Source: Paramacrobiotus metropolitanus (lineage: Eukaryota > Tardigrada > Eutardigrada > Parachela > Macrobiotidae). From it: DNA of 61,187 bases. The DNA lies in assembly GCF_019649055.1 (NCBI RefSeq), contig NW_026570526.1, forward strand, positions 1 through 61,187, read 5' to 3'. A program made the translations under genes and the position numbers. The number at the start of each line of letters is the position of its first letter. Within the stretch, counting starts at the first letter, position 1. The notes under the pieces were generated by a model that ran no database searches, was not told where the DNA came from, and saw nothing but the letters and a program-made list of their open reading frames with translations. Of the stretch, positions 1 to 61,187 are shown one piece after another.

Positions 1-722
1 GACTAGTATATCGTCAGAAACCTGGGGGATTTACTTTTGTGTTATGGCATAATGTGCTGGCAAGGCGTTCGGTTGTATGTTCCAATAATTATGCTGTCCG
101 TTGGCCATTGCGGATTTCAACTGTTTCATGTTGCGAGAGGTTTAATCGTAATTAAGCCTCTATCCGTGAGTTTGCTACCGGCTGTAGTTAAACTGAACCG
201 AGAGTGTGCTTGTCTTTCTTTTTTTTATCTTGCTACTCTACTTTATTTCATAAATACGAGTACATTACATATCGAAAATAGTTAGTCACAAATTCACAGC
301 AACAGAATCTCATTTAATGTGCCGCTCCTTCCATTGTTCCAACCAAGTACACAAGTGGCGTTGCCTCGCTGCATTTCCAACGATATTCGCTGGCGTAGGA
401 ACTCATGAGAACGGGGTTCGCCTGTTTGGAGCTGGAGTCGCTGACTAATTTCTTTAATTAGAGCGATGGCCGACTTTCCCCACGGTCCGAGAGTTTCGAA
501 GGCTAATGGCGCGAAGATGTTCTTCCCAACAGATACATCTGTTCAACTTGACTAACTACGATTCCTTAATTCCATGTGGGTCAGGTGAAGAAGCAGCAGC
601 GGCAGCAGAAGGCGTCTCTGGTTACTCGCGTGTCAGAACTCAGAACAGAGGCAACTGGTGGTACAGACAGTCAGACGACCGATTGTTACACGACAGCCAC
701 AAATTCTGCCTACAGTACGGTT
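1..722. other. No recognisable gene
   Basis: This stretch to the left of the hAT element has short open frames only, none with a domain I recognise or consistent splice sites. It is mixed-composition DNA without obvious repeats. Confidence 0.5.
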
Positions 723-737
723 CAGTGTTGGCCCGTT
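723..737 (+). repeat. hAT terminal inverted repeat, left
   Basis: CAGTGTTGGCCCGTT matches the right terminus perfectly in inverted orientation. Confidence 0.88.
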
Positions 738-928
738 ATAAAAAATTAACCTCCCGTCCGTTTCCGTCCCGTAAATCAGCCCTCCCGTACCGTTGCCCGT
801 CCCGTTGGCCAAAACGTTCCTGTTTCCCGGCCCGTCGTCCGACGGGCAAGTGTTTTTCGCTATTTTAAGCAAAGTCTTAACTGATTCATTCGGTTTTACA
901 AACTTTAATTATTCCTCGCATGTACCGT

Positions 929-3900
929 TCACTCTACACCAGAAAGTTTCCGTTTACGCTTCACAATATCACCACTAACGCGACTACGATTGACGCTACA
1001 AAACAGCAGCCGTTCAAAGTTTCTGTCACCCATCTTCAATCTTCGGTTACTCAGAATTAAACCGGCCACGCTGAATACTCGTTCCACATCCGCCGTGGTG
1101 GCTGGTGCGCATAAGATTTGCTTCGCTAATACTGACAGTCGTGGAATTTCTTCCCTTCCTCTCCTCCGTAAAAACTCAATGGATTTTTCCCCATCCATTT
1201 AGACGATAAATAGTTCTCTAACTCCGCTTCACAAGTCATCCGCGTCAAGCCGGTTCGAGTACTAGCAGCAGAATCATCAAGAAACGACAGCCAACCCGGA
1301 CGTTCAAAATTTCGATTCTCTATATGAAAACATCAAATTATAATCAAAAATAAAGAAAAACGATTCGGTTGTTTTTTGCTATTGTTTCATGAATTCTTAC
1401 CAGCAGCAGCAGCACTGTCATTCGCCAGAGCAATTTCGTTCATCATTCTCAGTAGCAAAGTTCTTACGCGTTCTTCAGTCTTCGCCGGCTCACTTGTTAA
1501 ACGGCACCAAAGCAGTTTACATTGGGGCTCTAGAAACGTCGCAGCAAGGTAGAGTTCATCCGTTTCCAATACGCCAAAGCGGGAGTTGATTTCTTCGTTC
1601 AGCTTTCGTATAAAGCCTCCTAACAAAGTAAAATCCGGGTTGCTCTTGCACGCGCGCAGATGATGTTTCAGACCGTAGATAATCGGAATCACTGCCCCAA
1701 TAACCGGATATTCTGCCGTCTGAAGCAGTTTGAACGCTTCCTCAAAAACCGTCATCAGCTTTACAAAGGAACGCAAATATTCTTTGTGGGTAGCCTTCAA
1801 ACGATTATTCTGCTCTAATCCCGCGATATTCCAGTCTACTTTCACCGCTCTTTCACACATTAGAAAGACAGAATTCTAGCGCGTTTCATTACGGCTGACC
1901 AAAGTGCCCTTAAATGCTTTTTCCAGCTTTTTCCAGATATGACAGCTGTAGTGGTGAGTGTTTGACCCGTAAAACGATTCCCGACAGACAATCAATCACG
2001 CTGTTCAGCGTTTCTGAAGTTTTCATGGCCGTCTTGATGCACAACTGCAGAGTATGTGCCACGCATCGCACCTTCAAAAATAACTTAATAAAATAGTCAG
2101 CAGAAATGGAATGAAAACTTGAAAGCAGACCGAATGCAGCGGCATGCACGTTCTTGTGCAATTAAATTTTTTGGTTAAATTTATCGCTAAACTTTCGAAA
2201 ACAACATTGTTAATCGTTTCCAGCAAATCATCACTATTAGTGTTTAATAAACTGCACATGAAAATTGTCATATAACAAGTTAAAGTGAAACGTTTCACAT
2301 ACCGTTACTTTACGGTTTTGTAGCCGACAATAAGTGTTCCTCAACAGTGTATGAACTTCGTTCGCGATATCGCTTGTCAAATCCAGATCCTCTGGATCGA
2401 CGTCGTCAAACGTGTCCGAATCCAAAAATGACCATATTCCATCTTCAGTCGCTTGTTCAAAAAATTCTAAAAATAAAATAACTATTGTAACGTCTTCAAT
2501 AAGTATTGAGGTTACGTGTTGCGATAGTGATGTTCACCCACGTATCAAATTTCATAAATTAGACAATAAATTATGATAATAGTAGCAACAGTAATAAATT
2601 AACAACTGCGCCATGGCTTCCTAATAAACAAAACCATTAGTTAGTACCTTCTAAAGTATGGTTTCCATCAAGATCGTGCTCGCGCATAATAAATCCCGGG
2701 AAGATGTCGCTGAATGCGTTCACAACGTTGCCGCCGTTGTCGGTTCCCATGTAATGCAGGAGATCCTTCAGGTTGTATTCGTCTATAACTTCTACAGCGA
2801 TTTCGAAAATGTCGGGCGCGGTGTGCGTGCCTTCGAACCGATGGCATCCAAGAAGAAAGTTACGCAACTGAAAGTCTTCATCCACGAACGAGACGCTGAA
2901 CGCGATATACGCATGGGTACGTTTACTTGTCCAAATGTCGACATTCACCGCGACAGATGTGGCTTTGGATAGTAACTTCTTGATTTTTTCCTTGACGCTT
3001 TTTTCCATATCCGGAATGAGTTTTCGTATCAAAAGCCGACGATGGGGCCACTAAAATAACAATGCAACTTGTCAACTTTTCAGAAGATAGTATTCTGCAA
3101 CGTTGCGTATGTACAGTATTGCGATTTTGCCGTGTTGAAAAGTACTTACTTCTTACGATTCAGCATTTTCATCAAAGAGCTTTATTTATTTTTGTGTTGC
3201 TTGTAGTTAAGGACAGAATTTACCTTTAATTTCGAATCGCCAATCTTGATAGCTTTGTCGAATAACGGATGAGTTAGCGCATTCGCTGACATAAGCGTCT
3301 CGACGAGTATTTCGGCCACCGTTTCATTCAGCTTGACCTGCTTGACGTGATTTTTCGGGTACAGTTCCACTTTCTTAATCTCCGGTGCAAACATTTCAAG
3401 AGTCGGCTGGGATCCACTCTGTTTGGCAGCAGGTGGGTTGAAGTTCGATAAAGCTCGGAGCACAAACTACGAAAAGCCATATGCAGAAGTAAATATAAAT
3501 GCACTAATAAATAACAACACGTAGGATATCGAAGAATAAAAAGCATGGTTCATCAAGAGCAGAAAGTCATCAAAACACGGAAGCTTTAGGTGTACAATGC
3601 ACATACTTCATACCTCATCTTTTTGGTGATGTCGGTCGATGTGGTCTTTGAAGGGCTTAAAAGTATCCGAGCCAGTAACTTTCACGGGTTTCTTGGTGCA
3701 GAATTTGCAGACGCCTTCGCAAATGTTGTAAGTACGGCCTCCGGCGCCTCTGACTTCTTTCGACTCTTTTAGGTCCTTGAAAAATTCGAAGAAATACTTT
3801 TTTCCTGAAATTTTTGGAGCACAGGTCGCTGTGGTATCGCTCGTGCTGCTCGCTGCAGGAAGCGGATACAGAGGGCTCGGGGATTTGGGATCGCAGGGGC

Positions 3901-3955
3901 TCGGCGGCAACATCTGCACGTCCTCGTCGTCCGAATCCATGACCACGGAAGCCAT
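929..3955 (-). pseudogene. hAT transposase with BED zinc finger, multi-exon, disrupted
   Basis: I see a spliced minus-strand gene. Exon 1 (3955-3614) carries a BED finger (CKFC...HIDRHH) and ends at a GTATG donor. Exon 2 is 3466-3224. Exon 3 (3050-2648) holds the N-terminal RNase H-like catalytic part (NVDIWTSKRTHAYIAF, YMGTDNGGNV). Exon 4 is 2466-2303. Exon 5 (2071-1401) starts at RCVAHTLQL, and a last exon near 1240-929 carries the hAT C-terminal dimerisation motif (PATTADVERVFSVAG). The introns have GT-AG ends, so the exon model is coherent. Lesions: a frame break near 1925, an in-frame TAG near 1875 replacing the conserved Trp of the TRWNSV-type motif, and another frame break near 1150-1190. 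The gene is therefore probably dead. Family placement is firm; exact exon limits at the 3' end are not. Confidence 0.85.
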
Positions 3956-4228
3956 CGATAACTGGCTACTGGCTACTCGCTTTCGATGGGAACACAGATC
4001 TCAGTTGCCGTACAACTCCAGAATCAATTCACGCATGCGAAATCAGCATTTGGTGTACTCATTCAGAAAGAGTCAGAATCGAAGAATTTTTGTTTAATTT
4101 ATTACTGTACAAATTTGCACTGATTTAAGTGGCTGCAGTGTGTTATTACGAAATGTCGTTAAGAGATGTGATATCCATTACAACCACTGCTCTCTTACAG
4201 TTAGGCGGCGTTAGCGATTACTGTGTGG

Positions 4229-4256
4229 TGTGTACTGTGTACTGTGTACTGTGTAT
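4229..4256. repeat. Short tandem repeat (TGTACTG)n
   Basis: About four copies of a 7-bp TGTACTG-type unit lie inside the hAT element, upstream of the transposase start. Confidence 0.7.
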
Positions 4257-4580
4257 TAAGTACGTAAGCAGTAAGCACTGTTAGCATTGTGTCAAACTGC
4301 CATTTACCATTTCCAACTTAACTGTGATGGTAAGCTATCGGTATGTACTATGTACGATGTACAAGTACTATGTAACTCGCTATTACAAAACGAAACAATT
4401 AATCTTAATTAATTTCTGTTTTTTTATCAAACGGAAACGGAAACGGGATTTTTCCCGTAAAATCCTTTAACAAGTTCCCGGCCCGGCCCGTTCCGTAAAG
4501 CGCATGTCCCGTTCCCGTAATTCTACGGAAACGGGCAACGGAACGGGAGAATTTTCCGTAAGTTTCCGGTCCCGTTGAAA

Positions 4581-4595
4581 AACGGGCCAACACTG
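4581..4595 (-). repeat. hAT terminal inverted repeat, right
   Basis: AACGGGCCAACACTG is the exact inverse of the left end at 723-737. Confidence 0.88.
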
Positions 4596-5150
4596 CAGTC
4601 CACTCAGTGTATGCGCTGCATATATCCGCTTCAGCGGATGAGTCAGTGCAGCAGCAGCACACGTACGTACAGCGAGAGAGGCGATATACGGCATGCAAGT
4701 GAGTGCAAGTACTGTACTCTCGGCTCAATATGTCTCGGTTTTGTAAAGTGTAGCCAGTCATGCACTGTACGCGGTTCAAAAAATTCGCTTAATCAGGTGA
4801 ACGTAAATCCACTAATGAGCGTGATTGGCTGTAATACTCGTCAAAGTAACGGCTAACGATCGGTTTTCGAGCGCGTTTAACAGTAACGTATCAGTTTTTT
4901 TCCGTCAGATTTCACAGCTTAAAGTTTCAGTTTCTTAAATCCTTTCCACGACGACAATAATGAATTTTATGTCGAAACGAGCTCAGAAAACTAATTTAAA
5001 ATTTAAATCAGAACAAAAATCAAATTTGGGACTTTAAGCAGAAGAATAAGTCTGGCTTTCCAAAGAACCGTCTGATTTTGATTACTGGAGTACCCAAAGA
5101 AGAGTTCGAGCTGTTCAGACGGTTCATGAGGCCTAAAAGACCGAACTCAT
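4596..5150. other. Spacer between hAT element and giant-element block
   Basis: No gene is seen. Base composition changes from AT-rich to GC-rich at about 5150, which I take as the left edge of the retroelement block. Confidence 0.45.
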
Positions 5151-5267
5151 TGAATTACGTGACGTCAGTATAGTTTTGCATGGAAAGACCATACAAAACG
5201 GAGACATCGTGGGTCGAGAGTACAGTACGTCCTGTGTGGACCGTACGCACCACGCGCAGGCTGCCGC

Positions 5268-5285
5268 CTCTGACATGCCTCTGGG
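5268..5285 (-). repeat. Shared terminal motif, left copy
   Basis: Read on the minus strand this is CCCAGAGGCATGTCAGAG, identical over 18 bases to 34541-34558 on the plus strand. Similarity extends imperfectly on both sides (CGCAGG.GCTC upstream), so both units end in related sequence with inverted orientation in the window. Confidence 0.75.
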
Positions 5286-7635
5286 AGGGAATCCGAGCCC
5301 CTGCGAAGGATGCATAGACTCGGTACCGCACCAGTATCGCACAACTCGCCGGTTGGACCCATGTGGGGTCGCCGGTACGCGTCCTCTGGCAGCCTGAGTT
5401 CGGTGTCTGGTCGACCGTCCCATCTTCACTTCCGAACCCGTGAGAGGATGCCACTCACGGTCGAGGACTCCGGAAGTCGCTCGGGCGTTTCGTTGGACCG
5501 TTGATGCATCTGTTGGCTTACTTCTTGCTTCTGTTGGTATCGGAGAACAATGTAAAAGAGAAATGTAATGAAAGTTCATGCAGCGCGAAAAAAAAGTATG
5601 AAATAAAGTTTAATCACAATTTTAGTGAGCAAAAAGGGTTACAAAACAGATCTGTCAGAGAGATCGAACTAGAAAAATACAGTTTCGTTTGTTAGGAAAA
5701 ATGCTAAAAAATTGCAAAAATCTGTCCGGGGGTCCTATTCTGACTAGGATGACATCCATGGGGTGCTTGTATCTCCACGGGGTCTCCTGTCTAACCTCCT
5801 CCGGTAAGTTGGGTCCGGGGCGTCGGTTCCCGAGTAACCCATCATAACCGGTTATATTCGCCGAGGTCGGGTAAGCCTAGTTAACACTTACTTCCGACTC
5901 GTATCCGTCCGTTAGAGATAGAGAGGCACTGTTGCAGGTGCAAATGCCGAGGCATCCTCTCTGAATGGGGGAATTGGACCAAGATCGGTTGACCGAGGTC
6001 GGCCTACCGGTAAGTCGACCGGCGGCGGGGTGATTCGGCTATGTTCCGAATTCCTAAAGTTCAGGTCGGGAAAAGCTGCGCTTAAGTCATGCGACCTGTG
6101 TGATCGTCAAATACAGCAGTTCCGTTCAAATGTGGTCGGCAAAACCCGTTCAATCTGCTACCACGAGCCTGGTTTGGAGTTATCCGAGTCGAACTGGCTC
6201 GAAGGTCCGTTCGGAAATCTTTAGTTTCTTCGGTGAAGGTATCCAGTCGACTTCCATCCGATGTGTTCCCTTGTTATCCGACCTGTAGTCGAGGTCGGAT
6301 ATCCACCCATCGCTGATCGACCAGGGTTAACCTGCAATAACATGCCCATGTGGGGCTATACAAGTTCCTTCAGGTCGAATTCATCCACCGCGAGAAAGTT
6401 TTCCGTCTTCTTCCGTCATGTTGATTACGTTAGCCGACCATGTGTTGGTCAGTTAACATGTCCGACTTCCGACTTTTAGTCGGTTATCGTATCGGCTGCA
6501 TCCCACTTCCCAAGGTTGGATGAACTATGTTTCCATCCGTCCAAAAGCTGAGTTCTTCCGCTGGGAGGTCGGTGTCCAGCTTTTGATTGCTTTTCCGACT
6601 TGTTGTCGTACACTTCCGGCCTCCGTTTGGTTACTTCCGACCTCCGACTCGAGGTCGGTTGGGCGTCCCTCTTCGTGGTCGAACAAGACGACTTCTACCG
6701 TTATGCCCAGGTGGGCTAGTCGGCACTCGTCAAGTCGACTTTATCCTGACATGAACTCTGAGTCGGATCCGTGCTTCTGTTGGCCAGTTAATCCGACGGA
6801 CAGGCCTCTGGGCTGCCGAGTCCTGTGAAGTTGGAGTTTCCTTGGCATCTGTTGGCCCACTGACTGGCGCTTCAGCATGCAGTTGTGCTAGCTTGCAACG
6901 TTGAGGGCCTTTGTGGTCCCGGTTGACAAGACAAGCTCTTTGGTTCAAAACTTCATGCACATGCAAATCCCTGAGGTCGTCAGATCCGATTCCTTCCGTT
7001 TCTTTATCGCGAACCTAAGACGCCTAGTCGCTTCTGTTGGGGGTAGACAACTCAGGTCCACGAGGGAATTTTTCTTTGCCGCGAACGAAGGACTCTTGGC
7101 CGTTTCTCTTGCGGGCAGGAGTTCTTCGTCCACGGGGTTCATCGAACGGGTGCAGGCCGTGTCTACTGGCACGGTCTGCCTAGGATGTTCCATTGAAGAA
7201 ATAGGGAAGCCGGTCGCGGCGGAGTCGTTGGTACACCAGTAGCCAGCTAAACCGTCGCAGTTCCTCTTCAGGAAAAGACAGCACCTTTAAGACGCGCGCG
7301 GTCGTGGTCACCGGTGAATCGGCTGGTTTACCCGATATCCTCCGGGGGAGACTTCGGTTGGACTATGGGTACAAGTTCCTAGTTGAATTCCTGTAGGTCT
7401 GGGTTCAAACGGAGAATCCAGTCTGACCACCGTGCAACAATCGTGGTTCCGGCCTTGCGGTTTGCGGCGCTCTCCGTATGCGTCCTCATGGTCGACTTCT
7501 CTGATCGGCTATCATGCACCTAGTCGACCTGTGTGATCGGCTAGGGTAGCGAATCATAGTTCTGCGATCTGCGCCGTTGCAGTCCAAACTTCATATTCTC
7601 GTACGATCCGTTCTGGATTTAATCAATTTTCATAA

Positions 7636-7652
7636 CCGACCTTTGTGGTCGG
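7636..7652. repeat. Hairpin motif CCGACC-TTTGT-GGTCGG (best copy)
   Basis: A perfect 6-bp stem closes a 5-base loop. Close variants occur at 6092-6106, 6905-6920, 7525-7540, 7703-7719, 10715-10731, 13116-13136 (7-bp stem), 13235-13250 and 13538-13552, in both non-coding and coding parts of the left unit. Confidence 0.7.
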
Positions 7653-8434
7653 CTAGTGTGGCGTCGTTCGCAATGTCTCCAATTTATGGGCAAAGTACAA
7701 GGTCGACCTTTGTGGTCGGCTCAAGTACATATAGTCAAATCCGAGTCTTTTCTGCGCTGTTGGCAGCTCGGCCGAGGGATGTCCGCTATTTACAATGGTG
7801 AAGGCTGCTCGGCTACCCGGTTCCAAAGTTGGGCGGGTGCTTGGCAAGCGTGGTATGAAACGCGCGCAGCGACGTGTTTCATGCCATGCTAGGCTAATCC
7901 TCTCAGTCTATGCTCCGGAGTCGGCTGACCGGAGTAATCTTCGTAGCTGATCGTGGTCAGGGGCGCGATCTGCACCATGTAACCTACGGTCGGCTCCATG
8001 TAACGCGGATAGGGGCTTCTGTTGGCTCCAATAATAGCAGATGTGGTTACGATCTGTTCATGCCATGCTGGGGAACTGGGGTCGGTTTGCCCAGTTCGGT
8101 CCAGGGGATTCCTCGGAGTATGTACCGGTACGGTGAAAGAACCGAAATACCCAGGTCTGACCACTCGTTTCCAGGTCCGACCGAAGAATCCGGCCAACTT
8201 GTGTAGTCGGCACACTGGCCAGGTCATCGTTGACGTCCGCTGTATACATGGTTTATCGGTTTCTGTAAAAAGGAACAAAAGAAAGGTATCCCTTCCGAAG
8301 TCGTTTCTCGACGATGCTGTTTCTCAGCTAGACTGTTTCTCACTCAGGTCGCTTCCCGACCATGTCGTTTCTCGGCGTAAAGTCCCCTTAGATGTTCCAA
8401 GCGGAGGATCAAGTTCTAATGTGGGAACTCGATC

Positions 8435-8950
8435 TTAACTCAATGGGACTTCAACCGGCGGCTCGCCGCCGAAGTAATCCTCTTCATCTTCATCATCCGG
8501 GCAAGGTCGGAGATGCGGCCGCAAGGTCGGCTCCTTGGGTTTACAAGTCGCCGGGCCACTCCGTTGAGACGTATCGTCTGTTTCATCCGTTTCCTGACCG
8601 GGACGTTCCGCCTTAGCCTTCTTTTCCTTGGCCGCCTGTCTTCGAAACCTCAGCGCATACGGTTGTGCACCGGGTGCTATGGCGTCCGACATCCATGTTT
8701 CGTATGGTGTCGAAGTAAATCCACTGGGTAAGGTCTTTTTCTGTCGATACCAGCTAGTAAATCTGGTTGCGTCGTCGAAAGGATCTATGTGATCCTCGCG
8801 AAAGGCATACTTTGTCGCATACCGTTCGTGGGTGTGCAGCAAGCCACGCATCCAGACGGCAAGGATAACACTTCTCATCGGTGTGCCGAGTTTGGCCACG
8901 AGGGTTTCCAGAGCCTCTCGTATCAGCTCGTTCTGGTACAGTCCGTACAA
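8435..8950 (-). CDS. Left-unit accessory protein f2 (unknown function)
   Basis: This is a 171-residue open frame without an ATG at its upstream end. The same frame continues upstream to a TGA at 8998-8996 that closes segment f1. The residues just after that stop (FIFAARLGN) match the right unit's IRIFAARLGH near 31877-31920. The following helical region (about 60 residues, LVAKLGTPMRSVILAVWMRG) aligns with LLTQVALLGNQIPEIEAGVK. The C-terminus is charged, ending in an acidic DDEDEEDY stretch before the stop. It is the last coding segment before the non-coding tail, as in the right unit. I recognise no known domain. It may be expressed as a fusion with f1 or by reinitiation. Confidence 0.6.
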   Translation of the reverse strand: MYGLYQNELIREALETLVAKLGTPMRSVILAVWMRGLLHTHERYATKYAFREDHIDPFDDATRFTSWYRQKKTLPSGFTSTPYETWMSDAIAPGAQPYALRFRRQAAKEKKAKAERPGQETDETDDTSQRSGPATCKPKEPTLRPHLRPCPDDEDEEDYFGGEPPVEVPLS

Positions 8951-8995
8951 TGTGTAATGGCAAAAGTAATTGCCGAGCCGTGCTGCGAAGATGAA

Positions 8996-9567
8996 TCACA
9001 GGAACGCCGTAACTTTGTCTGGGGCGAGGTCAATCTCTCCTTCTGGGAGATGCTGGGTTAAATCCAGTGCTGCCCGAGCCGCGGTGATAACGAAGGCAGG
9101 GTGAACGTCCGTGACGACAAACTGGGCAATACTCACCAACTCGTCGTGGGGGTATTCCCGAGCACCTAGTTGGGTCGCACGCGTTTCGTCCGGGCTATAT
9201 AGTGATACGTTCAGTAAAACCGGTCGGTCATCGACGGTAACGCATTCGATCGGGTGTATGGATGTTCCACATTGGGTGCTGTGTGCGCGTTTATGGTAAA
9301 GTCCGGTTGCCACTAGTGTTGTTCCAGCAGCGTCTGGTATCTGGATCGGACGAGGAATTGCCGAAGGTTTTCTACCATCCGCCATACTTGTGGGCGTTGT
9401 CGCTCCTCGTAATTCATGGTGTTCATGATCAAATTCGTTCGTTCAGTCGGATGTTGCATGACGATCTCGATTCCCTGTTGTCGGGCGTGGTCGTAGCGCG
9501 GATCTTCTCGGGCCGGCACTTCCACTTGTGGTAGTTGTGCCATCTGGTCGGCCACGTCGACTTTCAT
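8996..9567 (-). pseudogene. Left-unit accessory protein f1, frame-broken
   Basis: Two frames together match the right-unit protein at 31269-31880. The segment 9567-9313 contains DPRYDHARQQGIEI and VENLRQFLVRS, paralleling DPYKYAEDQGINI and VQNLQIFVIRS. The segment 9385-8996 contains AQFVVTDVHPAFVITAARAA, paralleling AQFVLPDANASFIIAASRAA. A one-base shift near 9320 separates them. The match covers most of the protein, so homology is clear even though function is unknown. The frame ends with TGA at 8998-8996, directly before segment f2 in the same frame. Confidence 0.65.
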
Positions 9568-9813
9568 TTGCTCCGGTTGGGCTGCCGGTTCGGCCTGGAC
9601 TTCAGCCGCTGGTTCTGCCTGATGGGCTTCCGGCTGCTGCTCGGGTGGGACAAAGTTACGTTTCGACTTATTTGTTAAGTCGACCGTAAGGCCGATTCCC
9701 GTCTCTCCGGATCCAGTTCGTTTTCCTGGTGGAGGTCTAGTCGGTTCTTTTCCGACTTCGCGGATGCAGCTCGTTGTTCTTCGATTCTGTTTCGAAGATC
9801 AACATGACCGATC

Positions 9814-10713
9814 CTATGTCGGAGGTCGTGTCCCGCGAGATTTTTGGTCGGTCGGCGCTGCTGCTGTTGAGATGCCGATTGAGTCCGAGTTCCGTGCTGA
9901 GGAATCTGCTGGGAAACAGTTGGACAAGCCTGTGTGACTACCGGCATCGCCCTTTGTGGGATTGCCGCCAACTGCTCCTCTGTCGCCGGGACAAAGGGTA
10001 ACCATCTGTTGAGTTCCGTCCGGCATGTTCATCATCATCTTCACTGATGTGTCCCTCAATGGTCGGTTCGGGTCGCCGACGAAGACGTCATGTATGTTGT
10101 GAATCAGCTGTTCGCTATCCGAGCGACCCTGCGTGGGTGCTGGTAACCGAATCTTTATTTCCGGTTCATGGGACGTCTGGGGTGGGTGGACTTTCATCGA
10201 GGCGATCCGTTCGTCGACTTCTTTGATCTGCTTTTGTTCCTCGAGTTGGCGCTTTATGTCTTGGGTCTGTCGGTACATCCACAGTCTATCTGTTATGACT
10301 GGTGGAACAGTCCCGTTCCATCTCGGGTCGCGCTCTCGTTGTCGCTGAATTATAGCCAGATTGTCCTGTTCATGTGCCTCCAACTGATCCGCGAGATTTT
10401 CTCTACGGGCTATTTACCGGTACGCACTCAGGTTTCAAGCGCCAACATTAATGTAAACTGCCGCTGCCTGAGCTCGTGCCTGCTGTCCTCTGTAGACAGT
10501 CCGTTCATTGGGGAAGGAAACAATACAATCGGCGCAGACAATCTGTTGTTGTCCCGTGTCGCGTTGTCCCTGCACTGTTGGCAGTCCACCGTGTAAGCTT
10601 CCGTACGAGTCTGTTAAAACGAAAGTTAAGCAAACCGTTTCTCGGTTGCGTCCTATAAGTTTACACCCTATAATTACTACGGTCCGGACAGGTCGGTTCT
10701 CGAACTGGTCCAA
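9814..10713 (-). pseudogene. Left-unit accessory protein e, Cys-containing, frame-broken
   Basis: This corresponds by position to the right-unit gene at 30436-31127. The segment 10713-10435 contains QQQIVCADC, which aligns with the CSDC start of the right protein, but later cysteines are poorly kept and the frame ends early. The segment 10383-9814 encodes a charged, helical, Arg/Gln-rich region (QRQRERDPRW, DIKRQLEEQKQIKEVDERI) with a less certain counterpart around residues 110-150 of the right protein. The split into two frames indicates decay or recoding. No catalytic motif is visible. Confidence 0.5.
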
Positions 10714-10983
10714 AACGCCTTTGTGGTCGTCTATTGAGGTAAGTCGACTTCGGTTGGTCGGTGACGCCTATGTGGTGTCAATGGAGGAAGTCGGTTCCGC
10801 AACTTCTCCGACGCGTTCTGCGTCTCCTCATTCCCGTGTAGGTGCTTCTGTCGACTCCGGCCGACTAGCTTGGTGCGAATCGGCCGACTCGGCTGGTTGC
10901 TCCGAGGTCGGTCGTTCCGTCGGTAGGTGTCCGTGCCGGTGAGTCGATGGGTTACAGGCGATAAACCGTTTAAAGCCCTGGAC

Positions 10984-12206
10984 CTAATCGTTGTTCGAAG
11001 CGAATCGTTGCTGGAAAAGTCCCTTCGCTATGACGCATTCCAAGTCGTCCTCCAGGCAGTATTTCTTTCGTCGTTCGCTTGGGTCCGGTTTGGCTTTATA
11101 CTTCGGGTCAATTAGCTGGGGCTTCTCCGCTTTCCATTCAAACTCGAACCGTCCTGTGAGTTGGTGGAGTATTTCCCCACGGGTTAATCCTTCCGGGTGC
11201 CAAGACATTCCCATGCATGCTGCGGTGGCATGCACCCATCCTTCATATGTTTAAGGGGCCGGATCTCTCTTGTCCGGAGGAAACTCCTAGTACATCCGCT
11301 TTGTGCTGGTGTACGCACGTATAAGTCTTCGTGCGTGGTATCCCATGCCACAGTATTGCCGTACTAAGTTGAGGCTTAGTTGTCTCCATCCTCCGCCGGT
11401 TTCGTTCACCTTCCAATGTTGAAGGAGTTTGAAAGCAATCCTTGGTGTGGTAAACTTCGGTCCACGTGTCGCAAGGGGCTCCAAGGCGGCGAATGTGTAC
11501 ATCCATCCCGGGTCGTATTCCGAACAGCCGGCTTCGGTCGTTGGGCCATTTTAATGCCGGTATACTTCACATTTACGTTGGCCAACCTAAGGATGTCATC
11601 AGGTAAGACTTCCATGATGTCTTTGTTCCATTCTGAAAGAAGTGGCCGTTGATCGGAGTCGGGCGTCAGTGATATCCGTTGACCGTACGGACGAAGGACG
11701 ATTACTCCGCCGTCGTCTCCGTCTACCTTAGGGTCGTCGGCCTTGTCGCCGCCGTCCTTCTCTTCCGGTTGTTTATCCGGTATCTCCGGTTCGCCCTGTT
11801 ATTGAGGTGCCGGGGACGGTGGTGGAGGTTTACCGTCGTCATCGTCGTCATCATCCGACCCGCTTTGTTCGGTGTCGAATGTATCGGCCTCGTCGTCTTC
11901 TTCGGTTGACGATTTCTCCTTCTTCTTGGTCGACTTCTTCTTCGTCTTAGTCGACTTCGACTGACCCTTATGTTGGGTCAGATCTTCCGGCTCCGGCGAA
12001 ATTTCCATAGGCGAGGTCGGTTGAAGTGACTCTACGTCCTTCGGTATAAACCGTCCTTTCGCGCTCCAAGTCGGTTTCGCCGTACTTCCTCGTCCAGTCG
12101 GAGCTGATGCCGTGCCGACATATGTTGTCGGTTCAAAAGGCACTCGAGGTCGAGCTTGGATTCGTCTTTGTAACGACTGTCCAGCTGCTCGAGCGGCATG
12201 CAGCAT
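10984..12206 (-). pseudogene. Left-unit accessory protein d, acidic linker plus two winged-helix-like domains, frame-broken
   Basis: This is the counterpart of the right-unit gene at 28717-30245. It starts at an ATG (12206) in the same frame as the preceding gene, 13 open codons after that gene's TAA. A basic KKKSTKKKEK stretch is followed by an acidic run of aspartates (to 11799). Two further frames then carry FAALEPLATRGPKFTTPRIA (about 11502-11287), matching the right unit's IKAALKALSQTGTTLATGSLA, and HPEGLTRGEILHQLTGRF (11235-10984), matching HPMGLTRNEMANQLLGRY. At least two frame breaks lie between 11800 and 11240. I infer a chromatin- or nucleic-acid-binding role from the winged-helix-like pattern. 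Confidence 0.65.
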
Positions 12207-12245
12207 GTCAGCTAGTTCTCCTGACGGTTGTTCATTCGTCTCACT

Positions 12246-13703
12246 TTATACCTCGGTAACTTCCGTGCCCGCCGGAGGTTTCTCCTTGTTAACGTAGGAC
12301 ATCCGCAAGTTGAATTCACGCCGCTGTTGTTCCGGTATGAAGCTGGGCACGGTGTACCGTAAAGGTACGCCGCGTTCTGCGTTGGTCGTCTGGAGGGTGT
12401 TTTCCTCAACCATGGATGCGATTCGGTCAGTTATCTTATTGTTGATGATGTCATCAATGTTCCCCTTCTTGTCCATGTACATCACGTTATATACATGGGC
12501 AATTTGGACTAAAGTCGATCCACGGGGATTCCGGATGTATCCGATGCACCGTGCAATTCTGGTTGGCGTATCGCCCGCATTCCTTGCGCTGGCACTTTTG
12601 AGCGCTTTGATGGCATCTGGTGGAAGCAGCTCGGCCATCCGTCCCCATTGTCCGTGGACAGCTACCGCTAATCCAAAATCCAAGGTCCAGGCGACGATTT
12701 GCATCATGAGTTGATGCGTTAACCATGTTCCGGTATCACCTCCGGCTTGGATACTAGTTGACAGATCTCGCACCAGGGACTGATAAATATCCGTGCCATT
12801 AGTCTTGGCATTGTTGATGCTCCGTACGACTTCGACATGTACTCGGACGGTACGGATTATTGTATCGACCGGGTCGTCCTCCTGCTCGTCTGGGAGGCGC
12901 TGACGTACATCGTCTGGAGCCGGCCACTGTGTTTCGTCGGTGTCCGCTCCGTGCTGGAAGATTTCCTTCAAGTCGCCCTTAAATCCTTCGTAAGGATCGT
13001 CTTCTCCACTGTCGGAGATCGAATCTTTTGCCTCAATATCCGAGATCTGGTCGGATTCTTCATCTGATTGTTTCGATGTGGAAGGTTGAGAGTCTTGTGT
13101 CGACGTCGGCGGCTTGGACGACTTTTGTGGTCGTCCGGCCAATTGTTTTTTCAATCCATTTATTTCGCTAAGCGCCTCGTTGCGCTGTCTCGCTAAGCCG
13201 TCCAGTCGGGCAAGTCGGATTTCTTCGTCAATCACCGCCTGTGTGGTCGGTGTCGACGCTCCTGGTAGGCGCAGGGCTTGTTTCTGTGCTCGTATTCGTC
13301 TTTCCAGGTCAGCTGCAGAGTCAATATGTCGTCCCTCCTGTCGGGCTATTCTACAGAGCTCGGCAGTATAGTTCTCCGTGGACATGGGAAGTTGCGTGTA
13401 GCTCATCCTGAGCTTCACTGCCTGCTTCATGGCCTCTTCCTTCTGAATCCGCAGTTTTCCGATCTCCAGTGACGGTACTCGGCTAGTCGCCTGTTGGCCA
13501 GTCGAGGTCGACGGGGTTGGCTGGGACGTCGGCGTTACGACCTTTGTGGTCGGAGCCGGAAAGCCGGGGTCTTCTCCCAATCTCTGTGCCACCTGTTGGG
13601 CTACTGCTTCTTGGCAGATTTGGAGGCTCTCCTGTTGTCTAGCATGGAGTATGCTGTTAGCCTCATTCATACGGTTTTCGTGGTACGCCAGTTGGCCCAG
13701 CAA
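12246..13703 (-). CDS. Left-unit accessory protein c (coiled coil plus winged-helix-like domain)
   Basis: This is the longest intact frame of the left unit, about 485 residues, with no ATG exactly at the upstream limit. The N-terminal 200 residues are Gln/Glu/Arg-rich and look coiled-coil (IGKLRIQKEEAMKQAVKLRM, LERRIRAQKQALRLPG). A Ser/Asp/Glu-rich linker follows. The C-terminal about 190 residues align well with the right-unit protein at 27829-28695: TDIYQSLVRDL with RDMYQCLVCVL, YIRNPRGSTLVQIAHVYN with YLHNPRGSNLTDIARTLN, and ENTLQTTNAERG with EGTLETTNAHRA. The last block has the helix-turn-helix and wing pattern of winged-helix folds. It ends in TAA (12248-12246), after which the frame stays open into gene d. 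Confidence 0.7.
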   Translation of the reverse strand: MLGQLAYHENRMNEANSILHARQQESLQICQEAVAQQVAQRLGEDPGFPAPTTKVVTPTSQPTPSTSTGQQATSRVPSLEIGKLRIQKEEAMKQAVKLRMSYTQLPMSTENYTAELCRIARQEGRHIDSAADLERRIRAQKQALRLPGASTPTTQAVIDEEIRLARLDGLARQRNEALSEINGLKKQLAGRPQKSSKPPTSTQDSQPSTSKQSDEESDQISDIEAKDSISDSGEDDPYEGFKGDLKEIFQHGADTDETQWPAPDDVRQRLPDEQEDDPVDTIIRTVRVHVEVVRSINNAKTNGTDIYQSLVRDLSTSIQAGGDTGTWLTHQLMMQIVAWTLDFGLAVAVHGQWGRMAELLPPDAIKALKSASARNAGDTPTRIARCIGYIRNPRGSTLVQIAHVYNVMYMDKKGNIDDIINNKITDRIASMVEENTLQTTNAERGVPLRYTVPSFIPEQQRREFNLRMSYVNKEKPPAGTEVTEV

Positions 13704-14575
13704 TGTTTGCCGATATTGGGCCTGACTCGTCCATCTGTGAAGTCGTCAGCAGCGCTTGGTTCAGCGTCTCTATGTGAGAGCGAGCCGTTGTTGCTTGCTG
13801 GCACAAATAAGCGCCCTACCGGGTTGCGTTGATGCGGGTCGGTGCCTATAAGTAGGTCCCCCGCAGCTTTGGCTCCCGGCGCAAAAACTGCGTTCGGTAC
13901 GGTCCTGCCACATCTGACGCCCTATCGGGTGCGCTGCGGCCCTTACGGTTGAAAAGGGTGAAGGGGAACGACGGAGCAGCACTGTCTGGATCGAAAAACG
14001 ACCGGTAAGACCTGCTGTGGCGTCGTAGGTTTTCGTAGAACTTTCAAAAATTGGAGGTTTCCGAGTGTAGAACCTAACTTTAAAATTCAATACCTTTTGA
14101 ACATTTCATCCGATTTGCGTAAAACTAGCATTTTCGGATTTCCTGAGAAATTCTGCACTAGAAAAGTGCAACAGAACTCTCGAAAAATTTTTCCTTGATT
14201 TTTCCTAGATTTTCGGCGAAAAACAACCGCCATTTTGTCCAGCCGGAATTTTTCGAAAAAGTTGCGTGACGTCAGTGTGGTTACTTTCCATAAAATTTCG
14301 ACCAATCAGAACACGTGGGAAACTTCCCCGTGTTATAACCGTCGTAGTGACTCATATTGTTTTTTGAATTTTGCTCACGGCACGCTACTCGTGACGTAGA
14401 GCTTATCGCAAGACCATTTTGTAACTGACGTCACACTGGTCAGTAACGTAACATAGGGCCATAGGAAGCTAACGCTAAACCTGAGCTCTAGCGTACCTGA
14501 CCAGCACCGACCAGCGATCCAACCCAACGTTCCGGTCCGGACCAAGACCAAAGAAATTTTCTAAGTCCCAATACC
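13704..14575. promoter_or_regulatory. Divergent intergenic region, candidate bidirectional promoter
   Basis: This is about 870 bp between the head-to-head units. It contains CCCTACCGGGTT (13814-13825) and CCTATCGGGT (13921-13930), words also found three times near 34424-34494. It also holds two TGACGTCA palindromes (14267-14274, 14426-14433), ACCAATCAG (14301-14309, CCAAT-type), CACGTG (14312-14317) and TTATAA (14333-14338). It may hold the right unit's 5' LTR or promoter, but I could not match it convincingly to the 3' end. Confidence 0.5.
14267..14338 (+). promoter_or_regulatory. CRE / CCAAT / E-box / TATA-like cluster
   Basis: In order: TGACGTCA, ACCAATCAG, CACGTG and TTATAA within 72 bp, about 240 bp upstream of the Gag-like ATG. 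These are classic core and proximal promoter words for RNA polymerase II. Activity is inferred. Confidence 0.45.
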
Positions 14576-16126
14576 ATGGGCCAAACCGAAAGCGCCTTGG
14601 CCAAGGTGATGCCTTACACCAGCCATGAGCAACTCCAACGGAGATTGCTCAGTCCAATGGACAGGCGCCAGCCAAATGAATATGAAAAGCAGCTCGGGAA
14701 GAACTACGCCACGCGTGAGCCAACGGGACCTTACGGGTTCCGCAACGCCAAACAGGGCAGTTCTGACCCAGACGAGCCAAACTCGGCCGGCTCTACGAGT
14801 TCGGTCGAGGCCAAAGCCAGGCGGGACAAACAAATCCTGCCGGCCGACCTGGAAATCAGCGACGAAAGTCTGGATGCCACCCGGGACGACACATTCCTGG
14901 AGGCATCCGACGGGTTGTCCGAGGCCAACCAGCCTCAGGACAGCCAACCTGGCGCCGATAGGCCGGCCCAGGCCAACAGTGTCCCTCGGGACTTGGCACA
15001 ACAACCAACCATACCTGGCTCGGGCCAAGTCCAACTTGAGGCGCCAACGGCGGCCACAAGTGAGGACAAGACACGCACTGATAGACCAGGGCCAAACAAC
15101 TTGGCCCGGTCCAACCTTGACGTCCAGGATCTGACAACAAGTCCAACCCTACCGGGCTCGGACCAGATCCAACCCGAGGTACCAACGGTAGCCAAAGGTG
15201 GACGCAAGGCAAAGGGCCAAGCCAAAAAGGCTGGTCCAAAGGCACATGACCAGGGCCAACAGCCCGTGAGTCAGTCGCCAATCATGTTCGAGACCGATGG
15301 CTCAACACAAACAACGCTATCACCAACCAATGACGTCATCGGCGCGTCTGGCCAGTCCAAACCGGACCGAGAGCCAATTGTGGACCTGACCCAACCTAAC
15401 AGGGCCACAGCCAGGATGGACCTAAACCAGCCCACCTGGGACACGAACCGCGCCAACGTCAGTCCGTTAAAGCCGATCCAGGCAACCCGGCCCGAAGAAT
15501 TGGAAGAAGTCGACCAACTTCGGACCACAGTAAGGGACCTCACCAAACAGCTTGCGGACATAGCAGAGGCCGCCCTGGCATTCGAACGTTGGATGCAGGA
15601 CGAAATATCTAGACATAAAGACCTTGCGTCCAAATCGGACGCAGAGGCTAACCGCGTCTCGGCCATACTGGCCCAGACCCAACTTGAGCTGACTCAGCTC
15701 AAGTTGTCACCATGTCCCAATGCTGAGCGAGACCAGCTCAACAGGACAATCCACAGCCTAGAAATGGCAGTGGCGGGACTTGAAGCCTTGCTCACCTCTA
15801 CGAGGATTGAGCTGGCCAAAGCCAGGGATGACCTGACTGCGGCCCGGACCACCATTGACGAAACCGATTCTGAGGCGGACCGCCTTCAGAGGGAAAACGA
15901 GCGTCTCACCGACGACTTGTCCAACCTGCAGGACGAAATCAACCGCCTGCGGAACGGATACAATCTTCTTTATGAGAGCCACCAAAATCTCATGAAGACA
16001 ATCCAACAAGGGGGACTGTTGAGCCAAACGGTTCAACAGAAGGGCACAAAACGTGCAACTCCAGCAACAGATCGTTGCCCTCCAGAGCCAGCTCAAGACC
16101 GAATCAACCATTCGGGTCCAACTTGA
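14576..16126 (+). CDS. Gag-like protein, N-terminal part, coiled coil
   Basis: This 516-residue frame starts at an ATG in an ideal ACCATGG context. The N-terminus MGQTES fits the N-myristoylation rule (Gly2, Ser6), a feature of retroviral matrix proteins and unusual for Ty3/gypsy Gag. Residues about 40-300 are polar and Pro/Asp-rich with no recognised fold. From about 305 (EELEEVDQLRTTVRDLTKQL) to the end it is strongly heptad-like coiled coil (DRLQRENERLTDDLSNLQDE). I see no capsid motif and no CCHC zinc knuckle. The frame overlaps the next segment (from 16053), where coding potential moves to another frame. Confidence 0.65.
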   Translation: MGQTESALAKVMPYTSHEQLQRRLLSPMDRRQPNEYEKQLGKNYATREPTGPYGFRNAKQGSSDPDEPNSAGSTSSVEAKARRDKQILPADLEISDESLDATRDDTFLEASDGLSEANQPQDSQPGADRPAQANSVPRDLAQQPTIPGSGQVQLEAPTAATSEDKTRTDRPGPNNLARSNLDVQDLTTSPTLPGSDQIQPEVPTVAKGGRKAKGQAKKAGPKAHDQGQQPVSQSPIMFETDGSTQTTLSPTNDVIGASGQSKPDREPIVDLTQPNRATARMDLNQPTWDTNRANVSPLKPIQATRPEELEEVDQLRTTVRDLTKQLADIAEAALAFERWMQDEISRHKDLASKSDAEANRVSAILAQTQLELTQLKLSPCPNAERDQLNRTIHSLEMAVAGLEALLTSTRIELAKARDDLTAARTTIDETDSEADRLQRENERLTDDLSNLQDEINRLRNGYNLLYESHQNLMKTIQQGGLLSQTVQQKGTKRATPATDRCPPEPAQDRINHSGPT

Positions 16127-16979
16127 GCAGAACAGCGCCATTGGACATCAAAACTTCGTCCAATTGGAGCAGGCCTTCAACCAAGCCAAACAGGTGATCC
16201 AGGGCCAACATGACCGGATCATCATATTGGAGGCCAATAACGCCGGCCTGGTCAAAGACTACCAGGCGGCCACCAAACGTATAACGGAACTTAACGAGGA
16301 CCTGGAAAGGCTAAGCACGGAAAACGCCTGCTTGGACGCGGAAAAATCACACCACGTGGACTTAAACTCCGAGTTGTCCGCAGAACCACCGTCCTATCAT
16401 ACCTTTCCGGACTCGGATACACAACGTCGACAAGAAAAAGTCGACGAAGCTTTGCGGCAAGGCCAACGCTTTTACCGCGGGCCAGTGTATCACCAGCAGA
16501 ATTACCACGTGAACATGGCTGTGGAAGGACCATCGGTTGGAGATCCCCCAAAGGGGCCAATCATACCCACGCCTCCCAGCCCGGTGAACCAGGAATCATC
16601 CACGGCGACAGTAACGCTGCCGCCACCACCAGACCCAGTCACCACAACAGCCACTATTGGTCCAACGACAATAGTGACACCCGCAACGCAGACTCATCCG
16701 TCTACGTCAAGCGGGCCAGGCTTTGACCCAAGCCAGGCGATACCGAGCCACAGCTACTTTGGGTCAAGGCCATCGTATCCGTCCTTGTATCCGTCCATAT
16801 TCCCGAACATGGACTTCAACTTTAGTCCACACCCGGCCACAACCCAGGCTCACACCAGCGGCATGGATCCAAACCGGACCAACCCGCTGAGCCCAATGTT
16901 CGGGCCACCGGCCATGCAAGGACAGATGGGAGGCCAAAGTGGTACACCAACGGTGCAACAACCACTAGGAGGCAACTAA
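16053..16979 (+). CDS. Gag-like protein, middle part, coiled coil then Pro-rich
   Basis: This open frame continues the coiled coil without a gap in character (QLQQQIVALQSQLKTE, RITELNEDLERLSTENA), then becomes Pro/Thr/Ser-rich with potential late-domain-like PSYPSLYPS. There is no ATG at the junction, so it is either a product of recoding or separated from the first part by a frameshift mutation near 16060-16090. It ends at TAA 16977-16979, where coding character moves to a third frame. Confidence 0.55.
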   Translation: MQLQQQIVALQSQLKTESTIRVQLEQNSAIGHQNFVQLEQAFNQAKQVIQGQHDRIIILEANNAGLVKDYQAATKRITELNEDLERLSTENACLDAEKSHHVDLNSELSAEPPSYHTFPDSDTQRRQEKVDEALRQGQRFYRGPVYHQQNYHVNMAVEGPSVGDPPKGPIIPTPPSPVNQESSTATVTLPPPPDPVTTTATIGPTTIVTPATQTHPSTSSGPGFDPSQAIPSHSYFGSRPSYPSLYPSIFPNMDFNFSPHPATTQAHTSGMDPNRTNPLSPMFGPPAMQGQMGGQSGTPTVQQPLGGN

Positions 16980-17148
16980 GCCTATTTGGCCCTCCTGTCT
17001 CGGAGGCAACCAAACGGGCCAAGCCCAACCGCAGACGGGCCAGAATGCGCCCTCGGGCCAAAACATACCCCAACCACCAGGCGTACTGCCAACAGCGGCC
17101 ACGCCACCAGGACCTGCAGCCCTACCAGGCCTGGGCCAGAACGCACCC

Positions 17149-18126
17149 ATGCTGGTCCAACTCCCGAACGGAGCATACGGATGGATGGCGTCCAACGGGG
17201 CCATCCAGATTATACCGGGTCAGCCGATGTTGGCTCAACCCCAACAGGTGCCGCTGATACCACTACAGCAGCCAACACCTGTCCCGTCGCCACCGGCCAC
17301 CCCAACTCTCACATCCAGAGAGCAAATAAAGGAGATGGCCCAGGAGATGAGAAAAGCGAATGCTAAGGCTCAAGTCCGCACCGGATCCAGGTTTAGCGCC
17401 AAACCAGCGACTAAGCCACATGGCCCTAGAAGTGTGGCCATGCCAGGATGCGTAGAAGTCGCGCCTGGACCATCTGGCTCTAGAAGTAAGACCAGACCGA
17501 CAGTCGTCCAGCTGACGACCAAGTCGTTTCTCGGAGCCGCAGCTATTGCTAAAGCCAACCGATCACGTGGCAAAGCGAGACGTCGCACCACGAACATGAC
17601 GTACCCTAAATCGGCGTCAGACACATCCTCCGACAGTGCACCGGAAGGATGGTCCGTTAGAAGTACGGACAGTGAGGTCGGATCACTAGAAGAGTGGACA
17701 GTCGAACCTCTTGAGGCGTCAAGTCCCCGCACCTGCTGGCCCCAGACCGGTGAACGACCCCTCGGCACCACACCAACGGTGCGAACTATAAACAGTTCAC
17801 GGACCTTCCTGAACACCAAAACTATGTTTTCGACCCTACGGGTAGCGGAAACATCACCGCAGGAAGAGTCTGTCCAACAGGAGCTAGCAGCACCTAAGTA
17901 CGCTCCTGATGATCCAGGACCAGTGTCGCTAATCCCCATTGTACCGGTGATGCGGGAAGTGACAGTTGGCCTCGATGAAAATCGCAAACCGAAACCGTAT
18001 GAGCATGGACACACAAAGTCCAAATTGGACCAGTCCACACGCTCGCTATGCTGGACACTGGAGCGGAGACATCCCTCATCAGCCAGCAGATTTGCACCGC
18101 CAATATCATCAAAACGGAGCCATTAG
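17149..18126 (+). CDS. Gag-like protein, C-terminal Pro/Gln-rich and basic part
   Basis: The same frame is open and Gln/Pro/Gly-rich from about 16980 (QNAPSGQNIPQPPGVLPT), so the true segment begins before the first possible start. It contains an NGAYGWMASNGAIQIIPGQP stretch, then a basic helix (REQIKEMAQEMRKANAKAQV) and an Arg/Lys/Ser-rich region (RGKARRRTTN) that could bind RNA in place of a zinc knuckle. That role is inferred. The frame overlaps the protease frame, and the switch lies near 18040. Confidence 0.5.
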   Translation: MLVQLPNGAYGWMASNGAIQIIPGQPMLAQPQQVPLIPLQQPTPVPSPPATPTLTSREQIKEMAQEMRKANAKAQVRTGSRFSAKPATKPHGPRSVAMPGCVEVAPGPSGSRSKTRPTVVQLTTKSFLGAAAIAKANRSRGKARRRTTNMTYPKSASDTSSDSAPEGWSVRSTDSEVGSLEEWTVEPLEASSPRTCWPQTGERPLGTTPTVRTINSSRTFLNTKTMFSTLRVAETSPQEESVQQELAAPKYAPDDPGPVSLIPIVPVMREVTVGLDENRKPKPYEHGHTKSKLDQSTRSLCWTLERRHPSSASRFAPPISSKRSH

Positions 18127-18704
18127 GACGAAACACCGAAATCCTTGGTGTCGGCGGACAAACCGCCTTCGTGGTCTCCCATTGCTGCACCGTACCGGTG
18201 ACACTGCAGGGATACAAGAGCCACCACACGTTCTTCGTTCAACCGACGTTAACGGACGTGCACGTATTACTTAGCTGTGACTATCTTCACTCCAAGTTCA
18301 CTTTTATCCTCAAGCCAAACGAAGAAATCGTTTGGGACGCGGTAAAGTCTATCCCGATACCAGAGGCACCGGGACCCGATGATGAAGTGAGAGTCAATGG
18401 GCTTGATCACCCGAAAAGTTCTCCTTCTACCTGCTGGGAATGCCTGGACACCATTGAAGGCCTCATATGGGAGCTGCGCGTCCATTACGCAATCGAGCGC
18501 TACATGACCCAATTCCGTGCAGGCATACTCAAGCCAAACCACGGGATAGTAAGGACTATCCCGATACCAGAGGCCCGGTGCCTCTGGTATCGGCCGGTGC
18601 CCCGGCCAACGGCCGGTTCCTATCAAAGAACTTCAGGAGAAATTGGCTCAGCGATACCAAACCTGGTTAACGGGGATCAGAAATCTCCTCGAATACCGCG
18701 CTGA
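18048..18704 (+). CDS. Retroelement aspartic protease
   Basis: The catalytic motif LDTGAETSLIS is at the very start of this frame, followed by a flap-like GVGGQTAFV and the C-terminal hydrophobic motif HVLLSCDYL about 85 residues on, the usual spacing for a retropepsin of about 100 residues. It would cleave the Gag-Pol precursor in assembling particles. It lies in a different frame from the upstream Gag end (overlap 18048-18126), as in many Ty3/gypsy elements where frameshifting sets the Gag:Pol ratio. The last about 110 residues after the protease match nothing I know and span a duplicated segment and a hairpin (18561-18593). Confidence 0.8.
   Translation: MLDTGAETSLISQQICTANIIKTEPLGRNTEILGVGGQTAFVVSHCCTVPVTLQGYKSHHTFFVQPTLTDVHVLLSCDYLHSKFTFILKPNEEIVWDAVKSIPIPEAPGPDDEVRVNGLDHPKSSPSTCWECLDTIEGLIWELRVHYAIERYMTQFRAGILKPNHGIVRTIPIPEARCLWYRPVPRPTAGSYQRTSGEIGSAIPNLVNGDQKSPRIPR
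18309..18574 (+). repeat. Duplicated segment after protease
   Basis: A segment starting CTCAAGCCAAAC and ending TATCCCGATACCAGAGGC occurs at about 18309-18367 and again at about 18528-18574, roughly 220 bp apart. The second copy ends in the hairpin. Confidence 0.6.
18561..18593 (+). repeat. Perfect 14-bp hairpin
   Basis: CCGATACCAGAGGC and its exact inverse flank a 5-base loop (CCGGT). It sits between the protease and the next coding segment, where an RNA structure could affect translation or processing. Confidence 0.8.
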
Positions 18705-19797
18705 CCGACTCCTTGCCCTAGAAGAGGGGTGGCTTGAAGAAAAAGGCGCACCACTAACGTGGCCGCAGATAGCCGAACAATATGGACCATTCGCCCAAGA
18801 ACTGGACGACTTGGTCCAAGAAGGAGCTTTATGGGAGGACGAACGTCTAGCCCTAGTGTGGGAATACAGAGAGTACCACATGGAAGCTCCAAAAGCACTC
18901 CAAAAGATGTGCACGGATCTCTTCGACGATATCATAGCACTCCGAAGAAAAGTGGCCCAACATCCTAGCTTAACCGTCAGCATATGGCCAAAGTATGACT
19001 TGAGCCTGACCAACGTCAGGACCATACCGGAACCACTGCCAGAAGCAGCACCGCACATAGCGATAAGAGTGCGCTCCAATGATGGCCCACACCCAGAACA
19101 GGGAGGCCATCGAAGGGACACCAGCCAGAACGAGCAGGACCCTTCGTCAGAGGAAGTCCAACTGACTTGTCCTCTATGTGGAGACGGCGTTGAAGCGGTA
19201 ATACGGGCCATACAGACCCGTTCGGCTCAACGGTGGGCAGCAGGCCGACCAGCCTCGCCACTCCCTAACGGGAACCGTCCAACCACTATGGCGGAACCGG
19301 ACGAACCTGAGAAGCAGGAAATCGCAACCGGTTCGCCAGAGGTCCAAGAAGTGGATCTCATGACTGAACCGGCACCAACGGTGACCGGCGGGCCGCCAGC
19401 CTCTAACGAGGACGATGGCGAGCCAAAACAAGGGCAGGACGACAAACCCGCGTCTACCGACTCGGACGTCCAAAGCTCAAGTGACTCACCGGACACGGAC
19501 TCCGACAACCAATCGTCGGAAGAGTCAAGTGACGACGAAGAGGACACAAAAATTCTCCAACTCCGAGCCGAGGCACCGGTAATCCGCAAACTGCGGACCG
19601 AACGTCCAATTGACTGCCTTAAGGAAGAGAGAGAAGTCGTCTTCGTCCACCAGCGGTACACTTTACCAGCTTATTCAACTTGCTGGATTAAGGTCCGGTC
19701 CTATCGGACTATGGACCCGGGACGGCCAATCCACTTCAAATCGCTGAGACGACCTCACCGCCTGGTCTTACCGATCGAGGCGGAGGTCCAAACTTGA
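18643..19797 (+). CDS. Pol-region insert protein, acidic linker, unknown function
   Basis: This 384-residue frame lies between protease and reverse transcriptase, where ordinary Ty3/gypsy elements have only a short linker. It has a helical N-terminal part (WPQIAEQYGPFAQELDDLVQ), one CPLC pair around residue 175 (a lone CxxC, so no complete zinc site is visible), then a long Asp/Glu/Ser-rich stretch (SDSPDTDSDNQSSEESSDDE). The C-terminal part (VFVHQRYTLPAYSTCWIKV) resembles the beta-rich segment that precedes RT in gypsy-type Pol. It is probably part of a Pol polyprotein spread over frames. Function of the insert is unknown. Confidence 0.6.
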   Translation: MAQRYQTWLTGIRNLLEYRADRLLALEEGWLEEKGAPLTWPQIAEQYGPFAQELDDLVQEGALWEDERLALVWEYREYHMEAPKALQKMCTDLFDDIIALRRKVAQHPSLTVSIWPKYDLSLTNVRTIPEPLPEAAPHIAIRVRSNDGPHPEQGGHRRDTSQNEQDPSSEEVQLTCPLCGDGVEAVIRAIQTRSAQRWAAGRPASPLPNGNRPTTMAEPDEPEKQEIATGSPEVQEVDLMTEPAPTVTGGPPASNEDDGEPKQGQDDKPASTDSDVQSSSDSPDTDSDNQSSEESSDDEEDTKILQLRAEAPVIRKLRTERPIDCLKEEREVVFVHQRYTLPAYSTCWIKVRSYRTMDPGRPIHFKSLRRPHRLVLPIEAEVQT

Positions 19798-19904
19798 CAT
19801 GGCGAACATGCGTGGATTCAGGTCCAAAATAAGTCCCTGAGAGACCAAGTCCTCCGTAAAGGTGCAAGAATTGGCCACATGTACTACAGTGACATGTTTG
19901 TTGT

Positions 19905-22892
19905 TTGAGTACTACAGACATCAAGGAGGACGGAGTAGATTGGTCCATTCCTAATGCCGACGCCTTACCATGGCCAAAAGTGGCAGGGAATAATCCAAAC
20001 CGGTACCGCACCATTAATGACCATGCTATGGTCCGGGTAACTGTAAAAGTGGAACTCCCACCGGAGTCCATCACCCCGGTCCAAGTTAGCATTGACTTCC
20101 CTGTCGACCCCAGACAGAAACTTATGTACCTTGGAAGCCAAGACACCAAACGGATTCTGGCCGTGCTCGACGGACCAGTCCAGCATAATGGCACTAGTTT
20201 CACCATACTGGTGTCAAACTACTCCAAAGAGCCTCATATACTCCGGAAGGGAGTCAACATGGGCCAAGTGGAGCCATACGAGGAAATCTCGGACGACGAA
20301 TACGCCCGAATTAATTCCCTCCAAACCGGAGAGGAAGATCCAGAAGTGGAGCGCAAAATCCGCGCCCACATCGCCAACGCACATTTTGGCGATCACCTGA
20401 CCGAGGAGCAGACCGCTCTACTCCGCCAGGACTTATGGGAACTCAGGGCCATATTCCCGACGTCCAAAAAGCCTTACGGCGACGTCAAAGGAGTGACCCA
20501 TGTCATAGAAGTTGGCAACGCTGCACCAATTAAAATGAACCCAACCCGAACGAGTTGGAAGGGACGAGAGTTCATAAATAAGCACGTCCAAGAAATGTTG
20601 GACCAAGGCGTGATTGAACCGTCCATGGCAGCGTGGAGTTTCCCAGTGGTCCTCGCTTCGAAGAAAAACGGCGACGGGACCATGGGCACCAGGTTCTGCA
20701 TAAACTACATAAAGCTGAACTCGGTGACCAAAAAGAACAACTACCCATTGCCCAATCCAGACGAACTTCTGGATCAATGCGCAGGAAACGCCTACTACGG
20801 CAAGGTAGATTGTCAGTCCGGATTCTGGCAAATCCCAATGGATCCAGCGTCCATGGACTACACTACCTTCGTGACTCCAGAAGGGATGTTCCGGTTCAAA
20901 CGAATGCCGTTTGGCGTCTGCAATGGGCCAGCCACATTTCAAATGACTATGGACAAGATTATGGCGCCGGCCCGCAAACAAGGGGGCGTCTTTGCATACA
21001 TCGACGACGTGATATTCTTCGGCAAAACATTCGAGGAATTCAGGAAAGCGTTCAGAAACACACTCCTTTGCCTAAGAGACGCCGGGTTCACGATAAAGCC
21101 GTCGAAGTGCGAATTTGGAATGGAAAAACTCCAATTCCTCGGACACATTCTCAGCAAGGACGGTGTCCGTACTGATCCCGAGAAGGTAGCGGCCATCGCC
21201 GAGAAACTACCGCCCGAGACCGAGCGCCAACTACGCTCGTTTCTTGGACTCGCTAACTACTACCGGAAGTTCATTCAGGGCTACGCCCAGAAGACTTCCA
21301 AGATGTATGAACTCCTGCGGAAGGAAAATTCAGTGAAGAACGACTGGACTGACGCCCACACCGCCGAGTTCAACGAAATCAAAAAGGCCCTAACGGAAGC
21401 CCCAATATTGGCCAAATTCGATGCGACCAAGCAGACCACCATCGAATGTGATGCAAGTGGCGCTGGGATCGGAGCCATACTCAGCCAGGACTCGAGGCCA
21501 ATTGCCTACGCAAGTCGTGTCCTACATGGAGCTGAGAAAAACTACGGCGTGACCGAATGGGAATGCTTAGCCGTAGTATGGGCCGTCCAAAAGTTCAAGC
21601 ATTACATTGACCACGGACCATTTACAGTTCGGACGGACCATAGAGCCCTAACCAATCTGCTCAGATGCGAGTCTAACTGGCCCGGCATCAACCCTCGTCT
21701 TACCCGATGGGCCCTCGCCTTACAGGGACGGGACATCACCATCGAGTATAAACCAGGTACATTCTGTGACAATGCCGACGCTCTGTCCAGATGGCCACTT
21801 GAACGGCACGATGACAAAGGCCCACACGAAGAGTTGGACCAAGTCCCTAACTTCGAGGATTATAAAGACGAAATTCCAGCACGCATCATAAAGGTGCGCA
21901 GGCTGCAAGTAACGGACGAGGACCCCGCAGATGAATGGGACAAGCCTCTCCTGCCTGATTGTAACGCAATCAGTGACTGGAACCAATTCAGCACGGCGGA
22001 CATACGGGTCATCAACGTACCGGCACCCACACCGGGAGAGCCAGAGCCCGAAGTCCCACCGTGTCCAGAAAAAGTTACGGACCACACCGCGCAAGAATTG
22101 CGACGGATGCAACACCGCGACCCAACTCTGGCCAAGAAAATCCATGAGTTGGAACATCAAAGCGAAATGGACAAGAGGTCCAAACTACCTGAACATTATC
22201 AGATGGACAAAGGTGTGCTCTACCGACTCACCGAAATTAACGCGAAACTCGAAAGGAGATTCGTTGTCCCTCTGTTTATGCGGAAAAACATTATCCAGTC
22301 CCTCCATGATGGAAAAACAGGGAACCACTTCGGATACCGCAAGACCATTGAAGCAGCCAAACTCAGGTCCTACTGGGACCGCATGAGCTGCGACATACAC
22401 GACTATATAAACCGATGTCAGACGTGTATCTTCGGCAAAGTACCGCGGCGAGCTACCTACGGTAAGCTGCAGCCGACCGAAGCTGTTGCGCCTTGGTACC
22501 GCGTCTTCGCCGACTTCAAAGGACCCTTACCGGTGACCCAAACCAAGAAATACCGGTACATCGCTGTGGTCGTCGACCAAATGACGAAATTCACCATAGC
22601 CCGGCCGACCAAGACAAACTCGGCCAAGGAATTTGAAACGTTCTTTGTGGAAGAAGTCGTACTAAAATACGGCATGCCACATACAATGCACTCCGACCGG
22701 GAACGCATTTTACGGCAAAATCCTGCGCCAAAGTGGCGAAAATCTTCCGCATCGAACAGACCTTCGGATCCGCTTATCATCCAGAGGGCCAAGGCCAAGT
22801 CGAACGCCAGATGCAAACGATCTGGGACGGAATTCGAAACTTTGGCGGCGCCGGCGACGAACATCGTTGGCACCGGGCCCTACCTTACGTGA
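19905..22892 (+). CDS. Ty3/gypsy Pol: reverse transcriptase, RNase H, integrase N-terminal part
   Basis: This 995-residue frame has no ATG at its start and is presumably expressed as part of Pol. Residues about 200-420 are reverse transcriptase (RFCINYIKLN, FAYIDDVIFFG with the catalytic YIDD near residue 365, FLGHIL). RNase H follows (IECDASGAGIGAIL near 512, TEWECLAVVW near 549, VRTDHRALTNLL near 576), ending with NADALSRW near 622. Integrase then has an H2C2 zinc-binding region (about 800-842, ending NRCQTC) and the first two catalytic aspartates (FADFKGPL near 867; HSDRE near 929). Just after the second Asp the frame breaks (about 22700) and the protein runs out of frame to a stop. Domain order RT-RH-IN is Ty3/gypsy. 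It copies element RNA to DNA in cytoplasmic particles and inserts it in the nucleus. Confidence 0.95.
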   Translation: MSTTDIKEDGVDWSIPNADALPWPKVAGNNPNRYRTINDHAMVRVTVKVELPPESITPVQVSIDFPVDPRQKLMYLGSQDTKRILAVLDGPVQHNGTSFTILVSNYSKEPHILRKGVNMGQVEPYEEISDDEYARINSLQTGEEDPEVERKIRAHIANAHFGDHLTEEQTALLRQDLWELRAIFPTSKKPYGDVKGVTHVIEVGNAAPIKMNPTRTSWKGREFINKHVQEMLDQGVIEPSMAAWSFPVVLASKKNGDGTMGTRFCINYIKLNSVTKKNNYPLPNPDELLDQCAGNAYYGKVDCQSGFWQIPMDPASMDYTTFVTPEGMFRFKRMPFGVCNGPATFQMTMDKIMAPARKQGGVFAYIDDVIFFGKTFEEFRKAFRNTLLCLRDAGFTIKPSKCEFGMEKLQFLGHILSKDGVRTDPEKVAAIAEKLPPETERQLRSFLGLANYYRKFIQGYAQKTSKMYELLRKENSVKNDWTDAHTAEFNEIKKALTEAPILAKFDATKQTTIECDASGAGIGAILSQDSRPIAYASRVLHGAEKNYGVTEWECLAVVWAVQKFKHYIDHGPFTVRTDHRALTNLLRCESNWPGINPRLTRWALALQGRDITIEYKPGTFCDNADALSRWPLERHDDKGPHEELDQVPNFEDYKDEIPARIIKVRRLQVTDEDPADEWDKPLLPDCNAISDWNQFSTADIRVINVPAPTPGEPEPEVPPCPEKVTDHTAQELRRMQHRDPTLAKKIHELEHQSEMDKRSKLPEHYQMDKGVLYRLTEINAKLERRFVVPLFMRKNIIQSLHDGKTGNHFGYRKTIEAAKLRSYWDRMSCDIHDYINRCQTCIFGKVPRRATYGKLQPTEAVAPWYRVFADFKGPLPVTQTKKYRYIAVVVDQMTKFTIARPTKTNSAKEFETFFVEEVVLKYGMPHTMHSDRERILRQNPAPKWRKSSASNRPSDPLIIQRAKAKSNARCKRSGTEFETLAAPATNIVGTGPYLT

Positions 22893-23350
22893 TCTCCGGC
22901 ATGAACCGTGACGTTCACGCAACCACTGGATTCTCGCCATATCACATGTTATATGGACGAGAAATGACCATACCCCAAGACGTCTTCGCTGGGACCAACG
23001 TCCCAGAAACATTTACGACTAACGAACGTTATGTCCAGAGGATGCAACAGCGCCTGAACCGGGCGCATGAAATTGCGAAAACGCGGATCGAAGAAGGATT
23101 TCTCAGGGACGCGGCCATCTATAACAAAAAGAAGTCGCAGGCCGAGTTCAAAAAGCGGGACTTGGTCACCCTGAAGAATATGGTGGACGACCCGACCAAC
23201 CCAAACACGTTCGAAGGCGTCTACATCGTCATTGGCATACCCAAGCCGAATACTTACTGGATCCGAAAGCGGGACACCGGTGTGGAACACACCGTATGTG
23301 TTGACCGCCTAAAGCCATACCTTAACCCGGACGGCCGAGTCGCAGAATAA
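22733..23350 (+). CDS. Integrase C-terminal part, frame-shifted from main pol
   Basis: The frame carries the third catalytic region with the Glu (AYHPEGQGQVERQMQT), followed by TGFSPYHMLYGREM and a C-terminal KKRDLVTLKN segment typical of gypsy-type integrases. It overlaps the end of the main Pol frame and completes the D-D-E triad only across a frame break near 22700. The upstream neighbour loses its signature at that point, so a small indel (mutation or assembly error) is the simplest explanation. This copy would be inactive for integration if the break is real. Confidence 0.9.
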   Translation: MAKIFRIEQTFGSAYHPEGQGQVERQMQTIWDGIRNFGGAGDEHRWHRALPYVISGMNRDVHATTGFSPYHMLYGREMTIPQDVFAGTNVPETFTTNERYVQRMQQRLNRAHEIAKTRIEEGFLRDAAIYNKKKSQAEFKKRDLVTLKNMVDDPTNPNTFEGVYIVIGIPKPNTYWIRKRDTGVEHTVCVDRLKPYLNPDGRVAE

Positions 23351-23520
23351 CTCGCTCAAGCAAAAAGAAAGGCGGCGACGCCGAACCGGAAGGTACAGAG
23401 TCGGGAAGGTGTATTAACAAGGCAGAGCCGGGACAAATTGCAGAGCTCCCACACGCCCAGAGTAAACTGGAGAAACTGCTGAAGAAGCAGAAGCCCGGAA
23501 AGGGCCCGTCCAAAAAACTT

Positions 23521-23853
23521 GTGGCAGAGCAGCAAAAAACTTTGCAAATCCCAGGCTATGGCCCACCTGACCCAAAGACTTCGGACCCAGCAACAACAGT
23601 GAAGCGTGGCCCAGGCCGACCTCGAAAGGCCAAACCGGATTTCGAGACACCGGCGCTGACCAAGCTTCAAAACCAGCCACTAACCGTCATTGACCCAACT
23701 TTGGCCCCAGCGGAACCTGAAAAAGGGACACCCGCCACGGACAAGCCAGCGGTGACCGAAGAGCCAAAAGTGGCCCCGGCCAAAGAAGACCAAAGACGCC
23801 AAAGAAGCCTAAGGCAACCCTTACGGCCCAGCAAGTCCTGGAATAGGACGTAG
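23521..23853 (+). CDS. Basic AT-hook tail after integrase
   Basis: The frame is open from upstream (at least 23341), overlapping the integrase end, and reads Lys-rich (TRSSKKKGG, KKQKPGKGPSKK) before the 110-residue segment given here. Around residues 25-37 it has KRGPGRPRKAKP, an excellent AT-hook core (GRPRK) that binds the minor groove of AT-rich DNA. Coding character continues after 23853 in another frame (LTRITTGREKSEKVLKG) up to a stop at about 24043. It may be a C-terminal extension of Pol that tethers integration to chromatin. That role is inferred. Confidence 0.55.
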   Translation: MAEQQKTLQIPGYGPPDPKTSDPATTVKRGPGRPRKAKPDFETPALTKLQNQPLTVIDPTLAPAEPEKGTPATDKPAVTEEPKVAPAKEDQRRQRSLRQPLRPSKSWNRT

Positions 23854-24262
23854 TTGCTGATGATGAGGCGGATAAAGACTTACTCACCCGCATAACCACG
23901 GGACGGGAAAAATCGGAGAAAGTCTTAAAGGGCAAAAAGCAGAAGTCCAATACGCACCTACCGGACGTATCGGACAAGTCCAGTACAGTCCCACCGGATG
24001 TACTGTACAAGACGGTTGATAAGGCTGGACAGAATGACGTTTAGATAACTCCTAACCAATATCTGACATGGTTAACCTAAAACCGTTAACTAACCTAAAA
24101 ACTAACTAACCTAACTTTAAATGACCAGTAGCTTAGAAATAGCTTAATCTGGTCCAATATCTGACATGGTAGCTTAGAAGTAGCTAGCCGTACATGGAAC
24201 TAACTAAGTAGGTAGGAGTCTAACACCGCGTGATTCGTCTCGTGACAGCGCCCCACTCAACA

Positions 24263-25264
24263 ATGGAAGGACGCCGACGCACAGACCGCTCTGATGACTC
24301 CGACCGAAGCAACCGCACACACCCATACTCACGACCGGAATCTCGGTCGAGTGGATCTTCAACTCGGTCGTCCAACCGGCCTCCGATTGTACAGGTACCA
24401 ATTATCAGGGCTAACTTCACCGCCGAGCAGCTGGCTACTATGTCAGTCGGCCCCAGCTCACGGGCCGACACAACGCTACCGCGGTCCCAGCCTCTGCCAC
24501 CTCGAACCATTCCGCCACAACTTTGGCCGCCAGGGACATTCTCTGACGACACCGGACTCTTGGTGAATGCAGCCGTAGCTGGCAGCCAGCCAAGCTCTAC
24601 GTCGGGCCAAACGGTCCGACGTTATCCTCATGACCGTTACCCTCAGGGCCCAACCGGCCCACCTCAACCAATACTGTATGGTGGTCTACCGACCACTTCG
24701 GCAAGCCAGCCGGTTTTCACAACTGCGGCAGTCGGGCCAACGGTCACGACTACGCCGGTCCATACTGGACCGCGGCCACAGTTTACCCCGCCGCCGTACT
24801 ACAATCCACATTATGGATATCCACTTCATCCTGCGCCTGGACCTTCAAACCAGCCGCAGCCGGACCCAAACCAATGGCGATACCCACCACCGTGGATGTA
24901 TCCGCCAGGACCTTATGGATATCTACCGCCTTATGGCGGATATGGAGCATACGGCCAACCGCCGTATAGCCCACCTTCAGCGGCACAACCTGACCCTACG
25001 GGCCAGGCGCCGTCTGACTCGTCCATTGAACCTCCACGAGCGGGACCGGAGGCGTACAGAACCCCAGCGCCGCCGGAACCCCAGCCAAGTACATTACGAC
25101 CCGACGGGTTACGTGATTACCCATTACGGGTATTCGTGGACGGACGATTAACAGTTTACAACCGGCCAGAAAAGGTTCCACCAGAATTGGCGGCCCAACT
25201 TGGCCTAGCCGAACCGGGAACATGCGGCAGGACCAGCACTGAACCCAGTGTTGGCCGGGCGTGA
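24263..25264 (+). CDS. Accessory protein a, Pro/Tyr-rich
   Basis: The first ATG in frame is at 24263, giving MEGRRRTDRSDDSD and about 334 residues. The N-terminus is Arg/Ser/Asp-rich. The middle is low-complexity and Pro/Tyr/Gly-rich (YYNPHYGYPLHPAPG, PPWMYPPGPYGYLPPYGGYG), a composition seen in disordered, self-associating proteins. No membrane segment or signal peptide is visible, so it is not an evident envelope protein despite its position after pol. The end overlaps the next frame by 17 bases (25248-25264), so the two could be one protein joined by recoding. No homologue was seen in the left unit. Confidence 0.55.
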   Translation: MEGRRRTDRSDDSDRSNRTHPYSRPESRSSGSSTRSSNRPPIVQVPIIRANFTAEQLATMSVGPSSRADTTLPRSQPLPPRTIPPQLWPPGTFSDDTGLLVNAAVAGSQPSSTSGQTVRRYPHDRYPQGPTGPPQPILYGGLPTTSASQPVFTTAAVGPTVTTTPVHTGPRPQFTPPPYYNPHYGYPLHPAPGPSNQPQPDPNQWRYPPPWMYPPGPYGYLPPYGGYGAYGQPPYSPPSAAQPDPTGQAPSDSSIEPPRAGPEAYRTPAPPEPQPSTLRPDGLRDYPLRVFVDGRLTVYNRPEKVPPELAAQLGLAEPGTCGRTSTEPSVGRA

Positions 25265-27815
25265 CCAGACTGTCCCACCGACAGAACCTGTGTCTTCGCC
25301 AGAGCCGGAAGAAGATGAAGATGAAGGGGACGTCGAAGGGGATCCAACTACCCCGCCAATGAGGATAGAATCCCCTACCGAACTTTTGGCCGACGGTCGG
25401 ACTCCACTCTACCAACTTCAGGACAATCTGAAGGATGTAGAGAATGCCATCCAAGAATTGGAGGCCATGATTCGCGAGTTGGACAGGCGTAGCCCTCACT
25501 ACCGTGAGTTGGCCCAGCGCATCCTTCTCGACCAAGAAGAATTCCGGCGCCTCGCACACGAACTTAGCGAGGAAATTGCGACCCGCCAGGCTCAGCACGA
25601 GATATTCCCTCTGCATGACCAAACCGGTCAAACATTGCTGGCGGCATCTCGCAGGCTGAGGGATCAGCTGGTACAGCATCGGACGGACAGACAGCTGAGG
25701 ACCGAAGGATCCGCAGCACCAGCATGTCCGCCACCAGCCCCATCAGCACCGCCTCCCCTACTGAACCCAACAGTCGTAGTTACCGCTACGACAGGGGAAC
25801 CTTCCGCGCCACTAATGACCCAGCCTACGTCTACCGACGAGGCAATGTTAACGGCCACTGGGCTGGAACCACGCGAACCAGCATCTTCTCCGTATGACCT
25901 GAGGGCCTATCCAGACATACGACCCCTGGAGAGCGAATTACACGCGGCAGAACTCCTCGAAGAGGAAATCCGCAAAGTCATTACCAGCCTGAAGGGGATT
26001 GATGTCGCCACTATACGGAGAAAAATCGCGTTGGACTTGGAATTCCAACGCGTCCTGGAATACATAACCAGGATCCGACGGGCCGTGCTGCGGTTTATGG
26101 ATAAGCCACTTAACACGGCCAACGACGCACCAGCGTTGCGCGACTTCCGTAACCGGGAATACCAGCTTGGCCTGATTGACGAAGCACTTCGGCGCGTGTT
26201 GCCTAAACCCCGACCAGGGCAGCCAACACGCGTGGGACAAACCGGACTTCTCACACTGACACGATCCTCAACACGCCAACCGGCGGAAGAATTGAGGATG
26301 CGAGTCTCGAGAATTATGCGGATCTCGGCTGAACGATTTGCAGCCGGACCGGCACTTAGTCGACCAGCCAGCGCGTCGGACACAGAAACCGACAGCGACA
26401 TCGAATGGTTCGACATGCCAGATCCAATCCCGGTACCAGGATTAACAGCTCCGCCTGATCACATGGTCGCGCCAGAACGACAGGTCCACCCTAGACCAAC
26501 CACACTGGCGCCGCCACCAGAAATAGCGGAGCGCCTGGAACTGATCATGAGGGGCAGCGCCACGCAAGGCAGACCAGCTTATGCGGACGACTTCCCTGTA
26601 CTCAACCAACTGGCCAACGCCAATCAACCGGCCCTTCGAACTTTACGTCAACAATGGGACGAAGAACAAGCAGCAGCGGAACAACGGTTGCGCGATGCTG
26701 ACATTGGGCCAATACAGATCACGGTACCCCAAGCACTGAGGATTCGGCACCTTATCAGGGACGCCGAAGACATTGAGCGCCGTTTGAACAATCAAATTCA
26801 GGATCTTAGCCCTTTTGACCCAGAAATGGCTAAATTGAAGGAGCAGTTGGAGAGCTTATCCTACCGGATAGCTCTGCTTAAAGAAATGACTCCGAACAAT
26901 ACGACGCCTACCGGCCTCGGATTGACAGCCTTTGACATAATCACCAAATGGCTTAAGGAGACAGTCGAAGATTACTGGAAGGTCCAACGACCCGGCCCGT
27001 CAACGACGGCACGCCCCAGCGACTTCGATCCAGTAAACGAATGGCGACCATCACCAGTGTCCGCGCCAGCACCTTTGGCCTTGACATACGAACCGGTCGC
27101 CCCAGCACCAGTTGGACAGCCAACTCCAGCTGATTTGGCCCAGGCCCTAACGGTGCCTGGTCCAACATCAAGCCAACCCGTGGACACTGCCGGACCTGCT
27201 ACAGCGGACAGCAGTATAGAAGTTCCACCGCAGGACGTCGAAATGGACGTGAGGCTGCTTGATAAAACCTTCGAGCTTTCGCCGGAAAAGCCGGCTGAAT
27301 TGGAGTCGACACCAGTCCAACCGGCTGGTGAACCGACGAGTCCAATGGCTGTTGATGCGCCAACGGCGTCATCACAGCCTACGCCGAAACCAATTGAAGG
27401 CGACACATCAAGTGGCACCCTTGTTGTCCGATCAACGGACAGGGAATCGACAGGAATAAGGCCAGAACCAGCCACTCCTGCCACAACAAGCGGTCCACAA
27501 TCGCCCAGGTTCAAAAAGAAGAAGAAAACTCCCCCAGAAGCCGGACAAGAAAAGTCAAGAGGCCAAAATCGCCCAGGCGATTTTGGCCTCTTGACTTTTC
27601 TTGTCCTTGGCCGCTTGCTTCTTTTAGCGGTTCCTCTCGGCCTCTGGGTTTTGAATTGGCCGGGGTGTGGCCGCCTGGCTTCCACTCGGTTGAGGGGAGT
27701 TTGGACGAGTGGCCGGTTTGGCCCTCGGTTGGGGAGAAGTTGGACGAGAGGCCGGTTTGGCTCTCTCTGGGTTCTTGGCTTTCCTTGGCTGCTTACTCCG
27801 TTGGGAATTAGCTGA
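25248..27815 (+). CDS. Accessory protein b, large helical repeat protein
   Basis: The frame of 855 codons has no ATG at its start and overlaps gene a by 17 bases. An acidic N-terminus (EPEEDEDEGDVEGD) is followed by three similar helical modules at about residues 45-112 (DVENAIQELEAMIRELD), 226-288 (ELLEEEIRKVITSLKGID) and 498-550 (EDIERRLNNQIQDLSP), separated by Pro-rich linkers. The genuine C-terminus is uncertain. At 27543-27606 a long palindrome occurs, and beyond it the codons read like the reverse strand of a basic Pro-rich sequence, so the last about 75 codons are probably not original coding. Function unknown, perhaps structural. Confidence 0.6.
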   Translation: MLAGRDQTVPPTEPVSSPEPEEDEDEGDVEGDPTTPPMRIESPTELLADGRTPLYQLQDNLKDVENAIQELEAMIRELDRRSPHYRELAQRILLDQEEFRRLAHELSEEIATRQAQHEIFPLHDQTGQTLLAASRRLRDQLVQHRTDRQLRTEGSAAPACPPPAPSAPPPLLNPTVVVTATTGEPSAPLMTQPTSTDEAMLTATGLEPREPASSPYDLRAYPDIRPLESELHAAELLEEEIRKVITSLKGIDVATIRRKIALDLEFQRVLEYITRIRRAVLRFMDKPLNTANDAPALRDFRNREYQLGLIDEALRRVLPKPRPGQPTRVGQTGLLTLTRSSTRQPAEELRMRVSRIMRISAERFAAGPALSRPASASDTETDSDIEWFDMPDPIPVPGLTAPPDHMVAPERQVHPRPTTLAPPPEIAERLELIMRGSATQGRPAYADDFPVLNQLANANQPALRTLRQQWDEEQAAAEQRLRDADIGPIQITVPQALRIRHLIRDAEDIERRLNNQIQDLSPFDPEMAKLKEQLESLSYRIALLKEMTPNNTTPTGLGLTAFDIITKWLKETVEDYWKVQRPGPSTTARPSDFDPVNEWRPSPVSAPAPLALTYEPVAPAPVGQPTPADLAQALTVPGPTSSQPVDTAGPATADSSIEVPPQDVEMDVRLLDKTFELSPEKPAELESTPVQPAGEPTSPMAVDAPTASSQPTPKPIEGDTSSGTLVVRSTDRESTGIRPEPATPATTSGPQSPRFKKKKKTPPEAGQEKSRGQNRPGDFGLLTFLVLGRLLLLAVPLGLWVLNWPGCGRLASTRLRGVWTSGRFGPRLGRSWTRGRFGSLWVLGFPWLLTPLGIS
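27543..27606. repeat. 64-bp near-perfect palindrome (31-bp arms)
   Basis: Arms 27543-27573 and 27576-27606 are exact inverses separated by 2 bases. The left arm begins GGACAAGAAAAGTCAAGAGG. It lies inside frame b and coincides with an abrupt reversal of strand composition. Confidence 0.93.
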
Positions 27816-27825
27816 GTGGATCACA
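27576..27825 (-). other. Locally inverted segment
   Basis: Elsewhere in the unit the sense strand favours GGCCAA and CCAAC. Here the opposite words (TTGGCC, GTTGG) dominate. The minus strand reads a basic Pro-rich protein-like sequence (KQPRKAKNPERAKPASRP, SPQPRAKPATRPNSPQPSG) that would continue the KKKKTPPE end of protein b. I infer a fold-back inversion starting at the palindrome and ending before the ATG at 27829. Confidence 0.6.
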
Positions 27826-27828
27826 CCC

Positions 27829-28695
27829 ATGCCAAGTGCCAAGTTATCCAATATCCCGGTTATGGGGAAAGTTACTGGACGGCCAAAAGGTATATCGTCG
27901 ACGCTGGCCAAAAGGTATATCGTCGACGTATATCGTCGACGCTGGCAGGCTGAGAAGCGGCTGTCAGGCGATGAAGACGTCCAAGTCCTATCGGGCAGTC
28001 CAGATAAACCCGCAGAGGCCGTATTAAATCGCTCACGGCGGGACGAGGAGTACGAACCACGCTTTGGGGCAGAACCGCCGTCGGAGGAAGTGATGCTCCC
28101 CTCGCCCTGGGACGATGAGGCCGAGCTACCAGATCCAGAACCGGAGGCCACACACATAGAGGTCCCAGCGGACCACTATGTGCGATTAACCGTGGCAGCC
28201 GCCAGGGCCATGAGGCGCGCAACGGGACGAGACATGTACCAGTGCCTCGTCTGCGTCCTCCGGTCCCGTATGAAACATAAGGAAGAATACCAAGGCCTAC
28301 CGCCGGCGGACCGTGTACTAACGGCACCCTTTATGCGGCGGATGGTATCTCGGATTCTGGACATGGGACTTCTGGTCCGCACACACCGTGATTGGACCAG
28401 TATGATGGAATTACATGTGGCCCATCGGCCAGCAGGACTTTCCCGTAGTAGGGACTTTCCCTTCCATCAGATATGCAGGACCATCGCTTACCTGCATAAC
28501 CCAAGAGGATCCAACTTGACCGATATCGCCAGGACACTCAACGCTCTCTACTACCTTGGAGAGGAGAACCTGGATAAACTCATAGCCAGATTGGCTGATG
28601 AGCTAATTGCGCTGGTCAGGGAAGGAACCCTGGAAACGACCAACGCACATCGGGCGGAGCCAATTCGCTTCACTATCCCGGGATTCATCCCATAG
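27829..28695 (+). CDS. Accessory protein c, winged-helix-like C-terminal domain
   Basis: From the ATG at 27829 this gives about 288 residues (MPSAKLSNIPVMGKVTGRPK). An AT-hook-like TGRPKG lies near residue 16. A short tandem duplication (27881-27945) repeats TATATCGTCGACG. The conserved region is about residues 115-288, homologous to the left unit's 12246-13703 protein. Its last block, HNPRGSNLTDIARTLNALYY with RLADELIALVREGTLETTN, has a helix-turn-helix plus wing pattern. It ends in TAG (28693-28695), after which the same frame is open for 484 codons (gene d). Probably a nucleic-acid-binding protein; no known family recognised. Confidence 0.65.
   Translation: MPSAKLSNIPVMGKVTGRPKGISSTLAKRYIVDVYRRRWQAEKRLSGDEDVQVLSGSPDKPAEAVLNRSRRDEEYEPRFGAEPPSEEVMLPSPWDDEAELPDPEPEATHIEVPADHYVRLTVAAARAMRRATGRDMYQCLVCVLRSRMKHKEEYQGLPPADRVLTAPFMRRMVSRILDMGLLVRTHRDWTSMMELHVAHRPAGLSRSRDFPFHQICRTIAYLHNPRGSNLTDIARTLNALYYLGEENLDKLIARLADELIALVREGTLETTNAHRAEPIRFTIPGFIP
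27881..27945 (+). repeat. Short tandem duplication
   Basis: The unit GGCCAAAAGGTATATCGTCG plus ACGCT occurs at 27881-27905 and 27906-27928, followed by a further partial TATATCGTCGACGCTGG (27929-27945). Confidence 0.85.
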
Positions 28696-28716
28696 AAGAC
28701 CCAACGGTCTCTGTAT

Positions 28717-30147
28717 GTGTCGCACGATGTTGACACAAGATGGGATCCGGACCGGAAGAAAGCGGTTGGACGGCCGAAGGACAAATTGACCGGCAGAGCC
28801 AAGGAGACTTACCTAATCTCCCAAGAGGCAAAACTGCCTGGTCCAAAGAACTTGCCGGTTGAAAAGCCCCCTCGACCATCGGTCACCAGAAGGGAGAAGG
28901 CTGCACGGCAAGAAGTTGAAGAAGAGATGCGCGCGGCCGGAATCCGACCCGTGCCAAGGGACACAGTGTCACTGCCCAACGCAGCTGGCCAGTCCAGACC
29001 TTCTTCACCGACTCCATCGGCCACATCGACTAAGAGTCGAAAGACCACGGCCACAAAGGCCACGGCTACAAAGAGGAGCGGGCAACAACGACCGCCACCG
29101 GGCCGAGACGTATCGGACTCTGAGGACTCCAAACCGGAGGACTCGGAGGAGGAACAAGAAGAAGAGCCGGACCAGGACCAGACTATGGAATCCCAAAAGT
29201 CCGACTCTGACGACGACAATGACCAGAGCCCTGGTAAACTGACCATGGACGTCCCACCGGACCATGACATGGAAATCCCACCCGGTGATGAAAATCAGCC
29301 ACCTAACGGTGACGAGGACATGGAGGACCAGGGCGTCGCAGAAGGCGCTGGTCAGGACCAAAGTGGCGCAGAAGGCTCCGATCGGGAAAGTCAGGCCAGC
29401 GTAGAAGACGCTGAGCCAAGTGGAACCGGTGCACAGCCCTACCGGGAAAGAGTGCGAGACTCCACCTCACCAGAAGCAGATGACGGTGAGATCCAGTGGA
29501 CTTTACCCGACCCATGCCCGGCCAAACCGCGCATCGACTATGTGCCGCCACCAAGGACCAACGTGGCGAGGAAATGGCCTGGCGGAGATCCTTCAAAGAA
29601 GCCAAAGATCTCCAATACGGACGAGACGTGGGCATACATCAAGGCAGCCTTAAAGGCGTTGTCCCAAACGGGCACAACTCTTGCTACAGGAAGCTTGGCC
29701 TTTCAGCTCATCCAGAAATGGAACGGCCCACCGATAACCAAGTCCAAGGTGATGAGGTATATCAGAATGGCCTACAACGAAGGAGCCATCCTCCGGATCC
29801 ATCTGCCCAACATGCAGATGTTCTACACGTTCCCACCGGAAAGACGTGACGAAGCGCCTCAAGGCTACTGGGAATGGCGGAACGCCATCTTGGCGGTACT
29901 GACCACCACGCAACATCCCATGGGCCTGACAAGAAACGAAATGGCCAACCAACTCCTTGGACGATATGATGTACAACTTACGACGTACGATCCTCAGCTG
30001 AGTGACGGGAATGAATATTTCCCCAGTCGCCCTAACGGTTGTACCATCTCAGCGAGGACGTGCGATATATTCTCAAAAAGATGCTACGCGAAGGCTGGCT
30101 CGAACAAACTGTCGACGAGCCAGAAGCGCAGCAGTGGTACCGGATGA
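28717..30147 (+). CDS. Accessory protein d, acidic linker plus winged-helix-like domains
   Basis: This open frame continues in phase with gene c after its single TAG and has no ATG near its start; the first in-frame Met is at about 28927. The N-terminus has an AT-hook-like KAVGRPKDK. The middle is very acidic and Ser-rich (SDSEDSKPEDSEEEQEEEPD) with a Thr/Lys-rich patch. Two winged-helix-like regions follow: YIKAALKALSQTGTTLATGS (about 29635-29830) and ILAVLTTTQHPMGLTRNEMA (from about 29885). The second domain's wing lies in another frame after about 30040 (LSEDVRYILKKMLREGWLEQ). The left unit has homologous pieces at 12206-10984. The architecture suggests a linker-histone-like or transcription-factor-like DNA binder; this is inference. 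Confidence 0.65.
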   Translation: MSHDVDTRWDPDRKKAVGRPKDKLTGRAKETYLISQEAKLPGPKNLPVEKPPRPSVTRREKAARQEVEEEMRAAGIRPVPRDTVSLPNAAGQSRPSSPTPSATSTKSRKTTATKATATKRSGQQRPPPGRDVSDSEDSKPEDSEEEQEEEPDQDQTMESQKSDSDDDNDQSPGKLTMDVPPDHDMEIPPGDENQPPNGDEDMEDQGVAEGAGQDQSGAEGSDRESQASVEDAEPSGTGAQPYRERVRDSTSPEADDGEIQWTLPDPCPAKPRIDYVPPPRTNVARKWPGGDPSKKPKISNTDETWAYIKAALKALSQTGTTLATGSLAFQLIQKWNGPPITKSKVMRYIRMAYNEGAILRIHLPNMQMFYTFPPERRDEAPQGYWEWRNAILAVLTTTQHPMGLTRNEMANQLLGRYDVQLTTYDPQLSDGNEYFPSRPNGCTISARTCDIFSKRCYAKAGSNKLSTSQKRSSGTG

Positions 30148-30245
30148 AGAACAGTCCACCGGACCGTTATGGCCCTCGTCCCACCGGACCCGCCTCCTTG
30201 GCCTCAACCAAGTCCAAGAAGAAGCGGCGTACATACCACCAGTGA
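30039..30245 (+). CDS. Accessory protein d, C-terminal frame with basic tail
   Basis: This frame contains LSEDVRYILKKMLREGWLEQ, which aligns with YCLEDDLECVIAKGLFQQRF of the left unit, then WYRMKNSPP and a basic KSKKKRR end resembling a nuclear localisation signal. It overlaps the main d frame, so a frame break (or recoding) lies near 30040. Confidence 0.6.
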   Translation: MYHLSEDVRYILKKMLREGWLEQTVDEPEAQQWYRMKNSPPDRYGPRPTGPASLASTKSKKKRRTYHQ

Positions 30246-30435
30246 CCTAGACGTAGAAATCGCATAGGGTCTAGGGGGTGATCCCGATATAATTCACCGG
30301 GCAAGAAAAGCCTAGTTAACAAATAACATGTAAAATCATAGGGACGTAAAACCATAGGGCGTAATCACTATAGGGACCTGTCCTAGAAGTGGACTTAACC
30401 TTATTCTGCAAGTTTCATTTCTGTTACCACAGAGA

Positions 30436-31017
30436 ATGGGACTTACACCGCAGCAGAAGTATGAGCCACGATGTTCGGACTGCAGGCGCAATAGCGGAGA
30501 CCAGTTAAACCGCCGGGACAACTCCCAACGGGAATTGTTCCCCTGCGCATGCCACCTGCGACCGGGCTTCCGTGACGAACATGACAGAGAGTACTGCTTC
30601 TACCTAGAAGTGGTCAGAGGCAACTTTGACGCCTACTGTCACATGACCAGTCGGGATGGACGCCACTTGTTCCCCCTACTGAGGGATTATGAACAGATAG
30701 AGATTTACGATCTCTATATGCAACGCAGCGGCGCCCGACAGCCTGGCTGGAGTAGCACCGGAACTCAGATTCCTCCACTCAGCCAATCGGCTCGAGAACG
30801 GAAGGAGGAACGGGACCGGGAACGTCGAGCCCGTAACTCGGTTCCGACCAGCCTTCAGGGCGCGGCCCAACGGCCGCCCCGAAAACTCATGGACATCAGC
30901 AGCGGCCATCGTCAGGCTCTCAATCCTACGGATATGAGATGCCCACACCGACGACATATAACCAGATCCTGGAAAACATCAACAAAGCCATGGTCGACCA
31001 AGTGGCCAAGCAGCTGA
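30436..31017 (+). CDS. Accessory protein e, Cys-rich N-terminus
   Basis: From the ATG at 30436 (MGLTPQQKYEPRCSDC). The first 60 residues contain CSDC, CAC and a later YC, with histidine in CACHLRPG. This could bind zinc, though the spacing fits no finger class I can name. A helical charged region follows (ARERKEERDRERRARN). Coding character then moves to another frame (30939-31127: ILENINKAMVDQVAKQLMEG), so the protein as written is probably truncated or frame-broken near 30950. The left-unit counterpart is at 10713-9814. An untranslated gap of about 190 bp precedes it, carrying a TAGAAGTGG motif (30384). Confidence 0.55.
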   Translation: MGLTPQQKYEPRCSDCRRNSGDQLNRRDNSQRELFPCACHLRPGFRDEHDREYCFYLEVVRGNFDAYCHMTSRDGRHLFPLLRDYEQIEIYDLYMQRSGARQPGWSSTGTQIPPLSQSARERKEERDRERRARNSVPTSLQGAAQRPPRKLMDISSGHRQALNPTDMRCPHRRHITRSWKTSTKPWSTKWPSS

Positions 31018-31127
31018 TGGAAGGCGGATTGCTGGACGCCTTGAAAGGCCAATACCAGCCAGCGCCACTGACACCGCTACCGCGGAAGCCAGGTGACTTA
31101 CGTCACCAGATTCAGAGTCGTAATTAG
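30939..31127 (+). CDS. Accessory protein e, C-terminal frame
   Basis: This short open frame (ENINKAMVDQVAKQLMEG, then LTPLPRKPGDLRHQ) overlaps the end of the e frame and looks like its continuation after a frame break. It could be an amphipathic helix. Function unknown. Confidence 0.4.
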   Translation: MPTPTTYNQILENINKAMVDQVAKQLMEGGLLDALKGQYQPAPLTPLPRKPGDLRHQIQSRN

Positions 31128-31268
31128 GACCAAACTGGCCGCCAAAGCCGTAACCAGCCCGAGGAGCGCCAACACCAAACGCGCATATCACCCGGAAAAC
31201 GGAGCGAGGCAGAGTCCAGCCTGGTTATCGCTCAGTCCACCAAGCGACCAGAACGAAGTGTCAGCTCG

Positions 31269-31880
31269 GTGGCCCACAACATTAGCATCCAGATACCCAT
31301 GGAGACTGAGTCCGCACCGCCGTCATCGGACCTACCGGCCCGACAAGACGTAAGCGTCAGTGCTACGGACTTTGATCCCTATAAGTATGCTGAGGACCAA
31401 GGCATTAACATCCGACCACTTCCCCACCGGGAGGTGACGGATTACATCATGGGCGCCATCCCATACCCCAGGGACAAATGGGCCCAAGTCACTGCCATGG
31501 TCCAGAATCTTCAAATTTTCGTCATCCGGTCCGGTCTTGAAATGCAAATGAAGAAAAAGGAGTGGCCCCGTGCTTTCAGTATGGCGGAACACACCGATAA
31601 CCGCGAGGGCTACCCAATGGTTCGTGACAATGCTCTATCGAGCATCATGGACGTGAACTTACTTGGACAGCCCATTACTAGACCGGACTGGAATGACTTG
31701 TGCCAACTGCACATTAAGGACGACCAACTTGATGTCGTCAAATACCTGGCCCAGTTCGTCCTACCGGACGCGAACGCCAGCTTCATAATCGCAGCTTCAC
31801 GAGCCGCCATAGAAATCCCATGCAAGCCGGACGATCACAAGGAGGCCCCAGGAACGTACGCTTACTCGTACACGGCATGA
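31269..31880 (+). CDS. Accessory protein f1
   Basis: This 203-residue frame is well conserved in the left unit (9567-8996): DPYKYAEDQGINIRPLPHRE, VQNLQIFVIRSGLEM, and LAQFVLPDANASFIIAASRA. It appears compact, alpha-helical and non-repetitive, with no Cys/His cluster, no membrane helix and no catalytic signature I recognise. It is followed immediately by f2: the TGA at 31878-31880 overlaps an ATG at 31877 in another frame. Retention of the pattern in two very diverged copies suggests past selection on the protein. A nucleocapsid-like role would be speculation. Confidence 0.65.
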   Translation: MAHNISIQIPMETESAPPSSDLPARQDVSVSATDFDPYKYAEDQGINIRPLPHREVTDYIMGAIPYPRDKWAQVTAMVQNLQIFVIRSGLEMQMKKKEWPRAFSMAEHTDNREGYPMVRDNALSSIMDVNLLGQPITRPDWNDLCQLHIKDDQLDVVKYLAQFVLPDANASFIIAASRAAIEIPCKPDDHKEAPGTYAYSYTA

Positions 31881-32368
31881 TGATACGCATCTTTGCCGCC
31901 AGACTTGGACACCTACGGAGCCACTGGGAACTCGAAGTCGCCTATCGGCAGGGGAAGATCATTCCTCGATTATTGACCCAAGTGGCCCTCCTCGGAAACC
32001 AAATCCCTGAAATCGAAGCGGGAGTCAAAATCCAGAGCGCCCTGAATATTTTCAGGAGCCGCGCCAAAGACTACCGTTATCGACAACCGACGGACTTCGA
32101 CGACGGTGCGGAAGAGTTCGTTAACCGAACGGCAGCGCGGAAACTTCCAACGAAGTTTCGCACTCAACGATCCTCAACAGCATCGTCCGCACACGTCCAG
32201 ACTCCGGCCGAGCACCCTGGCCAAGAAGTTCAGCCGACCAGCGCCTCCAGCCAACCACAGGATAACCTGACCGAACAGGAATTGGCGGACAAGGAGGAAA
32301 GCGTCGTTGACCCACTCAACCCAGGGTTGGGCGACGGCGACCAAGCCGGACAAAGAGGGCAGGAATAG
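31820..32368 (+). CDS. Accessory protein f2
   Basis: The frame overlaps the end of f1; the likely initiator is the ATG at 31877 (MMIRIFAARLGHLRSHWELE). A helical core of about 90 residues matches the left unit's f2 (FIFAARLGNYFCHYTLYGLY). A disordered, Gln/Glu/Ser-rich tail follows (NLTEQELADKEESVVDP). Because the left copy carries the corresponding residues in the same frame after a stop, f1 and f2 may be one ancestral protein split by termination-reinitiation or mutation. Last coding segment of the unit. Confidence 0.55.
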   Translation: MQAGRSQGGPRNVRLLVHGMMIRIFAARLGHLRSHWELEVAYRQGKIIPRLLTQVALLGNQIPEIEAGVKIQSALNIFRSRAKDYRYRQPTDFDDGAEEFVNRTAARKLPTKFRTQRSSTASSAHVQTPAEHPGQEVQPTSASSQPQDNLTEQELADKEESVVDPLNPGLGDGDQAGQRGQE

Positions 32369-33199
32369 GCCAACGACCATTCCTGCATGTCGGCCCTAGA
32401 AATGGACCGGCATTGGCCCTTAGAAGTGGGACCACATCGGCTGAACCGGATTCGAACACCATGATGGGTACAATCCAACGGTTGTGACCCTCGCCCAACA
32501 AACGTGGCTTACAGCCATGTATCGTCTACCTTACCGGACCTTAATCCCTGGACCTTAACCGGATTCCCCGGATAGGCTCTGGCTTAGCGGCTGGGACCAT
32601 GAATTTGGCTCGGCCATCCCAGACCTTCCGACGGAGTCCACCGGACCGAACTTGGCGCAAGGCCTGGTTCACCGGCATGGAAAGGATCCAGCGCCCAGAA
32701 GGCGGCGACGGCCCGCATAGAAGTTGCGACAAGCCACGGCCAAGTCCTGGCCCATAGAAGTTGGACCAGGCCCGCTGTGTGTCTAACGGACCATAAGCGG
32801 CTCACGAGTTTAGTTGCCATACCAGGCAGCTGTGACAAGTGAGTTAGGGAGCCACATAGAAGTTGTGGTACACCCACTTTGCATGCCACGTCCAACATCC
32901 TCACCATGGACCGCCCAGAGGCACATCAAGAAGACGTACCGCCCAGAGGCCAAATGAGGATGCTTCTTGTCAGTAGACCGACTCCTTTGTGGTAAACGCC
33001 TACCGGCGCCCACAATTTAAATTTTTGGAGTTTGGCCGGGCCAATCTGATGTTTTCGTCAGAAGCCACTTAATTTTGTTATGGCCACGGTCTCAGGGAAA
33101 CCATTTGGACATGGTAGCTGACTCATGGCCCACGGCCAGAGAGATGGACCAGACTCAACGAGTCCGCAACGTTGGCCCGCCAATTACCTTGGCGCGCCA

Positions 33200-33434
33200 T
33201 TTTGGCCCGCCATACACCGTGGACCGTCGAAAAAAACGACTAAGTCCTTTTGGCCCGCCATACACCGTGGACTGTCGAAAAAACGACTAAGTCCATTTGG
33301 CCCGCCATCAACTTTGGACCGTCGAAAAATCGACTAAGTTTTTTGGCCCGTCCAACGACGTGGCCCACCAAAAATCGACTAAGTCTTTTGGCCCGTCCAA
33401 CGACGTGGCTCATCAAAAAATGAATAAGTCCACA
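33200..33434 (+). repeat. Tandem repeat of about 45-48 bp, five units
   Basis: Units begin TTTGGCCCG and contain GTCG-A(n)-CGAC or its decayed form followed by TAAGTC. The first three units keep the mini-hairpin; the last two diverge to CCACCAAAAATCGAC and CATCAAAAAATGAA. Confidence 0.85.
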
Positions 33435-34423
33435 TCGGAGCGCCAAACCTGGCCACATAGGACTTCCGTGTCCAACACCTGCCAGAGGCAAGCCCCATCA
33501 CAATGGAACCCAGGATCCCGCCCAAAGCATGTCAGAGACCGAGTTTGGACCGCCCCAACGGGTTTGGTCCATCACACCACTTCGGTCCAGGGACTTAGAA
33601 ATTTTTCCATTGTGGCCCTCTTGGACTTAAAAATTTTTCCATTATGGCCCTCCTGGCCTTAGAAGATTTTGGCCCGAGATGCATGTCCCAACCGGGGGTG
33701 CACTCGAACTTTGAAATTTTTGGGACCGAGGTGCATGACCAAACCGGCATGCACGACCAAACTGGTCCAAGTTAGAGACCCATGTGGGCCATCCAAACGG
33801 AATTGGTCCAGCATACCATTTGGGTCATTGGAGCACCACTCCTGCCCAGAGGTCTTACTCATTGGCCCTCATGGACCGCCCAACCGGGCTTGGTCCACCA
33901 TACTTGAACCAGGAAGGGGACAACCTGTCCTTGCCTATGCAACAGTGCCTTCCATATACCGCACCGCTGGATTTACTTCACTGGACCCCTGTGGACATCT
34001 CTGGAAACCGTCGCCCCGGATCTACAGGACCAGACCAATCCTACCGGATAAAGCGGACCGTTGACTAGGACCCGTGTGGACAAAAGTGGCCCTGTGGTAA
34101 ACCTAGTCGGAATAAGCCATTTTGCGTCTAGTTTTTTAACCATACCTGGTTTTTCTAGACTTTACTAACCAAAGAATTGATGTTTTTATTTAGCCGTTTA
34201 ACCAAAGGAATTGGCTTTGGGATCTCTAACTTTGATCTTTACTTTAATTCTCACTGAAATTGTGATCTTTTTACTTCGATGTTTAACCAGTGAGCCTTAT
34301 AAATTTTATTTTTTTACTTGTTCGAGCAACCAAGCCTTCAAACCACACTGGAACCCCCTGCAACCAGAGCGCACTCCAGATTTCGGCCGTTCGGTGCACT
34401 GCACCGCGGGTCTGGAGGAAGCG

Positions 34424-34494
34424 ACCCTACCGGGTTTAAAGACAAAGTGGCATCCGGCCCTACCGGGTATCGGATCCTGGCACCCTACCGGGTT
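34424..34494 (+). repeat. Three CCCTACCGGGT words
   Basis: Exact CCCTACCGGGT occurs at 34425-34435, 34458-34468 and 34483-34493. An exact copy also lies at 13814-13824 and a one-base variant at 13920-13930. Confidence 0.8.
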
Positions 34495-34540
34495 AGCCAG
34501 GGGCAGAGTCGGAAGGTGCTCGCAGGAGCTCCCACTCCCG

Positions 34541-34558
34541 CCCAGAGGCATGTCAGAG
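34541..34558 (+). repeat. Shared terminal motif, right copy
   Basis: CCCAGAGGCATGTCAGAG is identical to the minus strand of 5268-5285. A degenerate copy (CCCAAAGCATGTCAGAGACC) lies near 33523-33542. Confidence 0.75.
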
Positions 34559-34876
34559 ACCGCACGCTCGAGGCGGTAGACACCTCTTGTGGCTTTGCTC
34601 TGTCGCCCGCCCGCACATGGCAACGCCATTCGTGCCGCTATATTACGCTGCTCACTCAGCGTACACTTTGTCTACGCTGACCAATCAGCGCATTTCTGCA
34701 CTCTTGGGGGCATAGCCCAGCGCTTACGAGCGGTTCCATGCTTTGCGGCATCAGCTGTTGCATACCTGCAGCACGCTGAATCATTATCACGATTCTTGCG
34801 AGCTCGCTGGCAGCTACTTTCCACAGTGATACCGCAATGGTTTTCTGTGTTTGTTTGTGGTTGCTTTATTGTTACC

Positions 34877-34882
34877 AATAAA
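34877..34882 (+). terminator. Polyadenylation signal AATAAA
   Basis: AATAAA lies about 50 bp before the point where GC-rich element sequence gives way to AT-rich DNA. It is a plausible poly(A) signal for the right unit's RNA. CCAATCAG at 34680-34687 upstream could belong to a U3-like region. Confidence 0.45.
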
Positions 34883-35339
34883 GGCTATTTGCCCCATTTT
34901 CTCGCTCTGCTTCCGTGTCATATCTGACATGTAGAAATCGCAAATTTCCCGAGTTTTGCATAAAAATTTTGAACACGCGACCTTTAGAGATAAAACGGTA
35001 TTTTGAAAAATATTTTATGAAGTCAATAATAACCACGGGTATAGAAGTGCAGTTATGAGTTTTGATCTTCTAATTGGCAGAAGAAGAATCAAATCACCAA
35101 GGTTTTATCATGCAGCTCCTTGATATCGCACATTATTACCAAAAGATTGCTATTTCAACGATGGTATCTTAGGAGACACCAAACATCGCCAGTGGTGATA
35201 TTTTTGCCGTGGTCATTGTTGCCGGTCACTCGTGTGTGCAAATACATGAGATTTATTTGCACATCGACAGTTCTTCGTTAGTTCGTTTCTTGCGTAACGA
35301 ACAAAAATTATTACTGCCAGAACTTCCGCCTCGGTCCGC

Positions 35340-35745
35340 AACAGAACAACACCCAACAATGACATCACGGCGGTTACCTGCGGCAACTACGTATTTCCGT
35401 AACGAATTGCAATTGTCAGAATAAAGCGCTGCAGTACCACTGTATGAATCCGCTGCGACCAGCAGTCAGATGAGTTACCCATGACGTCATACACAACACC
35501 TGCAGTGACGTCATAGCGGTCAGCTGCGTGACATACTGAGTCACGCCGTGACGTCACGTTGTTACTTTCGTAACGTAGGCTCGTAACGGACAGAAATCAA
35601 CGGCTGCAATGCCCCTCTATAGGGCCCTGAAGTCATGGTGCCAGCGATGACATCACTGCTGTCGGCTGCGATGACGTCATACTGTTACTTCCGTAACGCA
35701 CTTCCGTAACGAATTTCCGTAACGGACAGAAATCAACGAATGCAT
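35340..35745. repeat. Repeat cluster with four TGACGTCA palindromes
   Basis: Exact TGACGTCA occurs at 35482, 35506, 35549 and 35672, with TGACATCA variants near 35360 and 35648. The string CGTAACGGACAGAAATCAACG occurs twice (near 35586 and 35717, the first with one G more at its end). It looks like two degenerate copies of a unit of about 130 bp. TGACGTCA also occurs at 14267, 14426 and 5160. Confidence 0.7.
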
Positions 35746-36656
35746 TGGTCTTGAATTAAGAGGACCTTCGCTTCGCTCCGGTCGATTATTGATCACAGGT
35801 TTGCATAGCAACGATGGCTAGATAGGCATATAAGTATACTTTATCTGGAATGCCGATGGTCATAAATTATAATAAATTCCATCTGGGTAATTTCAGAGTG
35901 ACGGTATCTTCATTACGATTTTGTGCAACTTCTGAAATTTATACTGTTCTTTGCAGTTTTTACCTAGTTATTTCGGATTAACTTCCAGCTGATCAGCTAC
36001 GAAGGCGAGTCGGTGGTTTTGTTATGCCTGTGTCGTGCGAAACTGAAATTCTCATACTAATTTAGCAGAATAGGCTAGTATAATCATTAAAGATAGGCTG
36101 ATAATGTTGCTGCAATTAACGCTGTATGGTTTTTTCATTTTTGCTTCATTAACATAAGCTATAATTAGTGCTATTCTTTGAACCTGCATGATACGCGCAT
36201 CAACAAACACCTCATACTATTATTGTAGTGAGAAGCCGACAGGTACATTTTCCATTGAGGTAGTGCTATTCTTTGTTTCTCTTCTGGTGTAACGCATGTG
36301 TTTTATTCAATTTATTTAGCTTTGTTGCATAGTTTTGAGCAAAACAAGCTTTGAGCAAAACAAGTTATTATTCGGTATGGTACAGCAATTACGTAAATGA
36401 ATTACATGTAAATGAAATAAGTTTTATTTTATTTTGGCCGGAAATGCCGAATAGCGCTACAATTGTGGTTATTTCTTTCGTTCTATTCAACGTTTGTGTT
36501 GCTGCAGTTATACTCTTAAGAACACACGGTAAACGTCCCGTATTGGATTTGGTGTATCGGATTTGGTGTACCGCATGGTGTGTTGCCAGATTAATAACAT
36601 TTTGCAATTTTACGTTACTTCTTTGTTTTAGCGTTGTATGTACCATATGCTGGACT

Positions 36657-36676
36657 GATTGATTGATTGATTGATT
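36657..36676. repeat. Microsatellite (GATT)5
   Basis: Five perfect GATT units. Confidence 0.9.
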
Positions 36677-37069
36677 TAATTTCGAGTAGCCAAGCCCGTA
36701 AACGGGCACTCTCACATATCCTTATCCGTTGAAGAACATCAAATATGCTAAGGCTATTCAAGTCACCAGTAATACGTACGGTAGAGAAGCAACACGTCAC
36801 AGAATTGCTGTAGGCTAATACGGGCACAAAGCTACGTCATGCACAAGGCACAAAGCCACAGAACAACAAGATCAGTATCACTCTATATCGCATCCGTATC
36901 AAAGTTGAGTCAAAGTTGAGGCCCCTTCGTACGTACGTCCACGTAGGGTATCGAAGTGGTGAGTTGATCCACGCAGAATCCGTATTGACCACAGGCGCAT
37001 GGACCATATGATTCGCTGGACGCATATTTACGGTCAAGAGTTAAAGTCATCAAGATATTACTTTAACAG

Positions 37070-37190
37070 TCTAAGCCCTTTAGTGGTCAGACTCAGACTT
37101 TCAGTAGTCAGACTCAGCCCTTTAGTGCTCACACTCAGACTTTCAGTAGTCAGACTCAGCCTTTTAGGGGTCAGACTCAGACTCAGCGCT
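37070..37190. repeat. Minisatellite, CAGACTCAG-containing units
   Basis: Alternating segments AGCCCTTTAGTGGTCAGACT and CAGACTTTCAGTAGTCAGACT-like units are repeated nearly three times (about 42-bp period). Confidence 0.8.
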
Positions 37191-37410
37191 CAGCGCGGGC
37201 CTAATTTTAGTCGTTTGCGATGTGGTTGGCGGTTGATAACAGCCTCATAGCAGTAAGCAACTGACGCTCCATGCGGTATGTAGCCGTCAGAAGGACAAAG
37301 AAAGGAGCGTGGCAGTTAACGTGGAAATCTACCACAACAAGCAGCCGTTAATCATGTACAAGCTACAACTACAGAGCACATTTAATTTTTACTGGCAACA
37401 CTGCCGCAAC

Positions 37411-39216
37411 TAGGGTTGAAATTCACGAGGCTTAGACCACTTTGTGAAAAGAAGTGAAATGAAAGTGAAATGAAGTGAAATGAAATGAAACGTGAAAAAA
37501 AAAATTAAATTGATTATTAATTTTTGGCTTTTATTAGGGTTGCAAACAGCCAAAAGCAGTTAAAACATTACTTAATACTGCAACTGCACAGTACTATAGT
37601 AGAAGTTTAATATTTCAAAAAAATTCGTTGCAAGTGGATTACTACGAGTACTGTAAATTTATTGTTCAGTACAGACTATACAGTAAGTGCAAAAACATTT
37701 TGCAATTTGCTTTTATTTTTAGTACAGAATAAGATAAAACTATTTAAAACTAAAATTAGGAGTAGAAGTGTGAAAATGGTAATCGGTATATAAGAACAAG
37801 GCGTACAAAGAAAATGTTCATTTCTATTCAAGAAAACAGCGCAGTAGCGTACTGCGGCACGGAATTTCCTTCGAGTTAGATACTAGTCGTATTTGGGCGC
37901 GCAGCGCGCCTTTTAAGCTTGTCCGCGCGAGGTGGAAATGTAAGTAGCGGAGAAATTTCGTTATTTGCATTTGATCTTAATTGCACTGTAAACACCTCTA
38001 AAAGATTATTTCTTTCTTATCCGCTGTACGAGATCCCAGTCTGACAAAGCGAGTTCTTCTACCTTGGCACGGATAGTTTTCTTTAGTTAGACAAATTCTT
38101 ACCAGGGCTCGGTCACCGCCTACCCCCTCAGAAAATTTTGTTTTTTTGTTTGAGGACAGAAGAGGTATGGGGAACACTTAAAAAAATACTTTCATCGGCA
38201 ATGGTCCAGTGGGCGTGGCCAAACACAAATTTAATGGTCGACATTATTGCATGTATTGCCATTGTCGTATTGCGGTATCGTAAAATTATGGTATTACAGA
38301 TTACAATGATAAATTAATTCCAGAGGACTGTGTTACCCATTATTATTATTACCACTGTAATTTTCACTCTTTTATTTCATAACTGTTTTGAAAAAGTAAA
38401 ATTTTTAATAATCTCGCCACTTATCAAGCTCCAAAATGCATGGATTTCAGCACACGGGCGTCAGTACAGTCGCTATTGGCGAATTCTCTAACAATTTCAT
38501 TTTTTCAAAACAGTGATTTAGGAAATAAAATCAATGAAAAAATAAAAGCTTCAGTGGTAACGGATAACACAGAACTCGGAAAATAAAGTTATCAGTGTAA
38601 TCTGTATTCTGTAATACTCGTACCATATGACGTATAATACAGCAATACGGCAATAACGTCGACCATTAAATTTGTGTTTGGCCACGCCCACTGGACCATT
38701 GCCGATGAAAGTATTTTTTTAAGTGTTCCGCATACCTCTTCTGTCCTCAAACAAAAAATGAAATTTTTCTGAGGGGGGAGGCGGTGACCGAGCCCTGGTT
38801 AGTATTACTGGGAAAAACGGTAGAATTAAATCTTAGGCCTTTTGGCTACCTATGCATTTATATCTCGGAATTCTGAAATTACCTGCACTAAAAGCGTACG
38901 ATAAACATTTTCTTCTCTTCCAGTTGCACCATTAATGCTTACGCGCAGTGCTGCTTAATGCAGGATATCGAACTAGAAGCGGTTACACAAAAAAATACAA
39001 TGGAGTGAACATTTTCGTTGCAAGAAATATTGTGAATCGCTCTAATTTCGTCCGCTTTTGATGCATTTCAAGCGATTTCATGATATCACCATTTCATGCA
39101 TTTCACGTTTCATTTCATTTCACTTTCACGTTTCACGCGAGGGTCCGCGTGATTATGAAATGAAAGTGAAATGAAAAGTGAAATGTGAAATGGTGAAAGC
39201 GTGATTTCAACCCTAG
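37411..39216. mobile_element. Non-autonomous hAT-type element with 8-bp target duplication
   Basis: The left end TAGGGTTGAAATTCACG matches the inverse of the right end CGTGATTTCAACCCTA. The element is flanked by an exact 8-bp duplication GCCGCAAC (37403-37410 and 39217-39224). TAGGG fits the hAT TIR consensus YARNG and 8 bp is the hAT target size. Both subterminal zones are packed with GTGAAATGAAA-type repeats in inverted orientation. No transposase is encoded. A second fold-back element is nested inside (38102-38798). Confidence 0.88.
38102..38798. mobile_element. Nested fold-back element with TTA target duplication (PIF/Harbinger-like)
   Basis: Ends are CCAGGGCTCGGTCACCGCC and its inverse. 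Arms of at least 155 bp, and imperfectly almost the whole 697 bp, are inverted copies. Both sides have TTA (38099-38101, 38799-38801), the 3-bp target size of PIF/Harbinger elements. Each arm contains GGGCGTGGCCAAACA. No coding capacity. It inserted into the 37411-39216 element and is therefore younger. Confidence 0.85.
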
Positions 39217-42200
39217 GCCGCAACAGTGTACGGTGGCACTATGCCTGCAGGCGGGAATAGTAACGGGTGGGAAGACTGGTTGGGTTAATAACCTTTTCGC
39301 GGTTCGTATCCAGCATAGTTCAAGTATTTCGATTAAATCTAAACGCAACGGAAGCAATAATTTTCTGTAGGAAATTGCCACGCAAGTGTTTTTCTCCATT
39401 AACATCGACAAATTACAGATAAAGCGCCAGACAGAAGAAGGCGGACTACCTACAGTACTCGACTTAGATTGCTTGTGCTCAGTATGCACTATGCACATAC
39501 AGTATGTACATACAGCATGTACAGTGTACATACCGTATTCACCGTACTGTACTTTACTGTACGTACTGTGTCCCTGCCAGGAAATGAACATGTTGCACTG
39601 TGTACAATAAGAACTAATAAGACAGTACGTATTAAGAACCGGTGAGACGCCCGCTAGCAGCAGCCGTGATCATGACAGCACGTTGCGCAGTCGCAAGTGC
39701 ATGCGTACAGTGCTTAGTGCAAGCTAGTCGACCCGGGCAAGGCTGCACTGTCACGCATGGAATGGAGATCCCGGCCTCGACTTTGTAAAAACGTTCGGTA
39801 GAAAATCTCGATCGAACTTGGTTACTGATTTTTCCAGTGCGTTATAATGATATGATTATTATTGTTCACATTCACTAACTATATGACCGAGGATTTTTTT
39901 AACCATTTGGACGGTAAGTTGCAGAAACGTAAATTACAGATATTATGTTACCATTTTGTTTGCACGAGAGCATAGAAATAACGTATTGAATTAAAGCATG
40001 TCGAAGGCGACTGCATTAAATGCCCGTCTTTATTGAAATTTGAAAAATTATGGCCATTAATCCATTGTAAAGTTGCTGATACAGTGATACGAGTACTTGA
40101 TATTTGCTTACTGTTTTTAGGAAGACTGGCAAAAGTTTTACTACTTTTAGAAGCCGATACTCATGCACTTAGTGTATCGTACATCGTCTTATTAGTTGCT
40201 ACACTGCGACTTGATGCCTGCTTAGCCATGAATAAGAATTATTAGCAGTTAATTGTCATTATCCTGTCGTTGGATTCGATAACTAAAGTAAACCTACATT
40301 CTCCGCAGAGTTACGATCGGCAAATTTTCAGCAGAGTTAATAGGTATTCAACTACTGCGTAGTATCGATAGAATCTTAGGAATATGCAAAACTTAATGCT
40401 GGTGCTGTGTAAACTCTTAGTGGCTGAAAATGAAATTTGAAGTTGTTGCAGTTATTACCAATTATTATAAAATTATCACAAGAACAGCAGCAAAACCGCA
40501 TGTAAAGACTCGCATTATGAAAGAGACTATTATTTGGCTTCGCAGTATGTCTAAATTCATATTTCAGCTTCTCATGAACTTGTGTAGAATGTGTGAAAAA
40601 ATGTTTGTTGCTTCTATAGCTATTAAAGTACTAAGATAAAAAAATATTTCAGTTATTGTGTTGGGTAGTACAACTTCTTCACAATATATAAAGCATTTAT
40701 TTTTACCACTCGTTTTTGGAGATTGACTTATATTTGCTTACTTTCGATAGTTTTCGTGGACTTTGCTTTTCACTTATCCGGCAGCAGATTTACTTACTTT
40801 TACTAATTGTTGTACTTTATTTCTCAATATGTACAAAGCGAGCTTCGCTCAACAACAATTATAATCAAATGAAGAATTTGTAGTCGACTAATTGTGTCCC
40901 CAAAACCAATTTGAAATGAAGCAAATGAATTATCAGATTGATTTAGGATTTTTGTCAAAATAAGCGCATACAGCCGCAAGTATCAGGATGTACCGTATAA
41001 TACAGGGTCGAAGTTATTAGGTAATTCAAAAAAAGTTGCAAAATCACAGAAAATTCGAAGAATATAAATACACATAAAGAAATGAAAACGTCAGAGAGAT
41101 TTTCACAACCAGTCATTATTACTAAAAAACCCCGTACACTATACTAAATTATTTAAAAGCAAGGATGGAAGGGAAATTCTCATTCGCATTTTTCTTATAG
41201 TTATATTAATCTTATTATTATTTCTTATAAAGAAAACCAAAACGGAACTGGTTAATTAAGCGCTAACTCAGCCAATCAGATATATATTATACGTATATAT
41301 GTTGAGCAATTTTTGCTGCGGCGATTAAATTTTGTTAGTAAGTGTTACAAAAATATTCAAAAAAATTTTGATTTTCTGACAAATACTCATAAAACAGTAA
41401 AATATCCAGCAAAAAATGCTCAAGAATATCCGGCATAAAAATTAAAATCCAGCAATCATGTATAACACTTGTGATTTAGGCTCACAGCCATTAGTTTCAA
41501 ATATTTGAATATTCGTAAAATTAGTGAAAATTATTTCGAATAAATAAAATAAAACAAATTTATTAACAAAGGAATCAGTATTTATGGCATGGTTGGATTT
41601 CGATAAAATAACTAAATAATTTATATAACTCCAGACAGCTTTTAAAGGTCACTGTTCGTTGAAAGCATTACAAATAATTGAGACACTTTTCAAAACACGA
41701 AGCGCAAATATCAAAAAAGTCATGCCTGTGCATTTTTGCAGTTTACGGACAGATTTTTGCATTTCAATTATAGAACGCTATAGGAACTCATTCAAGCCAG
41801 TACCGACGAATAAAATAGCAAGCTATGGAAACCTGATTCGGTGTAACATCAACGATCCCGCTGATGTGCTACCTTGGAAAATTTGAAGAAAACCGGTTGA
41901 TAATGAGGCTTTTAGTATAGTTTCCTGCGTTTAAGCTTTTGGAATTTTATTTCACCGAGAACTCTCCAAACGGACGTGTTGCGAGCACAAACGGTTTTCA
42001 CGCCAATGTGCAGTACGATATACAAATCTTAGTTTTGGGCACAAAACGCTCTAAGACCATGCAGCAAAGTAATTTAGAATCGCAAATTTAGCCGCGGAAG
42101 TTTTCGTACATGTACAGACGCTCTAGTGTGGTACTCACTATATATGTACCGTGAAGAATTCCAGAATTAAGATGAATCTGCATTCCGTGCCGTTTCTTCG

Positions 42201-44720
42201 ATCGGTAAGCGACTTCGCACTCCGCACACTAAGAAGTACTGCCAGAATTTTAGGAACTTTCAAAATTTTGTTACTGGATCTGATATGCGTAAAATCAATG
42301 CGGCAGCTAGAAAGAGTGGCGAATTTAAGAAGGGGGGCACCCCTACTAATAATGTTTACGTGAAACCACAAATCTGTGTGTTTCGGGTGAGCGAAACACA
42401 AAAAACGGCATGTGATACACAAGAGTGCATGTCGATTCACTCAAATCACTTTCGCGCCGACTGATAACGTCTGGGCAGTTACGTTTTTATCTGGTGCAGC
42501 ATGAAAGCTGTCGTGATATAACATATTTCTTTCGGAAAACACAAAAACCGATTTCAGCTGACAAACATTTGCCGGCAATTGAGCTTTTACATTGCCACTG
42601 TCCAAACTCCAAACCATTATGTGCTGTTTCATTATTTTATTTATGCTTGTATCTGTACAGAAGCAAAAACGCTCATGTTCATACACCTTTATTGTAAAAA
42701 ATAATTTAAATTACCCTTGCACGTACACGTGGCATGAGCGTACAATACAACGATGATTAAGCTATACGTTAATTAATGCCTATGCATAAGTCTGCTATAC
42801 ACTTTACGTCTGCAAATCGCCCTCTGCACTAATTAGAATGCATGGCGCTGAACTGTGTATTAAGGATAAATTGTCAAAGACCGAACACAAAACAGTAAAC
42901 AGTAAGTTCCAATTTTGCTCATGGGGCGTTGTGACTTTTATTATAATCATTACAGCGATTAACTTAATACTTTACGAAAAGCATTGGCTACAGAGTCTTT
43001 CTTTCTTAATATAGAAAGGTCATGTATTAATTAATTAATGCATGTGCTGCTGATATTCGTATAAAGCCATGCAGTAATTGAGAGTGCATTTTGTACGTAG
43101 GTGCGGTGTATACTCTATTGTACGTTGCGACCGTGTACCTTGAAAATTAGGCTTTTATTATTATTGAATATTTAAGTTTTTACCTAATAATAACTGACTA
43201 CAAAATCCTTTCTACTTGTTTTTCGTATTCCGGACAATCTGAAAATATCGATTCACGTACTGGACAAAGCATTTTCCATGTTGTTCCACTTGATAAATAA
43301 TTATCAAAAACTGAATATGTAATAATTATTATTTTATGCAAGCTTGTTTACGAGAATAATAAAGCCACTTATCACGCCTTCTAATGTGGAATATTAAAGG
43401 AATGTCGTGTCTGTGGTGTCCGGTTTGCAAATCATATTGTCAAAGTGTCCGGAATGCGAAAAACATCGAATAACTACAGAGTACATACACTGAGTACACT
43501 GTAATTATGAATTAAACGCAAATTTCATGACCTTTGTTCCTAGCATCAAGCATGCTAGCCAGAACCGCAACGATCATAACGGCTGTTTCACTATATTTTC
43601 CGTAGCAGTGGCAGCACAAAAGCTAAAATTAGCACTTATCCCTAATTAAATTATTAACCTTTGAAAAGTGCTGCGCACAATATTGCTTTGTGACATGCAC
43701 CGGTTAAAAGACGGCATAATTATCGCAAGCGCGCACGTACGCGTAAGGAGTATCGATGCGAAAAAAGCATCTTATCAGTAATTCACACAGAGTCGCGCCG
43801 TAACGGCTGCGGATTCCATGCGCTGCTATTGCGCGCGGCAAAACTTGACAGTGATATCCTAAGTCATACTTGACTTTTTAGTTTTCAGTCGAACGCATTC
43901 AACACCGCATTGAACCATGTAAAATATTTTGTTAATCCGCTGCTATATATTCAAAATTTATCTATCCGGCAGCTAATGATTAATATGAGCTAATGTATTA
44001 GCAAATTGGCAACATTCTCAAAGACATTTAGTCAAAGATATTGACATCGTTTCAACCGTTTTTTCTGGGCAGTGTCGGGTAGCCGCAGTGCAGCTGTATC
44101 GCCTTGCTTTAACTTTTGATCGTCGATAATGTGCAATGCACTTTTATTGCCTAATTGCACCATAATCCAAGTGCACCTGTAGTGCTATCAAGTAAGGTTG
44201 TGCTGGATGCCGATGGTTTGTTACCGGCCTAACGCACAGAAAACTGGGAGTTTGTTAAGTTTCCAGGGAGTATTCCGAAATGAAATCAGCTGTATATAAC
44301 AGTATTTAATTATGTACGGATTGTACACGTTCGTTACCGTTTTATCAAGCGCGAACTATTAATTCGTTCAGACACAAGTAGGCAACAATCACACCTGCAC
44401 TCAAATCGTCATTAAAAACTTTGACTTACCACAAAACAAATGCAAAAAATTCATAATTAGTAATACACATACTTAGAAGACAGTCCCAACATTTTCTGTG
44501 CGACCAGGATTTATGCAATTTCTACCGGTATACTTCATGTCCGACTTCGACAAAATTTGTATCGTTACAAAATTTGGTTTTTTTCCGCCAAAAAAGTGCT
44601 GATTTAAGGGGTACTGTGACCCACGCGAACTACGAGTGACTACACATGTGGATACAAGTACCAAAATAAATATCAATCACCTGTCTACTTTTAATGGGGC
44701 ACGGGAGGCTGAAAACCAAA

Positions 44721-44742
44721 CCCGACTACTACAGTAGTCGGG
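44721..44742. repeat. 22-bp palindrome
   Basis: CCCGACTACT and its exact inverse flank AC. A related CCGACTACATAAA follows about 17 bp downstream (from 44759). Confidence 0.9.
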
Positions 44743-45440
44743 TACATAAAACCAAATCCGACTACATAAAAACTACAGAAATTATTATTTTTAGTAAAAT
44801 TTCCAGCGATTTTTGCAATCGCAAACCGTTTGTACGTCGGCAGCGGTCGGCTTCCCGCTAATCGCAAATTTAGTACCTCTTTAATGAATAAAACTTAGTT
44901 AACTGTGTGTCTATAGGTACTTCGTCCCACAATATCTATGTTTCATATAACCATAGCACAAAATAAATCTTATTCTTGTATTAAAATAAGCCGTGTTCCA
45001 AGGGGAACTTCTGCAAAGCTTGAAACCGTTTTTATCGAATTTTTGGAAATTTCAGCAGTAAGAACATGTGCATGCTTTGCGCGCAAATAAAACTTTTTCT
45101 CTAAATTCAGTACATATACTGTACATGATAAAGCATTGCTTTTGACCTTTAGTAACGTCCACTGCAAAAGAAATTTAATTATGCTTAACATTTTTTATGA
45201 ACTTTCTCGCAGTTTCCGCAGTGGAAACGTTTGCTGGCCTCGCGCTTCGTGCGAAAATGCCCACTCCATGTAATTTTTGATTTCACACCTTGCTGTACAA
45301 AATTTTGAACCGGTTTTGCTTTTTTTCTTTAATTTTCGACAATTTTGCAGCACGCTCTGTTGCTGTTTTCTCGATTCTCGGTGCCCCTCCCACCTAAAAC
45401 CAGGGCGCTATCCACTGGAAACCGAGATACGGCTGAAAAA

Positions 45441-45512
45441 GGCGCCGATGGGGGAATCGAACCCCGGCTACGTCGTTAGATCCGCGTAGGCAGTACCACT
45501 GCACCCCGGCGC
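45441..45512 (-). tRNA. tRNA-like relic or tRNA-derived repeat
   Basis: The minus strand has a perfect B-box/T-arm (GGGGTTCGATTCCCC) and acceptor-like ends (GCGCCGG with TCGGCGC pairing, one wobble). The D-arm (GTGCAGTGGTACTGC) is unusual and the anticodon arm does not fold into a 5-bp stem with a 7-base loop. It is more likely a tRNA pseudogene or SINE head than a working tRNA, so I give no amino acid. Confidence 0.4.
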
Positions 45513-46032
45513 AATACGCTGAAATCCTTTGAAAGATTTTGTCGCTTTACGTGAGCCGCATCTCTGCTCACCCACCCAAAGGAGTTAAATTCCCTTATGG
45601 CAGGAAATGCATATATGTTTTACACGTCCTACAAGTACTTTATTTTCGTACTTTTTTGTCACGAACTAACTCCGCCCCTTCACGTACAGATAAATCGGAC
45701 GGGAGAATAGGAGGCCGAGACGTCCACTCAAACAAATGTTAGAGTCTAACTGGAGACTTACTGCTTCCCGCAAAACGTCTCACAGTGTCAGCGGGCCTAG
45801 ACAGAAGTTGTCCACCAAATTCATAAGCCAACATTACAAGAGAAAAACCTTGCAACATGCGTTGGCATTTGACTGTATATTGCGTACTATCCGTGAGCCT
45901 ATTTTGTCGTACAACTTGTGAGGCGGACGAGGACGGTAACGGAAATTACACTTAATTATTTCTGTTACTCTCGCTCCCGTCTGGCAATGCACGCAGCGTG
46001 CGTTTTTCTTGTATTGTTCTCACTGCTACTAA

Positions 46033-46740
46033 CCAGGGCACATTTTCCGGGTCCAAATTCAGAAAAATCTGATCTTTGGCATAAACATAGTATACCATCG
46101 TAGTATATTAAAAAAATAATTTCAGCTGCTGACACTCAAAGGGCGTGGCCAAACAAAATTAATAAGTAAGTAATACTGCATGTTATTATTTTGCACTAGC
46201 GTTATACCCGCACAGGCTTTTTATAAAATGACAGCATATCAGGAAAATTTCACCTCTTGCAGAAACGTACTTTGCCACATTCTGATTAATGAAAAATTTA
46301 ATGTGCAAACTCTAAGACGACAGAGTAGAAAAACCGTTTTGTAGCTGCGATTCTTTGCGGTAGTGCAACAGTATGTACCACATATTGCCACTGTATTTAA
46401 TCTGGATTTTGCTTTTCCTCACTGTGTGCAGGGTGCTCCCGAAACTTGTGGTAAATATTAGAGTTCATTATTTTTTAAACGTGCTATAGTCGTACACTGT
46501 CATTCGGCAAAAGATGAGAATTTTCTGATTTATTATTATTACACTGATACAAACAGCTGTTAGAGTACTACACTAGTGCAGTGCAATAGTATGTGCTATT
46601 ACTTAATTAATAATTATGTTTGGCCACGCCCTTTGAGTGTCAGCAGCTGAAATTATTTTTTTAAATATGCTACGATGGTATACTATGTTTCTGCCAAAGA
46701 TCAGATTTTTCTGAATTTGGACCCGGAAAATGTGCCCTGG
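46033..46740. mobile_element. Fold-back element related to 38102-38798
   Basis: Ends are CCAGGGCACATTTTCCGG and its inverse. Arms of about 140 bp or more are nearly perfect inverse copies, each containing GGGCGTGGCCAAACA-like sequence as in the nested element. Flanks (TAA and AAG) do not show a clear target duplication. Its right end is only about 100 bp upstream of the start of the 46843 gene, so it may contribute to that promoter region. Confidence 0.8.
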
Positions 46741-46842
46741 AAGTACTACAAACTACAACTACAAAGAATCTGCAGTAATTGCCAGTTTGCCGTACTCAGT
46801 GGAAGCTGTTGCTAATCACCTTCGGTTGCTGCTTAGATCACT

Positions 46843-49800
46843 ATGAACTCTTGGCCGATGCCCCCGTATGAGCGGCTGCTGGTGGATGTCAACCAGTTGA
46901 GCTATCACAACACGGTGGCGGTCCGCAACGAGGACGGTGCGTATTGGCTGGGCCACATTCAGGATATCGTCGGGGACTATACTCTCATCCACTTTGCTGG
47001 CAAAAAGGTCCCCGCCAGCTGGATCCATGCGGGACGGGTGTGGCCTTTGTCGGCTCTTCGGTATAGCGATTGGAAAGACGTCCCCGTAATGGTGGCACTC
47101 CGTGATGAGGACGACGGGCCACTCCGCTTTCGCCGGGCGGTGGTACTGAATCATGTCATTTTTTTGGGCGAGCCGTATATGTATTTTATTAGAACGGATG
47201 GACCTGGAGCTGGTAGCGAGTCTTGCACTGGTCGGACGGAATTGGTGGATGTATGCCAAATTGTCGGGCAGTCGGCGTGGGACGAGCCGGCGCTGCTGTA
47301 CCGCAGCAGCGGTTTAATCTTCCGCAAACACTTTATTCCGTTCGCCCGGGCGCAAGAGGTTCTGCGCGACGGCGCCGACAAGTTGCGTATAATCCAACGT
47401 TGCTGTAGAACGTATCGAAAGGATGTGGCATATATGGGTGGCTGTCCTTATTACGACCGATTCCATCTTCGCACTGAAGCCAGTGGATGCACGTTTATCA
47501 TCATCAGCCGGGCAGGCGGCGTGGAGACCGAGCAGCAGTCGGTGGCAGCGCTGTCGGCACTGCTGCAAGCCCACGTGGACTCTCGGGCCGATCGGCCCCC
47601 GACTGATTACGGCGACCTTTGCGGCCATGGTCGCGCGCTCGGTGGCGAAGGTAAGTGCTACTCCGGTAGAGTACAGTAGTGATAATGAAGCCAGAGCAGG
47701 GCAATGACGGTGGCAAGAACATCCATAAAGTACAATCGACGGGAGCGCAACGAAGGTCCTTTAATTCAGTAAAACTACGAAAATGTCTGTCTGTCCGGCT
47801 GTCTGTCTGTCCCGGAAGTGGAAGATAGGCCAAGGTCAAAAAGGGGAAGGAATATTTAAAGGAATGAATGTTTTTTGACCAAAAAGGAAGAAAATTGCGA
47901 TGGTTTAAAAAAATGAAGGAATTTTCGTGGTCAAAAAAGGAAAAAAATTTCGATGGTCAAAAACAAAAAATTTTTTTGCAGTTAATGCGCTAAGAAAATT
48001 TTTAAAAAGTTTGGGGAATTAAGTACTTACGCGTTACTGTCGGTTTGATCAAGTAATGCAGATTAAGCGTTACAGCAAAACCTATTAATTTTGCGATAAC
48101 AAGTAATTAAACGTGCTCTTAGTGTGCTTTGGTGCTAGGAATATTTTGTTGACAAATAACAGAAAAACGAATACTCAACAACAACAAATGCAGTAGAATT
48201 ACATAACAAATACGGTAGTGCTGCAGTGCAGTACAACGTTATTTGCTTTGATGTGCTGAATCGTCGAGGCCTGAATCAGCCTCTTAATGAAAGAATAACA
48301 GCAGTGGCGGTCGCCTTTGATGCCCGATGAGGCAGCCCCATTTAAAAATCATATCCTGCTTAATACTTCCTGCTATTAATATTCCTTATTTACAGTGTAC
48401 ATACACCGCAGCACGTTAACTGTTAACGGTTAACACACAACAGACAAATGCTTTGCGTCGTTTTTGCGGGAGTTATAACTTTTTAGTCTGCGACTCTGCG
48501 TTCCTGCAACGATACGTGACTTATCAGTAGGAGTAAGGCGCCTGCCTTTTTTACAGAATGCACTCATATCAGAAGCAGTGGCAGATAGGGTAAGAAAGTT
48601 TGCATAATTATGCTGGCATGCGTTATTCCTCATTCACTCATTTCAGTAAAGCACCATGGGCATGGTGTAGTCTCACGTTCCGGTAGCAAATTCGTGGGTC
48701 ATGTCGGGTTCTAGACAAATTCTCGCAAATACCAATTAATGTGACTAATTAATGTAACAATTAATTTGGCTTATTAATGTGACGCAACTACAGCTAATAA
48801 TAAGTATGGAGCCTCCTGCTCACGATGATGATGTTGAGTATCTGTACATACGAATCCATCATTGTGATTATAACAAACGGACACCGGCACCTCAGTTGAC
48901 AATACATTTTACACTTTAAGAACTCAAAGTTATCGTAGAGTTTCGGAGAGAACTATTAATTTTGACAGCAGTTAATTTTTCGTTGGTTTGACAACAATTA
49001 ACATCTCCTTGATCCTATTTTGTTCAGCTGATATGTAGTGTACATTGTGGAATTTGTGGTCAGATGCACTTACTAATTTTGTGTTTACTTAAGTACTTCT
49101 TTTGCGGTTGCTTATTTTGTGGCATGTTAACCTATCTTTGTGAACATACTATGGTTTGTTTAAGTTTAACACTGAATCTTTGGATTTGCAGCATAAATTT
49201 GATAACAGTATAATCGAAAGACCGCGCCATTATTATTTAAACGCCAGACTTCTAAAACATTCTATAAGAACAGTTTGCGCCGTACGTACTCTTACCGTAA
49301 AATTAACAGGTAACGCTTATTCTGCATATTATAACGCTCATTCTGTAACGCTTATTCTGCATTACTTGATCAAACGGACAGTAGCGCGTAAGTACTTAAT
49401 TCCCCAAACTTTTTAAAAATTTTCTTAGCGCATTAACTGCAAAAAAATTTTTTTCTGACCATCGAAATTTCTTTCCTTTTTTGACAACGAAAATGTTTTT
49501 CATTTTTTTTACCATCGAAATTTTCTTCCTTTTTGGTCAAAAAAACATCCCTTCCTTTAAATATATTCCTTCCTCTTTTTGACCAAAAAAATTTCCTTCC
49601 TTTAATTATTCCTTCCTTTTTTTGACCTTGGCCGGAAGATAACTTTCTTATTACGCAATCACTTCCTTATTCTGCAACCTTCTTATTACGTCATCACTTC
49701 TCTACATATCCTGTAGGCCAAGGTCATATTCCTTCCTCTGTTTGACCATGGAATTTCCTTCCTTTAATTATTCCTTCCTCTTTTTGACCTTGGCCATCCT

Positions 49801-52800
49801 GGGGCCAATAATTAAAAGTTTCTGCCCAGCTTCACCAGCTTGTAATGTCATGACCAACGATAAGTGGGACAAATTAAGTGACGAAAAAACTCTAAGGGGA
49901 ACTGATCTTTTTGACGGTAAAAAACAATGCGATAAAACTTCGTATAGTGCCAATTTGTTTTAAAAAACCTTTCGCATTATTCCGCAAGCCTGGTTCCGGC
50001 CACATTTCCGTTTTGTCTTCCATCGGCATAAAGACGAAACAACAACATTTCAGTGAACCAAGGAAGACCATCAAACAGCCATGTATAAATAAATCTCGTA
50101 CATGGCTCGTTAAACGGCTACGCGACAGGTCGTCGCGGGACATTTGGTTTTACGGACATTTTGTCTATGGGCAACTCGCTTTTGTTTCAAATAGTCATAA
50201 TTATGACTGTTCGTTGCTACAAATCAGTCGATAATTTTTCTTCGTATCCCAAAAAGTCGCGTGGCCAAATGTCACACAACAAAACGGCTGCAAAACGCGT
50301 TATCGCAAAACAAATTAGCCGCTGCGACGAAAAACGTGTGGCGAAATGTCCCACGATGCAATGTCCCGCGACCACTTGGGCTGTCACGCGTTAAACGCAC
50401 CCTTCGTACGCCAGGAAAAATGCAACGGTTCGTCAAGTAAATACGAAGTAAAATAGCCGATGACGAGCAACCTCCAACCAATCACGCTGCGCTCCGCTCT
50501 ACCTATGCACGCAAAAGTGCAGCTTCCTAGTGATTTATAAAAAACAGTACAAGAGCCGACTTTGCTTCCTTTTTTGAATTTACTGTACTAGTATTTACGC
50601 TTCGAAATTCACAAGCAAAATGCAATCGTTTTTCTGTATACTTTGGGTTGTTAACAAATTTTAACACTGGTATTGTGATAATGCTTAGTTTCTTGACCGT
50701 TTGCGAATAGTGCTCGTCACTGATTTAAAAATCTTTAGCAGTGTTTTTGGCAGTTTTGCGCAAATTGTTGTCTGCTTTTAGATATGCGAGCGGCTATACA
50801 ATCTTCGGACACTGTGATCAGTGATCTACCGCTTCTCCTGCTCTGCGAAGTTTTTGCTCATCACGACCTGCACTCCTGCATGAGGCTTAAACGGTACTGT
50901 AGGGATTATCCCGTGAGTGCGCACCCATTAGCTAAAATCGAAATTGACCGTTGCGCCGGTTGAATTAGTCTCTAAGCACTGCGAATAGGCTGCAAGCTAC
51001 AAAACGTGTCATAATAATTTGAATAAACCTGAAGAGTCTAATAATGCTTGCAATTCTAAGCTGTGTTGTATCATTTGCCTGCTGCAGCGGAGTTTTCTCA
51101 GTTTGATAATGAGCGTGTGTTGTGTTGGGCCAGTTAAATTTCCTTGCCGACTTGAGAGTATGTCAAAGTCAAACACAGCAGTTTCATGGGCTACCTGCTA
51201 GTCTGCTACCGAGATGAAATAATTGCAGCGACCTTTTCAGAAGCGACATCTACTGGCGAAGTGCTTTTAGAGCAAGTCCGGCTAGGACATCAGAATCGGG
51301 GAATCTTTTCAATCTAGAAAAATGGTAGCACTTAGAACACCAGTGGTTCTCTTTCCCTAACTTCCCTAACATGGGCGACCCACTGACGAGGCGGTTGCCG
51401 TGTAGTGCGTGTGGGGATGGACTTTTTCAGGAGGGAATGTTGCGTCAAAGTTGTGCCCTCCGAAATGGTATTTGTTCCCAGAAATGAGCCTTTGCTGACC
51501 TCCACCATGGCGTTCAAGCGTACTCACCCCGAGGGTGCAACTTCGATAATTAATGTGCGGTACAACCTGCATTCCTGATTCTGTCAAAATTCAGTGGAGC
51601 TAGGGCGCAAGTTGCAGTTCTAATTTTTAACCGCGTGCATGGTGTTTTGAACGTTTTACTCCGCAGTATAGGTTATAATGTTGATTGGGCTGTTGTTGCA
51701 GAGTGTGTGCGCTATGGCTTGCGCTGCTCAGCCGTCCTCAAGCAACGGAGCACATCAGCATCTGCTTTGAAACCTGCTCTTGCACCAAAATGTCTCCCGA
51801 TTTGAACTACGGTAAAGTCGCGTCTCTCCTGAGCCGTACGGTCAACGTAGCGACCAAAAGTATCACGGTGCTGCAGCTGTTCAGCAGTCCCGCTCGTTTG
51901 AGAAACCTGTTAGTAGCCATGGGAATCACCGTACCGACCATAATGTTCAAAGGCTGTACGGTTACAACATGTGCTCCATATTCGATATATCGCTGTTACG
52001 GCGCGGAACCAGATCGACTGCGGTACGCAGTGGCGATGCAGCCGGCCGAGTTTGACGCGTGCTGTCGGCGTGTTCTGCTGTACAACTGGACCGTGTATGA
52101 AATGTTCGGCGATGCCATCTTCGAGCTGCTCTACTGTTCCACCCCCCACGTCATCGACGATTTAGTTCCTCTGCCCCCGACGAAACGCAGTGGATGGCGC
52201 GCCTGAAATGCCGTGCTCACGTCGGCGTCCTGGCGGGCGAGGCCCTGCGTATCACGATCCCGCAGCTGGTGCTGCACAGCAGCGATGGCCACGAAAGCAT
52301 GGCGCAGCGGTTCATGTGGGCCTTGGACAGCCACTTCCGCCGCTGACCGACGACGTCTACGCCAAGGTCACGGCCGTGCATGCGCGCTGGGTGCGCAATC
52401 TGCAGTATCCGGCTGAATGGGACAGGATCCGAGCCTATCTGACAGTGTGAGTTGCGAAGTACAGTATGTATTGTACAGCTTGTGTTTTAGGGAGTGGAAA
52501 AAGCAGCATGAACTTGATGGTTTATTTTTAATCTGTGCATAGTTTGCCGTTTACCATTATACTGTAGTCTGGAGCCGTCCGCACAAGTTAAACCACAGAG
52601 TCGATAGGTATACCGGAAGAAGCGCAGCAAATATACCTACTCTAAACGTGCCAATAATGCCGCCAATCAGAGTTTCTTTTAATAACTGAGTTTATTTTAC
52701 TAAGTTTCTATCCCGCTCGTCTTTGTCACTGTAAACCCACCTGCGCTTCACAGCTAAGCTCACGCCCGGCAGTGCCGACATTTCCATCAACAGCCCACAC

Positions 52801-53399
52801 GACATCGTGGTACGGTCAACAAGCAGCCCATTAGAAGGCCGGCATAACAGCCCGCGTTACAGTATCCAGCATGCCCATAATAATATGTATCAACTATTAC
52901 GTGTCTTTTGCCGGGGCGGACGAGCCAATGACGCCGCCAATCAGTGCTTGGGATACTACGGTAGTAAGCACATGGCGTGCATTGTTTTTCTAAAATCATA
53001 AAGAGAAACTAAAACTGCACGGGTTTGCGTGAAAAACTTCCAAATGACTGTCGTTCAACACTGGCAGTGATCAGCTAGTGGGCACGGACGATCTGCCCCC
53101 TTTGGGTGTGAGGCTGGAAAGAGCTGGGTCGCAGAAAATAGGGTCGGTATCAGACGGTCAAAACACAGTTGTCGCGTATGTTGGGCGCCCGTGACCGGAA
53201 AGTTGAATGCGGCTAAACCAGAGACAGTCTTACAACTGCAACGTTAGTTGACCTCGGATCTGTGGTTAATTGCAGATTCAGTGGGTTCCACGCCGACGGC
53301 ACGCCAAAGGGATGGAACGACGTGGATCTGCGCACTGAGGATGTGCGCACCTGGAGCCGATTGGCCGTGTGTGGAATCAACGACGTATTTCGTGTTTGA
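46843..53399 (+). CDS. F-box gene with Tudor/Agenet-like N-terminus, paralogue 1 (four exons, two frame breaks)
   Basis: Exon 1 (46843-47650) begins MNSWPMPPYERLLVDV and contains AYWLGHIQDIVGDYTLIHF with SWIHAGRVWPL, a small beta-barrel pattern resembling Tudor/Agenet domains (inferred). Exon 2 (50782-50893) carries an F-box (DLPLLLLCEVFAHHDLHSCM), continued in exon 3 (51702-52446, VCALW). Exon 4 (53276-53399) ends GINDVFRV-stop. All junctions are GT-AG and keep phase. F-box proteins recruit substrates to SCF ubiquitin ligases, a role expected but not shown here. Exon 3 has frame breaks near 52175 (in a C-run) and near 52333; the coding pattern resumes in other frames each time. This may be a pseudogene or reflect sequencing indels. 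Intron 1 contains transposon 47828-49633. Paralogous to 54297-55530 and 56499-61187. Confidence 0.72.
47828..49633. mobile_element. Fold-back DNA element in intron 1, 8-bp target duplication
   Basis: Ends are GGCCAAGGTCAAAAAGG and its inverse. Inverted arms of about 235-270 bp contain AAGGAAGGAAT and GGTCAAAAA units. An exact 8-bp duplication GGAAGATA flanks it (47820-47827, 49634-49641). No transposase is seen. An 8-bp duplication fits hAT or P-type elements, but the TIR does not match the hAT consensus well, so I leave the superfamily open. Confidence 0.87.
49716..49795. mobile_element. 80-bp deletion derivative of the 47828-49633 family
   Basis: Starts GGCCAAGGTCATATTCC and ends TTTTTGACCTTGGCC, with the same GGAAGG/CCTTCC interior. 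Flanks ATCCTGTA and ATCCTGGG agree in six of eight positions, consistent with a decayed target duplication. It is effectively two joined termini. Confidence 0.75.
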
Positions 53400-54296
53400 C
53401 AAGTAGCGGCTCGTACAAATAGTTTTGCTAAACTTATTATGGATTCTTATGTTTTTTTGGCACCGATACCCTACTCGAGGAATCCGATGGGTTTCTCGCG
53501 TTAGCGGTAATAAGAGAACATTTGCTTATATTTGGAAGCAGGAATTGCGGTTGCTTTTGTATTGGTTAGATTTCGAGTGTCATCTATACTGCTTGCCCGC
53601 TTTCCCAATTGTTGGCTGTTTGATGGCTATTGACTATTAAAGTTAGATCGGACAGACATTACGCAGCGGTTGTTCTTTCTGGCGTCAAAATGGCCTTCTA
53701 ACGCACAACCCCCCTTCCACTGAGAGTGTGACATTTTGCCGCACTTACATCCGAGGCTCGACTTGCGCCGTGGGATATCCAGACGCTGGGACACTTCGCT
53801 TTCGAGCTTACGGCCTTGAGGCATGTAAACTTTGTGACATTTTGACGCAAAGCATCTGGTCGCGGACAATTCGTCTTGGGATTATGGAATCAGGCGGCAA
53901 TTCGGCAAGCTTCTTTCGGCGCGCTCTGTTTTTCCAGATTTCATGACATTGGCTTTTTTCGTTAAGCTTTCTTATGTTTTCTTATGTTATGCCTTCTTAT
54001 GGTTAATATGCTTTCTGATTTTTTGTCTGATAGAGGCAATGTCTCTTCGTCAAAACCGTCTCACGGCGAAACGTCTCCGTGTCGAACTGGCCCGCGACGA
54101 CATATAGAGCCGTATGGTGTCCTACCGACCAAATGTCCCCCTTCAAAGCGTCTGTCGGCCAGATGAACTGGCGATGTCCGCCACAATGTCCTGAAACTAC
54201 TTGTCCTCGGCGAAAGGTCACGGTGTAAACATCCATCAAAACGTCAGCCAGTGCTCTACTTGCAAGTTCCTACACATTGCTGATGATCTTTAACCA
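53400..54296. other. Spacer between paralogues 1 and 2
   Basis: No gene is recognised. It contains TTCTTATG repeats (about 53968-54000) and AATGTCC/GGACATT-rich sequence (about 54040-54200) resembling a stretch in intron 1 of paralogue 1 (50130-50400), possibly a shared degenerate repeat. Confidence 0.4.
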
Positions 54297-55530
54297 ATGG
54301 CCGAGTGCGTGCATTATGGCAGCATAGGTTGTTCTCGCCCCAGGCAGCACAACATCTTCCGTTGCCGGTCGTGCAGGGACCAGCAACGGCGCAACAGAAT
54401 GCCGCAGCCAACGCGTCCACGCCGCACTGCTGCGCTTTTAGCCCACACCTTCCACCCAATCGCGAAAAGCCAGCAGCGGGTTGGCGTGTGGCTGGCTCCG
54501 TTTCCGGGCGATGATCCCTCGGACTACCACCGGTATCGTGAGACCATGGTCATGGTGCAGCTGGCGCTACGGGATGAACCGGCGGTCCCTTGCGCTTCCG
54601 AGCAGCGATTCTACGGCACCATGTCGGATAAATACAACACCATCGCTTCTGTCACCACCACTCTTCACCAAAGGGAAACGTTGCGGCCAGCTTCGAAGTG
54701 GTGGACATTTGTCATGTTGTTACCAAATCGTCTGGCCTCGCCACCGCTGCGATATATCCTTCGTCTGCTGGCAGCTTTTTTGGGCCTTAAACCCGCTGTT
54801 AAAAAAGGAAATTCGGAACTGGCGCCATTGTTCTTTTCGAGGAGAACAAAGTTGCGCCCGCCCCCCTCCCAAAAAAGCTAAAGACGGGCCTGCGTGTTTA
54901 GGGATCGAGACACCCGGCTAATCGTTGACACCGGAGGAAGGCCCTGTTTCCCTAGCTCGTCGGCTTCTGTAAATATAACTATGAACGAGATTAACAGAAC
55001 CGAACTATATTTTGAACTCCAAACGACTGCGCTCCAAAGTACAGACGCAGCACGCTCTTCTACAAATTGTCCATTGGTTTACTTACATACGAGTATGCGC
55101 TATTACTTACAAAAAACCGGATGAACTGCACTATAACTTATTGTCTATAAGCAGCTCTTCCCCATAAATCAAATGCTAACTCCCAACTCCTTAAATCCAT
55201 TCCTGTTGGTTAGGTCACTTGCCGTTGGCGAATCAGCAGCAGAGAGTTCCGCTGAACAAGTCAGCATCCACATTCCAGTCAGACCAAATCACGTTGGCTA
55301 GCGGAGCTATCCACAGCGATGCGGTCGACGGCACTGTGTACCTTCGTTTCCGGTGGGCCGTCAACGCCCACTGTCCGCAACTCAGCGATGACCTTTACGC
55401 TCAGATGGCGCAAGGATATGAGCGCTGGGTGAGCGGTCTGGTCCATCCCGGGAAAGATACGAGGTTCGGGGATATTTCAAACTGTAAGTCGTTCACAGTG
55501 CGACTGCAGAGGTTTCATGCATTCTTTTAA
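54297..55530 (+). pseudogene. Paralogue 2 of the F-box family, scrambled pseudogene
   Basis: The segment near 54480-54700 reads GVWLAPFPGDDPSDYHRYRE and TMSDKYNTIASVTT, matching HVWLAPFPGDDPLDHRWQRG and GISDKHDRVCFVTT of paralogue 3. It is followed directly by LPNRLASPPLRYILRLLAAF, whose DNA matches the paralogue 3 sequence near 57806-57860 in another frame. The N-terminal barrel and F-box are missing or deleted. A later piece (about 55320-55470) reads TVYLRFRWAVNAHCPQLSDD, matching the C-terminal part of paralogue 1. Frames differ between pieces, so this is a deletion-scarred relic. Confidence 0.7.
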
Positions 55531-56498
55531 CTGTTCCGCGGTAGACTATCGATAGAACCGTCTTAAAATGTTAAGGATTTTGGCTGTGTAATCGGAACCC
55601 GCTTATGCAGAGCTAGCAGCAGGAAGGCATATTCACCACAATGGCTAGTGATTTCCGTGCCACACTGACTCCTAATTGATATCATACTATATAGCTGATA
55701 CTTGATAGGTGCTCCCTATTTAACTGACATGTACATAGTTTTCTCTAAATTCTGTTGTCTGCGCTTACAAATTGTGTTATTTTGCTTAGGCTTGGGGAAA
55801 TAACAAATCATTTCCTAAAATTACAGCGAGCAAGGGCATATTTTCTGTTATTTCTTATCATACAACATGGCTCGGTAATCAACAAGACAGGTGCGGTGAC
55901 ACGACTTGTGCCGTCCCAAGTATGCCGGAGCCACAAGGCGTCTTGAATCAGTTGAGTGCCGGCGCTATTCGCGTCCTATGAACCGGGTTAACCAATTGTG
56001 CAATAACCGCAATGTGGCTGCCGAATGGAACTTTTCTCGTCCGACTGTCTGTAACACCATTCTTCCCATTCTTCCCACTCAGTAAGGTGTCAGAGGCCAA
56101 AGTTGTGGCGCGCAGCATGTTGCTGTCCGATCTGCGCAGCACAACTGGTCCACATTGCCTGTGAGTGTGGTCTGAGTGGTAGTAGTCACAGACGCCCTAA
56201 ATGCCGCTGCTGCTTCTTGAACTGACCCACATGGAACTGCAAATTCGCAATCAAAGCTGAAGAGAGAGACTCTCGCTTCCCGGAGGCTTGGCACACCAGT
56301 GTGACACCATTAAACCACTTCTTCGCTCTCGCTATCTGAAACTGTTGAAATCCGCAAAGCGTCTATGGGGGCAGCATCATTACAAGTATATAACCGAGCG
56401 TCAAGCCAGCGCATTTATCAGCACAGAAATAAGTCCCCTTGGTGTTGGCACGAAATGCGTTGGCTACGCCACGAGCAACACGGTGTGACCATTATAAA
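55531..56498. other. Spacer upstream of paralogue 3
   Basis: No gene is recognised. TTATAAA (56493-56499) lies directly at the ATG of paralogue 3, too close to act as a TATA box for it. Confidence 0.4.
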
Positions 56499-59400
56499 AT
56501 GAATGGAATTATGGCATCCTCGATATCACTGCCACCGTTCCGGCGGATGCGTGTGGCGTCGGATGGCCGTTCTTTTGGCTACCAGATCACGGTGGTGGTG
56601 CAGTCTGACAGCGACCGTAATTCTTATTGGCTGGGATACATTCAAGATATCTCCGACAATGGCGAACAAACTCTGGTCGAGTGCGATTCCGAAGGGACGG
56701 ATGCGCGCTGGATGGAGGCCAGTCACGTGTGGCTGGCTCCGTTTCCGGGCGACGATCCCCTGGACCACCGCTGGCAACGTGGGAACAGGGTGCAGGTGGC
56801 GCTGCAGGATAAGCTCAACGGACCCTTCCGCTTCCGAGCGGCGACGATGATGGGCGGCATCTCGGATAAACACGACCGCGTCTGTTTTGTTACCACCCCT
56901 CCGGCGCCGAGGGGCGATTCACTGAAAGAAAACCTTGCACCCACCTTCGAAGTGGTGGACCGTTGCCAGATCGTCACCGAATTGCCGTCGGCCCGAGCGT
57001 CGCACGCCAATGCCGGCAGTGGCATCCACTACGTCAAGGTGGTCATCCCGTTCCCCGGGGCTCCGTCCGTGCTGCGAGGTCCCGCCGACCGAACTCATCT
57101 CGTCCAACGTCTCCGTGACGCTATGAGCGGGCACGACACCCTGAAGAAGCTACATGACAGCTGTCGCTTCCATCTGCGCATCGGAACGGACAGCTGCACT
57201 TTCATCGTGTTAAGCGCTCCGATGGAGGTCATGTCGGCGGAGTGGACGACCGCCACGTTGCTGCAGGTGCTGCAGCAACATCGCGCCGAACAAGTGGGGC
57301 TCATGTCGCAACTGAACAGTTTAGCCTCCACGGAGCATCCTGGCGGCCGCAGGAAGAGGCGCTGCGAAAATGGAGGTCAGCGTAAGTGATCAGTAAAGTG
57401 ACCTTTCTAATAAAATAGGAGTACTGCTTCAAGGTAGCTTTTACCGTAGTCGATTTGGACGGTGCCGACTTCGCTCATCTTCCACCTCCGCTTTGGACCG
57501 CGATCCTCCTGCAGCTGGACTTACACACCCAGGCTACAGTCAAAAGGTCAGCGGCGATTAAGCAGCTCGCACATTTATCCATAAGTGACGCAAAACCTTT
57601 ACGTTTTTCTGACAGGGTGTGCGCCTTGTGGCAGCAAATTCTCAGCGAACCGCGCAACACGGAGCACATCATTTTCGGCTGCCGGTTCTGCAGCAAGGGC
57701 GATGTTCAGTGTTTGATCGGAAGAGACCACGCCGCGCTCCGACTCCTGTCCGGCTCCATCCGTTCCACCACGAAAAGTCTGACGATCGTCGTCGGGCACC
57801 GGCATGAATGCGACATATCCTTCGTCTGCTACCAGCTTTTTTTTGCCTTGAACCCGCGTCTACCGCTGCTCATTCTGCGCGATATCCACCTGAATTTCGG
57901 CGGCTTGGGAGACGAGTACCATTTCTTCCCCATGCAGGTCACCCGCTTCCGCGACTACGCCCGATCTGTTCCGCTTCGCCATGTTCAGCTTGTTCAGCCA
58001 ACCGTTGAAAGGCGCAGATATCCTTTTGTTGAGCGAGGAGAAGAATTTAATGGCTCCGCTGAACTATACCGGGCTGCCCCACTAAGTATCTGTTCCGCTT
58101 AGCCATGTTCAGCTTGTTCAGCCAACCGTTGGAAGGCGCAGATATCCTTTTGTTGAGCGTGAAGAATTGGATGGCTCCGCTGAACTATACGGCTGCCCCA
58201 CTAAGTATCTGTTCCGCTTCGCCATGTTCAGCTTGTTCAGCCAACCGTTGGAAGGCGCAGATATCCTTTTGTTGAGCGTGAAAAATTGGATGGCTCCGCT
58301 GAACTATACGGCTGCCCCACTAAGTATCTGTTCCGCTTCGCCATGTTCAGCTTGTTCAGCCAACCGTTGGAAGGCGCAGATATCCTTTGTTGAGCGTGAA
58401 GAATTGGATGGCTCCGCTGAACTATACGGCTGCCCCACTAAGTATCTGTTCCGCTTCGCCATGTTCAGCTTGTTCAGCCAACCGTTGGAAGGCGCAGATA
58501 TCCTTTTGTTGAGCGTGAAGAATTGGATGGCTCCGCTGAACTATACGGCTGCCCCACTAAGTATCTGTTCCGCTTCGCCATGTTCAGCTTGTTCAGCCAA
58601 CCGTTGGAAGGCGCAGATATCCTTTTGTTGAGCGAGGAGAAGAAATGGATGGCTCCGCTGAACTATACGGCTGCCCCACTAAGTATCTGTTCCGCTTCGC
58701 CATGTTCAGCTTGTTCAGCCAACCGTTGGAAGGCGCAGATATCCTTTTGTTGAGCGAGGAGAAGAAATTAATGGCTCCGCTGAACTATACGGCTGCCCCA
58801 CTAAGTATCTGTTCTGCTTCGCATTGTTCAGCTTGTTCAGCCAACCGTTGGAAGGCGCAGATATCCTTTTGTATCTGTTCCGCTTCGCCATGTTCAGCTT
58901 GTTCAGCCAACCGTTGGAAGGACCCGATATCCTCTTGTTGAGCGAGAAGAAGAATTGGATGGCTTCGCTGAACTATACGGCTGCCCCACTAAGTATCTGT
59001 TCCGCTTCGCCATGTTCAGCTTGTTCAGCCAACCGTTGGAAGGCCCCGATATCCTCTTGTTGAGCGAGAAGAAGAATTGGATGGCTCCGCTGAACTATAC
59101 GGCTGCCCCACTAAGTATCTGTTCCGCTTCGCCATGTTCAGCTTGTTCAGCCAACCGTTGGAAGGCCCCGATATCCTCTTGTTGAGCGAGAAGAAGAATT
59201 TGATGGCTCCGCTGAACTATACGGCTGCCCCACTAAGTATCTGTTCCGCTTCGCCATGTTCGGCTTGTTCAGCCAACCGTTGGAAGGACCCGATATCCTC
59301 TTGTTGAGCGAGAAGAAGAATTTGATGGCTCCGCTGAACTATACGGCTGCCCCACTAAGTATCTGTTCCGCTTCGCCATGTTCAGCTTGTTCAGCCAACC

Positions 59401-61187
59401 GTTGGAAGGCCCCGATATCCTCTTGTTGAGCGAGAAGAAGAATTGGATGGCTCCGCTGAACTATACGGCTGCCCCAACTAAGTATCTGTTCCGCTTCGCC
59501 ATGTTCAGCTTGTTCAGCCAACCGTTGGAAGGCGCAGATATCCTTTTGTATCTGTTCCGCTTCGCCATGTTCAGCTTGTTCAGCCAACCGTTGGAAGGCG
59601 CAGATATCCTTTTGTTGAGCGTGAAGAATTGGATGGCTCCGCTGAACTATACGGCTGCCCCACTAAGTATCTGTTCCGCTTCGCCATGTTCAGCTTGTTC
59701 AGCCAACCGTTGGAAGGCCCCGATATCCTCTTGTTGAGCGAGAAGAAGAATTGGATGGCTCCGCTGAACTATACGGCTGCCCCACTAAGTATCTGTTCCG
59801 CTTCGCCATGTTCAGCTTGTTCAGCCAACCGTTGGAAGGCCCTGATATCCTCTTGTTGAGCGAGAAGAAGAATTTGATGGCTCCGCTGAACTATACGGCT
59901 GCCCCACTAAGTATCTGTTCCGCTTCGCCATGTTCAGCTTGTTCAGCCAACCGTTGGAAGGCCCTGATATCCTCTTGTTGAGCGAGAAGAAGAATTGGAT
60001 GGCTCCGCTGAACTATACGGCTGCCCCACTAAGTATCTGTTCCGCTTCGCCATGTTCAGCTTGTTCAGCCAACCGTTGGAAGGACCCGATATCCTCTTGT
60101 TGAGCGAGAAGAAGAATTTGATGGCTCCGCTGAACTATACGGCTGCCCCACTAAGTATCTGTTCCGCTTCGCCATGTTCAGCTTGTTCAGCCAACCGTTG
60201 GAAGGACCCGATATCCTCTTGTTGGAGCGAGAAGAAGAATTGGATGGCTCCGCTGAACTATACGGCTGCCCCACTAAGTATCTGTTCCGCTTCGCCATGT
60301 TCAGCTTGTTCAGCCAACCGTTGGAAGGACCCGATATCCTCTTGTTGAGCGAGAAGAAGAATTTGATGGCTCCGCTGAACTATACGGCTGCCCCACTAAG
60401 TATCTGTTCCGCTTCGCCATGTTCAGCTTGTTCAGCCAACCGTTGGAAGGACCCGATATCCTCTTGTTGAGCGAGAGAAGAATTGGATGGCTCCGCTGAA
60501 CTATACGGCTGCCCCACTAAGTATCTGTTCCGCTTCGCCATGTTCAGCTTGTTCAGCCAACCGTTGGAAGGACCCGATATCCTCTTGTTGAGCGAGAAGA
60601 AGAATTGGATGGCTCCGCTGAACTATACGGCTGCCCTACTAAGTATCTGTTCCGCTTCGCCATGTTCAGCTTGTTCAGCCAACCGTTGGAAGGCCCCGAT
60701 ATCCTCTTGTTGAGCGAGAAGAAGAATTTGATGGCTCCGCTGAACTATACGGCTGCCCCACTAAGTATCTGTTCCGCTTCGCCATGTTCAGCTTGTTCAG
60801 CCAACCGTTGGAAGGACCCGATATCCTCTTGTTGAGCGAGAAGAAGAATTGGATGGCTCCGCTGAACTATACGGCTGCCCCACTAAGTATCTGTTCCGCT
60901 TCGCCATGTTCAGCTTGTTCAGCCAACCGTTGGAAGGACCCGATATCCTCTTGTTGAGCGAGAAGAAGAATTGGATGGCTCCGCTGAACTATACGGCTGC
61001 CCCACTAAGTATCTGTTCCGCTTCGCCATGTTCAGCTTGTTCAGCCAACCGTTGGAAGGCCCCGATATCCTCTTGTTGAGCGAGAAGAAGAATTTGATGG
61101 TACCGCTGAACTATGAGGCCGCCCCGCTGGCCGTCGACCAGATGCAGATTACGCTGCCCAACGTGGTCTTCCACTGCGATGCGGACG
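56499..61187 (+). CDS. F-box gene with Tudor/Agenet-like N-terminus, paralogue 3, exon 3 interrupted by a tandem array; partial at window end
   Basis: Exon 1 (56499-57381) begins MNGIMASSISLPPF and contains SYWLGYIQDISDNGEQTLVE with VWLAPFPGDDP. Exon 2 (57450-57546) starts the F-box (HLPPPLWTAILLQLDLHTQA). A 69-bp intron (57547-57615) precedes exon 3 (from 57616, VCALWQQILSEPRNTEHIIF). Splices are GT-AG and in phase. At about 57963 the exon enters a 122-bp tandem array; the entry frame reaches a stop at about 58102. After the array, coding character returns (LNYEAAPLAVDQMQITLPNV), matching EALRITIPQLVLH of paralogue 1, and continues beyond the window. Unless the array is spliced out or is an artefact, the gene is broken. 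Expected role: substrate receptor of an SCF ubiquitin ligase. Confidence 0.72.
57963..61107 (+). repeat. 122-bp tandem array inside coding exon, about 27 units
   Basis: Each unit runs from ATCTGTTCCGCTTCGCC through GATATCCT to CTGAACTATACGGCTGCCCC. Most are 122 bp, some near 119, and two (around 58870 and 59555) are shortened to about 65-67 bp by the same deletion. The unit derives from the host exon, encoding in one frame FRFAMFSLFSQPLEGADILL. As 122 and 119 are not multiples of 3, each unit shifts the reading frame. Confidence 0.95.

Follow-up and report, generated by a model that had tools for sequence, protein, structure and literature searches.

A degenerate Ty3/gypsy element and a block of accessory genes, probably parts of one giant retroelement, in the tardigrade Paramacrobiotus metropolitanus

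Giant retroelements and the Paramacrobiotus locus

LTR elements of the size described here are uncommon, and most of the extra genes that they carry are unexplained. Errantiviruses and other env-bearing gypsy elements possess an extra gene downstream of Pol, which is possibly spliced. In the passages of PMC6431247 that deal with them, the Burro elements of planarians are gypsy-like LTR retrotransposons of more than 30 kb with LTRs, whose huge ORF1 polyprotein includes a typical CCHC Gag. The same passages describe env homology between gag and pol, detected via HHpred, and BIR, ankyrin, BCL2-like and dUTPase-like motifs (PMC6431247). The plant Ogre elements appear there as elements of 16-25 kb with 1-2 extra ORFs, in which LTRs of 1.9-6.5 kb take a large share, and the Terminons of rotifers as giant Penelope-like elements with coiled-coil accessory ORFs (PMC6431247).

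The window, the whole stretch of 61,187 nucleotides of P. metropolitanus DNA that was analysed, harbours a degenerate Ty3/gypsy element of 20.4 kb on the plus strand at 14.58-34.93 kb. It is organised as Gag-like ORFs, protease (PR), reverse transcriptase (RT)-RNase H (RH)-integrase (IN), segments a to f, and a tail of 2.5 kb that includes a probable 3′ LTR. The extra sequence after Pol amounts to about ten thousand bases, mostly genes. Similar to Burro as described in those passages, the element combines a gypsy-type PR-RT-RH-IN with giant size and extra proteins foreign to ordinary gypsy elements. Unlike in Burro, the extras sit after Pol, BIR, ankyrin, BCL2-like, MATH and dUTPase-like domains were not detected at the Pfam cut-off with hmmscan, and a pattern search of the Gag-like region (plus strand, 14.5-18.1 kb) found no CCHC knuckle. 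Like Ogre, as outlined there, it is a large Ty3/gypsy element with extra ORFs, but it carries six post-Pol coding segments and a putative LTR of 1.0 kb. It shares coding sequence downstream of Pol, possibly spliced, with errantiviruses, but a hydropathy scan found no clear envelope-like protein. A giant size and coiled-coil ORFs in an invertebrate recall the Terminons of the same passages, which are Penelope-like, whereas the tardigrade Pol is Ty3-like with an integrase.

Among the top-listed titles and abstract beginnings from one open paper library, none dealt with tardigrade gypsy elements that are giant or carry accessory genes. The words "giant" and "Paramacrobiotus" are absent from the main text of PMC11071193, a curation of the repeats found in Hypsibius exemplaris and Ramazzottius varieornatus.

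Gag-like region and Pol

The Gag-like region (14576..18126, plus strand) occupies three frames and encodes an N-terminal MGQTES, which we take to be a myristoylation-like motif, a long coiled coil and Pro-rich stretches. No capsid family was detected at the Pfam cut-off on the plus strand of 14.5-18.1 kb; for the first Gag-like ORF, the Pfam view took in 25 of the 37 sub-threshold families. An earlier note on this DNA had placed the element at 14260..34930. Its right end was retained, and its left end was moved to about 14.58 kb, where the Gag-like region begins.

An aspartic protease with the motif MLDTGA is encoded at 18048..18704 (plus strand). It aligns with the relative P0006 at 53% over 124 aa and matched Pfam RVP with an E of 0.0012 (19.6 bits, below the cut-off of 20.7). 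The RT-RNase H-integrase region (19905..23350, plus strand) matched the Pfam families RVT_1 (E 1.7e-27), RT_RNaseH (E 8.2e-33) and Integrase_H2C2 (E 8.3e-15), with an HHCC motif at 22305-22427; the integrase core matched rve with an E of 3.2e-6 (27.8 bits, below the cut-off of 32.6). The domains follow each other on a single strand in Ty3/gypsy order, PR from 18048, RT/RH from 19905 and IN to 23350. The integrase match shifts frame near 22.70 kb. The region had been called complete, which is correct for the presence and order of the domains, and not for an integrase in a single frame.

Two Ty3 sequences come first among the 29 matches to solved sequences (E 2.9e-80 and 4e-67; the next match 3.2e-45), the closest being Ty3-G Gag-Pol; we take structure 4ol8 to be the Ty3 enzyme. 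Together with the Pfam matches to RT, RNase H and integrase, this top rank of Ty3-G bears out the Ty3/gypsy identity that had been proposed. In a tree of 75 rows, Pol forms a group (SH-aLRT 100) whose only other members are three P. metropolitanus proteins, and the three top-ranked entries among the 120 Pol relatives listed come from this species as well. This grouping is in keeping with the undescribed lineage that the earlier note considered possible.

Pol continues in a C-terminal extension (23351..24044, plus strand) with the motif GPGRPRK, presumably AT-hook-like, and this extension in part resembles the C-terminal ends of P0005 and P0006. The matching frame ends at 24044 and contains internal stops in this copy. 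Since the Pol extension and the accessory ORFs are interrupted by stops or frameshifts, we infer that the copy is dead.

Accessory genes, tail and element ends

ORF tiling, measured as the fraction open in ORFs of at least 120 codons, exceeded the maximum of 100 shuffles per stretch in each of the five coding stretches (gag-like, pol, a-b, c-d and e-f). On the plus strand the fraction was 1.00 at 24230-27600 (shuffle maximum 0.73), 0.96 at 27700-30250 (0.64) and 0.94 at 30400-32368 (0.76). Antisense coverage was 0.57 opposite pol (shuffle maximum 0.51) and 0.68 opposite a-b (0.58), an excess that we read as the shadow of the sense ORFs. From 14.5 to 33 kb a single strand is used throughout, GC is even and the coding strand is mostly A-rich. 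The codon-position make-up of a-f resembles that of gag and pol.

Accessory a (24230..25264, plus strand, as are all segments to f) is Pro/Ser-rich, and b (25248..27600) looks helical by eye and is acidic and Pro-rich. The end of b is locally rearranged at about 27.54-27.94 kb, with a 64-nt palindrome (27543-27606) and tandem repeats. Accessory c (27946..28695) has a minus-strand copy and the relatives P0001-P0003; all three relatives found are from P. metropolitanus. Its C-terminal part matched the linker histone family of Pfam with an E of 0.038 (14.7 bits, below the cut-off of 22.4). AlphaFold gave poor models of c, with mean pLDDT values of 43 and 54, and a Foldseek search with one of these poor models returned no match at E ≤ 0.001. 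Accessory d (28717..30147) consists of an acidic linker followed by a conserved domain at 29590-30006. In P0003, c and d are continuous, and this relative aligns at 89% over 391 aa, a span that takes in the last part of c and much of d. Accessory e (30436..31017) is a 193-aa ORF with several Cys/His residues. Accessory f (31128..32368) is a single protein with a frameshift near 31.85 kb. Six or more segments, a to f2, had been counted after pol; the ordered block is real, and f1 and f2 probably together make up f. The accessory proteins matched no Pfam family at cut-off, in line with the earlier failure to recognise them. A by-eye suspicion that f is a viral nucleoprotein received no support from the checks and was rejected.

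The top-scoring acceptor-like site of the plus-strand element has its first exonic base at 30433, 3 bases 5′ of the ATG of e. Like the second-best minus-strand site (10610), it lies between d and f, the two sites standing about 430 and 500 bases, respectively, past the conserved d domain. Their scores do not rise above shuffled sequence (58 of 100 shuffles reached the score of 30433 and 65 of 100 that of 10610), and 17 acceptor-like sites scoring at least 8.8 occur on the two strands of the 26-kb right flank. What is suggestive about the two sites is their place alone.

Among plus-strand stop-free stretches of at least 80 codons, three had a 19-residue hydropathy mean of at least 1.6. Two of these belong to the non-coding tail, and the third, with a mean of 2.29, falls at the rearranged end of b; no other envelope-like hydrophobic segment of at least 1.6 was found in the coding parts scanned. 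The earlier statement that none of the proteins looks like an envelope therefore stands in that hydropathy gave no clear candidate, with the stretch in b as a qualification. That the locus is an endogenous virus, errantivirus-like or an otherwise packaged retrovirus with a-f as structural genes, is quite improbable. It would account for the acceptor-like site 5′ of e, the many structural-looking ORFs, the strongly hydrophobic end of b and the presumably myristoylation-like Gag start. The lack of further hydrophobic segments in the coding parts argues against it, as do IMG/VR scans with P0003 (c/d), P0006 (Pol), d and the N-terminal part of f, which confirmed no relative.

The coding block is followed by a non-coding tail (32369..33910) with 47-bp tandem repeats at 33200-33431. 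The long non-coding tail of the earlier description was confirmed: at 32.4-34.9 kb the ORF fraction is 0.49, within the shuffles (maximum 0.65). A candidate polypurine tract, AGGAAGGGGA (33911..33920, plus strand), is the sole purine run of at least 9 on the plus strand of 32369-34930. It precedes a probable 3′ LTR (33926..34929, plus strand) of the form TGTC...GACA, with AATAAA near 34880. GC is 0.49-0.58 within the element and mostly 0.31-0.44 over 35-49 kb, and this drop near 35 kb agrees with the right end of the element.

Delimiting the LTRs by self-alignment, which the earlier note had proposed, gave no LTR pair: neither blastn at word size 7 nor Smith-Waterman alignment under several scorings, with shuffles for comparison, found a partner for the probable 3′ LTR in the window, and the sequence 5′ of gag does not match it. 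No primer-binding site was identified by eye 5′ of gag, and the window contains no tRNA genes. The element seems to be a 5′-incomplete copy whose 5′ end was lost, so this single LTR cannot decide whether the family has an LTR pair. Spacer-versus-tail comparisons gave p 0.015-0.04 in 4 of 12 cases (200 shuffles), and the minus-strand 5′ end scored 39 against its own tail (maximum of 30 shuffles, 38); both were taken as noise.

The minus-strand block and the origin of the element

A second, divergent accessory block lies on the minus strand at about 13.75-5.2 kb, outside the span first described, and meets the plus-strand element head to head at 13.75-14.58 kb. It keeps c, d and f in order, at protein identities of 31-34% and E values from 1e-21 to 2e-4, and the search for minus-strand homologues gave five matches at E ≤ 0.01 and no others. 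The c homologue (12246..13745, minus, as are the following) is a 499-aa open frame matching at 13040-12312 (E 1.3e-21), and a broken d homologue (10984..12245) matches at 11544-11107 (E 2.7e-20). The e-equivalent interval (9814..10613), with the acceptor-like site at 10610, has no significant protein match of its own. The f homologue (8435..9681) is in three pieces (E 1.2e-10, 2.1e-4 and 1.3e-5). Among the controls, the best antisense E was 1.5 and the reversed sequence gave one match with an E of 0.001, so the middle f piece is weak alone. The minus-strand 3′ tail (5234..6051) is homologous to plus-strand 33818-34583, with an alignment score of 116 (maximum of 30 shuffles, 43) and a common exact 18-mer (0.04 expected at up to 3 mismatches). 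A by-eye hAT-like reading of 1387-3032 (minus strand) had no Pfam hit at cut-off and was rejected.

The collinear minus-strand c-d-f with its related tail indicates that a-f is an old, selected gene set; chance ORFs are ruled out by these homologues and by the ORF tiling. A false join could be placed where the two blocks meet head to head. Nonetheless, a chance join or assembly artefact with unrelated host sequence behind a gypsy fragment, which the earlier note had raised, is very improbable, as two divergent collinear copies of c-d-f and tail are beyond any artefact.

No Pol for the minus-strand block was found in the window (tblastn; next best E 0.54). The ordered block after Pol agrees with the single element first proposed, whereas the Pol-less block in the same window is, in part, a case of accessory segments apart from Pol. 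It also favours a somewhat unlikely alternative, in which a gag-pol gypsy element (14.5-24.05 kb) and an independent a-f LTR element (24.06-34.93 kb) lie side by side, the latter mobilised in trans by a Pol encoded elsewhere, with the minus-strand block as its relative. The minus-strand block itself seems cut at its 5′ end, so the absence of Pol may reflect truncation.

The same alternative draws on the pol/a junction (24056..24171, plus strand), where CCAATATCTGACATGGT occurs twice, 98 bases apart. The 12-mer ATATCTGACATG is present there at 24059 and 24157 and returns once where the element ends on its 3′ side (34920); these three occurrences are exact, while 0.16 would be expected with up to 1 mismatch allowed. 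Reading the LTR end as ATATCTGACA puts TGG after it at the junction, the way a primer-binding site would start. This LTR-end 12-mer may mark a seam between two elements. Gag-pol alone would measure about 9.5 kb, the usual size of a gypsy element. However, the junction match is just 12 bases long and was noticed afterwards, and the 3′ LTR has no partner 5′ of 24.06 kb or anywhere else in the window. Only 12 bases separate the end of the Pol extension (24044) from the first junction motif, too few for a gag-pol 3′ LTR. The junction scored 32 against the minus-strand tail, above all 50 shuffles (maximum 31), and gave p 0.025 against the 5′ spacer and 0.04 against the plus-strand tail. These short matches among five comparisons were not taken as evidence.

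We favour, as the rather likely reading, a 5′-incomplete, degenerate copy of a giant Paramacrobiotus Ty3/gypsy LTR element, with about 20.4 kb preserved and comprising gag-pol and a-f. Such an element would be copied as an ordinary LTR retrotransposon, with a Gag particle, genomic RNA copied by Pol and cDNA inserted by integrase. Segments a-f would be expressed downstream of Pol and would serve the element itself; for e, and perhaps for f, the message would be an mRNA spliced at the acceptor site 30433. Nucleic-acid or chromatin binding, or particle or RNA handling, and not host-cell entry, are possible roles for a-f, though a doubtful assignment.

It is also conceivable, though unlikely, that a Paramacrobiotus-specific giant gypsy group arose when a gag-pol element fused with an a-f LTR element, the junction at 24056-24171 being the scar of an LTR end and primer site, and Pol-less relatives persisting. 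If so, two or more lineages that separated long ago would have kept the non-enzymatic half. The two copies of the accessory block are about 70% diverged in protein and still collinear, and extra genes kept by selection over such a long time are probably useful to the element. The Pol-less second copy raises the question of whether giant retroelements are assembled by capture or fusion, and in a tardigrade whose genome has been assembled, the function of such extra genes can be put to the test.

Gag-like and Pol regions of the plus-strand element

Pfam models for the reverse transcriptase (RT), RNase H (two models) and the integrase zinc domain scored far over their cut-offs at 19905-22892, and the integrase core and the protease scored slightly under theirs. 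Among solved relatives, Ty3-G Gag-Pol was the top match of Pol. A protein search, with 7989 candidates scored, returned 1584 relatives at E <= 1e-20. The top three of the best 120 listed are P. metropolitanus proteins (P0004-P0006) with 58-64% identity, and the remaining 117 reach at most 42%. A tree built from 75 RT-RNase H rows, out of 121 selected, places the window Pol and these three proteins in a single group (SH-aLRT 100) whose stem measures 0.87 changes per column. Alignment of P0004-P0006 over much of the Pol region revealed a frame change near 22.70 kb. Part of the C-terminal Pol extension, whose reading frame closes at 24044, is common to P0005 and P0006.

ORFs of at least 120 codons cover the whole of the Gag-like region (14576-18126), which is coiled-coil and Pro-rich in character. 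Neither a capsid domain nor a zinc knuckle was recognised there by Pfam scan and pattern search.

Accessory segments and the second block on the minus strand

The six accessory segments, a to f, occupy 24230-32368 (+). ORF coverage in three stretches was 1.00, 0.96 and 0.94, against maxima of 0.73, 0.64 and 0.76 in 100 shuffles for each stretch, and a-f resemble gag and pol in codon-position make-up. The Pfam scan found no family at cut-off in any piece scanned; a linker-histone resemblance of c lies under threshold (E 0.038), and AlphaFold modelling of c did not settle its fold. Searched against 7561 candidates, c had only three relatives at E <= 10, all of them P. metropolitanus proteins (P0001-P0003). 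Together with the Pol relatives, these point to P. metropolitanus or a very near relative as the source of the window. The N-terminal part of f had no relative at E <= 10 among 5844 candidates. Since one protein, P0003, takes in the end of c together with much of d (89% identity, 391 aa), c and d are probably a single gene. The stop separating them in the plus-strand element is probably damage; an uninterrupted c-d copy exists.

At 27543-27941, a 64-nt palindrome is followed by tandem repeats of 39, 25 and 13 nt. The peptide NPEAERNR, present in P0001, is encoded here on the minus strand, which suggests a local inversion.

Comparison of all frames of both elements by blastp, with SEG and composition correction, gave five matches at E <= 0.01, all collinear. 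These correspond to c (13040-12312 (-) and 28003-28713 (+); 30.8% identity, E 1.3e-21), d (11544-11107 (-) and 29590-30006 (+); 32.9% identity, E 2.7e-20), and f in three pieces, minus against plus strand (E 1.2e-10, 2.1e-4 and 1.3e-5). The best control matches had E 1.5 (antisense) and 0.001 (reversed). In the 3′ tails, 33818-34583 (+) can be aligned with 6051-5234 (-) at a score of 116, where 30 shuffles gave 43 at most, and the two tails have an exact 18-mer in common. Segments a, b and e have no significant minus-strand counterpart in the window, where Pol as query matched only itself (next best E 0.54). The minus copy stops at about 13.75-14.1 kb, adjoining the 5′ end of the plus-strand element.

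The top acceptor-like site of the plus-strand element lies 3 bases upstream of the ATG of e (30436), and the second-best site of the minus element falls in the corresponding d-f interval. Neither scores higher than in shuffled sequence, so that position alone hints at their possible use in splicing. The best acceptor-like site of the minus block, at 8262 (-), scores 13.9 and tops all 100 shuffles (maximum 13.2); it lies shortly after f, where there is no known gene.

Ends of the plus-strand element and surrounding features

The sole purine run of nine or more in the plus-strand tail is 33911-33920. TGTC follows five bases past it, at 33926, and GACA, preceded by AATAAA, closes the element-like composition near 34929. 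From these motifs we infer a putative 3′ LTR of 1004 bp, from 33926 to about 34929. No copy of it was found upstream of gag by blastn or Smith-Waterman, thus the 5′ LTR would have been either lost from this copy or never present. The non-coding tail also holds five 47-bp repeats at 33200-33431, with the hairpin-like core GTCG-AAAAAA-CGAC.

Elsewhere in the window, two ORFs at 1387-3032 (-) resemble hAT transposase pieces by eye, without a Pfam match at cut-off. Long inverted-repeat pairs at 38094-38806, 46033-46740 and 47871-49544, with arms 83-97% complementary and 341-1466 nt apart, resemble small terminal-inverted-repeat elements. ORFs 46843-47679, 54297-54881 and 56439-57389 (+) form an apparent host gene family with no Pfam family at cut-off; the first and third are similar by eye, and the second and third have a 79-nt repeat in common (80%). 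A tandem repeat with a 122-bp unit fills 57964-61125 in about 26 copies; at least one frame is open over part of its length (154-aa ORF, 58167-58631), and an ORF beginning at 57455 extends into the array.

Composition of the locus

The 12-mer ATATCTGACATG covers the end of the putative 3′ LTR and occurs three times in the window, versus 0.16 expected at up to one mismatch: one copy is at 34920, and the other two are at the pol/a junction (24056..24171 (+)). At the junction, it could be a repeated signal or mark the seam of a fusion to another LTR element. We consider two joined elements instead of one unlikely, and favour, with moderate confidence, Pol and the accessory block as one element.

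A Ty3-type Pol, a coding block, an ancient second block and related tails are established. The locus is real, degenerate, giant and gypsy-type, with an unrecognised, anciently conserved accessory block. Gag-Pol would carry out retrotransposition, and a-f, expressed downstream or via splicing, would serve the element itself.
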